A stretch of 64,000 nt of DNA. Origin: Periplaneta americana. Taxonomy: Eukaryota; Arthropoda; Insecta; Blattodea; Blattidae. The DNA lies in assembly GCF_040183065.1 (NCBI RefSeq), contig NW_027185501.1:1204001-1268000 (forward strand), read 5' to 3'. The notes beneath the pieces were generated by a model. That model saw only the letters and a program-made list of their open reading frames with translations. It did not search any database and had not been told where the DNA came from. The position numbers were made by a program, and so were the translations under genes. Shown piece by piece: positions 1 to 64,000 of this stretch (the stretch's first letter is position 1; the number at the start of each line of letters is the position of its first letter).

Positions 1-18
1 CGATACCCGGCTCCGGAA
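1..18 (+). tRNA. 3' remnant of a tRNA-like copy cut by the window edge
   Basis: The first bases are the end of the T loop, the T stem and the acceptor 3' strand, matching the consensus through CTCCGGAA, followed by CAATTTTTCCCTC. The rest of this copy lies outside the window. Confidence 0.85.
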
Positions 19-231
19 CAATTTTTCCCTCGAAATTATTCATATCAACTTTACAGGGAGTCATACCTGAAATCTTGATTTGCATAATACACGTCACTGT
101 TCGTTAACAGACAACCACAATTTAAGTCACACGGAGTTAGTGTGCACTCGTTGTTTGATGCTTGACGGTTGTCAGCCCAATTTGAGGTCTGTGGATATAG
201 AGGGAAAAATTTGATCGGTGTCGGTTAGAGT

Positions 232-303
232 TCCCGAGTAGCTCAGTGGGAGAGCGTTGGTACGTTAAACCAAAGGTCCCGGGTTCGATACCCGGCTCCG
301 GAA
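232..303 (+). tRNA. tRNA-like gene near the left edge
   Basis: One body change, AGTGGTA to AGTGGGA in the D loop, shared with 6268-6339. All stems and GTT are kept. Confidence 0.8.
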
Positions 304-516
304 CAATTTTTCCCTCGAAATTATTCGAATCAACTTTACAGGGTGTTATACCTGAAATCTTGATTTGCATAATACACGTCACTGTTCGTTAACAGAAAAC
401 CACAATATAAGTCACACGGAGTTGGTGTGCACTCGAAGTTGGATGCTTGACGGTTGTCAGCCCACTTTGATGTCTGTGGATATAGAGGGAAAAATTGGAT
501 CTGTGTCGGTTAGAGT

Positions 517-589
517 TCCGCGAGTAGCTCAGTGGTAGAGCGTTGGTACGTTAAACCAAAGGTACCGGGTTCGATACACGACTCCGGAA
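517..589 (+). tRNA. tRNA-like copy with an inserted acceptor base
   Basis: The acceptor strand reads TCCGCGAG, one base longer than usual, and the 3' side reads CGACTCCGG. The T stem is also damaged (CCGGG/CACGA). It is shared with 7121-7193, 6,604 bp away, so it is an old defect that was copied with its block. Confidence 0.8.
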
Positions 590-1087
590 GAATTTTTCCC
601 TCGAAAGTATTCAAATCAACTTTACAGGGAGTTATACCTGAAATCTTGATTTGCATAATACACGTCACTGTTCGTTAACAGAAAACCACAATTTAAGTCA
701 CACGGAGTTAGTGTCAACTCGAAGTTGGATGCTTGACGGTTGTCAGCCCACTTTGAGATCTGTGGATATAGAGGGAAAAATTGAATCGGTGTCGGTTAGA
801 GTTACCGAGTAGCTCAGTGGAAGAGCGTTGGTACGTTAATACAAAGGTCCCGGGTTCGATACCCGGCTCCGGAACAATTTTTCCCTCGAAATTATTCAAA
901 TCAACTTTACAATGAGTTATACCTGAAATTTTGATTTGCATAATACACGTCACTGTTCGTTATCAGAAAATCACAATTTAAGTCACACGGAGTTAGTGTG
1001 CACTCGAAGTTGGATGCTTGACGGTTGTCAGCCCACTTTGAGGTCTGTGGATATAGAGAGAAAAATTGGATCGGTGTCGGTTAGAGT

Positions 1088-1159
1088 TCCCGAGTAGCTC
1101 AGTGGTAGAGCGTTGGTGATTTAAACCAAAGGTCCCGTGTTCGATATCCGGCTCCGGAA
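1088..1159 (+). tRNA. tRNA-like copy with loop GATTTAA (anticodon TTT)
   Basis: The anticodon stem TTGGT/ACCAA is intact, but the loop gives TTT with A33. The T stem also has a mismatch (CCGTG). Its block partner 3367 reads GCGTTAA, so the change is private to this copy. Confidence 0.75.
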
Positions 1160-1657
1160 CAATTTTTCCCTCGAAATTATTCAAATCAACTTTACAGTTA
1201 GTTATACCTGAAATCTTGATTTGCATAATACACGTCACTGTTCGTTAACTGAAAACCACAATTTAAGTCACACGGAGTTGGTGTGCACTCGAAGTTGAAT
1301 GCTTGTCAGTTGTCAGCCCAATTTGATGTCTGTGGATATAGTGGGAAAAATTGGATCTGTGTCGGTTAGAGTTCCCGAGTAGCTCAGTGGTAGAGCGTTG
1401 GTACGTTAAACCAAAGGTACCGGGTTCGATACCCTGCTCCGGAACAATTTTTCCCTCGAAATTATTCAAATCAACTTTACAGGGAGTAATACCTGAAATC
1501 TTGTTTTTCATAAAAGACGTCACTGTTCGTTAACAGAAAACCACAATTTAAGTCACACGGAGTTAGTGTGCACTCGAAGTTGGATGCTTGACGCTTGTCA
1601 CCCCACTTGGAATTCTGTGGATATAGAGGGAAAAATTGGATCGGTGTCGGTTAGAGT

Positions 1658-1729
1658 TCCCGAGAAGCTCAGTGGTAGAGCGTTGGTACATTAAACCAAA
1701 GGTCCCGGGTTCGATACCCATCTCCGGAA
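1658..1729 (+). tRNA. tRNA-like copy with anticodon ATT and A8
   Basis: The loop is ACATTAA. Position 8 is A instead of T, and the acceptor 3' side is changed (CATCTCCGG). The second ATT copy, at 62412-62483, has T8 and arose independently. Confidence 0.75.
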
Positions 1730-3081
1730 CAATTTTTCCCTCGAAATTATTCTAATCAACTTTACAGGGAGTTATACCTGAAATCTTGATTTGCATAATA
1801 CACGTTACTGTTCGTTAACAGAAAACCACAATTTAAGTCACACGGAGTTAGTGTGCACTCGAAGTTGGATGCTTGACGGTTGTCAGCCCACTTCAAGGTC
1901 TGTGGATACAGAGGGAAAAATTGGATCGGTGTCGGTTAGAGTCCCCGAGTAGCTCAGTGGTAGAGCGTTGGTACGTTAAACCAAATGTCCCGGGTTCGAT
2001 ACCCGGCTCCGGAACAATTTTTCCCTCGAAAATATTCAAATCAACTTTACAGGGAGTTATACCTGAAATCTTGATTCGCATAATACACGTCACTGTTCGT
2101 TAACAGAAAACTACAATTTAAGTCACACGGAGTTGGTGTGCACTCGAAGTTGGATGCTTGACGGTTGTCAGCCCACTTTGAGGTCTGTGGATATAGAGGA
2201 AAAAATTGGATCGGTGGTGGTTAGAGTTCCCGAGTAGCTCAGTGGTAGAGCGTTAGTACGTTAAACCAAAGTCCCGGGTTCGATACCCGGCTCCGGAACA
2301 ATTTTTCCCTCGAAATTATTCAAATCAACTTTACAGAGAGTAATATCTGAAATCTTGATTTGCATAATACTCGTCATTTTTCGTTAACAGTAAACCACAA
2401 TTTAAGTCACACGGAGTTAGTGTGCACACGAAGTTGAATGCTTGACGGTTGTCAGCCCACATTGAGGTCTGTGGATATAGAGGGAAAAATTGAATTGGTG
2501 TCGGTTAGAGTTCCCGAGAAGCTTAGTGGTAGAGCGTTGGTACGTTAAACCAAAAACCACCCGTTCGATACCCGGCTCCGGAACAATTTTGCCCTCGAAA
2601 TTATTCAAATCAACTTTACAGGGAGTTATACCTGAAATCTTGATTTGCATAATACACGTCACTGTTCGTTAACAGAAAACCAAAATTTAAGTCACCCGGA
2701 GTTATTGTGCACTCGTAGTTGGATGCTTGACGGTTGTCAGCCCACTTTGAGGTCTGTGGATATAGAGGGAAAAATTGAATCGGTGTCTGTTAGAGTTCCC
2801 GAGAAGCTCAGTGGTAGAGCGTTGGTACGTTAAACCAAAGGACCCGCGTTCGATACCCGGCTCCGGAACAATTTTTCCCTCGAAATTATTCAAATCAACT
2901 TTACAGGGAGTTATACCTGAAATCTTGATTTGCATAATACACGTCACTGTTCGATAACAGAAAACCACAATTTAAGTCACACGGAGTTAGTGTGAACTCG
3001 AAGTTGGTTGCTTGACGGTTGTCAGCCCACTTTGAGGTCTGTGGATATAAAGGGAAAAATTGGAACGGTGTCGGTTAGAGT

Positions 3082-3153
3082 TCCCGAGAAGCTCAGTGGT
3101 AGAGCGTTGGTACGATAAACCAAAGGTCCCGGGTACGATACCCGGCTCCGGAA
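3082..3153 (+). tRNA. tRNA-like copy with anticodon GAT
   Basis: The loop is ACGATAA, with A8 in place of T8 and GGGTACG breaking the B box. GAT also occurs at 7976 and 10077, which are block partners. Confidence 0.75.
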
Positions 3154-4503
3154 CAATTTTTCCCTCGAAATTATTCAAATCAACTTTACAGGGAGTTATA
3201 CCTGAAATCTTGATTAGCATAATACACGTCACTGTTCGTTAACAGAAAACCACAATTTAAGTCACACGGAGTTAGTGTGCACTCGAAGTTGGATGCTTGA
3301 CGGTTGTCAGCCCACTTTGAGGTCTGTGGATATAGAGAGAAAAATTGGATCGGTGTCTGTTAGAGTTCCCGAGTAGCTCAGTGGTAGAGCGTTGGTGCGT
3401 TAAACCAAAGGTCCCGGGTTCGATATCCGGCTCCGGAACAATTTTTCCCTCGAAATTATTCAAATCAACTTTACAGTTAGTTATACCTGAAATCTTGATT
3501 TGCATAATACACGTCACTGTTCGTTAACTGAAAACCACAATTTAAGTCACACGGAGTTGGTGTGCACTCGAAGTTGGATGCTTGTCAGTTGTCAGCCCAA
3601 TTTGATGTCTGTGGATATAGAGGGAAAAATTGGATCTGTGTCGGTTAGAGTTCCCGAGTAGCTCAGTGGTAGAGCGTTGGTACGTTAAACCAAAGGTACC
3701 GGGTTCGATACCCGGCTCCGGAACAATTTTTCCCTCGAAATTATTCAAATCAACTTCACAGGGAGTAATACCTGAAATCTTGTTTTTCATAAAAGACGTC
3801 ACTGTTCGTTAACAGAAAACCACAATTTAAGTCACACGGATTTAGTGTGCACTCGAAGTTGGATGCTTGACGCTTGTCACCCCACTTAGAATTCTGTGGA
3901 TATAGAGGGAAAAATTGGATCGGTGTCGGTTAGAGTTCCCGAGTAGCTCAGTGGTAGAGCGTTGGTACGTTAAACCAAAGTTCTCGGGTTCGATACCCGG
4001 CTCCGGAACAATTTTTCCCTCGAAATTATTCAAATCAACTTTACAGGGAGTTATACCTGATATCTTGATTTGCATAATACACGTCACTGTTCGTTAACAG
4101 AAAACCACAATTTAATTACACGGAGTTAGTGTGCACTCGAAGTTGGATGCTTGACGGTTGTCAGCCCACTTTGAGGTCTGTGGATATAGAGAGAAAAATT
4201 GGATCGGTGTCGGTTAGAGTTCCCGAGTAGCTCAGTGGTAGAGCGTTGGTACGTTAAACCAAAGTTCTCGGGTTCGATACCCGGCTCCGGAACAATTTTT
4301 CCCTCGAAATTATTCAAATCAACTTTACAGGGAGTTATACCTGATATCTTGATTTGCATAATACACGTCACTGTTCGTTAACAGAAAACCACAATTTAAT
4401 TACACGGAGTTAGTGTGCACTCGAAGTTGGATGCTTGACGGTTGTCAGCCCACTTTGAGGTCTGTGGATATAGAGGAAATATTGGATCGGTGTCGGTTAG
4501 AGT

Positions 4504-4629
4504 TCCCGACTAGCTCAGTGGTAGAGCGTTGGTACGTTAAACCAAAGGTCCCGGCATCGATACCCGGCCCCGTGGTAGAGCTTTGCTACGTTAAACCAAA
4601 GGTCCCGGGTTCGATACCCGGCTCCGGAA
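4504..4629 (+). tRNA. Double tRNA-like locus, 126-nt type, first in the window
   Basis: Body positions 1-68 are joined to positions 15-72, an exact 54-bp direct duplication with the junction GGCCCCGTGGTAG. The first half keeps the acceptor 5' strand and A box; its B box is changed. The second half lacks the A-box start and the D-stem 5' strand but has an intact B box and the acceptor 3' strand. The outer acceptor can still close around both halves. The second anticodon stem has TTGCT instead of TTGGT, shared by nearly all doubles. Other full 126-nt members include 8883, 10984, 13085, 14849, 24907, 36049, 42359, 43896, 49293, 53556, 54238, 57535 and 59354. Confidence 0.85.
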
Positions 4630-6836
4630 CAATTTTTCCCTCGAAATTATTCAAATCAACTTTACAGGGAGTTATACCTGAAATCTTGATTTGCATAATA
4701 CACGTCACTCTTCGTTAACAGAAAACCACAATTTAAGTCACACGGAGTTAGTGTGCACTCGAAGTTGGATGCTTGACGGTTGTCAGCCCACTTTGAGGTC
4801 TGTGGATATAGAGGGAAAAATTGAATCGGTGTCGGTTAGAGTTACCGAGTAGCTCTGTGGAAGAGCGTTGGTACGTTAAACCAAAGGTCCCGGGTACGAT
4901 ACCCGGCTCCGGAACAATTTTTCCCTCGAAATTATTCAAATCAACTTTACAGGGAATTATACCTGAAATTTTGATTTGCATAATACACGTCACTGTTCGT
5001 TAACAGAAAACCACAATTTAAGTCACACGGAGTTAGTGTGCACTCGAAGTTGGATGCTTGACGGTTGTCAGAGCACTTTGAGGTCTGTGGATATAGAGAG
5101 AAAAATTGGATCGGTGTCGGTTAGAGTTCCCGAGTAGCTCAGTGGTAGAGCGTTGGTACGTTAAACCAAAGTTCTCGGGTTCGATACCCGGCTCCGGAAC
5201 AATTTTTCCCTCCAAATTATTCAAATCAACTTTACAGGGAGTTATACCTGAAATCTTGATTTGCATAATACACGTCACTGTTCTTCAACAGAAAACCACA
5301 ATTTATGTCACACGGATTTAGTGTGCACACGAAGTTGGATGCTTGACGGTTGTCAGCCCAATTTGAGGTCTGTTGATATAGAGGGAAAAATTGGATCGGT
5401 GTCGGTTAGAGTTCCCGAGTAGCTCAGTAGTAGAGCGTTGGTACGTTAAACCAAAGGTCCCGGGTTCGATATCCGGCTCCGGAAAAATTTTTCCCTCGAA
5501 ATTATTCAAATCAACTTTACAGGGAGTTATACCTGATATCTTGATTTGCATAATACACGTCACTGTTCGTTAACAGAAAACCACAATTTAAGTCACACGG
5601 AGTTAGTGTGCACTCGAAGTTCGTTGCTTGACGGTTGTCAGCCCTCTTTGAGGTCTGTGGATATAGAGGGAAAAATTGGATCGGTGTCGGATAGAGTTCC
5701 CGATTAGCTCAGTGGTAGAGCGCTGGTACGTTAAACCAAAGGTCCCGGGTTCGATACCCGGCTCCGGAACAATTTTTCCCTCGAAATTATTCAAATCAAC
5801 TTTACAGGGAGTTATATCTGAAATCTTGATTTGTATAATACATGTCACTTTTCGTTAACAGAAAACCACAATTTAAGTCACACGGAGTTAGTGTGCACTC
5901 GAAGTTGGATGCTTGACGGTTGTCAGCCCACTTTGAGGTCTGTGGATATAGAGGGAAAAATTGGATCTGTGTCGGTTAGAGTTTACGAGAAGATCAGTGG
6001 TGGAGCTTTGGTACGTTAAACCAAAGGTACCGGGTTCGATACCCGGCTACGGAACAATTTTTCCCTCGAAATTATTCATATCAACTTTACAGGGGGTCAT
6101 ACCTGAAATCTTGATTTGCATAATACACATCACTGTTCGTTAACAGACAACCACAATTTAAGTCACACGGAGTTAGTGTGCACTCGTTGTTGGATGCTTG
6201 ACGGTTGTCAGCCCAATTTGAGGTCTGCGGATATAGAGGGAAAAATTTGATCGGTGTCGGTTAGAGTTCCCGAGTAGCTCAGTGGGAGAGCGCTGGTACG
6301 TTAAACCAAAGGTCCCGGGTTCGATATCCGGCTCCGGAACAATTTTTCCCTCGAAATTATTCAAATCAACTTAACAGTGAGTTATACCTAAAATCTTGAT
6401 TTGCATAATACACATCACTGTTCGTTAACAGAATACCACAATTTAAGTCACACGGAGTTAGGGTGCACTCGAAGTTGGATGCTTGACTGTTGTCAGCCCA
6501 CTTTGAGGTCTGTGATTATAGAGGGAAAAATTGGATCGGTGTCGGTTAGATTTCCCGAGTAGGTCAGTGGTAGAACGTTGGACGTTAAACCAAAGGTCCC
6601 TGGATCGATACCCATCTCCGGAATAATTTTTCCCTCGAAATTATTCAAATCAACTTTACTGGGAGTTATACCTGAAATCTTGATTAGCATAATACACATC
6701 ACTGTTCGTTAACAGAAAACCACAATTTAAGTCACACGGAGTTTGTGTGCACTCGAAGTTCGATGCTTGACGGTTGTCAGCCCACTTTGAGGTCTGTGAA
6801 TATAGAGGGAAAAATTGGATCGGTGTCAGTTAGAGT

Positions 6837-6907
6837 TCCCGAGTAGGTCAGATGTAGAGCGTTGGACGTTAAACCAAAGGTCCCGGGTTCGATACCCAGC
6901 TCCGGAA
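6837..6907 (+). tRNA. tRNA-like copy lacking one anticodon-arm base (71 nt)
   Basis: GTTGGACGTTAAACC replaces GTTGGTACGTTAAACC, leaving a four-pair stem and an eight-base loop. The type occurs singly at 6553, 23427, 25531, 29623, 33999, 41450, 45481, 48383, 52930, 56909 and 58728, and in the first halves of doubles 8261 and 10362. Most also read TAGGTCAG, which breaks the first D-stem region. In 25531 and 29623 the loop reads ACCTTAAA. Confidence 0.8.
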
Positions 6908-7762
6908 TAATTTTTCCCTCGAAATTATTCAAATCAACTTTACTGGGAGTTATACCTGAAATCTTGATTTGCATAATACACGTCACTGTTCGTTAACAGA
7001 AAACCACAATATAAGTCACACGGAGTTGGTGTGCACTCGAAGTTGGATGCTTGACGGTTGTCAGCCCACTTTGATATCTGTGGTTATAGAGGGAAAAATT
7101 GGATCTGTGTCGATTAGAGTTCCGCGAGTAGTTCAGTGGTAGAGCGTTGGTACGTTAAACCAAAGGTACCGGGTTCGATACACGACTCCGGAAGAATTTT
7201 TCCCTCGAAAGTATTCAAATCAACTTTACAGGGAGTTATACCTGAAATCTTGATTTGCATAATACACGTCACTGTTCGTTAACAGAAAACCACAATTTAA
7301 GTCACACGGTGTTAGTGTGCATTCGAAGTTGGATGCTTGACGGTTGTCAGCCCACTTTGAGTTCTGTGGATATAGAGGGAAAAATTGAATCGGTGTCGGT
7401 TAGAGTTACCGAGTAGCTCAGTGGAAGAGCGTTGGTACGTTAATACAAAGGTCCGGGTTCGATACCCGGCTCCGGAACAATTGCTCCCTCGAAATTATTC
7501 AAATCAACTTTACAATGAGTTATACCTGAAATTTTGATTTGCATAATACACGTTACTGTTCGTTATCAGAAAATCACAATCTAAGTCACACGGAGTTAGT
7601 GTGCACTCGAAGTTGGATGCTTGACGGTTGTCAGCCCACTTTGAGGTCTGTGGATATAGAGAGAAAAATTGGATCGGTGTCGGTTAGAGTTCCCGAGTAG
7701 GTCAGTGGTAGAGCGTTGGTGCGTTAAACCAAAGGTCCCGGGTTCGATACCAGTTTCCGGAA

Positions 7763-10700
7763 CAGTTTTTCCCTCGAAATTATTCAAATCAACTTTACAG
7801 GGAGTTATACCTGAAATCTTGATTTGCATAATACACGTCACTGTTCGTTAACAGAAAACCACAATTTAAGTCTCACGGAGTTAGTGTGGACTCGAAGTTG
7901 GATGTTTGACGGTTGTCAGCCCAATTTGAGGTCTGTGGATATGCAGGGAAAAATTGGATCGGTTTCGGTTAGAGTTCCCGAGAAGCTCAGTGGCAGAGCG
8001 TTGGTACGATAAACCAAAGGTCCCGGGTTCGATACCCGGCTCCGGAACAATTTTTCCCTCGAAATTATTCTAATCAACTTTACAGGGAGTTATACCTGAA
8101 ATCTTGATTTGCATAATACACGTCACTGTTCGTTAACAGAAAACCACAATTTAAGTCACACGGAGTTAGTGTGCACTCGAAGTTGGATGCTTGACGGTTG
8201 TCAGCCCACTATGAGGTCTGTGGATATAGAGAGAAAAATTGGATCGGTGTCGGTTAGAGTTCCCGAGTAGGTCAGTGGTAGAGCGTTGGACGTTAAACCA
8301 AAGGTCCCGGGATCGATACCCGGCCCCGTGGTAGAGCGTTGCTACGTTAAACCAAGGTCCCGGGTTCGATACCCGGCTCCGGAACAATTTTTCCCTCGAA
8401 ATTATTCAAATCTACTTTACAGGGAGTTATTCCTGAAATCTTGATTTGCATAATACACGTCACTGTTCGTTAACAGAAAACCACAATTTAAGTCACACGG
8501 AGTTAGTGTGCACTCGAAGTTGGATGCTTGACGGTTGTTAGCCCACTTTGAGGTATGTGGTTATAGAGGGAAAAATTGAATCCGTGTCTGTTAGAGTTCC
8601 CGACTAGCTCAGTGGAAGAGCGTTGGTACGTTAAACCAAAGGTCCCGGGTTCGATACCCGGCTCCGGAACAATTTCTCCCTCGAAATTATTCAAATCAAC
8701 TTTACAGGGAGTTATACTTGAAATCTTGATTTGCATAATACACGTCACTGTTCGTTAACAGAAAACCACAATTTAAGTCTCACGGAGTTAGTGTGGACTC
8801 GAAGTTGGATGTTTGACGGTTGTCAGCCCAATTTGAGGTCTGTGGATATGCAGGGAAAAATTGGATCGGTGTCGGTTAGAGTTCCCGTGTAGCTCAGTGG
8901 TAGAGCGTTGGTACGTTAAACCAAAGGTCCCGGGATCGATACCCTGCCCCGTGGTAGAGAGTTGCTACGTTAAACCAAAGGTCCCGGGTTCGATACCCGG
9001 CTCCGTAACAATTTTTCCCTCCAAATTATTCAAATCAACTTTACAGTTAGTTATACCTGAAATCTTGAATTGCATACTACACGTCACTGTTCGTTAACAG
9101 AAAACCACAATTTAAGTCACACGGAGTTAGTGTGCACTCGAAGTAGGATGCTTGACGGTTGTCAGCCCACTTTGAGGTCTGTGGATACAGAGGGAAAAAT
9201 TGAATCCGTGTCTTTTAGAGTTCCCGAGTAGCTCAGTGGAAGTGCGTTGGTACGTTAAACCAAAGTTCCCGGGTTCGATACCCGGCTCCGGAACAATTTT
9301 TCCATCGAAATTGTTCAAATCAACTTTACAGGGAGTTATACCTGAAATTTTGATTTGCATAATACACGTCACTGTTCGTTAACAGAAAACCACAATTTAA
9401 GTCACACGGAGTTAGTGTGCACTCGAAGTTGGATGCTTGACGGTTGTCAGCCCACTTTGAGGTCTGTGGATATGGAGGGAATAATTGGATTGGTGTCGGT
9501 TAGAGTTCTCGAGTAGCTCAGTGGTAGAGCGTTGGTGCGTTAAACCAAAGGTCCCGGGTTCGATATCCGGCTCCGGAACAATTTTTCCCTCGAAATTATT
9601 CAAATCAACATTACAGTTAGTTATACCTGAAATCTTGATTTGCATAATACACGTCACTGTTCGTTAACAGAAAACCACAATTTAAATCACACGGAGTTGG
9701 TGTGCACTCGAAGTTGGATGCTTGTCAGTTGTCAGCCCACTTTGATGTCTGTGGATATAGAGGGAAAAATTGGATCTGTGTCGGTTAGAGTTCCCGAGTA
9801 GCTCAGTGGTAGAGCGTTGGTACGTAAAACCAAACGTACCGGGTTCGATTCCCGGCTCCGGAACAATTTTTCCCTCGAAATTATTCAATTCAACTTTACA
9901 GGGAGTCATACCTGAAATCTTGTTTTGCATAAAACACGTCACTGTTCGTTAACAGAAAACCACAATTTACGTCACACGGAGTTAGTGTGCACTCGAAGTT
10001 GGATACTTGACGGTTGTCACCCCACTTAGAATTCTGTGGATATAGAGGGAAAAATGGGATCGGTTTCGGTTAGAGTTCCCGAGAAGCTCAGTGGTAGAGC
10101 GTTGGTACGATAAACCAAAGGTCCCGGGTTCGATACCCGGCTCCGGAACAACTTTTCCCTCGAAATTATTCTAATCAACTTTACAAGGAGTTATACTTGA
10201 AATCATGATTTGCATAATACACGTCACTGTTCGTTAAGAGAAAACCACAATTTAGGTCACACGGAGTTAGTGTGCACTCGAATTTGGATGCTAGACGGTT
10301 GTCAGCCCAATTTGAGGTCTGTGGATATAGAGGGAAAAATTGGATTGGTGTGGGTTAGAGTTCCCGAGTAGGTCAGTGGTAGAGCGATGGACGTTAAACC
10401 AAAGGTCCCGGGATCGATACCCGGCCCCTTGGTAGAGCGTTGCTACGTTAAACCAAGGTCCCGGTTTCGATACCCGGCTCCGGAACAATTTTTCCCTCGA
10501 AATTATTCAAATCTACTTTACAGGGAGTTATTCCTGAAATCTTGATTTGCATAATACACGTCACTGTTCGTTAACAGAAAACCACAATTTAAGTCACACG
10601 GAGTTAGTGTGCACTCGAAGTTGGATGCTTGACGGTTGTCAGCCCACTTTGAGGTCTGTGGATATAGAGGGAAAAATTGAATCCGTGTCGGTTAGAGTTC

Positions 10701-11394
10701 CCGACTAGCTCAGTGGAAGAGCGTTGGTACGTTAGACCAAAGGTCCCGGGTTCGATACCCGGCTCCGGAACAATTTCTCCCTCGAAATTATTCAAATCAA
10801 CTTTACAGGGAGTTATACCTGAAATATTGATTTGCATAATACACGTCACTGTTCGTTAACAGAAAACCACAATTTAAGTCTCACGGAGTTAGTGTGCACT
10901 CGAAGTTGGATGTTTGACGGTTGTCAGCCCAATTTGAGGTCTGTGGATATGCAGGGAAAAATTGGATCGGTGTCGGTTAGAGTTCCCGTGTAGCTCAGTG
11001 GTAGAGCGTTGGTACGTTAAACCAAAGGTCCCGGGATCGATACCCTGCCCCGTGGTAGAGAGTTGCTACGTTAAACCAAAGGTCCCGGGTTCGATACCCG
11101 GCTCCGGAAAAATTTTTCCCTCCAAATTATTCAAATCAACTTTACAGTTATTTATACTTGAAATCTTGAATTGCATAATACACGTCACTGTTCGTTAACA
11201 GAAAACCACAATTTAAGTCAAACGGAGTTAGTGTGCACTCGAAGTAGGATGCTTGACGGTTGTCAGCCCACTATGAGGTCTGTGGATACAGAGGGAAAAA
11301 TTGAATCCTTGTCTTTTAGAGTTCCCGAGTAACTCAGTGGAAGAGCGATGGTACGTTAAACCAATGGTCCCGGGTTCGATACCCGGCTCCGGAA
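7763..11394 (+). repeat. Array block 3: 2.1-kb higher-order repeat, two copies
   Basis: Twelve units. tRNA-like base 1 lies at 7976, 8261 (double), 8598, 8883 (double), 9222, 9507, 9792, 10077, 10362 (double), 10699, 10984 (double) and 11323. The first five and the last five are collinear at an offset of 2,101 bp, in the order single, double, single, double, single. Shared private changes include GGTTTCGG before the first tRNA-like body, CAATTTCTCCCTC after the third, TGTAGCTCAG in the fourth, and GAATTGCATA in the spacer after the fourth. Several differences between the two copies make this older than the repeats further right. Confidence 0.88.
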
Positions 11395-14300
11395 CAATTT
11401 TTCCCTCGAAATTATTCAAATCAACTTTACAGGGAGTTATACCTGAAATTTTGATTTGCATAATACACGTCACTGTTCGTTAACAGAAAACCACAATTTA
11501 AGTCACACGGAGTTAGTGTGCACTCGTATTTGGATGCTTGACGGTTGTCAGCCCAATTTGAGGTCTGTGGATATAGAGGGAAAAATTGGATCCGTGTCGG
11601 TTAGAGTTCCCAAGTAGCTCAGTGGTATAGCGTTGGTACGTTAAACCAAAGGTCCCGGGTTCGATATCCGCCTCCGGAACAATTTTTCCCTCGGAATTAT
11701 TCAAATCAACTTTACAGGGAGTTATACCTGAAATATTAATTTGCATAATACACGCCACTGTTCGTTAACAGAAAACCACAATTTAAGTCACACGGAGTTA
11801 ATGTGCACCCGAAGTTGGATGCTTGACGGTTGTCAGCCCAATTTGAGGTCTGTGGATATAGAGGGACAAATTGGAACGGTTTCGGTTAGAGTTCCCGAGA
11901 AGCTCAGTGGTAGAGCATTGGTACGTGAAACCAAATGTCCCGGGTTCGATACCCTGCTCCGGAACGATATTTACCTCGAAATTATTCAAATCAACTTTAC
12001 AGGGAGTTATACCTGAAATCTTGATTTGCATAATACACATCAGTGATCGTTAACAGAAAACCACAATTTAAATCACACGGTGTTAGTGTGCACTCGAAGT
12101 TGGATGCTTGACGGTTGTCAGCCCACTTTGAGATCTGTGGATATAGAGGAAATATTGGTTCGATGTCGGTTAGAGTTCCCTAGTAGCTCAGTGGTAGAGC
12201 GTTGGTACGTTAAACCAAAGGTCTCGAGATCGGTACCCGGGCCCGTGGTAGAGCATTGCTACGTTAAACCAAGGTCCCGGGTTCGATACCCGGCTCCGGA
12301 ACAATTTTTCCCTCGAAATTATTCAAATCAACTTTACAGGGAGTTATACCTGAAATCTTGATTTGCATAATACACGTCAGTGTACGTTATCAGAAAACCA
12401 CAATTTAAGTAACACGGAGTTAGTGTGCACTCGAAGTTGGATGCTTGACGGTTGTCAGCCCACTTTGAGGTCTGTGGATATAGAGGGAAAAATTGAATCG
12501 GTGTCGGTTAGAGTTCCCGAGTAGCTCAGTGGAAGTGCGTTGGTACGTTAAACCACAGTTCCCGGGTTCGATACCCGGCTCCGGAAAAATTTTTCCCTCG
12601 AAATTGTTCAAATCAACTTTACAGGGAGTTATACCTGAAATTTTGATTTGCATAATACACGTCACTGTTCGTTAACAGAAAACCACAATTTAAGTCACAC
12701 GGAGTTAGTGTGCACTCGAAGTTGGATGCTTGACGGTTGTCAGCCCACATTGAGGTCTGTGGATATGGAGGGAATAATTGGATTGGTGTCGGTTAGAGTT
12801 CTCGAGTAGCTCAGTGGTAGAGCGTTGGTACGTTAAACCAAAGGTCCCGGGTTTGATACCAGGCTCCGGAACAATTTTACCCTCGAAATTATTCAAATCA
12901 ACTTTACAGGGAGATATACATGAAATCTTGATTTGCATAATACACGTCACTGTTCGTTAAGAGAAAACCACAATTTAGTTCACACGGAGTTAGTGTGCAC
13001 TCGAATTTGGATGCTAGACGGTTGTCAGCCCAATTTGAGGTCTGTGGATATAGAGGGAAAAATTGGATTGGTGTCGGTTAGAATTCCCGAGTAGCTCAGT
13101 TGTAGAGCGTTGGTACGTTAAACCGAAGGTCCCGGTATCGATACCCGGCCCCGTGGTAGAGCGTTGCTACGTTAAACCTAAGGTCCCGGGTTCGATACCC
13201 GGCTCCGGAACAATTTTTCCCTCGAAATTATTCACATCAACTTTACAGTTAGTTATACCTGAAATCATGATATGCATAATACACGTCACTGTTCGTTAAC
13301 AGAAAACCACAATTTAAGTCACACGGAGTTAGTGTGCACTCGAAGTTGGATGCTTGACGGTTGTCAACCCACTTTGAGGTCTGTGGATATAGAGGGAAAA
13401 ATTGGATCGGTGTCGGTTAGAGTTCCCGAGTAGCTCAGTGGTAGATCGTTGGTACGTTAAACCAAAGGTCCCGGTTTCGATACCCGGCTCCGGAACAATT
13501 TTTCCCACGAAATTATTCAAATCAACTTTACAATTAGTTATACTTGAAATCTTGATTTGCATAATACACGTCACTGTTATTTAAGAGACAACTACAATTT
13601 AAGTCACACGGAGTTAGTGTGCACTCGATGTTGGATGCTTGACGGTTGTCAGCCCAATATGAGGTCTGTGGAAATAGAGGGAAAAATTGGATCGGTGTCG
13701 GTTAGAGTTCCCGAGTAGCTTAGTGGTAGAGCGCTGGTACGTTAAACCAAAGGTCCCGGGTTCGATATCCGGCTCCGGAACAATTTTTCCCTTGAAATTA
13801 TTCAAATCAACTTTACAGGGAGTTATACCTGACATCTAGATTTGCATAATACACGTCACTGTTCGTTAACAGAAAACCACAATTTAAGTCACACGGAGTC
13901 AGTGTGCACTCGAAGTTGGATGCTTTTTCGGTTGTCAGCCCAATTTGACGTCTGTGGATATAGAAGGAAAAATTGGATCGGTGTCGGTTAGAGTTCCCGA
14001 GTAGCTCAGTGGTAGAGCGTTGGTACGTTAAACCAAAGGGCCCGGGTTCGATACCCGGCTCCGGAACAATTTTTCCCTCGAAATTATTCAAATCAACTTT
14101 ACAGGGAGTTATATCTGAAATCTTGATTTGCATAATACACGTCACTTTTCGTTAACAGAAAACCACAATTTAAGTCACACGGAGTTAGTGTGCACTCGAA
14201 GTTGGATGCTTGAAAGTTGTCAGCCCACTTTGAGGTCCTTGGATATAGAGGGAAAAATTGGATCGGTGTCGGTTAGAGTTCCCGAGTAGCTCAGTGGTAG

Positions 14301-16329
14301 AGTGTTGGTACGTTAAACCAAAGGTCCAGGGTTCGATACCCGGCTCCGGAACTATATTTCCCTCGAAATTACACAAATCAACTTTACAGGCAGTTATACC
14401 TGAAATCTTGATTTGCATAATACATGTCACTGTTCGTTAACACAAAACCACAATTTAAGTCACACGGAGTTAGTGTGCACTCGAAGTTGGTTGCTTGACG
14501 GTAGTCAGCCCACTTTGAGGTCTGTGGATATAGAGGGAAAAATTGGATCGGTGTCGCTTAGAGTTCCCGAGAAGCTCAATGGTAGAGCGTTGGTACGTTA
14601 AACCAAAGGTCCCGGGTTCGATACCCGGCTCCGGAACAATTTTTCCTTCGAAATTATTCAAATCAACTTTACAGGGATTTATACCTGAAATCTTGATTTG
14701 CATAATACACGTCACTGTTCGTTAACAGAAAACCACAATTTAAGTCACACGGAGTTAGTGTGCACTCGAAGTTGGATGCTTGACGGTTGTCAGTCCACTT
14801 TGAGGTCTGTGGATATAGAGGAAATATTGGATCGGTGTCGGTTAGAGTTCCCGAGTAGCTCAGTGGTAGAGCGTTGGTACGTTACACCAAAGGTCCCGGG
14901 ATCGATATCCGGCCCTGTGGTAGAGCGTTGCTACGTTAAACCAAAGGTCCCGGGTTCGATACCCGGCTCCGGAACAATTTTTCCCTCGAAATTATTCAAA
15001 TCAACTTTACAGTTAGTTATACCTGAAATCTTGATTTGCATAATACACGTCACTGTTCGTTAACAGAAAACCACAATTTAAGTCACACGGAGTTAGTGTG
15101 CACTCGAAGTTGGATGCTTGAAGGTTGTCAGCCCACTTTGAGGTCTGTGGATATGGAGGAAAAAATTGAATCGGTGTCGGTTAGAGTTCCCGAGAAGCTC
15201 AGTGTTAGAGCGTTGGTACGTTAAACCAAAGGTCCCAGGTTCGATACCCGGCTCAGGAACAATATTTCTCCCGAAATTATACAAATCAACTTTACAGGCA
15301 GTTATACCTGAAATCTTGATTTGCATAATACACGTCACTGTTCGTTAACAGAAAACCACAATTTAAGTCACACGGAGTTAGTGTGCACTCGAAGTTGGAT
15401 GCTTGACGGTTGTCAGCCCACTTTGAGATGTGTGGATTTAGAGGAAATATTGGATCGGTGTCGGTTAGAGTTCCCGAGTAGCTCAGTGGTAGAGCGTTGT
15501 TACGTTAAACCAAAGGTTCCGGGATCGATACCCGGCCCCGTGGTAGAGCGTTGCTTCGTTAAACCAAGGTCCCGGGTACGATACCCGGCTCCGAAAAATT
15601 TTTCCCTCGAAATTATTCAAATCATCTTTACAGATAGTTATACCTGAAATCTTTATTTGCATAATACATGTCACTGTTCGTTAACTGAAAACCACAAATT
15701 AAGTCACACGGAGTTAGTGTGCACTCGAAGTTGGATGCTAGACGGTTGTCAGCCCACTTTGAGGTCTGTGGATACAGAGGGAAAAATTGAATCGGTGTCT
15801 TTTAGAGTTACCGAGTAGCTCAGTGGAAGAGCGTTGGTACGTTAAACCAAAGGTCCCGGGTTCGATACCCGGCTGCGGAACAATTTTTCCCTCGAAATTA
15901 TTCAAATCAACTTTACAGGGATTTATACCTGAAATTTTGATTTGCATTATACACGTCACTGTTCGTTAACAGAAATCCACAATTTAAGTCACACGGAGTT
16001 AGTGTGCACTCGACGTTGGATGCTTGCCGGTTGTCAGCCCAATTTGAGGTCTGTGGATATAGGGGAAAAAATTGGATCGGTGTCGGTTAGAGCTCCCGTG
16101 TAGCTCAGTGGTAGAGCGTTGGTACGTTAAACCAAAGGTCCCGGGTTCGATATCCGCCTCCGGAACAATTTTTCCCTCGAAATTATTCAAATCTACTTTA
16201 CAGGGAGTTATACCTGAAATCTTGATTTGCATAATACACGCCACTGTTCGTTAACAGAAAACCACAATCTAAGTCACAGGAGTTAGTGTGCACTCGAAGT
16301 TGGATGTTTGACGTTTGTCAGCCCACTTT
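11395..16329 (+). repeat. Array block 4: mixed single and double units
   Basis: Sixteen units. tRNA-like base 1 lies at 11608, 11893, 12177 (double), 12515, 12800, 13085 (double), 13424, 13709, 13995, 14280, 14565, 14849 (double), 15188, 15472 (double), 15809 and 16094. I see no long collinear repeat inside this stretch. Single units resemble scattered units elsewhere. The 14280 and 15188 units share ACAGGCAGTTATACC and a changed terminator context (AACTATATTTCCC and AACAATATTTCTC), suggesting common descent. Confidence 0.9.
11893..11964 (+). tRNA. tRNA-like copy with anticodon GTG
   Basis: The loop is ACGTGAA (GTG would be His) and the copy carries A8. The same loop occurs in the first halves of doubles 42359 and 49293. 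The right arm is also disturbed here (AACGATATTTACC), so termination is doubtful. Confidence 0.75.
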
Positions 16330-16793
16330 GAGGTCTGTGGAAATAGAGGGAAAAATTGGATCGTTGTCTTTTAGAGTTCCCGAGTAGCTCAGTGGAAGAG
16401 CGTTGGTACGTTAAACCAAAGGTCCCGGGTTCGATACCCGGATCCGGAACAATTTTTCCCTCGAATTTATTGAAATCAACTTTACAGGGAGTTATCCCTG
16501 AAATTTTGATTTGCATAATACACGTCACTGTTCGTTAACAGAAAACCACAATTTAAGTCACACGGAGTTAGTGTGCACTCGACGTTGGATGCTTGACGGT
16601 TGTCAGCCCACTTTGAGTTCTGTGGATATAGATGGAAAAATTGGATCGGTGTCGGTTAGAGTTCCCGAGTAGCTCAGTGGTATTAGGTTGGTACGTTAAA
16701 CCAAAAGTCCCGGGATCGATACCCGGCTCCGGAACTATATTTCCCTCGAAATTATTCAAATCAACTTTACAAGGAGTTATACCTGAAATCTTG

Positions 16794-16801
16794 ATTTGCA
16801 T
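16794..16801 (+). promoter_or_regulatory. Octamer-like ATTTGCAT upstream of the tRNA-like body
   Basis: ATTTGCAT (reverse complement ATGCAAAT) lies about 154 bp before the tRNA-like body and recurs in most units inside TTGATTTGCATAATACACG. It matches the POU octamer used in distal elements of animal snRNA and tRNA-Sec genes. In this array a role is only inferred, since one octamer per consensus unit could be chance. ACACGTCA, a half CRE-like site, follows directly. A variant subfamily (for example 34695-34730 and 42145-42175) reads TTTACATATT and has lost it. Confidence 0.35.
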
Positions 16802-16812
16802 AATACACGTCA

Positions 16813-16826
16813 CTGTTCGTTAACAG
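16813..16826 (+). repeat. Short hairpin CTGTTCGTTAACAG
   Basis: Stem CTGTT/AACAG closes a four-base CGTT loop. It is present in the great majority of units, about 135 bp before the tRNA-like body. The variant CTGTTCGTTTACAG (for example near 29203 and 33580) keeps only the outer four pairs. Other variants such as GTTAAGAG break it without a matching change. No function is assigned. Confidence 0.5.
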
Positions 16827-16843
16827 AAAACCACAATTTAAGT

Positions 16844-16860
16844 CACACGGTGTTAGTGTG
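16844..16860 (+). repeat. Short hairpin CACAC / GTGTG
   Basis: CACAC and GTGTG are separated by seven bases (GGTGTTA here, GGAGTTA in most units). Most units keep both arms. In the CACACCGATTTAGTGTG subfamily the loop changes and the arms stay. Confidence 0.45.
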
Positions 16861-16915
16861 CACTCGAAGTTGAATGCTTGACGGTTGTCAGCCCAATTTG
16901 AGGTCTGTGGATATA

Positions 16916-16928
16916 GAGGGAAAAATTG
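16916..16928 (+). repeat. Left inverted-repeat arm GAGGGAAAAATTG
   Basis: The exact reverse complement lies directly after the tRNA-like body (17020-17032), so the 13-base arms enclose the body together with a 19-base leader. On the minus strand this arm is itself a T5 tract. GATATA lies directly before it, at -38 to -33. Units with double bodies usually read GAGGAAATATTGG here and lose the perfect match. Confidence 0.8.
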
Positions 16929-16954
16929 GATCGGTGTCGGTTAGAGTTCCCGAG

Positions 16955-16965
16955 TAGCTCAGTGG
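16955..16965 (+). promoter_or_regulatory. Internal pol III A box
   Basis: TAGCTCAGTGG fits the eukaryotic A box TRGYNNAGNNG and coincides with the D arm. Subfamilies with AAGCTCAGTGG, TAGGTCAGTGG or AAGATCAGTGG depart from it. Confidence 0.75.
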
Positions 16966-16997
16966 TAGAGCGTTGGTACGTTAAACCAAAGGTCCCG

Positions 16998-17008
16998 GGT
17001 TCGATACC
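16998..17008 (+). promoter_or_regulatory. Internal pol III B box
   Basis: GGTTCGATACC fits GGTTCGANNCC and coincides with the T arm. It is one of the better kept parts of the unit. In the first half of double units it reads GGATCGATACC, losing the first invariant T. Confidence 0.75.
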
Positions 17009-17019
17009 CGGCTCCGGAA

Positions 17020-17032
17020 CAATTTTTCCCTC
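17020..17032 (+). repeat. Right inverted-repeat arm CAATTTTTCCCTC
   Basis: This is the perfect complement of the arm at 16916-16928. Its first C also extends the acceptor helix, because GTT before and AAC after the body can pair, giving a nine-position helix with one C-C mismatch. No target-site duplication is visible outside the arms, so a transposon-end reading is weak. Confidence 0.8.
17023..17027 (+). terminator. Pol III terminator T5
   Basis: TTTTT begins four bases after the discriminator A. Most units have it. The AACAATATTTCCC variant (for example after 27309, 31401, 44593, 50956 and 60051) keeps only three Ts and probably terminates poorly. The CAATTTCTCCC variant also lacks a run of four. 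Confidence 0.75.
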
Positions 17033-18087
17033 GAAATTATTCAAATCAACTTCATAGGGTTTTATACCTGAAATCTTTATTTTGCATAATACACGTCACT
17101 GTTCGTTAACAGAAAACCACAATTTAAGTCTCACGGAGTTAGTGTGCACTCGAAGTTGGATGCTTGACGCTTGTCTGCCCTCTTTGAGGTCTGGGTATAT
17201 AGAGGGAAAAATTGGATCGGTGTCGGTTAGAGTTCCCGAGTAGCTCAGTGGTAGAGCGTTGGTACGTTAAACCAAAGGTCCCGGGTTCGATACCAGGCTC
17301 CGGAACAATTTTTCCCTCGAAATTATTCAAACCAACTTTACAGGGAGTTATACCTGAAATCTTGATTCGCATAATACACGTCACTGTTCGTTAACAGAAA
17401 ACCACAATTTAAGTCACACGGAGTTAGTGTGCACTCGATGTTGGATGCTTGACGGTTGTCAGCCCAATTTGAGTTCTGTGGATATAGAGGGAAAAATTGG
17501 ATCGGTGAGGGTTAGAGTTCCCGAGTAGCTCAGGGGTAGAGCGTTGGTACGTTAAACCAAAGGTCCCGAGTACGATATCCGGCTCCGGAACAATTTTTCC
17601 CTCGAAATTATTCAAGTCAACTTTACAGGGAATTATACCTGAAATTTTGATTTGCATAATACGCGTCACTGTTCGTTAACAGAAAACCACATTTTAAGTC
17701 ACACGGAGTTAGTGTGCACTCGAAGTTGGATGCTTGACGTTTGTCAGCCCAATTTGAGGTCTGTGGAAATCGAGGGAAAAATTGGATCGGTGTCGGTTAG
17801 AGTTCCCGAGTAGCACAGTGGTAGAGAGTTGTTACGTTAAAACAAAGGTCCCGGGTTCGATATCCGGCTCCGGAACAATTTTTCCCTCGAAATTATTCAA
17901 ATCAACTTTACAGGGAATTATACCTGAAATCATGATTTGCATAATACACGTCACTGTTCGTTAACAGAAAACCACAATTTAAGTCACACGGAGTTAGTGT
18001 GCACTCGAAGTTGGATGCTTGACGGTTGTCAGAACACTTTGAGGTCTGTGGATATAGAGGAAATATTGGATCGGTGTCGGTTAGAGT

Positions 18088-18212
18088 TCCCGATTAGCTC
18101 AGTGGTAGAGCGTTGGTACGTTAATCCAAAGGTGTCGGGATCGATACCCGGCCCCGTGGTAGAGCATTGCTACGTTAAACCAAGGTCCCGGGTTCGATAC
18201 CCGGCTCCGGAA
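18088..18212 (+). tRNA. Double tRNA-like locus, 125-nt type
   Basis: Built as at 4504 but with one base missing before the second variable region (AACCAAGGTCCC). The upstream arm reads GAGGAAATATTGG. Members with this or a related shortened second half include 12177, 18710, 21328, 21950, 27522, 27859, 31614, 31951, 37527, 37864, 40256, 44806, 45143, 46334, 50260, 51169, 55148, 60264, 60601 and 62075. Loci 8261, 10362 and 15472 are one base shorter still. Confidence 0.85.
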
Positions 18213-19569
18213 CAATTTTTCCCTCGAAATTATTCAAATCAACTTTACAGGGAGTTATACCTGAAATCTTGATTTGCATAATACACGTCACTGTTTGTTA
18301 ACAGAAAACCACAATTTAAGTCACACGGAGTTAGTGTGCACTCGAAGTTGGATGCTTGACGTTTGTCAGCCCACTTTGAGGTTTGTGGATATAGAGGGAA
18401 AAATTGAATCCGTGTCGGTTAGAGTTCCCGAGTAGCTCAGTGGAAGTTCGTTGGTAGGTTAAACCAAAGTTCCCGGGTTCGATACCCGCCTCCGGAACAT
18501 TTTTTCCCTCGAAATTATTCAAATCAACTTTACAGGGAGTTATACCTGAAATCTTGATTTGCATAATACACGTCACTATTCGTTAACAGAAAACCACAAT
18601 TTAAGTCACACGGAGTTAGTGTGCACTCGAAGTTGGATGCTTGACGGTTGTCAGAACACTTTGAGGTCTGTGGATATAGAGGAAATATTGGATCGGTGTC
18701 GGTTAGAGTTCCCGATTAGCTCAGTGGTAGAGCGTTGGTACGTTAATCCAAAGGTGTCGGGATCGATACCCGGCCCCGTGGTAGAGCATTGCTACGTTAA
18801 ACCAAGGTCCCGGGTTCGATACCCGGCTCCGGAACAATTTTTCCCTCGAAATTATTCAAATCAACTTTACAGGGGGTTATACCTGAAATCTTGATTTGCA
18901 TAATACACGTCACTGTTTGTTAACAGAAAACCACAATTTAAGTCACACGGAGTTAGTGTGCACTCGAAGTTGGATGCTTGACGGTTGTCAGCCCTCTTTG
19001 AGGTCTGTGGATATGGAGGGAATAATTGGATCGGTGTCGGTTAGAGTTCCCGAGTAGCTCAGTGGTAGAGCGTTGGTACGTTAAACCAAAGGTCCCGGGT
19101 TCGATACCAGGCTCCGGAAAAATTTTTCCCTCGAAATTATTCAAATCAACTTTACAGGGAGTTATACGTGAAATCTAGATTTGCATAATACACGTCAATT
19201 TTCGTAAACAGAAAACCAGAATTTAAGTCACACGGTGTTAGTGTGCACTCGAAGTTGGATGCTTGACGGTTGTCAGCCCAACTTGAGGTCTGTGGATATC
19301 GAGGGAAAATTTGGATCGGTGTCGGTTAGAGTTCCCGAGTAGCTCAGTGGTAGAGCGTTGGTACGTTAAACCAAAGATCCCGGGTTCGATAACTGGCTCC
19401 GGAACAATTTTCCCCTCGAAATTATTCAAATCAACTTTATAGGTACTTATACCTGAAATCTCGATTTGCATAATACACGTCAAAGTTCGTTAACAGAAAA
19501 CCACAATTTAAGTCACAAAGAGTTAGTGTCCACCCGAAGTTGGATGCTTGACGGTTGTCAGCCCAATTT

Positions 19570-22500
19570 GAGGTCTGTGGAAATAGAGGGAAAAATTGGA
19601 TCGTTGTCTTTTAGAGTTCCCGAGTAGCTCAGTGGAAGAGCGTTGGTACGTTAAACCAAAGGTCCCGGGTTCGATACCCGGATCCGGAACAATTTTTCCC
19701 TCGAATTTATTGAAATCAACTTTACAGGGAATTATCCCTGAAATTTTGATTTGCATAATACACGTCACTGTTCGTTAACAGAAAACCACAATTTAAGTCA
19801 CACGGAGTTAGTGTGCACTCGACGTTGGATGCTTGACGGTTGTCAGCCCACTTTGAGTTCTGTGGATATAGATGGAAAAATTGGATCGGTGTCGGTTAGA
19901 GTTCCCGAGTAGCTCAGTGGTATTAGGTTGCTACGTTAAACCAAAAGTCCCGGGATCGATACCCGGCTCCGGAACAATATTTCCCTCGAAATTATTCAAA
20001 TCAACTTTACAAGGAGTTATACCTGAAATCTTGATTTGCATAATACACGTCACTGTTCGTTAACAGAAAACCACAATTTAAGTCACACGGTGTTAGTGTG
20101 CACTCGAAGTTGAATGCTTGACGGTTGTCAGCCCAATTTGAGGTCTGTGGATATAGAGGGAAAAATTGGATCGGTGTCGGTTAGAGTTCCCGAGTAGCTC
20201 AGTGGTAGAGCGTTGGTACGTTAAACCAAAGGTCCCGGGTTCGATACCCGGCTCCGGAACAATTTTTCCCTCGAAATTATTCAAATCAACTTTATAGGGT
20301 TTTATACCTGAAATCTTTATTTTGCATAATACACGTCACTGTTCGTTAACAGAAAACCACAATTTAAGTCTCACGGAGTTAGTGTGCACTCGAAGTTGGA
20401 TGCTTGACGCTTGTCTGCCCTCTTTGAGGTCTGGGTATATAGAGGGAAAAATTGGATCGGTGTCGGTTAGAGTTCCCGAGTAGCTCAGTGGTAGAGCGTT
20501 GGTACGTTAAACCAAAGGTCCCGGGTTCGATACCAGGCTCCGGAACAATTTTTCCCTCGAAATTATTCAAACCAACTTTACAGGGAGTTATACCTGAAAT
20601 CTTGATTCGCATAATACACGTCACTGTTCGTTAACAGAAAACCACAATTTAAGTCACACGGAGTTAGTGTGCACTCGATGTTGGATGCTTGACGGTTGTC
20701 AGCCCAATTTGAGTTCTGTGGATATAGAGGGAAAAATTGGATCGGTGAGGGTTAGAGTTCCCGAGTAGCTCAGGGGTAGAGCGTTGGTACGTTAAACCAA
20801 AGGTCCCGAGTACGATATCCGGCTCCGGAACAATTTTTCCCTCGAAATTATTCAAGTCAACTTTACAGGGAATTATACATGAAATTTTGATTTGCATAAT
20901 ACGCGTCACTGTTCGTTAACAGAAAACCACATTTTAAGTCACACGGAGTTAGTGTGCACTCGAAGTTGGATGCTTGACGTTTGTCAGCCCAATTTGAGGT
21001 CTGTGGAAATCGAGGGAAAAATTGGATCGGTGTCGGTTAGAGTTCCCGAGTAGCACAGTGGTAGAGAGTTGTTACGTTAAAACAAAGGTCCCGGGTTCGA
21101 TATCCGGCTCCGGAACAATTTTTCCCTCGAAATTATTCAAATCAACTTTACAGGGAATTATACCTGAAATCATGATTTGCATAATACACGTCACTGTTCG
21201 TTAACAGAAAACCACAATTTAAGTCACACGGAGTTAGTGTGCACTCGAAGTTGGATGCTTGACGGTTGTCAGAACACTTTGAGGTCTGTGGATATAGAGG
21301 AAATATTGGATCGGTGTCGGTTAGAGTTCCCGATTAGCTCAGTGGTAGAGCGTTGGTACGTTAATCCAAAGGTGTCGGGATCGATACCCGGCCCCGTGGT
21401 AGAGCATTGCTACGTTAAACCAAGGTCCCGGGTTCGATACCCGGCTCCGGAACAATTTTTCCCTCGAAATTATTCAAATCAACTTTACAGGGAGTTATAC
21501 CTGAAATCTTGATTTGCATAATACACGTCACTGTTTGTTAACAGAAAACCACAATTTAAGTCACACGGAGTTAGTGTGCACTCGAAGTTGGATGCTTGAC
21601 GTTTGTCAGCCCACTTTGAGGTTTGTGGATATAGAGGGAAAAATTGAATCCGTGTCGGTTAGAGTTCCCGAGTAGCTCAGTGGAAGTTCGTTGGTAGGTT
21701 AAACCAAAGTTCCCGGGTTCGATACCCGCCTCCGGAACATTTTTTCCCTCGAAATTATTCAAATCAACTTTACAGGGAGTTATACCTGAAATCTTGATTT
21801 GCATAATACACGTCACTATTCGTTAACAGAAAACCACAATTTAAGTCACACGGAGTTAGTGTGCACTCGAAGTTGGATGCTTGACGGTTGTCAGAACACT
21901 TTGAGGTCTGTGGATATAGAGGAAATATTGGATCGGTGTCGGTTAGAGTTCCCGATTAGCTCAGTGGTAGAGCGTTGGTACGTTAATCCAAAGGTGTCGG
22001 GATCGATACCCGGCCCCGTGGTAGAGCATTGCTACGTTAAACCAAGGTCCCGGGTTCGATACCCGGCTCCGGAACAATTTTCCCCTCGAAATTATTCAAA
22101 TCAACTTTACAGGGAGTTATACCTGAAATCTTGATTTGCATAATACACGTCACTGTTTGTTAACAGAAAACCACAATTTAAGTCACACGGAGTTAGTGTG
22201 CACTCGAAGTTGGATGCTTGACGGTTGTCAGCCCTCTTTGAGGTCTGTGGATATGGAGGGAATAATTGGATCGGTGTCGGTTAGAGTTCCCGAGTAGCAC
22301 AGTGGTAGAGCGTTGGTACGTTAAACCAAAGGTCCCGGGTTCGATACCAGGCTCCGGAAAAATTTTTCCCTCGAAATTATTCAAATCAACTTTACAGGGA
22401 GTTATACGTGAAATCTTGATTTGCATAATACACGTCAATTTTCGTAAACAGAAAACCAGAATTTAAGTCACACGGAGTTAGTGTGCACTCGAAGTTGGAT

Positions 22501-22820
22501 GCTTGACGGTTGTCAGCCCAACTTGAGGTCTGTGGATATCGAGGGAAAATTTGGATCGGTGTCGGTTAGAGTTCCCGAGTAGCTCAGTGGTAGAGCGTTG
22601 GTACGTTAAACCAAAGATCCCGGGTTCGATAACTGGCTCCGGAACAATTTTCCCCTCGAAATTATTCAAATCAACTTTATAGGTACTTATACCTGAAATC
22701 TCGATTTGCATAATACACGTCAAAGTTCGTTAACAGAAAACCACAATTTAAGTCACAAAGAGTTAGTGTCCACCCGAAGTTGGATGCTTGACGGTTGTCA
22801 GCCCAATTTGAGGTCTGTGG
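19570..22820 (+). repeat. Higher-order repeat A, copy 2
   Basis: Eleven units. tRNA-like base 1 lies at 19618, 19903, 20188, 20474, 20759, 21044, 21328 (double), 21666, 21950 (double), 22288 and 22573, each 3,240 bp after its partner in copy 1. Rare private changes are shared, for example TATTAGGTTG in the D-arm region of 16663 and 19903, and GAACACTTTGAGG before both doubles. Only scattered single-base differences are visible. The junction lies near 19570, inside the linker GGTCTGTGGA, where the spacer changes type. Confidence 0.95.
20188..20259 (+). tRNA. tRNA-like gene, exact consensus copy in repeat A copy 2
   Basis: It is identical in all 72 positions to the body at 16948-17019, its partner 3,240 bp upstream, and is also followed by CAATTTTTCCCTC. 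The match comes from block duplication and is not independent evidence of selection. Confidence 0.85.
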
Positions 22821-24777
22821 ATATAGAGGGAAAAATTGAATCGGTGTCTGTTAGAGTTCCCGAGTAGCTCAGTGGTAGAGCGTTGGTACGTTAAACCAAA
22901 GGTCCCGGGTTAGATACCCGGCTCCGGAACAATTTATCCCACGAAATTATTCAAATCATCTTTACACGTCTTATACCTGAAATCTTGATTTGCATAATAC
23001 ACGTCGCTGTTCGTTTACAGAAAACCACAATTTAAGTCACACGGAGTTAGTGTGCATTCGATGTTTAATGCTTGACGGTTGTCAGCCCAATTTGAGGTCT
23101 GTGGATATAGAGGGAAAAAAAGGATCGGTGTCGGTTTGAGTTCCCGAGTAGCTCAGTGGTAGTGCGCTGGTACGTTAAACCAAAAGTCCCGGGTACGATA
23201 TCCGGCTCCGGAACAATTTTTCCCTCGAAATTATTCAAATCAACTTTACAGGGAGTTATACCTGAAATCTTGATTTGCATAATACACGTCACTGGTCGTT
23301 AACAGAAAACCACAATTTAATTCACACGGAGTTAGTGTGCACTCGAAGTTGGATGCTTGACGGTTGTCAGCCCACTTTTAGTTATGTGGATATAGAGGGA
23401 AATGTTGGATCGGTGTCGGTTAGAGTTCTCGAGTAGCTCAGTGGTAGTGCGTTGGACGTTAAACCAAAGGTCCCGGGTTCGATACCCAGCTCCGGAACAA
23501 TTTTTCCCTCGAAATTATTCAAATCAACTTTACAGGTAGTTATACCTGAAATCTTGATTTGCATAATACACGTCACTGTTCGTTAACAGAAAACCACAAT
23601 TTAAGTCACACGGAGTTAGTGTGCACTCGAAGTTGTATGCTTGACGGTTGTAAGCCCGCTTTGAGGTCTGTGGATATAGCGGGAAAAATTGGATCGGTGT
23701 CTGTTAGAGTTCCCGAGTAGCTCAGTGGTAGAACTTTGGTACGTTAAACCAAAGGTCCCGGGTTCGATACCCGGCTCCGGAACAATTTTTCACTCGAAAT
23801 TATTCAAATCAACTTTACAGAGAGTTATACCTGAAATCTTGATTTGCATAATACATGTCACTGGTCGTTAACAGAAAACCACAATTTAAATCACACGGAG
23901 TAAGTGTGCACTCGAAGTTGGATGCTTGACGGTTGTCAGCCCACTTTGAGTTATGTGGATATAGAGGGAAAATTTGGATCGGTGTCGGTTAGAGTTCTCT
24001 AGTAGCTCAGTGGTAGAGCGTTGGAATGTTAAACCAAAGTCACGGTTTCGATACCCGGCTTCGGAACAATTTTTCCTTCGAAATTATTCAAATCAACTTT
24101 ACAGGGAATTATACCTAAAATCTTGATTTGCATGTTACACGTCACTGTTCGTTAACAGAAAACCACAATTTAAGTCACACGGAGTTAGTGTGCACTCGAA
24201 GTTGGATGCTTGACGGTTGTCAGCCCAATTTGAGGTCTGTGGATATAGAGGGAAAAATTGGATCGGTGTCGGTTAGAGTTCGCGAGTAGCTCAGTGGTTG
24301 AGCGTTGGTACGTTAAATCAAATGTCCCGGGTTCGATACCAGGATCCGGAACAATCTTTCCCTCGAAATTATTCAAATCAACTTTACAGGGAGTTATACA
24401 TGAAATCTTGATTTGCATTATACGCGTCACTGTTCGTTAACAGAAAATCACAATTTAAGTCACACGGAGTTAGTGTGCACTCGAAGTTGGATGCTTGACG
24501 GTTGTCAGCCCAATTTGAGGTCTCTGGATATAGAGGGAAAATTGGATCGGTGTCGGTTAGAGTTCCCGAGTAGCTCAGTGGTAGAGCGTTTGTACGTTAA
24601 ACCAAAGGTCCCGGGTTCGATATCCGGCTCCGGAACTATGTTTCCCTCGAAATTATTCAAATCAACTTTACAGGGAATTATACTTGAAATCTTGATTTGC
24701 ATAATACACGTCACTGTTCGTTAACAGAAAACCACAATTTAAGTCACACGGAGTTAGTGTGCACTCGAAGTTGGATG

Positions 24778-24893
24778 CTTGACGGTTGTCAGCCCAATTT
24801 GAGGTCTGTGGATATAGAGGGAAAAATTGGATCGGCTTGACGGTTGTCAGCCCAATTTGAGGTCTGTTGATATAGAGGGAAAAATTGCAACGG
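24778..24893 (+). repeat. 58-bp linker duplication before a tRNA-like locus
   Basis: The segment from CTTGACGG to GGATCGG is present twice in tandem (24778-24835 and 24836-24893). The second copy ends GCAACGG and leads into GTATCGGTTAGAG. It doubles the left inverted-repeat arm. The same structure precedes the loci at 34909, 39402, 42359, 43896, 49293, 50260, 53556, 54238, 57535 and 59354. All share the GCAACGGTATCGG change, so all descend from one event. In nine of the eleven the following locus is a double. Confidence 0.85.
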
Positions 24894-25245
24894 TATCGGT
24901 TAGAGTTCCCGAGTAGCTCAGTGGTAGAGCGTTCGTACGTTAAACCAAAGGTCCCGGGATCGATACCCGGCCCCGTGGTAGAGCGTTGCTACGTTAAACC
25001 AAAAGTCCCTTGTTCGATACCCGGCTCCGGAACAATTTTTCCCTCGAAATTATTCAAATCAACTTTACAGTTAGTTATACCTGAAATCTTGATTTGCATA
25101 ATACACGTCATTGTTCGTTAACAGAAAACCACAATTTAAGTCACACCGATTTAGTGTGCACTCGAAGTTGGATGCTTGACGGTTGTCAGCCCAATTTGGG
25201 GTCTGTGGATATAGAGGGAAAAATTGGATCGGTGTCGGTTAGAGT

Positions 25246-25317
25246 TCCCGAGTAGCTCAGTGGTAGAGCGTTGGTACGTTAAACCAAAGGTCCCGGGTTC
25301 GATATCCGGCTCCGGAA
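25246..25317 (+). tRNA. tRNA-like gene, one T-stem change
   Basis: GATATCCGG replaces GATACCCGG, leaving a G-U pair at 53-61. The same change occurs in many units (for example 3367, 13709, 24564, 51792). All other body positions are consensus, and a T5 terminator follows. Confidence 0.82.
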
Positions 25318-26098
25318 CAATTTTTCCCTCGAAATTATTCAAATCAACTTTACAGGGAGTTATACCTGAAATCTTGATTTGCATAATACGCGTTGCTGTT
25401 CGTTTACAGAAAACTACAATTTAAGTCACACGGAGTTAGTGTGCACTCGAAGTTGGATACTTGACGGTTGTCAGCCCACTTTGAGGTCTGTGAATATAGA
25501 GGGAAAAATTGGATCGGTGTTGTTTAGAGTTCCCGAGTAGGTCAGTGGAAGAGCGTTGGACCTTAAACCAAAGGTCCCGGGTTCGATACCTGGCTCCGGA
25601 ACAATTTTTCCCTCGAAATTATTCAAATCAACTTTACAGGGAGTTATACCTGAAATCTTGATTTGCATAATACAAGTCACTGGTCGTTAACACAAAACTA
25701 CAATTTAAGTCACACGGAGTTAGTGTGCACTCGAAGTTAGATGCTTGACGGTTGTCAGCCCACTTTGAGTTATGTGGATATAGAGGGAAAAATTGGATCG
25801 GTGTCGGTTAGAGTTCTCGAGTAGCTCAGTGGTATAGCGTTGGAATGTTAAACCAAAGTTCCGGGTTCGATACCCGGCTTCGGAACAATTTTTCCCTCGA
25901 AATTATTCAAATCAACTTTCCAGGGAGTTATACCTGAAATCTTGATTTGCATAATACACGTCACTGTTCGTTAACAGAAAACCACAATTTAAGTCACACG
26001 GAGTTAGTGTGCACTCGAAGTTGTATGCTTGACGGTTGTCAGCCCGCTTTGAGGTCTGTGGATATAGAGGGAAAAATTGGATCGGTGTCGGTTAGAGT

Positions 26099-26169
26099 TC
26101 TCGAGTAGCTCAGTGGTAGAGCATTGGAATGTTAAACCAAAGTTCCGGGTTCGATACCCGGCTTCGGAA
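26099..26169 (+). tRNA. tRNA-like copy of the U33 subfamily (GTT)
   Basis: GTTGGAATGTTAAACC gives a loop ATGTTAA with canonical T33 and anticodon GTT, at the cost of an A-A pair at 31-39. The acceptor reads TCTCGAG/CTTCGGA. The variable region is one base short. Members are at 23996, 25815, 26099, 29907, 30191, 34283, 34567, 41733, 42018, 48667, 48952, 53214, 57193 and 59012, usually as adjacent pairs just after a missing-base unit. Confidence 0.8.
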
Positions 26170-27237
26170 CAATTTTTCCCTCGAAATTATTCAAATCAAC
26201 TTTCCAGGGAGTTATACCTGAAATCTTGATTTGCATAATACACGTCACTGTTCGTTAACAGAAAACCACAATTTAAGTCACACCGATTTAGTGTGCACTC
26301 GAAGTTGGTTGCTTGACGGTTGTCAGCCCATTTTGAGGTCTGTGGACACAGAGGGAAATATTGAATCGGTGTCTTTTAGAGTTCCCGAGTAGCTCAGTGG
26401 AAGAGCGTTGGTACGTTAAACCAAAGGTCCCGGGTTCGATACCCGGCTCCGGAAGAATTTTTCCCTCGAAATTATTCAAATCAACTTTACAGGGAGTTAT
26501 ACCTGAAATTTTGATTTGCATAATACATGTCACTGTTCGTTAACAGAAAACCACAATTTAAGTCACACGGAGTTATTGTGCACTCGACGTTGGTTGCTTG
26601 ACGGTTGTCAGCCCACTTTGAGGTCTGTGGATATAGAGGGAAAAATTGGATAGGTGTCGGTTAGAGTTCCCGAGTAGCTCAGTGGTAGAGCGTTGGTACG
26701 TTAAACCAAACGTCCCGGGTTCGATACCAGGCTCCGGAACAATTTTTCCCTCGAAATTATTCAAATCAACTTTACAGGCAGTTATACCTGAAATCTTGAT
26801 TTGCATAATGCACTTCACTGTTCGTTAACAGAAAATCACAATTTAAGTCACACGGAGTTAGGGTGCACTCGAAGTTGGATGCTTGACGGTTGTCAGCCCA
26901 ATTTGAGGTCTGTGGATATAGAGGGAAAAATTGGATCGGTGTCAGTTAGATTTCCCGAGTAGCTCAGTGGTAGAGCGTTGGTACGTTAAACCAAAGGTCC
27001 CGGGTTCGATATCCTGCTCCGAAACTATTTTTCCCTCGAAATTATTCAAATCAACTTTACAGGGAGTTATACCTGAAATCTTGATTTGCATAATACACGT
27101 CACTGTTCGTTAACAGAAAACCACAATTTAAGTCACACGGAGTGAGTGTGCACTCGAAGTTCGATGATTGACGGTTGTCAGCCCACTTTGAGGTGTGTGG
27201 ATATAGAGGGAAAAATTGGATCGATGTCGGTTAGAGT

Positions 27238-27309
27238 TCAAGAGAAGCTCAGTGGTAGAGCTTTGGTACGTTAAACCCAAGGTCCCGTGTTCTATACCCG
27301 GCTCCGGAA
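27238..27309 (+). tRNA. tRNA-like copy with degraded acceptor, CAAGAGAAGCTC type
   Basis: The acceptor reads TCAAGAG against CTCCGGA and cannot form properly. Position 8 is A. The B box is also altered (GTGTTCTATACC) and the terminator is reduced to AATATTT. It is nonetheless amplified with its block: 31330, 37243, 39972 and 46050. Confidence 0.78.
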
Positions 27310-28196
27310 CAATATTTCCCTCGAAATTATTCAAATCAACTTTACAGGGAGTTATACCTGAAATCTTGATTTGCATAATACACGTCACTGTTCGTTAACA
27401 GAAAACCACAATTTAAATCACACGGAGGTAGTGTGCACTCGAAGTTGGATGCTTGACGGTTGTCAGCCCACTTTGAGGTCTGTGGATATAGAGGAAATAT
27501 TGGATCGGTGTCGGTTATGGTTCCCGAGTAGCTCAGTGGTAGAACGTTGGTACGTTAAACCAAAAGTCTCGGGATCGATACCCGGCCCCGTGGTAGAGCA
27601 TTGCTACGTTAAACCAAGACCCCGGGTTCGATACCCGGCTCCGAAACAATTTCTCCCTCGAAATTATTCAAATCAACTTTACAGGGAGTTATACCTTAAA
27701 TCTTGATTTGCATAATACACGTCACTGTTCGTTAACAGAAAACCACAATTTAAGTCACACGGAGTTAGTGTGCACTCGAAGTTGGATGCTTGACGGTTGT
27801 CAGCCCACTTTGAGGTCTGTTGATATAGAGGAAATATTGGATCGGTGTCGGTTAGAGTTCCCGAGTAGCTCAATGGTAGAGCGTTGGTTAGTTAAACCAA
27901 AGGTCCCGGGATCGATACCCGGCCCCGTGGTAGAGCGTTGCTACGTTAAACCTAGGTCCCGGGTTCGATACCCGGCTCCGGAACAATTTTTCCCTCGAAA
28001 TTATACAAATCAACTTTACAGGGAGTTATACCTGAAATCTTGATTTGCATAATACACGTCACTGTTCGTTAACAGAAAACCACAATTTAAGTCACACGCA
28101 GTTAGTGTGCACTCGAAGTTGGATTCTTGACGGTTGTCAGCCCACTTTGAGGTCTGTGGATATAGAAGGAAAAATTGAATCGGTGTCGGTTAGAGT

Positions 28197-28268
28197 TCCC
28201 GAGTAGCTCAGTGGAAGAGCTTTGGTACGTTAAACCAAAGGTCCCGGGTACGATACCCGGCTCCGGAA
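28197..28268 (+). tRNA. tRNA-like copy with AAATATATTGAAG spacer type
   Basis: The body has GTGGAAGAGCTTTGG and GGGTACGATACC, so the B box and anticodon stem are weakened. The downstream spacer carries AAAATATATTGAAGTC in place of AAATTATTCAAATC. Members: 28197, 32289, 38202, 40594, 44235, 46672, 50598, 54577 and 59693. It is the clearest marker for aligning the higher-order repeats. Confidence 0.8.
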
Positions 28269-29521
28269 CAATTTTTCCCTCGAAAATATATTGAAGTCAA
28301 CTTTACAGGGGCTTATACCTGAAATGTTGATTTGCATAATACACGTCACTGTTCGTTAACAGAAAACCACAATTTAAATCACACGGAGTTAGTGTGCACT
28401 CGAAGTTGGATGCTTGACGGTTGTCAGCCCTCTTTGAGGTCTGTGGATATAGAGGGAATAATTGGATCGGTGTCGGTTAGAGTTCCCGAGTAGCTCAGTG
28501 GTAGAGCGTTGGTACGTTAAACCAAAGGTCCCGGGTTCGATACCAGGCTCCGGAACAATTTTTCCCTCGAAATTATTCAAATCAACTTTACAGGGATTTA
28601 TACCTAAAATCTTGATTTTCATAATACACGTCACTGTTCGTTAACAGAAAACCACAATTTAAGTCACACGGATTTAGTGTGCACTCGAAGTTGGATGCTT
28701 GACGGTTGTCAGCCCACTTTGAGGTCTGTGGATATAGAGGGAAAAATTGGATCGGTGTCGGTTAGAGTTCCCTAGTAGCTCAGTGGTAGAGCGTTGGTAC
28801 GTTAGTCCAAAGGTCCCGTGTTCGATACCTGGCTCCGGAACAATTTTACCCTCGAAATTATTCGAATCAATTTTATAGGGAGTTATACCTGAAATCTCCA
28901 TTTGCATAATACACGTCACTGTTCGTTAACAGAAAACCACAATTTAAATCACACGGAGTTAGTGTGCACTCGAAGTTGGATGCTTGACGGTTGTCAGCCC
29001 AATTTGAGGTCTGTGGATATAGAGGGGAAAATTGGATCGGTGTCGGTTAGAGTTCCCGTGTAGCTCAGTGGTAGAGCGTTGGTACGTTAAACCAAAGGTC
29101 CCGGGTTCGATACCTGGCTCCGGAACAATTTTTCCCACGAAATTATTCAAATCATCTTTACAGGAGTTATACCTGAAATCTTGATTTGCATAATACGCGT
29201 TGCTGTTCGTTTACAGAAAACCACAATTTAAGTCACACGGAGTTAGTGTGCACTCGATGTTCGATGCTTGACGGTTGTCAGCCCAATTTGAGGTCTGTGG
29301 TTATAGAGGGAAAAATTGGATCGGTGTCGGTTAGAGTTCCCGAGTAGCTCAGTGGTAGAGCGTTGGTACGTTCAACCAAAAGTCCCGGGTTCGATAACCG
29401 GCTCCGGAACAATTTTTCCCTCGAAATTTTTCAAATCCACTTTACAGGGAGTTATTCCTGAAATCTTGATTTGCATAATACACGTCACTGTTCGCTAACA
29501 GAATACCACAATTTAAGTCAC

Positions 29522-32500
29522 ACGGAGTTAGTGTGCACTCGAAGTTGGATACTTGACGGTTGTCAGCCCACTTTGAGGTCTGTGAATATAGAGGAAAAAA
29601 TTGGATCGGTGTTGTTTAGAGTTCCCGAGTAGGTCAGTGGAAGAGCGTTGGACCTTAAACCAAAGGTCCCGGGTTCGATACCTGGCTCCGGAACAATTTT
29701 TCCCTCGAAATTATTCAAATCAACTTTACAGGGAGTTATACCTCAAATCTTGATTTGCATAATACAAGTCACTGGTCGTTAATAGAAAACTACAATTTAA
29801 GTCACACGGAGTTAGTGTGCACTCGAAGTTAGATGCTTGACGGTTGTCAGCCCACTTTGAGTTATGTGGATACAGAGGGAAAAATTGGATCGGTGTCGGT
29901 TAGAGTTCTCGAGTAGCTCAGTGGTATAGCGTTGGAATGTTAAACCAAAGTTCCGGGTTCGATACCCGGCTTCGGAACAATTTTTCCCTCGAAATTATTC
30001 AAATCAACTTTCCAGGGAGTTATACCTGAAATCTTGATTTGCATAATACACGTCACTGTTCGTTAACAGAAAACCACAATTTAAGTCACACGGAGTTAGT
30101 GTGCACTCGAAGTTGTATGCTTGACGGTTGTCAGCCCGCTTTGAGGTCTGTGGATATAGAGGGAAAAATTGGATCGGTGTCGGTTAGAGTTCTCGAGTAG
30201 CTCTGTGGTAGAGCATTGGAATGTTAAACCAAAGTTCCGGGTTCGATACCCGGCTTCGGAACAATTTTTCCCTCGAAATTATTCAAATCAACTTTCCAGG
30301 GAGTTATACCTGAAATCTTGATTTGCATAATACACGTCACTGTTCGTTAACAGAAAACCACAATTTAAGTCACACCGATTTAGTGTGCACTCGAAGTTGG
30401 ATGCTTGACGGTTGTCAGCCCATTTTGAGGTCTGTGGACACAGAGGGAAAAATTGAATCGGTGTCTTTTAGAGTTCCCGAGTAGCTCAGTGGAAGAGCGT
30501 TGGTACGTTTAACCAAAGGTCCCGGGTTCGATACCCGGCTCCGGAAGAATTTTTCCCTCGAAATTATTCAAATCAACTTTACAGGGAGTTATACCTGAAA
30601 TTTTGATTTGCATAATACATGTCACTGTTCGTTAACAGAAAACCACAATTTAAGTCACACGGAGTTATTGTGCACTCGACGTTGGTTGCTTGACGGTTGT
30701 CAGCCCACTTTGAGGTCTGTGGATATAGAGGGAAAAATTGGATAGGTGTCGGTTAGAGTTCCCGAGTAGCTCAGTGGTAGAGCGTTGGTACGTTAAACCA
30801 AAGGTCCCGGGTTCGATACCAGGCTCCGGAACAATTTTTCCCTCGAAATTATTCAAATCAACTTTACAGGCAGTTATACCTGAAATCTTGATTTGCATAA
30901 TGCACTTCACTGTTCGTTAACAGAAAATCACAATTTAAGTCACACGGAGTTAGGGTGCACTCGAAGTTGGATGCTTGACGGTTGTCAGCCCAATTTGAGG
31001 TCTGTGGATATAGAGGGAAAAATTGGATCGGTGTCAGTTAGATTTCCCGAGTAGCTCAGTGGTAGAGCGTTGGTACGTTAAACCAAAGGTCCCGGGTTCG
31101 ATATCCTGCTCCGGAACTATTTTTCCCTCGAAATTATTCAAATCAACTTTACAGGGAGTTATACCTGAAATCTTGATTTGCATAATACACGTCACTGTTC
31201 GTTAACAGAAACCCACAATTTAAGTCACACGGAGTGAGTGTGCACTCGAAGTTCGATGATTGACGGTTGTCAGCCCACTTTGAGGTGTGTGGATATAGAG
31301 GGAAAAATTGGATCGATGTCGGTTAGAGTTCAAGAGAAGCTCAGTGGTAGAGCTTTGGTACGTTAAACCAAAAGTCCCGTGTTCTATACCCGGCTCCGGA
31401 ACAATATTTCCCTCGAAATTATTCAAATCAACTTTACAGGGAGTTATACCTGAAATCTTGATTTGCATAATACACGTCACTGTTCGTTAACAGAAAACCA
31501 CAATTTAAATCACACGGAGGTAGTGTGCACTCGAAGTTGGATGCTTGACGGTTGTCAGCCCACTTCGAGGTCTGTGGATATAGAGGAAATATTGGATCGG
31601 TGTCGGTTAGAGTTCCCGAGTAGCTCAGTGGTAGAACGTTGGTACGTTAAACCAAAAGTCTCGGGATCGATACCCGGCCCCGTGGTAGAGCATTGCTACG
31701 TTAAACCAAGATCCCGGGTTCGATACCCGGCTCCGAAACAATTTCTCCCTCGAAATTATTCAAATCAACTTTACAGGGAGTTATACCTTAAATCTTGATT
31801 TGCACAATACACGTCACTGTTCGTTAACAGAAAACCACAATTTAAGTCACACGGAGTTAGTGTGCACTCGAAGTTGGATGCTTGACGGTTGTCAGCCCAC
31901 TTTGAGGTCTGTTGATATAGAGGAAATATTGGATCGGTGTCGGTTAGAGTTCCCGAGTAGCTCAATGGTAGAGCGTTGGTTAGTTAAACCAAAGGTCCCG
32001 GGATCGATACCCGGCCCCGTGGTAGAGCGTTGCTACGTTAAACCTAGGTCCCGGGTTCGATACCCGGCTCCGGAACAATTTTTCCCTCGAAATTATACAA
32101 ATCAACTTTACAGGGAGTTATACCTGAAATCTTGATTTGCATAATACACGTCACTGTTCGTTAACAGAAAACCACAATTTAAGTCACACGCAGTTAGTGT
32201 GCAGTCGAAGTTGGATTCTTGACGGTTGTCAGCCCACTTTGAGGTCTGTGGATATAGAAGGAAAAATTGAATCGGTGTCGGTTAGAGTTCCCGAGTAGCT
32301 CAGTGGAAGAGCTTTGGTACGTTAAACCAAAGGTCCCGGGTACGATACCCGGCTCCGGAACAATTTTTCCCTCGAAAATATATTGAAGTCAACTTTACAG
32401 GGGCTTATACCTGAAATGTTGATTTGCATAATACACGTCACTGTTCGTTAACAGAAAACCACAATTTAAATCACACGGAGTTAGTGTGCACTCGAAGTTG

Positions 32501-33897
32501 GATGCTTGACGGTTGTCAGCCCTCTTTGAGGTCTGTGGATATAGAGGGAATAATTGGATCGGTGTCGGTTAGAGTTCCCGAGTAGCTCAGTGGTAGAGCG
32601 TTGGTACGTTAAACCAAAGGTCCCGGGTTCGATACCAGGCTCCGGAACAATTTTTCCCTCGAAATTATTCAAATCAACTTTACAGGGAGTTATACCTCAA
32701 ATCTTGATTTGCATAATACACGTCACTGTTCGTTAACAGAAAACCAGAATTTAAGTCACACGGAGTTAGTGTGCACTCGAAGTTGGATGCTTGACGGTTG
32801 TCAGCCCAATTTGAGGACTTTGGATATCGAGGCAAAATTTGGATCGGTGTCGGTTAGAGTTCCCGAGTAGCTCAGTGGTAGAGCGTTGGTACGTTAAACC
32901 AAAGGTCCCGGGTTCGATATCCGGCTCCGGAACAATTTTTCCCTCGAAATTATTCTAATCAACTTTACAGGGATTTATACCTAAAATCTTGATTTTCATA
33001 ATACACGTCACTGTTCGTTAACAGAAAACCACAATTTAAGTCACACGGAGTTAGTGTGCACTCGAAGTTGGATGCTTGACGGTTGTCAGCCCACTTTGAG
33101 GTCTGTGGATATAGAGGGAAAAATTGGATCGGTGTCGGTTAGAGTTCCCTAGTAGCTCAGTGGTAGAGCGTTGGTACGTTAGTCCAAAGGTCCCGGGTTC
33201 GATACCTGGCTCCGGAACAATTTTACCCTCGAAATTATTCAAATCAATTTTATAGGGATTTATACCTGAAATCTCCATTTGCATAATACACGTCACTGTT
33301 CGTTAACAGAAAACCACAATTTAAATCACACGGAGTTAGTGTGCACTCGAAGTTGGATGCTTGACGGTTGTCAGCCCAATTTGAGGTCTGTGGATATAGA
33401 GGGGAAAATTGGATCGGTGTGGGTTAGAGTTCCCGAGTAGCTCAGTGGTAGAGCGTTGGTACGTTAAACCTAGGTCCCGGGTTCGATACCCGGCTCCGGA
33501 ACAATTTTTCCCACGAAATTATTCAAATCATCTTTACAGGAGTTATACGTGAAATCTTGATTTGCATAATACGCGTTGCTGTTCGTTTACAGAAAACCAC
33601 AATTTAAGTCACACGGAGTTAGTGTGCACTCGATGTTCGATGCTTGACGGTTGTCAGCCCAATTTGAGGTCTGTGGTTATAGAGGGAAAAATTGGATCGG
33701 TGTCGGTTAGAGTTCCCGAGTAGCACAGTGGTAGAGAGTTGGTACGTTCAACCAAAAGTCCCGGGTTCGATAACCGGCTCCGGAACAATTTTTCCCTCGA
33801 AATATTTCAAATCCACTTTACAGGGAGTTATTCCTGAAATCTTGATTTGCATAATACACGTCACTGTTCGCTAACAGAATACCACAATTTAAGTCAC
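29522..33897 (+). repeat. Higher-order repeat B, copy 2 (~4.38 kb, 15 units)
   Basis: Fifteen units. tRNA-like base 1 lies at 29623, 29907, 30191, 30475, 30760, 31045, 31330, 31614 (double), 31951 (double), 32289, 32576, 32861, 33146, 33431 and 33714. Unit 32861 has no partner in copy 1 and accounts for the 285-bp change of offset. The same extra unit type occurs at 35479, 38774 and 47244, so copy 1 more likely lost it than copy 2 gained it. Confidence 0.93.
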
Positions 33898-34670
33898 ACG
33901 GAGTTAGTGTGCACTCGAAGTTGGATACTTGACGGTTGTCAGCCCACTTTGAGGTCTGTGAATATAGAGGGAAAAATTGGATCGGTGTTGTTTAGAGTTC
34001 CCGAGTAGGTCAGTGGAAGAGCGTTGGACGTTAAACCAAAGGTCCCGGGTTCGATACCCGGCTCCGGAACAAATTTTCCCTCGAAATTATTCAAATCAAC
34101 TTTACAGGGAGTTATACCTGAAATCTTGATTTGCATAATACAAGTCACTGGTCGTTAACAGAAAACTACAATTTAAGTCACACGGAGTTAGTGTGCACTC
34201 GAAGTTGGATGCTTGACGGCTGTCAGCCCACTTTGAGTTATGTGGATATAGAGGGAAAAATTGGATCGGTGTCGGTTAGAGTTCTCGAGTAGCTCAGTGG
34301 TATAGCGTTGGAATGTTAAACCAAAGTTCCGGGTTCGATACCCGGCTTCGGAACAATTTTTCCCCCGAAATTATTCAAATCAACTTTCCAGGGAGTTATA
34401 CCTGAAATCTTGATTTGCATAATACACGTCACTGTTCGTTAACAGAAAACCACAATTAAAGTCACACGGAGTAAGTGTGCACTCGAAGTTGTATGCTTGA
34501 CGGTTGTCAGCCCGCTTTGAGTTCTGTGGATATAGAGGGAAAAATTGGATCGGTGTCGGTTAGAGTTCTCGAGTAGCTCAGTGGTAGAGCATTGGAATGT
34601 TAAACCAAAGTCCCGGGTTCGATACCCGGCTTCGGAACAATTTTTCCCTCGAAATTATTCAAATCAACTT
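33898..34670 (+). repeat. Higher-order repeat B, truncated third copy
   Basis: Three units. tRNA-like base 1 lies at 33999, 34283 and 34567, about 4,376 bp after 29623, 29907 and 30191. Collinearity stops after the third unit, where the spacer switches to a type reading TTGATTTACATATTACACG. Confidence 0.88.
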
Positions 34671-36560
34671 TACAGGGAGTTATACATGAAATCTTGATTT
34701 ACATATTACACGTCACTGTTCGTTAACAGAAAACCACAATTTAAGTCACACGGAGTTAGTGTGCACTCGAAGTTGGATGCTTGACTGTTTTCAGCCCAAT
34801 TTGAGGTCTGTGGATATAGAGGGAAAAATTGGATCGGCTTGACGGTTGTCAGCCCAATTTGAATTCTGTGCATATGGAGGGATAAATTGCAACGGTATCG
34901 GTTAGAGTTCTCGAGTAGCTCAGTGGTAGAGCGTAGGTACGTTAAACCAAAGGTCCCGGGTTCTATACCAGGCTACGGAACAATTTTTCCCTCGAAATTA
35001 TTCAAATCAACTTTACAGGCAGTTATACCTGAAATCTTGATTTGCATAATACACTTCACTGTTCGTTAACAGAAAACCACAATTTAAGTCACACGGGTTT
35101 AGTGTGCACTCGAAGTTGGATGCTTGACGGTTGTCAGCCCAATTTGAGGTCTGTGGATATAGAGGGAAAAATTGGATCGGTGTCGGTTAGATTTCCCGAG
35201 TAGCTCAGTGGTAGAGCGTTGGTACGTTAAACCAAAGGTCCCGGGTTCGATATCCTGCTCCGGAACTATTTTTCCCTCGAAATTATTCAAATCAACTTTA
35301 CAGGGAGTTATACCTGAAATCTTGATTTGTATAATACACGTCACTGTTCGTTAACAGAAAACCAGAATTTAAGTCACACGGAGTTAGTGTGCACTCGAAA
35401 TTGGATGCTTGACGGTTGTCAGCCCAATTTGAGGACTGTGGATATCGAGGCAAAATTTGGATCGGTGTCGGTTAGAGTTCCCGAGTAGCTCAGTGGTAGA
35501 GCGTTGGTACGTTAACCCAAAGGTCCCGGGTTCGATATCCGGCTCCGGAACAATTTTTCCCTCGAAGTTATTCTAATGAACTTTACAGGGATTTATACCT
35601 AAAATCTTGATTTGCATAATACACGTCACTGTTCGTTAACAGAAAACCACAATTTAAGTCACACGGAGTTAGTGTGCACTCGAAGTTGGATGCTTGACGG
35701 TTGTCAGCCCACTTTGAGGTCTGTGGATATAGAGGGAAAAATTGGATCGGTGTCGGTTAGAGTTCCCTAGTAGCTCAGTGGTAGAGCGTTGGTACGTTAA
35801 TCCAAAGGTCCCGGGTTCGATACCTGGCTCCGGAACAATTTTTCCCTCGAAATTATTCAAATCAATTTTATAGGGAGTTATACCTGAAATCTCAATTTGC
35901 ATAATACACGTCACTGTTCGTTAACAGAAAACCACAATTTAAATCACACGGAGTTAGTGTGCACTCGAAGTTGGATGCTTGACGGTTGTCAGCCCAATTT
36001 GAGGTCTGTGGATATGGAGGGAAAAATTGGATCGGTGTCGGTTAGAGTTCCCGAGTAGCTCAGTGGTAGAGCGTTGGTACGTTAAACCAAAGGTCCCGGG
36101 ATCGATACCCGGCCCCGTGGTAGAGCGTTGCTACGTTAAACCAAATGTCCCGTGTTCGATACCCGGCTCCGGAACAATTTTTCCCTCGAAATTATTCAAA
36201 TCAACTTTACAGTTAATTATACCTGAAATCTTGATTTGCATAATACACGTCACTGTTCGTTAACAGAAAACCACAATTTAAGTCACACCGATTTAGTGTG
36301 CACTCGAAGTTGGATGCTTGACGCTTGTCAGCCCACTTTGGGGTCTGTGGATATAGAGGGATAAATTGGATCGGTGTCGGTTAGAGTTCCCGAGTAGCTC
36401 AGTGGTAGAGCGTTGGTACGTTAAACCAAAGGTCCCGGGTTCGATAACCGGCTCCGGAACAATTTTTCCCTCGAAATTATTCAAATCAACTTTACAGGGA
36501 GTTATACCTGAAATTTTGATTTGCATAATACACGTCACTGTTCGTTAACAGAAAACCACA
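34671..36560 (+). repeat. Array block 6: six units linking repeats B and C
   Basis: tRNA-like base 1 lies at 34909 (single, with 58-bp linker duplication), 35194, 35479, 35764, 36049 (double, 126 nt) and 36388. Units 35194, 35479 and 35764 resemble 31045, 32861 and 33146, as if the units between had been deleted. Confidence 0.88.
36049..36174 (+). tRNA. Double tRNA-like locus with consensus first half
   Basis: The first half is consensus up to the B-box change GGATCGATACC. The second half reads AAATGTCCCGTGTTCG, a T-stem mismatch shared with 42359, 49293, 53556 and 57535. No linker duplication precedes this copy although its relatives have one, so the two features can be exchanged separately. 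Confidence 0.82.
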
Positions 36561-39240
36561 ATTTAAATCACACGGAGTTATTGTGCACTCGACGTTGGTT
36601 GCTTGACGGTTGTCAGCCCACTTTGAGGTCTGTGGATATAGAGGGAAAAATTGGATCGGTGTCGGTTAGAGTTCCCGAGTAGCTCAGTGGTAGAGCGTTG
36701 GTACGTTAAACCAAAGTTCCCGGGTTCGATACCAGGCTCCGGAACAATTTTTCCCTCGAAATTATTCAAATCAACTTTACAGGCAGTTATACCTGAAATC
36801 TTGATTTGCATAATACACATCACTGTTCGTTAACAGAAAATCACAATTTAAGTCACACGGAGTTAGGGTGCACTCGAAGTTGGATGCTTGACGGTTGTCA
36901 GCCCAATTTGAGGTCTGTGGATATAGAGGGAAAAATTGGATCGGTGTCGGTTAGATTTCCCGAGTAGCTCAGTGGTAGAGCGTTGGTACGTTAAACCAAA
37001 GGTCCCGGGTTCGATATCCTGCTCCGGAACTATTTTTCCCTCGAAATTATTCAAATCAACTTTACAGGGATTTATACCTGAAATCTTGATTTGCATAATA
37101 CACGTCACAGTTCGTTAACAGAAAACCACAATTTAAGTCACACGGAGTGAGTGTGCACTCGAAGTTCGATGCTTGACGGTTGTCAGCCCACTTTGAGGTG
37201 TGTGGATATAGAGGGAAAAATTGGATCGATGTCGGTTAGAGTTCAAGAGAAGCTCAGTGGTAGAGCTTTGGTACGTTAAACCAAAGGTCCCGGGTTCTAT
37301 ACCCGGCTCCGGAACAATATTTCCCTCGAAATTATTCAAATCAACTTTACAGGGAGTTATACCTGAAATCTTGATTTGCATAATACACGTCACTGTTCGT
37401 TAACAGAAAAAAACAATTTAAATCACACGGAGGTAGTGTGCACTCGATGTTGGATGCTTGACGGTTGTCAGCCCACTTTGAGGTCTGTGGATATAGAGGA
37501 AATAATGGATCGGTGTCGGTTAGAGTTCCCGAGTAGCTAAGTGGTAGAACGTTGGTACGTTAAACCAAAGGTCTCGGGATCGATACCCGGCCCCGTGGTA
37601 GATCATTGCTACGTTAAACCAAGATCCCGGGTTCGATACCCGGCTCCGGAACAATTTCTCCCTCGAAATTATTCAAATCAACTTTACAGGGAGTTATACC
37701 TTAAATCTTGATTTGCATAATACACGTCACTGTTCTTTAACAGAAAACCACAATTTAAGTCACACGGAGTTAGTGTGCACTCGAAGTTGGATGCTTGACG
37801 GTTGTCAGCCCACTTTGAGTTCTGTTGATATAGAGGAAATATTGGATCGGTGTCGGTAAGAGTTCCCGAGTAGCTCAATGGTAGAGCGTTGGTACGTTAA
37901 ACCAAAGGTCCCGGGATCGATACCCGGCCCCGTGGTAGACCGTTGCTACGTTAAACCTAGGTCCCTGGTTCGATACCCGGCTCCGGAACAAATTTTCACT
38001 CGAAATTAAACAAATCAACTTTACAGGGAGTTATACCTGAAATCTTGATTTGCATAATACACGTCACTGTTCGTTAACAGAAAACCACAATTTAAGTCAC
38101 ACGCAGTTAGTGTGCACTCGAAGTTTGATGCTTGACGGTTGTCAGCCCACTTTGAGGTCTGTGGATATAGAAGGAAAAATTGAATCGGTGTCGGTTAGAG
38201 TTCCCGAGTACCTCAGTGGAAGAGCTTTGGTACGTTAAACCAAATGTCCCGGGTACGATACCCGGCTCCGGAACAATTTTTCCCTCGAAAATATATTGAA
38301 GTCAACTTTACAGGGGCTTATACCTGAAATGTTGATTTGCATAATACACGTCACTGTTCGTTAACAGAAAACCACAATTTAAATCACACGGAGTTAGTGT
38401 GCACTCGAAGTTGGATGCTTGACGGTTGTCAGCCCTCTTTGAGGTCTGTGGATATAGAGGGAATAATTGGATCGGTGTCGGTTAGAGTTCCCGAGTAGCT
38501 CAGTGGTAGAGCGTTGGTACGTTAAACCAAAGGTCCCGGGTTCGATACCAGGCTCCGGAACAATTTTTCCCTCGAAATTATTCAAATCAACTTTAGAGGG
38601 AGTTATACCTGAAATCTTGATTTGCATAATACACGTCACTGTTCGTTAACAGAAAACCAGAATTTAAGTCACACGGAGTTAGTGTGCACTCGAAGTTGGA
38701 TGCTTGACGGTTGTCAGCCCAATTTGAGGACTGTGGATATCGAGGCAAAATTTGGATCGGTGTCTTTTAGAGTTCCCGATTAGCTCAGTGGTAGAGCGTT
38801 GGTACGTTAAACCAAAGGTCCCGGTTTCGATAACCGGCTCCGGAACAATTTTTCCCTCGAAATTTTTCTAATCAACTTTACAGGGATTTATATCTAAAAT
38901 CTTGATTTGCATAATACACGTCACTGTTCGTTAACAGAAAACCACAATTTAAGTCACACGGAGTTAGTGTGCACTCGAAGTTGGATGCTTGACGGTTGTC
39001 AGCCCACTTTGAGGTCTGTGGATATAGAGGGAAAAATTGGATCGGTGTCGGTTAGAGTTCCCTAGTAGCTCAGTGGTAGAGCGTTGGTACGTTAATCCAA
39101 AGGTCCCGGGTTCGATACCTGGCTCCGGAACAATTTTTCCCCCGAAATTATTCAAATCAATTTTATAGGGACTTATACCTGAAATCTCCATTTGCATAAT
39201 ACACGTCACTGTTCGTTAACAGAAAACCACAATTTAAGTC
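36561..39240 (+). repeat. Further copy of part of higher-order repeat B (9 units)
   Basis: Nine units. tRNA-like base 1 lies at 36673, 36958, 37243, 37527 (double), 37864 (double), 38202, 38489, 38774 and 39059. Each is 5,913 bp after its partner at 30760 to 33146, including the extra unit type 32861. The first seven also match 26668 to 28484 at +10,005 bp. Confidence 0.93.
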
Positions 39241-42200
39241 ACACGGAGTTAGTGTGCACTCGAAGTTGGATGCTTGACTGTTGTCAGCCCAATTTGAGGT
39301 CTGTGGATATAGAGGGAAAAATTGGATCGGCTTGACGGTTGTCAGCCCAATTTGAATTCTGTGCATATGGAGGGAAAAATTGCAACGGTATCGGTTAGAG
39401 TTCCCGAGTAGCTCAGTGGTAGAGCGTTGGTAGGTTAAACCAAAGGTCCCGGGTTCGATACCAGGCTCCGGAACAATTTTTCCCTCGAAATTATTCAAAT
39501 CAACTTTACAGGCAGTTATACCTGAAATCTTGATTAGCATAATACACTTCACTGTTCGTTAACAGAAAATCACAATTTAAGTCACACGGAGTTAGGGTGC
39601 ACTCGAAGTAGGATGCTTGACGGTTGTCAGCCCAATTTGAGGTCTGTGGATATAGAGGGAAAAATTGGATCGGAGTCGGTTAGATTTCCCGAGTAGCTCA
39701 GTGGTAGAGCGTTGGTACGTTAAACCAAAGGTCCCGGGTTCGATATCCTGCTCCGGAACTATTTTTCCCTCGAAATTATTCAAATCAACTTTACAGGGAG
39801 TTATACCTGAAATCTTGATTTGCTTAATACACGTCACAGTTCGTTAACAGAAAACCACAATTTAAGTCACACGGAGTGAGTGTGCACTCGAAGTTCAATG
39901 CTTGACGGTTGTCAGCCCACTTTGAGGTGTGTGGATATAGAGGGAAAAATTGGATCGATGTCGGTTAGAGTTCAAGAGAAGCTCAGTGGTAGAGCTTTGG
40001 TACGTTAAACCAAAGGTCCCGGGTTCTATACCCGGCTCCGGAACAATATTTCCCTCGAAATTATTCAAATCAACTTTACAGGGAGTTATACCTGAAATCT
40101 TGATTTGCATAATACACGTCACTGTTCGTTAACAGAAAACCACAATTTAAATCACACGGAGGTAGTGTGCACTCGAAGTTGGATACTTGACGGTTGTCAG
40201 CCCACTTTGAGGTCTGTGGATATAGAGGAAATATTGGATCGGTGTCGGTTAGAGTTCCCGAGTAGCTCAATGGTAGAGCGTTGGTACGTTAAACCAAAGG
40301 TCCCGGGATCGATACCCGGCCCCGTGGTAGACCGTTGCTACGTTAAACCTAGGTCCCCGGTTCGATACCCGGCTCCGGAACAATTTTTCCCTCGAAATTA
40401 TACAAATCAACTTTACAGGGAGTTATACCTGAAATCTTGATTTGCATAATACACGTCACTGTTCGTTAACAGAAAACCACAATTTAAGTCACACGCAGTT
40501 AGTGTGCACTCGAAATTGGATGCTTGACGGTTGTCAGCCCACTTTGAGGTCTGTGGATATAGAAGGAAAAATTGAATCGGTGTCGGTTAGAGTTCCCGAG
40601 TACCTCAGTGGAAGAGCTTTGGTACGTTAAACCAAAGGTCCCGGGTACGATACCCGGCTCCGGAACAATTTTTCCCTCGAAAATATATTGAAGTCAACTT
40701 TACAGGGGCTTATACCTGAAATGTTGATTTGCATAATACACGTCACTGTTCGTTAACAGAAAGCCACAATTTAAATCACACGGAGTTAGTGTGCACTCGA
40801 AGTTGGATGCTTGACGGTTGTCAGCCCAATTTGAGGTCTGTGGATATAGAGGGAAAAATTGGATCGGTGTCGGTTAGAGTTCCCGAGTAGCTCAGTGGTA
40901 GAGCGTTGGTACGTTAAACCAAAGGTCCCGGGTTCGATACCCGGCTCCGGAACAATTTTTCCCACGAAATTATTCAAATCATCTTTACAGGAGTTATACC
41001 TGAAATCTTGATTTGCATAATACACTTTGCTGTTCGTTTACAGAAAACCACAATTTAAGTCACACGGAGTTAGTGTGCACTCGATGTTCGATGCTTGAAG
41101 GTTGTCAGCCCAATTTGAGGTCTGTGGTTATAGAGGGAAAAATTGGATCGGTGTCGGTTAGAGTTCCCGAGTCGCTCAGTGGTAGAGCGTTGGTACGTTC
41201 AACCTAAAGTCCAGCGTTCGATATCCGGCTCCGGAACAATTTTTCCCTCGAAATTTTTCAAATCCACTTTACAGGGAGTTATTTCTGAAATCTTGATTTG
41301 CATAATACACGTCACTGTTCGCTAACAGAATACCACAATTTAAGTCACACGGAGTTAGTGTGCACTCGAAGTTGGATGCTTGACGGTTGTCAGCCCACTT
41401 TGAGGTCTGTGAATATAGAGGGAAAAATTGGATCGGTGTTGTTTAGAGTTCCCGAGTAGGTCAGTGGAAGAGCGTTGGACGTTAAACCAAAGGTCCCGGG
41501 TTCGATACCCGGCTCCGGAACAATTTTTCCCTCGAAATTATTCAAATCAACTTTACAGGGAGTTATACCTGAAATCGTGATTTGCATAATACAAGTCACT
41601 GGTCGTTAACAGAAAACTACAATTTAAGTCACACGGAGTTAGTGTGCACTCGAAGTTGGATGCTTGACGGTTGTCAGCCCACTTTGAGTTATGTGGATAT
41701 AGAGGGAAAATTGCATCGGTATCGGTTAGAGTTCTCGAGTAGCTCAGTGGTTTAGCGTTGGAATGTTAAACCAAAGTTCCGGGTTCGATACCCGGCTTCG
41801 GAACAATTTTTCCCTCGAAATTATTCAAATCAACTTTCCAGGGAATTATATCCGGAAATCTTGATTTGCATAATACACGTCACTGTTCGTTAACAGAAAA
41901 CCACAATTTAAGTCACACGGAGTTAGTGTGCACTCGAAGTTTTATGCTTGACGGTTGTCAGCCCTCTTTGAGGTCTGTGGATATAGAGGGAAAAATTGGA
42001 TCGGTGTCGGTTAGAGTTCTCGAGTAGCTCAGTGGTAGAGCATTGGAATGTTAAACCAAAGTCCCGGGTTCGATACCCGGCTTCGGAACAATTTTTCCCT
42101 CGAAATTATTCAAATCAACTTTACAGGGAGTTATACCTGAAATCTTGATTTACATATTACACGTCACTGTTCGTTAATAGAAAACCACAATTTAATCACA

Positions 42201-43370
42201 CGGAGTTAGTGTGCACTCGAAGTTGGATGCTTGACTGTTGTCAGCCCAATTTGAGGTCTGTGGATATAGAGGGAAAAATTGGATCGCCTTGACGGTTGTC
42301 AGCCCAATTTGAATTCTGTGGATATGGAGGGAAAAATTGCAACGGTATCGGTTAGAGTTCCCGAGTAGCTCAGTGGTAGAGCGTTGGTACGTGAAACCAA
42401 AGGTCCCGGGATCGATACCCGGCCCCGTGGTAGAGCGTTGCTACGTTAAACCAAATGTCCCGTGTTCGATACCCGGCTCCGGAACAATTTTTCCCTCGAA
42501 ATTATTCAAATCAACTTTACAGTTAGTTATACCTGAAATCTTGATTTGCATAATACACGTCACTGTTCGTTAACAGAAAACCACAATTTAAGTCACACCG
42601 ATTTAGTGTGCACTCGAAGTTGGATGCTTGACGGTAGTCAGCCCACTTTGAGGTCTGTGGATATAGAGAGAAAAATTGGATCGGTGTCGGTTAGAGTTCC
42701 CGAGTAGCTCAGTGGTAGAGCGTTGGTACGTTAAACCAAAGGTCCCGGGTTCGATAACCGGCTCCGGAACAATTTTTCCCTCGAAATTATTCAAATCTAC
42801 TTTACAGGGAGTTATACCTGGAATTTTGATTTGCATAATACACGTCACTGTTCGTTAACAGAAAACCACAATTTAAATCACACGGAGTTATTGTGCACTC
42901 GACGTTGGTTGCTTGACGGTTGTCAGCCCACTTTGAGGTCTGTGGATATAGAGGGAAAAATTGGATCGGTGTCGGTTAGAGTTCCCGAGTAGCTCAGTGG
43001 TAGAGCGTTGGTACGTTAAACCAAAGGTCCCGGGTTCGATACCAGGCTCCGGAACAATTTTTCCCTCGAAATTATTCAAATCAACTTTACAGGCAGTTAT
43101 ACCTGAAATCTTGATTTGCATAATACACTTCACTGTTCGTTAACAGAAAATCACAATTTAAGTCACACGGAGTTAGGGTGCACTGGAAGTTGGATGCTTG
43201 ACGGTTGTCAGCCCAATTTGAGGTCTGTGGATATAGAGGGAAAAATTGGATCGGTGTCGGTTAGATTTCCCGAGTAGCTCAGTGGTAGAGCGTTGGTACG
43301 TTAAACCAAAGGTCCCGGGTTCGATATCCTGCTCCGGAAATATTTTTCCCTCGAAATTATTCAAATCAAC
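39241..43370 (+). repeat. Higher-order repeat C, copy 1
   Basis: Fourteen units. tRNA-like base 1 lies at 39402 (with 58-bp linker duplication), 39687, 39972, 40256 (double), 40594, 40881, 41165, 41450, 41733, 42018, 42359 (double with linker duplication), 42698, 42983 and 43268. The second copy is offset by 6,078 bp up to 40594 and by about 6,933 bp from 40881 on. The 855-bp jump equals three units present only in copy 2. Unit 40881 has an exact consensus tRNA-like body. Confidence 0.93.
40881..40952 (+). tRNA. tRNA-like gene, exact consensus copy in repeat C
   Basis: All 72 positions match the consensus. It lies far from the 16948/20188 pair in a different higher-order repeat and with a different spacer type (AATTTTTCCCACG after the body), so the consensus body has been kept in two lineages. 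T5 terminator present. Confidence 0.85.
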
Positions 43371-45640
43371 TTTACAGTTAGTTATACCTGAAATCTTGAT
43401 TTGCATAATACACGTCACTGTTCGTTAACAGAAAACCACAATTTAAGTCACACCGATTTAGTGTGCACTCGAAGTTGGATGCTTGACGGTTGTCAGCCCA
43501 CTTTGAGTTCTGTGGATATAGAGGGAAAAATTGGATCGGTGTCGGTTAGAGTTCCCTAGTAGCTCAGTGGTAGAGCGTTGGTACGTTAATCCAAAGGTCC
43601 CGGGTTCGATACCTTGCTCCGGAACAATTTTTCCCTCGAAATTATTCAAATCAATTTTATAGGGAGTTATACCTGAAATCTCGATTTGCATAATACACGT
43701 CACTTTTCGTTAACAGAAAACCACAATTTAAATCACACGGAGTTAGTGTGCACTCGAAGTTGGATGCTTGGCGGTTGTCAGCCCAATTTGAGGTCTGTGG
43801 ATATAGAGGGAAAAATTGGATCGGCTTGACGGTTGTCAGCCCAATTTGAGGTCTGTGGATATAGAGGGAAAAATTGCAACGGTATCGGTTAGAGTTCCCG
43901 AGTAGGTCAGTGGTAGAGCGTTGATACGTTAAACCAAAGGTCCCGGGATCGATACCCGGCCCCGTGGTAGAGCGTTGCTACGTTAAACCAAAAGTCCCGT
44001 GTTCGATACCCGGCCCCGGAACAATTTTTCCCTCGAAATTATTCAAATCAACTTTATAGTTAGTTATACCTGAAATCTTGATTTGCATAATACACGTCAC
44101 TGTTCGTTAACAGAAAACCACAATATAAGTCACACGCAGTTAGTGTGCACTCGAAGTTGGATGCTTGACGGTTGTCAGCCCACTTTGAGGTCTGTGGATA
44201 TAGAAGGAAAAATTGAATCGGTGTCGGTTAGAGTTCCCGAGTAGCTCAGTGGAAGAGCTTTGGTACGTTAAAGCAAAGGTCCCGGGTACGATACCCGGCT
44301 CCGGAACAATTTTTCCCTCGAAAATATATTTAAGTCAACTTTACAGGGACTTAAACCTGAAATGTTGATTTGCATAATACACGTCACTGTTCGTTAACAG
44401 AAAACCACAATTTAAGTCACACGGAGTTAGTGTACACTCGAAGTTCGATGCTTGACGGTTGTCAGCCCACTTTGATGTCTGTGGATATAGAGGGAAAAAT
44501 TGGATCGATGTCGGTTAGAGTTCAGGAGAAGATCAGTGGTAGAGATTTGGTACGTTAAACCAAAGGTCCCGGGTTCGATAACCGGCTCCGGAACAATATT
44601 TCCCTCGAAATTATTCAAATCAACTTTACAGGGAGTTATACCTGAAATCTTGATTTGCATAATACACGTCACTGTTCGTTAACAGAAAACCACAATTTAA
44701 ATCAGACGGAGGTAGTGTGCACTCGAAGTTGGATGCTTGACGGTTGTCAGCCCACTTTGAAGTCTGTGGATATAGAGGAAATATTGGATCGGTGTCGGTT
44801 AGAGTTCCCGAGTAGCTCAGTGGTAGAACGTTGGTACGTTAAACCGAAGGTCTCGGGATCGATCCCCGGCCCCGTGGTAGAGCATTGCTACGTTAAACTA
44901 AGGTCCCGGGTTCGATACCCGCCTCCGGAACAATTTCTCCCTCGAAATTATTCAAATCAACTTTACAGGGAGTTATACCTGAAATCTTGATTTGCATAAT
45001 ACACGTCACTGTTCGTTAACAGAAAACCACAATTTAAGTCACACGGAGTTAGTGTGCACTCGAAGTTGGATGCTTGACGGTTGTCAGCCCACTTTCAGTT
45101 CTGTTGATATAGAGGAAATATTGGATCGGTGTCGGTTAGAGTTCCCGAGTAGCTCAGTGGTAGAAAGTTGGTACGTTAAACCAAAGGTCCCGGGATCGTT
45201 ACCCGGCCCCGTGGTAGAGCGTTGCTACGTTAAACTTAGGTCCCGGGTTCTATACCCGGCTCCGGAACAATATTTCCCTCGAAATTATTCAAATCAACTT
45301 TACAGGGAGTTTTACTTGAAATCTTGATTTGCATAATACACGTCACTGTACGTTAACAGAAAACCACAATTTAAGTCACACGGAGTTTGTGTGCACTCGA
45401 AGTTGGATGCTTGACGGTTGTCAGCCCACTTTGAGGTCTGTGAATATAGAGGAAAAAATTGGATCGGTGTTGTTTAGAGTTCCCGAGTAGGTCAGTGGTA
45501 GAGCGTTGGACGTTAAACCAAAGGTCCCGGGTTCGATACCCAGCTCCGGAACAATTTTTCCCTCGAAATTATTCAAATCAACTTTCCAGGGAGTTATACC
45601 TGAAATCTTGATTTGCATAATACACGTCACTGTTCGTTAA
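43371..45640 (+). repeat. Array block 7: seven units, source-like for repeat D
   Basis: tRNA-like base 1 lies at 43553, 43896 (double with linker duplication), 44235, 44522, 44806 (double), 45143 (double) and 45481. Units 44235, 44522 and 44806 recur at +6,363 bp (50598, 50885, 51169). The adjacent pair of doubles 44806 and 45143 recurs at 60264 and 60601. Confidence 0.9.
44522..44593 (+). tRNA. tRNA-like copy with degraded A box, CAGGAGAAGATC type
   Basis: The acceptor reads TCAGGAG, the A box reads AAGATCAGTGG, and the D-stem and anticodon region read GAGATTTGG. The B box is kept (GGTTCGATAACC). The terminator is AATATTT. Relatives: 50885, 54864, 59980 and 61791. Spread of a probably dead copy argues for passive amplification. 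Confidence 0.78.
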
Positions 45641-48600
45641 CAGAAAACCACAATTTAAGTCACACGGAGTTAGTGTGCACTCGAAGTAGTATGCTTGACG
45701 GTTGTCAGCCCAATTTGAGGTCTGTGGATATAGAGGGAAAAATTGGATCGGAGTCGGTTAGATTTCCCGAGTAGCTCAGTGGTAGAGCGTTGGTACGTTA
45801 AACCAAAGGTCCCGGGTTCGATATCCTGCTCCGGAACTATTTTTCCCTCGAAATTATTCAAATCAACTTTACAGGGAGTTATACCTGAAATCTTGATTTG
45901 CATAATACACGTCACAGTTCGTTAACAGAAAACCACAATTTAAGTCACACGGAGTGAGTGTGCACTCGAAGTTCAATGCTTGACGGTTGTCAGCCCACTT
46001 TGAGGTGTGTGGATTTAGAGGGAAAAATTGGATCGATGTCGGTTAGAGTTCAAGAGAAGCTCAGTGGTAGAGCTTTGGTACGTTAAACCAAAGGTCCCGG
46101 GTTCTATACCCGGCTCCGGAACAATATTTCCCTCGAAATTATTCAAATCAACTTTACAGGGAGTTATACCTGAAATCTTGATTTGATTAATACACGTCAC
46201 TGTTCGTTAACAGAAAACCACAATTTAAATCACACGGAGGTAGTGTGCACTCGAAGTTGGATACTTGACGGTTGTCAGCCCACTTTGAGGTCTGTGGATA
46301 TAGAGGAAATATTGGATCGGTGTCGGTTAGAGTTCCCGAGTAGCTCAATGGTAGAGCGTTGGTACGTTAAACCAAAGGTCCCGGGATCGATACCCGGCCC
46401 CGTGGTAGACCGTTGCTACGTTAAACCTAGGTCCCCGGTTCGATACCCGGCTCCGGAACAATTTTTCCCTCGAAATTATACAAATCAACTTTACAGGGAG
46501 TTATACCTGAAATCTTGATTTGCATAATACACGTCACTGTTCGTTAACAGAAAACCACAATTTAAGTCACACGCAGTTAGTGTGCACTCGAAGTTGGATG
46601 CTTGACGGTTGTCAGCCCACTTTGAGGTCTGTGGATATAGAAGGAAAAATTGAATCGGTGTCGGTTAGAGTTCCCGAGTACCTCAGTGGAAGAGCTTTGG
46701 TACGTTAAACCACAGGTCCCGGGTACGATACCCGGCTCCGGAACAATTTTTCCCTCGAAAATATATTGAAGTCAACTTTACAGGGGCTTATACCTGAAAT
46801 GTTGATTTGCATAATACACGTCACTGTTCGTTAACAGAAAGCCACAATTTAAATCACACGGAGTTAGTGTGCACTCGAAGTTGGATGCTTGACGGTTGTC
46901 AGCCCTCTTTGAGGTCTGTGGATATAGAGGGAATAATTGGATCGGTGTCGGTTAGAGTTCCCGAGTAGCTCAGTGGTAGAGCGTTGGTACGTTAAACCAA
47001 AGGTCCCGGGTTCGATACCAGGCTCCGGAACAATTTTTCCCTCGAAATTATTCAAATCAACTTTACAGGGAGTTATACCTGAAATCTTGATTTGCATAAT
47101 ACACGTCACTGTTCGTTAACAGAAAACCAGAATTTAAGTCACACGGAGTTAGTGTGCACTCGAAGTTGGATGCTTGACGGTTGTCAGCCCAATTTGAGGA
47201 CTGTGGATATCGAGGCAAAATTTGGATCGGTGTCGGTTAGAGTTCCCGAGTAGCTCAGTGGTAGAGCGTTGGTACGTTAAACCAAAGGTCCCGGGTTCGA
47301 TATCCGGCTCCGGAACAATTTTTCCCTCGAAATTAATCTAATCATCTTTACAGGGATTTATACCTAAAATCTTGATTTGCATAATACACGTCACTGTTCG
47401 TTAACAGAAAACCACAATTTAAGTCACACGGAGTTAGTGTGCACTCGAAGTTGGATGCTTGACGGTTGTCAGCCCACTTTGAGGTCTGTGGATATAGAGG
47501 GAAAAATTGGATCGGTGTCGGTTAGAGTTCCCTAGTAGCTCAGTGGTAGAGCGTTGGTACGTTAATCCAAAGGTCCTGGGTTCGATACCTGGCTCCGGAA
47601 AAATTTTTCCCTCGAAATTATTCAAATCAATTTTATAGGGAGTTATACCTGAAATCTCCATTTGCATAATACAGGTCACTGTTCGTTAACAGAAAACCAC
47701 AATTTAAATCACACGGAGTTAGTGTGCACTCGAAGTTGGATGCTTGACGGTTGTCAGCCCAATTTGAGGTCTGTGGATATAGAGGGAAAAATTGGATCGG
47801 TGTCGGTTAGAGTTCCCGAGTAGCACAGTGGTAGAGCGTTGGTACGTTAAACCAAAGGTCCCGGGTTCGATACCCGGCTCCAGAACAATTTTTCCCACGA
47901 AATTATTCAAATCATCTTTACAGGAGTTATACCTGAAATCTTGATTTGCATAATACACGTTGCTGTTCGTTTACAGAAAACCACAATTTAAGTCACACGG
48001 AGTTAGTGTGCACTCGATGTTCGATGCTTGAAGGTTGTCAGCCCAATTTGAGGTCTGTAGTTATAGAGGGAAAAATTGGATCGGTGTCGGTTAGAGTTCC
48101 CGAGTCGCTCAGTGGTAGAGCGTTGGTACGTTCAACCTAAAGTCCAGCGTTCGATATCCGGCTCCGGAACAATTTTTCCCTCGAAATTTTTCAAATCCAC
48201 TTTACAGGGAGTTATTTCTGAAATCTTGATTTGCATAATACACGTCACTGTTCGCTAACAGAATACCACAATTTAAGTCACACGGAGTTAGTGTGCACTC
48301 GAAGTTGGATGCTTGACGGTTGTCAGCCCACTTTGAGGTCTGTGAATATAGAGGGAAAAATTGGATCGGTGTTGTTTAGAGTTCCCGAGTAGGTCAGTGG
48401 AAGAGCGTTGGACGTTAAACCAAAGGTCCCGGGTTCGATACCCGGCTCCGGAACAATTTTTCCCTCGAAATTATTCAAATCAACTTTACAGGGAGTTATA
48501 CCTGAAATCTTGATTTGCATAATACAAGTCACTGGTCGTTAACAGAAAACTACAATTTAAGTCACACGGAGTTAGTGTGCACTCGAAGTTGTATGCTTGA

Positions 48601-50080
48601 CGGTTGTCAGCCCACTTTGAGTTATGTGGATATAGAGGGAAAAATTGCATCGGTGTCGGTTAGAGTTCTCGAGTAGCTCAGTGGTTTAGCGTTGGAATGT
48701 TAAACCAAAGTTCCGGGTTCGATACCCGGCTTCGGAACAATTTTTCCCTCGAAATTATTCAAATCAACTTCCCAGGGAATTATATCCGGAAATCTTGATT
48801 TGCATAATACACGTCACTGTTCGTTAACAGAAAACCACAATTTAAGTCACACGGAGTTAGTGTGCACTCGAAGTTGTATGCTTGACGGTTGTCAGCCCTC
48901 TTTGAGGTCTGTGGATATAGAGGGAAAAATTGGATCGGTGTCGGTTAGAGTTCTCGAGTAGCTCAGTGGTAGAGCATTGGAATGTTAAACCAAAGTCCCG
49001 GGTTCGATACCCGGCTTCGGAACAATTTTTCCCTCGAAATTATTCAAATCATCTTTACAGGGAGTTATACCTGAAATCTTGATTTACATATTACACGTCA
49101 CTGTTCGTTAATAGAAAACCACAATTTAATCACACGGAGTTAGTGTGCACTCGAAGTTGGATGCTTGACTGTTGTCAGCCCAATTTGAGGTCTGTGGATA
49201 TAGAGGGAAAAATTGGATCGCCTTGACGGTTGTCAGCCCAATTTGAATTCTGTGGATATGGAGGGAAAAATTGCAACGGTATCGGTTAGAGTTCCCGAGT
49301 AGCTCAGTGGTAGAGCGTTGATACGTGAAACCAAAGGTCCCGGGATCGATACCCGGCCCCGTGGTAGAGCGTTGCTACGTTAAACCAAATGTCCCGTGTT
49401 CGATACCCGGCTCCGGAACAATTTTTCCCTCGAAATTATTCAAATCAACTTTACAGTTAGTTATACCTGAAATCTTGATTTGCATAATACACGTCACTGT
49501 TCGTTAACAGAAAACCACAATTTAAGTCACACCGATTTAGTGTGCACTCGAAGTTGGATGCTTGACGGTAGTCAGCCCACTTTGAGGTCTGTGGATATAG
49601 AGAGAAAAATTGGATCGGTGTCGGTTAGAGTTCCCGAGTAGCTCAGTGGTAGAGCGTTGGTACGTTAAACCAAAGGTCCTGGGTTATATAACCGGCTCCG
49701 GAACAATTTTTCCCTCGAAATTATTCAAATCTACTTTACAGGGAGTTATACCTGGAATTTTGATTTGCATAATACTCGTCACTGTACGTTAACAGAAAAC
49801 CACAATTTAAATCACACGGAGTTATTGTGCACTCGACGTTGGTTGCTTGACGGTTGTCAGCCCACTTTGAGGTCTGTGGATATAGAGGGAAAAATTGGAT
49901 CGGTGTCGGTTAGAGTTCCCGAGTAACTCAGTGGTAGAGCGTTGGTACGTTAAACCAAAGGTCCCGGGTTCGATACCAGGCTCCGGAACAATTTTTCCCT
50001 CGAAATTATTCAAATCAACTTTACAGGCAGTTATACGTGAAATCTTGATTTGCATAATACACTTCACTGTTCGTTAAGAG
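45641..50080 (+). repeat. Higher-order repeat C, copy 2
   Basis: Fifteen units. tRNA-like base 1 lies at 45765, 46050, 46334 (double), 46672, 46959, 47244, 47529, 47814, 48098, 48383, 48667, 48952, 49293 (double with linker duplication), 49632 and 49917. Units 46959, 47244 and 47529 have no partner in copy 1 but match 38489, 38774 and 39059, so copy 1 probably lost them by one unequal exchange. The offset becomes one base larger at 48667, where a linker A run is one base longer. Confidence 0.93.
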
Positions 50081-50459
50081 AAAATCACAATTTAAGTCAC
50101 ACGGAGTTAGGGTGCACTCGAAGTTGGATGCTTGACGGTTGTCAGCCCAATTTGAGGTCTGTGGATATAGAGGGAAAAATTGGATCGGCTTGACGGTTGT
50201 CAGCCCAATTTGAATTCTGTGGATATGGAGGGAAAAATTGCAACGGTATCGGTTAGAGTTCCCGAGTAGCTCAGTGGTAGAGCGTTGGTACGTTAAACCA
50301 AAGGTCCCGGGATCGATACCCGGCCCCGTGGTAGAGCGTTGCTACGTTAAACCTAGGTCCCGGGTTCTATACCCGGCTCCGGAACAATATTTCCCTCGAA
50401 ATTATTCAAATCAACTTTACAGGGAGTTATACGTGAAATCTTGATTTGCATAATACACG
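50081..50459 (+). repeat. Hybrid double unit between repeats C and D
   Basis: One double locus at 50260-50384 with the 58-bp linker duplication. Its first half resembles 53556, while its second half (CCTAGGTCCCGGGTTCTATACC, then AACAATATTTCCC) resembles 45143. It looks like a recombination product of two double-unit types. Confidence 0.8.
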
Positions 50460-53400
50460 TCACTGTTCGTTAACAGAAAACCACAATTTAAGTCACACGG
50501 AGTTAGTGTGCACTCGAAGTTGGATGCTTGACGGTTGTCAGCCCACTTTGAGGTCTGTGGATATAGAAGGAAAAATTGAATCGGTGTCGGTTAGAGTTCC
50601 CGAGTAGCTCAGTGGAAGAGCTTTGGTACGTTAAACCAAAGGTCCCGGGTACGATACCCGGCACCGGAAGAATTTTTCCCTCGAAAATATATTTAAGTCA
50701 ACTTTACAGGGACTTATACCTGAAATGTTGATTTGCATAATACACGTCACTGTTCGTTAACAGAAAACCACAATTTAAGTCACACGGATTTAGTGTACAC
50801 TCGAAGTTCGATGCTTGACGGTTGTCAGCCCACTTTGATGTCTGTGGATATAGAGGGAAAAATTGGATCGATGTCGGTTAGAGTTCAGGAGAAGATCAGT
50901 GGTAGAGATTTGGTACGTTAAACCAAAGGTCCCGGGTTCGATAACCGCCTCCGGAACAATATTTCCCTCGAAATTATTCAAATCAACTTTACAGGGATTT
51001 ATACCTGAAATCTTGATTTGCATAATACACGTCACTGTTCGTTAACAGGAAACCACAATTTAAATCAGACGGAGGTAGTGTGCACTCGAAGTTGGATGCT
51101 TGACTGTTGTCAGCCCACTTTGAAGTCTGTGGATATAGAGGCAATATTGGATCGGTGTCGGTTAGAGTTCCCGAGTAGCTCAGTGGTAGAACGTTGGTAC
51201 GTTAAACCAAAGGTCTCGGGATCGATCCCCGGCCCCGTGGTAGAGCATTGCTACGTTAAACTAAGGTCCCGGGTTCGATACCCGCCTCCGGAACAATTTC
51301 TCCCTCGAAATTATTCAAATCAACTTTACAGGGAGTTATACCTGAAATCTTGATTTGCATAATACACGTCACTGTTCGTTAACAGAAAACCACAATTTAA
51401 GTCACACGGAGTTAGTGTGCACTAGAAGTTGGATGCTTGACGGTTGTCAGCCCACTTTGAGGTCTGTGGATATAGAAGGAAAAATTGAATCGGTGTCGGT
51501 TAGAGTTCCCGAGTAGCTCAGTGGAAGAGCGTTGGTACGTTAAACCAAAGGTCCCGGGTTCGATACCAGGCTCCGGAACAATTTTTCCCTCGAAATTATT
51601 CAAATCAACTTTACAGGGAGTTATACCTGAAATCTTGATTTGCATAACACGCGTCACTGTTCGTTAACAGAAAACCAGAATTTAAGTCACACGGAGTTAG
51701 TGTGCACTCGAAGTTGGATGCTTGACGGTTGTCAGCCCAATTTGAGGTCTGTGGATATCGAGGGAAAATTTGGATCGGTGTCGGATAGAGTTCCCGAGTA
51801 GCTCAGTGGTAGAGCGTTGGTACGTTAAACCAAAGGTCCCGGGTTCGATATCCGGCTCCGGAACAATTTTTCCCTCGAAATTATTCTAATCAACTTTACA
51901 GGGATTTATACCTGAAATCTTGATTTGCATAATGCACGTCACTATTCGTTATCAGAAAACCACAATTTAAGTCACACGGAGTTAGTGTGCACTCGAAGTT
52001 GGATGCTTGACGGTTGTCAGCCCACTTTGAGGTCTGTGGATATAGAGGGAAAAATTGGATCGGTGTCGGTTAGAGTTCCCGAGTAGCTCAGTGGTAGAGC
52101 ATTTGTACGTTAAACCAAAGGTCCCGGGTTCCATACCTGGCCCCGGAACAATTTTTCCCTCGAAATTATTCAAATCAACTTTATAGGGAGTTATACCTGA
52201 ATCTCGATTTGCATAATACACGTCACTGTTCGTTAACAGAAAACCACAATTCAAATCACACGGAGTTAGTGTGCACTCGAAGATGGATGCTTGACGGTTG
52301 TCAGCCCAATTTGAGGTCTGTGGATATAGAGGGAAAAATTGGATCGGTGTCGGTTAGAGTTCCCGAGTAGCTCAGTGGTAGAGCGTTGGTACGTTAAACC
52401 AAAGGTCCCGGGTTCGATACCCGGCTCTGGAACAATTTTTCCCACGAAATTATTCAAATCATCTTTACAGGAGTTATACCTGAAATCTTGATTTGCATAA
52501 TAAACGTCGCTATTCGTTTACAGAAAACCACAATTTAAGTCACACGGAGTTAGTGTGCACTCGGAGTTCGATGCTTGACAGTTTTCAGCCCAATTTGAGG
52601 TCTGTGGATACAGAGGGAAAAATTGGATCGGTGTCGGTTAGAGTTCCCGAGTAGCTCAGTGGTAGAGCGTTGGTACGTTAAACCAAAGGTCCCGGGTTCG
52701 ATATCCTGCTCCGGAACAATTTTTCCCTCGAAATTTTTCAAATCAACTTTACAGGGAGTTATTCCTGAAATCGTGATTTGCATAATACAGGTCACTATTC
52801 GCTAACAGAATACCACAATTTAAGTCACACGGAATTAGTGTGCACTCGAAGTTGGTTGCTTGACGGTTGTCAGCCCACTTTGAGGTCTGTGAATATAGAG
52901 GGAAAAATTGGATCGGTGTTGTTTAGAGTTCCCGAGTAGGTCAGTGGTAGAGCGTTGGACGTTAAACAAAAGGTCCCGGGTTCGATACCCAGCTCCGGAA
53001 CAATTTTTCCCTCGAAATTATTCAAATCAACTTTACAGGGAGTTATACCTGAAATCTTGATTTGCATAATACACGTCACTGTTCGTTAACAGAAAACCAC
53101 AATTTAAGTCACACGGAGTTAGTGTGCACACGAAGTTGTATGCTTGACGGTTGTCAGCCCGCTTTGAGGTCTGTGGATATAGAGGGAAAAATTGGATCGG
53201 TGTCGGTTAGAGTTCTCGAGTAGCTCAGTGGTAGAGCATTGGAATGTTAAACCAAAGTCCCGGGTTCGATACCCGGCTTCGGAACAATTTTTCCCTCGAA
53301 ATTATTCAAATCAACTTTACAGGGAGTTATACCTGAAATCTTGATTTACATATTACACGTCACTGTTCGTTAACAGAAAACCACAATTTAAGTCACACGG

Positions 53401-54438
53401 AGTTAGTGTGCACTCGAAGTTGGATGCTTGACTGTTGTCAGCCCAATTTGAGGTCTGTGGATATAGAGGGAAAAATTGGATCGGCTTGACGGTTGTCAGC
53501 ACAATTTGAATTCTGTGGATATGGAGGGAAAAATTGCAACGGTATCTATTAGAGTTCCCGAGTAGCTCAGAGGTAGAGCGTTGGTACGTTAAACCAAAGG
53601 TCCCGGGATCGATACCCGGCCCCGTGGTAGAGCGTTGCCACGTTAAACCAAATGTCCCGTGTTCGATACCCGGCTCCGGAACAATTTTTCCCTCGAAATT
53701 ATTCAAATCAACTTTACAGTTAGTTATACCTGAAATCTTCATTTGCATAATACACGTCACTGTTCGTTAACAGAAAACCACAATTTAAGTCACACCGATT
53801 TAGTGTGCTCTCGAAGTTGGATGCTTGACGGTTGTCAGCCCACTTTGAGGTCTGTGGATATAGAGGGAAAAATTGGATCGGTGTCGGTTAGAGTTCCCTA
53901 GTAGCTCAGTGGTAGAGCGTTGGTACGTTAATCCAAAGGTCCCGGGTTCGATACCTTGCTCCGGAACAATTTTTCCCTCGAAATTATTCAAATCAATTTT
54001 ATAGGGAGTTTTACCTGAAATCTCGATTTGCATAATACACGTCACCGTTCGTTAACAGAAAACCACAATTTAAATCACACGGAGTTAGTGTGCACTCGAA
54101 GTTGGATGCTTGACGGTTGTCAGCCCAATTTGAGGTCTGTGGATATAGAGGGAAAAATTGGATCGGCTTGACGGTTGTCAGCCCAATTTGAGGTCTGTGG
54201 ATATAGAGGGAAAAATTGCAACGGTATCGGTTAGAGTTCCCGAGTAGGTCAGTGGTAGAGCGTTGATACGTTAAACCAAAGGTCCCGGGATCGATACCCG
54301 GCCCCGTGGTAGAGCGTTGCTACGTTAAACCAAAAGTCCCGTGTTCGATACCCGGCTCCGGAACAATTTTTCCCTCGAAATTATTCAAATCAACTTTACA
54401 GTTAGTTATACCTGAAATCTTGATTTGCATAATACACG
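50460..54438 (+). repeat. Higher-order repeat D, copy 1 (3,979 bp, 13 units)
   Basis: Thirteen units. tRNA-like base 1 lies at 50598, 50885, 51169 (double), 51507, 51792, 52077, 52361, 52645, 52930, 53214, 53556 (double with linker duplication), 53895 and 54238 (double with linker duplication). All but the last recur in order at exactly +3,979 bp. Private markers include GAGGCAATATTGG before 51169, CATAACACGCGTC after 51507, and CATACCTGGCCCCGG in 52077. Confidence 0.95.
53214..53284 (+). tRNA. tRNA-like copy of the U33 subfamily in repeat D
   Basis: Loop ATGTTAA with variable AGTC and an intact T arm. The preceding spacer has GCACACGAAGTTGTATGC. The 57193 partner differs by TGTAGCTCAG in the A box. 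T5 is present in both. Confidence 0.8.
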
Positions 54439-57400
54439 TCACTGTTTGTTAACAGAAAACCACAATTTAAGTCACACGCAGTTAGTGTGCACTCGAAGTT
54501 GGATGCTTGACGGTTGTCAGCCCACTTTGAGGTCTGTGGATATAGAAGGAAAAATTGAATCGGTGTCGGTTAGAGTTCCCGAGTAGCTCAGTGGAAGAGC
54601 TTTGGTACGTTAAACCAAAGGACCTGGGTACGATACCCGGCTCCGGAAGAATTTTTCCCACGAAAATATATTTAAGTCAACTTTACAGGGACTTATACCT
54701 GAAATGTTGATTTGCATAATACACGTCACTGTTCGTTAACAGAAAACCACAATTTAAGTCACACGGAGTTAGTGTACACTCGAAGTTCGATGCTTGACGG
54801 TTGTCAGCCCACTTTGATGTCTGTGGATATAGAGGGAAAAATTGGATCGATGTCGGTTAGAGTTCAGGAGAAGATCAGTGGTAGAGATTTGGTACGTTAA
54901 ACCAAAGGTCCCGGGTTCGATAACCGCCTCCGGAACAATATTTCCCTCGAAATTATTCAAATCAACTTTACAGGGATTTATACCTGAAATCTTGATTTGC
55001 ATAATACACGTCACTGTTCGTTAACAGGAAACCACAATTTAAATCACACGGAGGTAGTGTGCACTCGAAGTTGGATGCTTGACGGTTGTCAGCCCACTTT
55101 GAAGTCTGTGGATATAGAGGCAATATTGGATCGGTGTCGGTTAGAGTTCCCGAGTAGCTCAGTGGTAGAACGTTGGTACGTTAAACCAAAGGTCTCGGGA
55201 TCGATCCCCGGCCCCGTGGTAGAGCATTGCTACGTTAAACTAAGGTCCCGGGTTCGATACCCGCCTCCGGAACAATTTCTCCCTCGAAATTATTCAAATC
55301 AACTTTACAGGGATTTATACCTGAAATCTTGATTTGCATAATACACGTCACTGTTCGTTAACAGAAAACCACAATTTAAGTCACACGGAGTTAGTGTGCA
55401 CTAGAAGTTGGATGCTTGACGGTTGTCAGCCCACTTTGAGGTCTGTGGATATAGAAGGAAAAATTGAATCGGTGTCGGTTAGAGTTCCCGAGTAGCTCAG
55501 TGGAAGAGCGTTGGTACGTTAAACCAAAGGTCCCGGGTTCGATACCAGGCTCCGGAACAATTTTTCCCTCGAAATTATTCAAATCAACTTTACAGGGAGT
55601 TATACCTGAAATCTTGATTTGCATAACACGCGTCACTGTTCGTTAACAGAAAACCAGAATTTAAGTCACACGGAGTTAGTGTGCACTCGAAGTTGGATGC
55701 TTGACGGTTGTCAGCCCAATTTGAGGTCTGTGGATATCGAGGGAAAATTTGGATCGGTGTCGGATAGAGTTCCCGAGTAGCTCAGTGGTAGAGCGTTGGT
55801 ACGTTAAACCAAAGGTCCCGGGTTCGATATCCGGCTCCGGAACAATTTTTCCCTCGAAATTATTCTAATCAACTTTACAGGGATTTATATCTGAAATCTT
55901 GATTTGCATAATGCACGTCACTATTCGTTATCAGAAAACCACAATTTAAGTCACACGGAGTTAGTGTGCACTCGAAGTTGGATGCTTGACGGTTGTCAGC
56001 CCACTTTGAGGTCTGTGGATATAGAGGGAAAAATTGGATCGGTGTCGGTTAGAGTTCCCGAGTAGCTCAGTGGTAGAGCGTTTGTACGTTAAACCAAAGG
56101 TCCCGGGTTCCATACCTGGCCCCGGAACAATTTTTCCCTCGAAATTATTCAAATCAACTTTATAGGGAGTTATACCTGAATCTCGATTTGCATAATACAC
56201 GTCACTGTTCGTTAACAGAAAACCACAATTCAAATCACACGGAGTTAGTGTGCACTCGAAGATGGATGCTTGACGGTTGTCAGCCCAATTTGAGGTCTGT
56301 GGATATAGAGGGAAAAATTGGATCGGTGTCGGTTAGAGTTCCCGAGTAGCTCAGTGGTAGAGCGTTGGTACGTTAAACCAAAGGTCCCGGGTTCGATACC
56401 CGGCTCTGGAACAATTTTTCCCACGAAATTATTCAAATCATCTTTACAGGAGTTATACCTGAAATCTTGATTTGCATAATAAACGTCGCTATTCGTTTAC
56501 AGAAAACCACAATTTAAGTCACACGGAGTTAGTGTGCACTCGGAGTTCGATGCTTGACGGTTTTCAGCCCAATTTGAGGTCTGTGGATACAGAGGGAAAA
56601 ATTGGATCGGTGTCGGTTAGAGTCACCGAGTAGCTCAGTGGTAGAGCGTTGGTACGTTAAACCAAAGGTCCCGGGTTCGATATCCGGCTCCGGAACAATT
56701 TTACCCTCGAAATTTTTCAAATCCTCTTTACAGGGAGTTATTCCTGAAATCGTGATTTGCATAATACAGGTCACTATTCGCTAACAGAATACCACAATTT
56801 AAGTCACACGGAGTTAGTGTGCACTCGAAGTTGGTTGCTTGACGGTTGTCAGCCCACTTTGAGGTCTGTGAATATAGAGGGAAAAATTGGATCGGTGTTG
56901 TTTAGAGTTCCCGAGTAGGTCAGTGGTAGAGCGTTGGACGTTACACAAAAGGTCCCGGGTTCGATACCCAGCTCCGGAACAATTTTTCCCTGGAAATTAT
57001 TCAAATCAACTTTACAGGGAGTTATACCTGAAATCTTGATTTGCATAATACACGTCACTGTTCGTTAACAGAAAACCACAATTTAAGTCACACGGAGTTA
57101 GTGTGCACACGAAGTTGTATGCTTGACGGTTGTCAGCCCGCTTTGAGGTCTGTGGATATAGAGGGAAAAATTGGATCGGTGTCGGTTAGAGTTCTCGTGT
57201 AGCTCAGTGGTAGAGCATTGGAATGTTAAACCAAAGTCCCGGGTTCGATACCCGGCTTCGGAACAATTTTTCCCTCGAAATTATTCAAATCAACTTTACA
57301 GGGAGTTATACCTGAAATCTTGATTTACATATTACACGTCACTGTTCGTTAACAGAAAACCACAATTTAAGTCACACGGAGTTAGTGTGCACTCGAAGTT

Positions 57401-58120
57401 GGATGCTTGACTGTTGTCAGCCCAATTTGAGGTCTGTGGATATAGAGGGAAAAATTGGATCGGCTTGACGGTTGTCAGCACAATTTGAATTCTGTGGATA
57501 TGGAGGGAAAAATTGCAACGGTATCTATTAGAGTTCCCGAGTAGCTCAGAGGTAGAGCGTTGGTACGTTAAACCAAAGGTCCCGGGATCGATACCCGGCC
57601 CCGTGATAGAGCGTTGCCACGTTAAACCAAATGTCCCGTGTTCGATACCCGGCTCCGGAACAATTTTTCCCTCGAAATTATTCAAATCAACTTTACAGTT
57701 AGTTATACCTGAAATCTTGATTTGCATAATACACGTCACTGTTCGTTAACAGAAAACCACAATTTAAGTCACACCGATTTAGTGTGCACTCGAAGTTGGA
57801 TGCTTGACGGTTGTCAGCCCACTTTGAGGTCTGTGGATATAGAGGGAAAAATTGGATCGGTGTCGGTTAGAGTTCCCTAGTAGCTCAGTGGTAGAGCGTT
57901 GGTACGTTAATCCAAAGGTCCCGGGTTCGATACCTTGCTCCGGAACAATTTTTCCCTCGAAATTATTCAAATCAATTTTATAGGGAGTTTTACCTGAAAT
58001 CTCGATTTGCATAATACACGTCACCGTTCGTTAACAGAAAACCACAATTTAAATCACACGGAGTTAGTGTGCACTCGAAGTTGGATGCTTGACGGTTGTC
58101 AGCCCAATTTGAGGTCTGTG
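54439..58120 (+). repeat. Higher-order repeat D, copy 2
   Basis: Twelve units. tRNA-like base 1 lies at 54577, 54864, 55148 (double), 55486, 55771, 56056, 56340, 56624, 56909, 57193, 57535 (double with linker duplication) and 57874, each 3,979 bp after its partner. Differences are single scattered bases. After 57874 the order changes, and the next unit (58159) belongs to the type seen at 40881. Confidence 0.95.
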
Positions 58121-59230
58121 GATATAGAGGGAAAAATAGGATCGGTGTCGGTTAGAGTTCCCGAGTAGCTCAGTGGTAGAGCGTTGGTACGTTAAACCAA
58201 AGGTCCCGGGTTCGATACCTGGCTCCGGAACAATTTTTCCCACGAAATTATTCAAATCATCTTTACAGGAGTTATACCTGAAATCTTGATTTGCATAATA
58301 CACGTTGCTGTTCGTTTACTGAAAACCACAATTTAAGTCACACGGAGTTAGTGTGCACTCGATGTTCGATGCTTGACGGTTGTCAGCCCAATTTGAGGTC
58401 TGTGGTTATAGAGGGAAAAATTGGATCGGTGTCGGTTAGAGTTCCCGAGTAGCTCAGTGGTAGAGCGTTGGTACGTTAAACCAAAAGTCCCGGGTTCGAT
58501 ATCCGGCTCCGGAACAATTTTTCCCTCGAAATTTTTCAAATCCTCTTTACAGGGAGTTATTCCTGAAATCTAGATTTGCATAATACACGTCACTGTTCGC
58601 TAACAGAATACCACAATTTAAGTCACACGGAGTTAGTGTGCACTCGAAGTTGGATGCTTGACGGTTGTCAGCCCACTTTGTGGTCTGTGAATATAGAGGG
58701 AAAAATTGGATCGATGTTGTTTAGAGTTCCCGAGTAGGTCAGTGGAAGAGCGTTGGACGTTAAACCAAAAGTCCCGGGTTCGATACCCGGCTCCGGAACA
58801 ATTTTTCCCTCGAAATTATTCAAATCAACTTTACAGGGAGTTATACCTGAAATCTTGATTTGCATAATACAAGTCACTGGTCGTTAACAGAAAACTACAA
58901 TTTAAGTCACACGGAGTTAGTGTGCACTCGAAGTTGGATGCTTGACGGTTGTCAGCCCACTTTGAGTTATGTGGATATAGAGGGAAAATTTGGATCGGTG
59001 TCGGTTAGAGTTCTCGAGTAGCTCAGTGGTATAGCGTTGGAATGTTAAACCAAAGTTCCGGGTTCGATACCCGGCTTCGGAACAATTTTTCCCTCGAAAT
59101 TATTCAAATCAACTTTACAGGGAGTTATATCTGAAATCTTGATTTGCATATTACACGTCACTGTTCGTTAACAGAAAACCACAATTTAAGTCACACGGAG
59201 ATAGTGTGCACTCGAAGTTGGATGCTTGAC
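58121..59230 (+). repeat. Four units resembling part of repeat C
   Basis: tRNA-like base 1 lies at 58159, 58443, 58728 and 59012. They follow the same order as 40881, 41165, 41450 and 41733 (offset about 17,278 bp) and as 47814 to 48667, sharing the CACGTTGCTGTTCGTTTAC spacer and the missing-base and U33 types. Confidence 0.88.
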
Positions 59231-62200
59231 GGTTGTCAGCCCAATTTGAGGTCTGTGGATATAGAGGGAAAAATTGGATCGGCTTGACGGTTGTCAGCCC
59301 AATTTGAGGTCTGTGGATATAGAGGGAAAAATTGCAACGGTATCGGTTAGAGTTCCCGAGTAGGTCAGTGGTAGAGCGTTGATACGTTAAACCAAAGGTC
59401 CCGGGATCGATACCCGGCCCCGTGGTAGAGCGTTGCTACGTTAAACCAAAAGTCCCGTGTTCGATACCCGGCTCCGGAACAATTTTTCCCTCGAAATTAT
59501 TCAAATCAACTTTACAGTTAGTTATACCTGAAATCTTGATTTGCATAATACACGTCACTGTTTGTTAACAGAAAACCACAATTTAAGTCACACGCAGTTA
59601 GTGTGCACTCGAAGTTGGATGCTTGACGGTTGTCAGCCCACTTTGAGGTCTGTGGATATAGAAGGAAAAATTGAATCGGTGTCGGTTAGAGTTCCCGAGT
59701 AGCTCAGTGGAAGAGCTTTGGTACGTTAAACCAAAGGACCCGGGTACGATACCCGGCTCCGGAAGAATTTTTCCCACGAAAATATATTTAAGTCAACTTG
59801 ACAGGGACTTATACCTGAAATGTTGATTTGCATAATACACGTCACTGTTCGTTAACAGAAAACCACAATTTAAGTCACACGGAGTTAGTGTACACTCGAA
59901 GTTCGATGCTTGACGGTTGTCAGCCCACTTTGATGTCTGTGGATATAGAGGGAAAAATTGGATCGATGTCGGTTAGAGTTCAGGAGAAGATCAATGGTAG
60001 AGATTTGGTACGTTAAACCAAAGGTCCCGGGTTCGATAACCGCCTCCGGAACAATATTTCCCTCGAAATTATTCAAATCAACTTTACAGGGATTTATACC
60101 TGAAATCTTGATTTGCATAATACACGTCACTGTTCGTTAACAGAAAACCACAATTTAAATCACACGGAGGTAGTGTGCACTCGAAGTTGGATGCTTGACG
60201 GTTGTCAGCCCACTTTGAAATCTGTGGATATAGAGGAAATATTGGATCGGTGTCGGTTAGAGTTCCCGAGTAGCTCAGTGGTAGAACGTTGTTACGTTAA
60301 ACCAAAGGTCTCGGGATCGATCCCCGGCCCCGTGGTAGAGCATTGCTACGTTAAAATAAGGTCCCGGGTTCGATACCCGCCTCCGGAACAATTTCTCCCT
60401 CGAAATTATTCAAATCAACTTTACAGGGAGTTATACCTGAAATCTTGATTTGCATAATACACGTCACTGTTCGTTAACAGAAAACCACAATTTAAGTCAC
60501 ACGGAGTTAGTGTGCACTCGAAGTTGGATGCTTGACGGTTGTCAGCCCACTTTGAGTTCTGTTGATATAGAGGAAATATTGGATCGGTGTCGTTTAGAGT
60601 TCCCGAGTAGCTCAGTGGTAGAGCGTTGGTACGTTAAACCAAAGGTCCCGGGATCGATACCCGGCCCCGTGGTAGAGCGTTGCTACGTTAAACGTAGGTC
60701 CCGGGTCCGATACCCGGCTCCGGAACAATTTTTCCCTCGAAATTATTCAAATCAACTTTACAGGGATTTATACCTGAAATATTGATTTGCATAATACACG
60801 TCACTGTTCGTTAACAGAAAACCACAATTTACGTCACACGGAGTTAGTGTGCACTCGAAGTTGAATGCTTGACGGTTGTCAGCCCACTTTGAGGTCTGTG
60901 GATATAGAAGGAAAAATTGAATCGGTGTCGGTTAGAGTTCCCGAGTAGCTCAGTGGAAGAGCGTTGGTACGTTAAACCAAAGGTCCCGGGTTCGATACCA
61001 GGCTCCGGAACAATTTTTCCCTCGAAATTATTCAAATCAACTTTACAGGGAGTTATACCTGAAATCTTGATTTGCATAACACGCGTCACTGTTCGTTAAC
61101 AGAAAACCAGAATTTAAGTCACACGGAGTTAGTGTGCACTCGAAGTTGGATGCTTGACGGTTGTCAGCCCAATTTGAGGTCTGTGGATATCGGGGAAAAT
61201 TTGGATCGGTGTCGGATAGAGTTCCCGAGTAGCTCAGTGGTAGAGCGTTGGTACGTTAAACCAAAGGTCCCGGGTTCGATATCCGGCTCCGGAAATATTT
61301 TTCCCTCGATATTATTCTAATCAACTTTACAGGGATTTATACCTGAAATCTTGATTTGCATAATACACGTCACTATTCGTTATCAGAAAACCACAATTTA
61401 AGTCACACGGTGTTAGTGTGCACTCGAAGTTGGATGTTTGACGGTTGTCAGCCCACTTTGAGGTCTGTGGATATAGAGGGAAAAATTGGATCGGTGTCGG
61501 TTAGAGTTCCCGAGTAGCTCAGTGGTAGAGCGTTGGTACGTTAAACCAAAGGTCCCGGGTTCGATACCCGGCTCTGGAACAATTTTTCCCACGAAATTAT
61601 TCAAATCATCTTTACAGGAGTTATACCTGAAATCTGATTTGCATAATAAACGTCGCTATTCGTTTACAGAAAACCACAATTTAAGTCACACCGATTTAGT
61701 GTGCACTCGAAGTTGGATGCTTGACGGTTGTCAGCCCACTTTGATGTCTGTGGATATAGAGGGAAAAATTGGATCGATGTCGGTTAGAGTTCAGGAGAAG
61801 ATCAGTGGTAGAGATTTGGTACGTTAAACCAAAGGTCCCGGGTTCGATAACCGCCTCCGGAACAATATTTCCCTCGAAATTATTCAAATCAACTTTACAG
61901 GAATTTATACCTGAAATCTTGATTTGCATAATACACGTCACTGTTCGTTAACAGAAAACCACAATTTAAATCACACGGAGGTAGTGTGCACTCGAAGTTG
62001 GATGCTTGACGGTTGTCAGCCCACTTTGAAGTCTGTGGATATAGAGGAAATATTGGATCGGTGTCGGTTAGAGTTCCCGAGTAGCTCAGTGGTAGAACGT
62101 TGGTACGTTAAACCAAAGGTCTCGGGATCGATCCCCGGCCCCGTGGTAGAGCATTGCTACGTTAAAATAAGGTCCCGGGTTCGATACCCGCCTCCGGAAT

Positions 62201-62411
62201 AATTTCTCCCTCGAAATTATTCAAATCAACTTTACAGGGAGTTATACCTGAAATCTTGATTTGCATAACACGCGTCACTGTTCGTTAACAGAAAACCAGA
62301 ATTTAAGTCACACGGAGTTAGTGTGCACTCGAAGTTGGATGCTTGACGGTTGTCAGCCCAATTTGAGGTCTGTGGATATCGGGGAAAATTTGGATCGGTG
62401 TCGGATAGAGT

Positions 62412-62483
62412 TCCCGAGTAGCTCAGTGGTAGAGCGTTGGTACATTAAACCAAAGGTCCCGGGTTCGATATCCGGCTCCGGAA
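62412..62483 (+). tRNA. tRNA-like copy with anticodon ATT
   Basis: The loop is ACATTAA in an otherwise near-consensus body (GATATCC in the T arm). Its relatives 51792, 55771 and 61223 keep GTT, so the change is recent. Confidence 0.78.
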
Positions 62484-63264
62484 CAATTTTTCCCTCGAAA
62501 TTATTCTAATCAACTTTACAGGGATTTATACCTGAAATCTTGATTTGCATAATACACGTCACTATTCGTTATCAGAAAACCACAATTTAAGTCACACGGA
62601 GTTAGTGTGCACTCGAAGTTGGATGCTTGACGGTTGTCAGCCCACTTTGAGGTCTGTGGATATAGAGGGAAAAATTGGATCGGTGTCGGTTAGAGTTCCC
62701 GAGTAGCTCAGTGGTAGAGCGTTGGTACGTTAAACCAAAGGTCCCGGGTTCCATACCTGGCCCCGGAACAATTTTTCCCTCGAAATTATTCAAATCAACT
62801 TTATAGGGAATTATACCTGAATCTCGATTTGCATAATACACGTCACTGTTCGTTAACAGAAAACCACAATTCAAATTACACGGAGTTAGTGTGCACTCGA
62901 ATCTGGATGCTTTACGTTTGTCAGCCCAATTTGAGGTCTGTGGATATAGAGGGAAAAATTGGATCGGTGTCGTTTAGAGTTCCCGAGTAGCTCAGTGGTA
63001 GAGCGTTGGTACGTTAAATCAAAGGTCCCGGGTTCGATACCCGGCTCTGGAACAATTTTTCCCACGAAATTATTCAAATCATCTTTACAGGAGTTATACC
63101 TGAAATCTTGATTTGCATAATAAACGTCACTCTTCGTTAACAGAAAACCACAATTTAAGTCATACGGAGTTAGAGTGCACTCGAAGTTGGATGCTTGACG
63201 GTTGTCAGCCCACTTCGAGGTCTGTGGATACAGAGGGAACAATTGGATCGTTGTAGGTTAGAGT

Positions 63265-63336
63265 TCCCGAGTAGCTCAGTGGTAGAGCGTTGGTACTTTA
63301 AACCAAAGGTCCCGGGTTCGATACCCGGCTCCGGAA
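63265..63336 (+). tRNA. tRNA-like copy with anticodon TTT
   Basis: The loop is ACTTTAA (TTT would be Lys), from a single G to T at position 34. The rest of the body is consensus and T5 follows. C33 is unchanged. Confidence 0.78.
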
Positions 63337-63832
63337 CAATTTTTCCCTCGAAATTATTCAAATCACCTCTACAGGGAGTTATACCTGAAATCTTATTTCC
63401 ATAATACACGTCACTGTTCGTTAACAGAAAACTACAATTTAAGTCACACCGAGTTAGTGTGCACTCGAAGTTGGATGCTTGACGGTTGTCAGCCCACTTT
63501 GAGGTCTGTGGATATAGAGGGAAAAATTGGATCGGTGTCGGTTAGAGTTCCCGAGTAGCTCAGTAGTAGAGCGTTGGTACGTTAAACCAAAGGTCCCGGG
63601 TTCGATACACGGCTCCGGAACAATTTTCCCTCGAAATTATTCAAATCAACTTTACAGGGATTTCCCTGAAATCTTGATTTGCATAATACACGTCAGTGTT
63701 CGTTAACAGAAAAAACCACAATTTAAGTCACACGGAGTTAGTGTGCACTCGAAGTTGGATGCTTGACGGTTGTCAGCCCACTTTGAGGTCTGTGGATATA
63801 GAGGGAAAAATTGGATCGGTGTCGGTTAGAGT

Positions 63833-63904
63833 TCCCGAGTAGCTCAGTGGTAGAGCGTTGGTACGTTAAACCAAAGGTCCCGGGTTCGATACCCGGCTCC
63901 GGAT
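63833..63904 (+). tRNA. tRNA-like gene, consensus except discriminator T
   Basis: The body is intact through the acceptor. Only position 73 changes, A to T. Both inverted-repeat arms are perfect (63801-63813 and 63905-63917). Anticodon GTT with C33. Confidence 0.85.
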
Positions 63905-64000
63905 CAATTTTTCCCTCGTAATTATTCAAATCAACTTTGCAGGGTGTTATATCTGAAATCTTGATTTGCATAATACACGTCACTTTTCGTTAACAGAAAA

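What the first reader, a model, noticed from the sequence alone, without database searches (positions are those of the whole stretch)
1..64000. A 64-kb satellite in which every unit is a tRNA-like gene
Seen: 215 head-to-tail tRNA-like bodies in 64 kb, about one per 298 bp, with nothing else and no array edge. Tandem tRNA arrays are known in Entamoeba, and large tRNA clusters in zebrafish and Xenopus, but a satellite of a single tRNA-like gene at this density is unusual. It could be a pol III-loaded chromatin domain, a source of tRNA-like RNA or fragments, or inert satellite.
Basis: partly seen in the sequence, partly recalled or inferred. Interest (0 to 1): 0.85.

Follow-up and report, generated by a model that had tools for sequence, protein, structure and literature searches.

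The report
Decayed tRNA-derived satellite DNA array
This 64-kb stretch is a satellite DNA whose 285-base unit carries an old tRNA-like gene copy, and the copies drift and spread like ordinary satellite repeats, with no sign that the tRNA part itself is being kept for a job.

Summary
The window is one uninterrupted head-to-tail array of 215 complete units (mostly 284/285 bp), each with one tRNA-like body on the + strand; neither edge is in the window. Rfam's tRNA model matches in 194 of 215 units and ARAGORN; ARAGORN finds 0 or 1 in 20 surrogates.

"tRNA gene" is too strong. The consensus has box A, box B and a T5 terminator, but a C·C acceptor mismatch and C instead of U33. Copies differ from consensus as much in the tRNA body (4.3%) as in the spacer (3.6%), and base pairs break at least as often as under random mutation. 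92 of 215 units keep both boxes plus T4; independence predicts about 87. Runs of 8-13 units recur at 99.0-99.7% identity: higher-order repeats.

Best reading: a neutrally drifting satellite born from a tRNA locus and spread by unequal exchange; the tRNA is a passenger, though many copies could still be transcribed by pol III. tRNA satellites are known (91.95-kb maize array). Unusual: a strongly palindromic unit and no transition bias (kappa about 1.1). Host unidentified; copy number, transcription and chromosomal position untested.

The parts
1..64000 (+). Satellite array: 215 complete head-to-tail units, basic period 285/284 bp, no edge in the window
   Evidence: TRF period 285; 216 anchors; alignment of 215 units
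1943..2227 (+). One representative unit (tRNA-like body followed by spacer)
1943..2014 (+). tRNA-like body of that unit, 72 nt, Rfam RF00005 55.3 bits; anticodon loop 1973-1979 reads ACGTTAA (C at position 33)
1950..1960 (+). Box A-like TAGCTCAGTGG
   Evidence: a box A pattern (recalled) is met in 169 of 215 units
1993..2003 (+). Box B-like GGTTCGATACC
   Evidence: a strict box B pattern (recalled) is met in 130 of 215 units
2018..2022 (+). T5 run, pol III terminator-like, 3 nt after the tRNA-like body
   Evidence: T4 or longer in 183 of 215 units
1911..1923 (+). Left arm of 13-bp perfect inverted repeat flanking the tRNA body (GAGGGAAAAATTG)
2015..2027 (+). Right arm of the same inverted repeat (CAATTTTTCCCTC)
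2031..2084 (.). Second dyad, in the spacer: imperfect arms of about 23 bp, 2031-2053 and 2062-2084
   Evidence: self-comparison and fold of the consensus; placed on this unit from the sequence
4518..4626 (+). Example of the 54-bp internal duplication of the tRNA body (38 of 215 units carry a 53/54-bp duplication by their length)
24777..24887 (+). Example of the 58-bp duplication upstream of the tRNA body (11 of 215 units carry it by their length)
50441..58285 (+). Higher-order repeat: 13 units 50441-54419 repeated at 54420-58285, distance 3979 bp, 99.1% identical
16506..22700 (+). Higher-order repeat: 10 units 16506-19460 repeated at 19746-22700, distance 3240 bp, 99.7% identical
25658..32703 (+). 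Higher-order repeat: 10 units 25658-28611 repeated at 29750-32703, distance 4092 bp, 99.3% identical
40724..50044 (+). Higher-order repeat: 8 units 40724-43110 repeated at 47657-50044, distance 6933 bp, 99.0% identical

Best explanation
This is a satellite DNA that began as the tandem duplication of a tRNA or tRNA-pseudogene locus with its own flanks and pol III terminator. Shown: the array is continuous, its units are about 93% identical on average whatever their distance, and runs of 8-13 units recur at 99.0-99.7% identity, so recent spread was by copying blocks. Shown: the tRNA body, its pairs and its promoter boxes drift like the spacer. Inferred: unequal exchange or a similar block-copying process drives the spread, and the tRNA-like body is a passenger with no translational role. 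Inferred: some copies may still be transcribed by pol III into short tRNA-like RNAs as a by-product.
For: Divergence from consensus is 4.3% in the tRNA body and 3.6% in the spacer; distinct variants per column 1.85 vs 1.69, p = 0.16; recent differences per site 0.84 vs 0.90. Paired cells are within 3 of the independence expectation at 20 of 21 pairs (the exception, pair 29-39, is told under evidence against), and broken pairs per unit are 2.49 vs 2.38 +/- 0.06 for mutations placed at random. tRNA fold energy is slightly weaker than in randomly mutated copies, p = 0.003. Box A, box B and terminator 11-mers sit at the 60th, 24th and 42nd percentile of all 11-mers of the unit. The C.C acceptor mismatch is in 200 of 215 units and the loop ACGTTAA (C33) in 170 of 215. 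Neighbouring units are no more alike than distant ones (0.928 at lag 1; mean pairwise difference 20.2 of 285), while runs at lags of 11, 13, 14 and 23 units reach 99.0-99.7%.
Against: The consensus tRNA is still good: the best 8 copies score 60.3-61.2 bits, so the founding sequence was close to a real tRNA. 92 of 215 units keep box A, strict box B and a T4+ run. Pair 29-39 of the anticodon stem is kept in 205 of 215 units against 201.3 expected, with 2 compensated units, and one more double change lies in the T stem. 14 of 215 units read ATGTTAA, with U33. Selection on total RNA output or on the array as a whole would not show in these per-copy tests. The host genome is not held, so no outside copy, read depth or expression could be compared.
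Confidence: 0.75

Rival explanations
1. A pol III/TFIIIC-loaded domain or a source of tRNA-like RNA: the array is kept because hundreds of box A/B copies recruit pol III factors or yield small RNAs, with selection acting on the array rather than on single copies.
For: Box A in 169, strict box B in 130 and a T4+ run in 183 of 215 units; all three in 92. The T5 run lies 3 nt after the body.
Against: The joint count of 92 is close to the 87 expected if the three decay independently (my arithmetic); box and terminator retention is not above that of other 11-mers in general.
Confidence: 0.12
2. A dyad-rich structural satellite, for example centromeric: the hairpin-forming palindromes, of which the tRNA is only one, are what matters.
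For: The consensus unit folds as single-stranded DNA far better than shuffles (-54.6 vs -30.5, z -6.6; 168-nt spacer part alone z -3.9). A 117-nt extended palindrome contains the tRNA body (z -6.1). A perfect inverted repeat of 13 bp is reached in 1 of 2000 simulated units. The spacer dyad is slightly more stable in real units than in randomly mutated ones (-12.25 vs -11.81, p 0.09). Dyads have been reported as enriched at centromeres of several species (abstract of PMC9070824).
Against: That difference is not significant, and the tRNA-containing dyad shows none (p 0.26); no covariation in the 13-bp arms. No positional information. The PMC9070824 abstract itself finds dyad enrichment only on the Y centromere in D. 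melanogaster.
Confidence: 0.15
3. A SINE-derived satellite: the unit descends from a tRNA-headed retroposon, as satellites in squamate reptiles do.
For: SINE-derived satellites exist (PMC10702118, abstract and Discussion). The unit length and tRNA head would fit.
Against: A T5 run 3 nt after the tRNA body would be expected to stop pol III before any SINE body. I recognised no SINE core or tail, but no SINE library was available.
Confidence: 0.12
4. A functional tRNA gene array as in Entamoeba or P. infestans.
For: Head-to-tail, one strand, one isotype called in 111 of 116 ARAGORN calls.
Against: C33, C.C mismatch, no visible purifying selection, 116 of 215 units called by ARAGORN. In the named cases copies are reported as nearly identical (P. 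infestans single-chromosome monomeric arrays, PMC9584435 passages) or mostly uniform (E. histolytica, PMC2652664 abstract).
Confidence: 0.02
5. An assembly artefact.
For: Long near-identical blocks could reflect an assembly loop, and 16 of 215 units have an identical partner in the consensus columns; read depth is not available.
Against: Units differ by about 7% pairwise, and the four longest block pairs still differ by 0.9-2.9 substitutions per unit on average, so this is not one read repeated.
Confidence: 0.03

Closest known systems
Maize tRNA satellite (tRNASAT_ZM), 91.95-kb array on chr4L (PMC10335936, passages read)
   Same: A long satellite array named after tRNA, of similar total length
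   Different: Its unit sequence and length were not available here, so identity could not be tested; CpG content and lack of C-to-T decay argue against this window being heavily methylated plant satellite DNA (inference)
Phytophthora infestans tRNA arrays, e.g. 271 tRNA-Cys copies with a 513-nt unit (PMC9584435, passages read)
   Same: One tRNA per unit in that example, head to tail, hundreds of copies
   Different: Monomeric single-chromosome arrays are described as nearly identical (dimeric and trimeric ones as more diverse), and most copies as predicted tRNA genes; here units differ by about 7% and the tRNA is decayed
Hydractinia and Nematostella tRNA/ncRNA tandem arrays (PMC11067881, passages read)
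   Same: Evenly spaced arrays of tens to hundreds of similar copies with repeated spacers
   Different: [quoted passage not shown] no higher-order blocks are mentioned in the passages read
Entamoeba tRNA gene arrays (PMC2652664, abstract and section list read)
   Same: Tandem tRNA-containing units
   Different: Up to 5 tRNA genes per unit, short tandem repeats between genes in E. histolytica and E. dispar; most copies uniform within an isolate
SINE-derived satellites of squamates (PMC10702118, abstract and Discussion read)
   Same: Satellite built from a pol III-type element
   Different: Built from parts of SINEs; no tRNA locus with its own terminator is described in what I read
Human 1q23.3 tRNA VNTR (PMC4041453, abstract read)
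   Same: Tandem repeat containing tRNA genes
   Different: 7.3-kb units, 9-43 copies, CTCF-bound

Membership tests
Satellite DNA | Long head-to-tail array of a short unit | tested here: met
   215 units over 64 kb, no interruption
Satellite DNA | Copies related by block amplification / higher-order repeats | tested here: met
   Of 13 runs found (4 or more units, at most 8 differences each), the four of 8-13 units are 99.0-99.7% identical and the nine of 4-6 units 97.5-98.9%
Satellite DNA | High genomic copy number | not testable with these tools
   No host genome held
tRNA-derived repeat | Unit matches the tRNA covariance model | tested here: met
   RF00005 at gathering score in 194 of 215 units, up to 61.2 bits
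Functional tRNA gene | U33 and a fully paired acceptor stem | tested here: not met
   Loop ACGTTAA (C33) in 170 of 215 and U33 in ATGTTAA in 14; C.C at acceptor pair 4 in 200 of 215; the U33 rule is recalled
Functional tRNA gene | Purifying selection on body and pairs | tested here: not met
Pol III transcription unit | Box A, box B, T-run terminator | tested here: met
   In the consensus and jointly in 92 of 215 units
Pol III transcription unit | Transcribed in vivo | not testable with these tools
   no RNA data
SINE | tRNA head read through into a body and tail | tested here: inconclusive
   T5 run 3 nt after the tRNA body in the consensus speaks against it; no RNA data, no SINE library, and tail and target-site duplications cannot be assessed inside an array
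Hammerhead-type retrozyme satellite | Self-cleaving ribozyme motif in the unit | tested here: not met
   No ribozyme family among the 8 matches up to E = 5 in 1658-2600, nor among matches at gathering score in the window

The most novel reading that the evidence does not exclude
The array is a chromosome-structural element (centromere, boundary or fragile site) in which hundreds of decaying pol III promoters embedded in a strongly palindromic unit act collectively, so that selection works on array-wide factor loading or hairpin formation and leaves no trace on single copies.
Probability: 0.1. Interest if true: 0.7.

Novelty: new member of a known kind. Interest (0 to 1): 0.3.

Why it matters
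It is a clean natural case of a tRNA locus turned into a higher-order satellite, with more than 200 copies at one place in which to watch a pol III promoter and a cloverleaf decay without visible constraint. It also warns that tRNA counts from genome scans can be inflated by satellites: here 116 to 194 'tRNAs' in 64 kb with no sign of function. The lack of transition bias and the palindromic unit may help to identify the host lineage and the mutational process.

Tried and rejected
Host identification failed: no genome is held for the window. Exact-pattern scans of viral contigs with one pattern spanning flank and body start and one spacer pattern gave nothing. Of two tRNA-body patterns the long degenerate one gave nothing; the 24-mer hit three contigs, where it lies in ordinary tRNA-His (two) or tRNA-Phe (one) genes among many other tRNA genes. 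The best of these is 53 of 60 identical, but the search was seeded by an exact match, so I draw no origin from it. Genome contigs: none for the tRNA pattern and one 19-mer in a bacterial MAG with no wider similarity. Plasmids: none. The phage and E. coli collections were not searched.

Rejected: a hidden protein. The longest of the 42 stop-free frames of 90 aa or more is 148 aa, and the same lengths recur with the repeat, such as 114 aa (frames running off the window ends were not listed). The opposite-strand reading resembles spurious tRNA-derived ORFs known to me from memory.

Rejected: conserved spacer motifs. GACGGTTGTCA, ATTTGCATAAT and GTGTGCACTCG are among the most retained 11-mers, but the clustering of invariant columns is not beyond permutation.

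Rejected: reading MIR1031, the next best family, as real; it scores 24.7 against a gathering score of 100, and I take it to see the flanking hairpin.

Caveats: searches took the tRNA body as 73 nt starting one base before the Rfam start; searches took the 72 nt of the Rfam match. In one search the first dyad was cut one base short at its left end, and the second was taken as 53 nt. The random control places mutations evenly, without the observed base spectrum; the one uses that spectrum. The 88 pairs are not independent. The substitution models ignore recombination among units. In one search, 'recent' means nearest-neighbour pairs with at most 6 differences, and runs were required to have at most 8 differences per unit, so their identity is high partly by selection; 327 of 23005 unit pairs meet that limit. 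Searches use the 285 consensus columns only, so the duplicated 54/58-bp inserts were left out of those counts. Paper searches for tRNA satellites were (looked for the tRNA letters); the library holds only open-licence PMC papers.
Full report
What is there. The window is one continuous head-to-tail array. A spacer anchor occurs 216 times from 75 to 63961, bounding 215 complete units. Unit lengths are 282-287 bp in 175 units, 336-339 in 29, 343 in 2 and 396-397 in 9. The longer units carry a 53/54-bp duplication inside the tRNA body, a 58-bp duplication just upstream of it, or both. Every tRNA call is on the + strand. No foreign sequence and no array edge was seen.

Is it tRNA-like beyond chance? 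Yes. ARAGORN bodies, against 0 in 19 and 1 in one of 20 Markov surrogates. Rfam's tRNA model passes its gathering score once in each of 194 of 215 units, with a best score of 61.2 bits; no surrogate control was run for Rfam. The consensus body, TCCCGAG...CTCCGGAA, has box A and box B motifs and is followed after 3 nt by T5. The exact motif definitions are recalled.

Is it a working tRNA? The consensus has a C.C mismatch at acceptor pair 4 (200 of 215 units) and the anticodon loop ACGTTAA, which puts C where tRNAs have U33 (170 of 215; a further 14 read ATGTTAA, with U33). The Asn label given by ARAGORN to 111 of 116 calls is therefore nominal.

Is the tRNA body under selection? I ran several tests over 215 units and none shows it. 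Divergence from consensus is 4.3% in the body and 3.6% in the spacer. Distinct variants per column are 1.85 and 1.69, p = 0.16, and the split by GC and AT sites shows no significant difference either. Differences between nearest-neighbour units (88 pairs with at most 6 differences) are 0.84 and 0.90 per site. Over 21 pairs there are 3 double changes in all. Paired cells match the independence expectation closely; the largest excess is at pair 29-39, 205 against 201.3, with 2 of the double changes, and the largest shortfall at pair 30-38, 172 against 174.9. Broken pairs per unit are 2.49 against 2.38 +/- 0.06 for randomly placed mutations. Fold energy of the body is slightly worse than in randomly mutated copies, p = 0.003. 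Box A, box B and the terminator are retained at the 60th, 24th and 42nd percentile of all 11-mers. Box A is kept in 169, strict box B in 130 and a T4+ run in 183 of 215 units; all three in 92, against about 87 expected by independence (my arithmetic).

How did it spread? Neighbouring units are no more alike than units far apart (0.928 at lag 1; mean pairwise difference 20.2 of 285). Yet at lags of 11, 13, 14 and 23 units there are runs of 8 to 13 units at 99.0-99.7% identity, over distances of 3240, 3979, 4092 and 6933 bp; nine shorter runs of 4-6 units are 97.5-98.9% identical. That is higher-order repeat structure. The mean nearest-neighbour distance is 8.7-10.2 substitutions in the first three blocks of 20 units and 2.6-5.8 in the rest, so recent block copying was concentrated from about 16.5 kb on, where the first long block starts. 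The 54-bp duplication is scattered through the whole array (38 of 215 units). Its first copy carries its own variants in the TRF consensus units, which suggests a single origin followed by spread (inference).

Unusual features. First, the unit is strongly palindromic. The tRNA body sits between perfect 13-bp inverted repeats, a length reached in 1 of 2000 simulated units. The 117 nt from arm to arm fold, as RNA, into one long imperfect hairpin that competes with the cloverleaf (-54.2 vs -32.3 for shuffles, z -6.1). The spacer holds a second dyad, and the whole unit has z -6.6 as DNA. There is no significant sign that these dyads are maintained; the spacer dyad leans that way at p = 0.09. Second, substitutions show no clear transition bias: 93 transitions to 158 transversions in recent differences, not different from the 1:2 of unbiased change (p = 0.23) and well below 1:1 (p = 2e-5); kappa is 1.09 under K2P and 1.12 under HKY. 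CpG sites are neither depleted (15 observed, 14.0 expected) nor more variable than other GC sites. I infer that the array does not behave like heavily CpG-methylated DNA, which speaks against a vertebrate or flowering-plant satellite, without naming the host. A lack of transition bias has been reported for grasshopper pseudogenes; I saw this only as cited in a passage of PMC5083911.

Most likely working. A tRNA or tRNA-pseudogene locus with its flanks and terminator was duplicated in tandem and grew by exchange between misaligned copies, later in blocks of several kb. The tRNA body rides along. Transcription of some copies by pol III is possible and untested. I prefer a tRNA locus to a SINE as founder because of the T-run directly behind the body, but I had no SINE library.

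Comparison with what is known. Tandem arrays containing tRNAs are known from Entamoeba (PMC2652664, abstract), Hydractinia and Nematostella (PMC11067881, passages), P. infestans (PMC9584435, passages) and human 1q23.3 (PMC4041453, abstract); [quoted passage not shown] A satellite named for tRNA forms a 91.95-kb array in maize (PMC10335936, passages). The present array fits the last kind best, as far as the name and size in those passages allow. I found no description of this particular unit: searches of the open PMC library for its tRNA letters and for tRNA-satellite terms showed me none, but the library is partial, only the listings shown were looked through, and repeat databases were not available. 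Of the listings returned I opened only the papers named in this report and PMC12652284 (abstract and outline).

Noticed in passing
whole window: No clear transition bias among satellite copies: 93 transitions to 158 transversions in recent differences, kappa about 1.1.
   Followed up: partly
whole window: CpG is not depleted in the unit consensus (15 vs 14.0 expected) and CpG sites are not more variable than other GC sites, as if the array were not CpG-methylated.
   Followed up: partly
1911-2027 and the equivalent place in other units: A 117-bp extended imperfect palindrome with perfect 13-bp ends encloses the tRNA body and competes with the cloverleaf.
   Followed up: yes
2031-2084 and the equivalent place in other units: A second dyad with arms of about 23 bp lies in the spacer; in the consensus its right arm contains an octamer-like ATTTGCAT, which occurs exactly 189 times in the window.
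   Followed up: partly
first 60 units (75 to about 17.6 kb): Units in the left part have more distant nearest partners (mean 8.7-10.2 substitutions) than units further right (2.6-5.8): recent block copying is uneven along the array.
   Followed up: partly
opposite strand of the tRNA body: Reads ...EPGIEPGTFGLTYQRSTTELL..., like spurious tRNA-derived ORFs common in databases (recalled).
   Followed up: no
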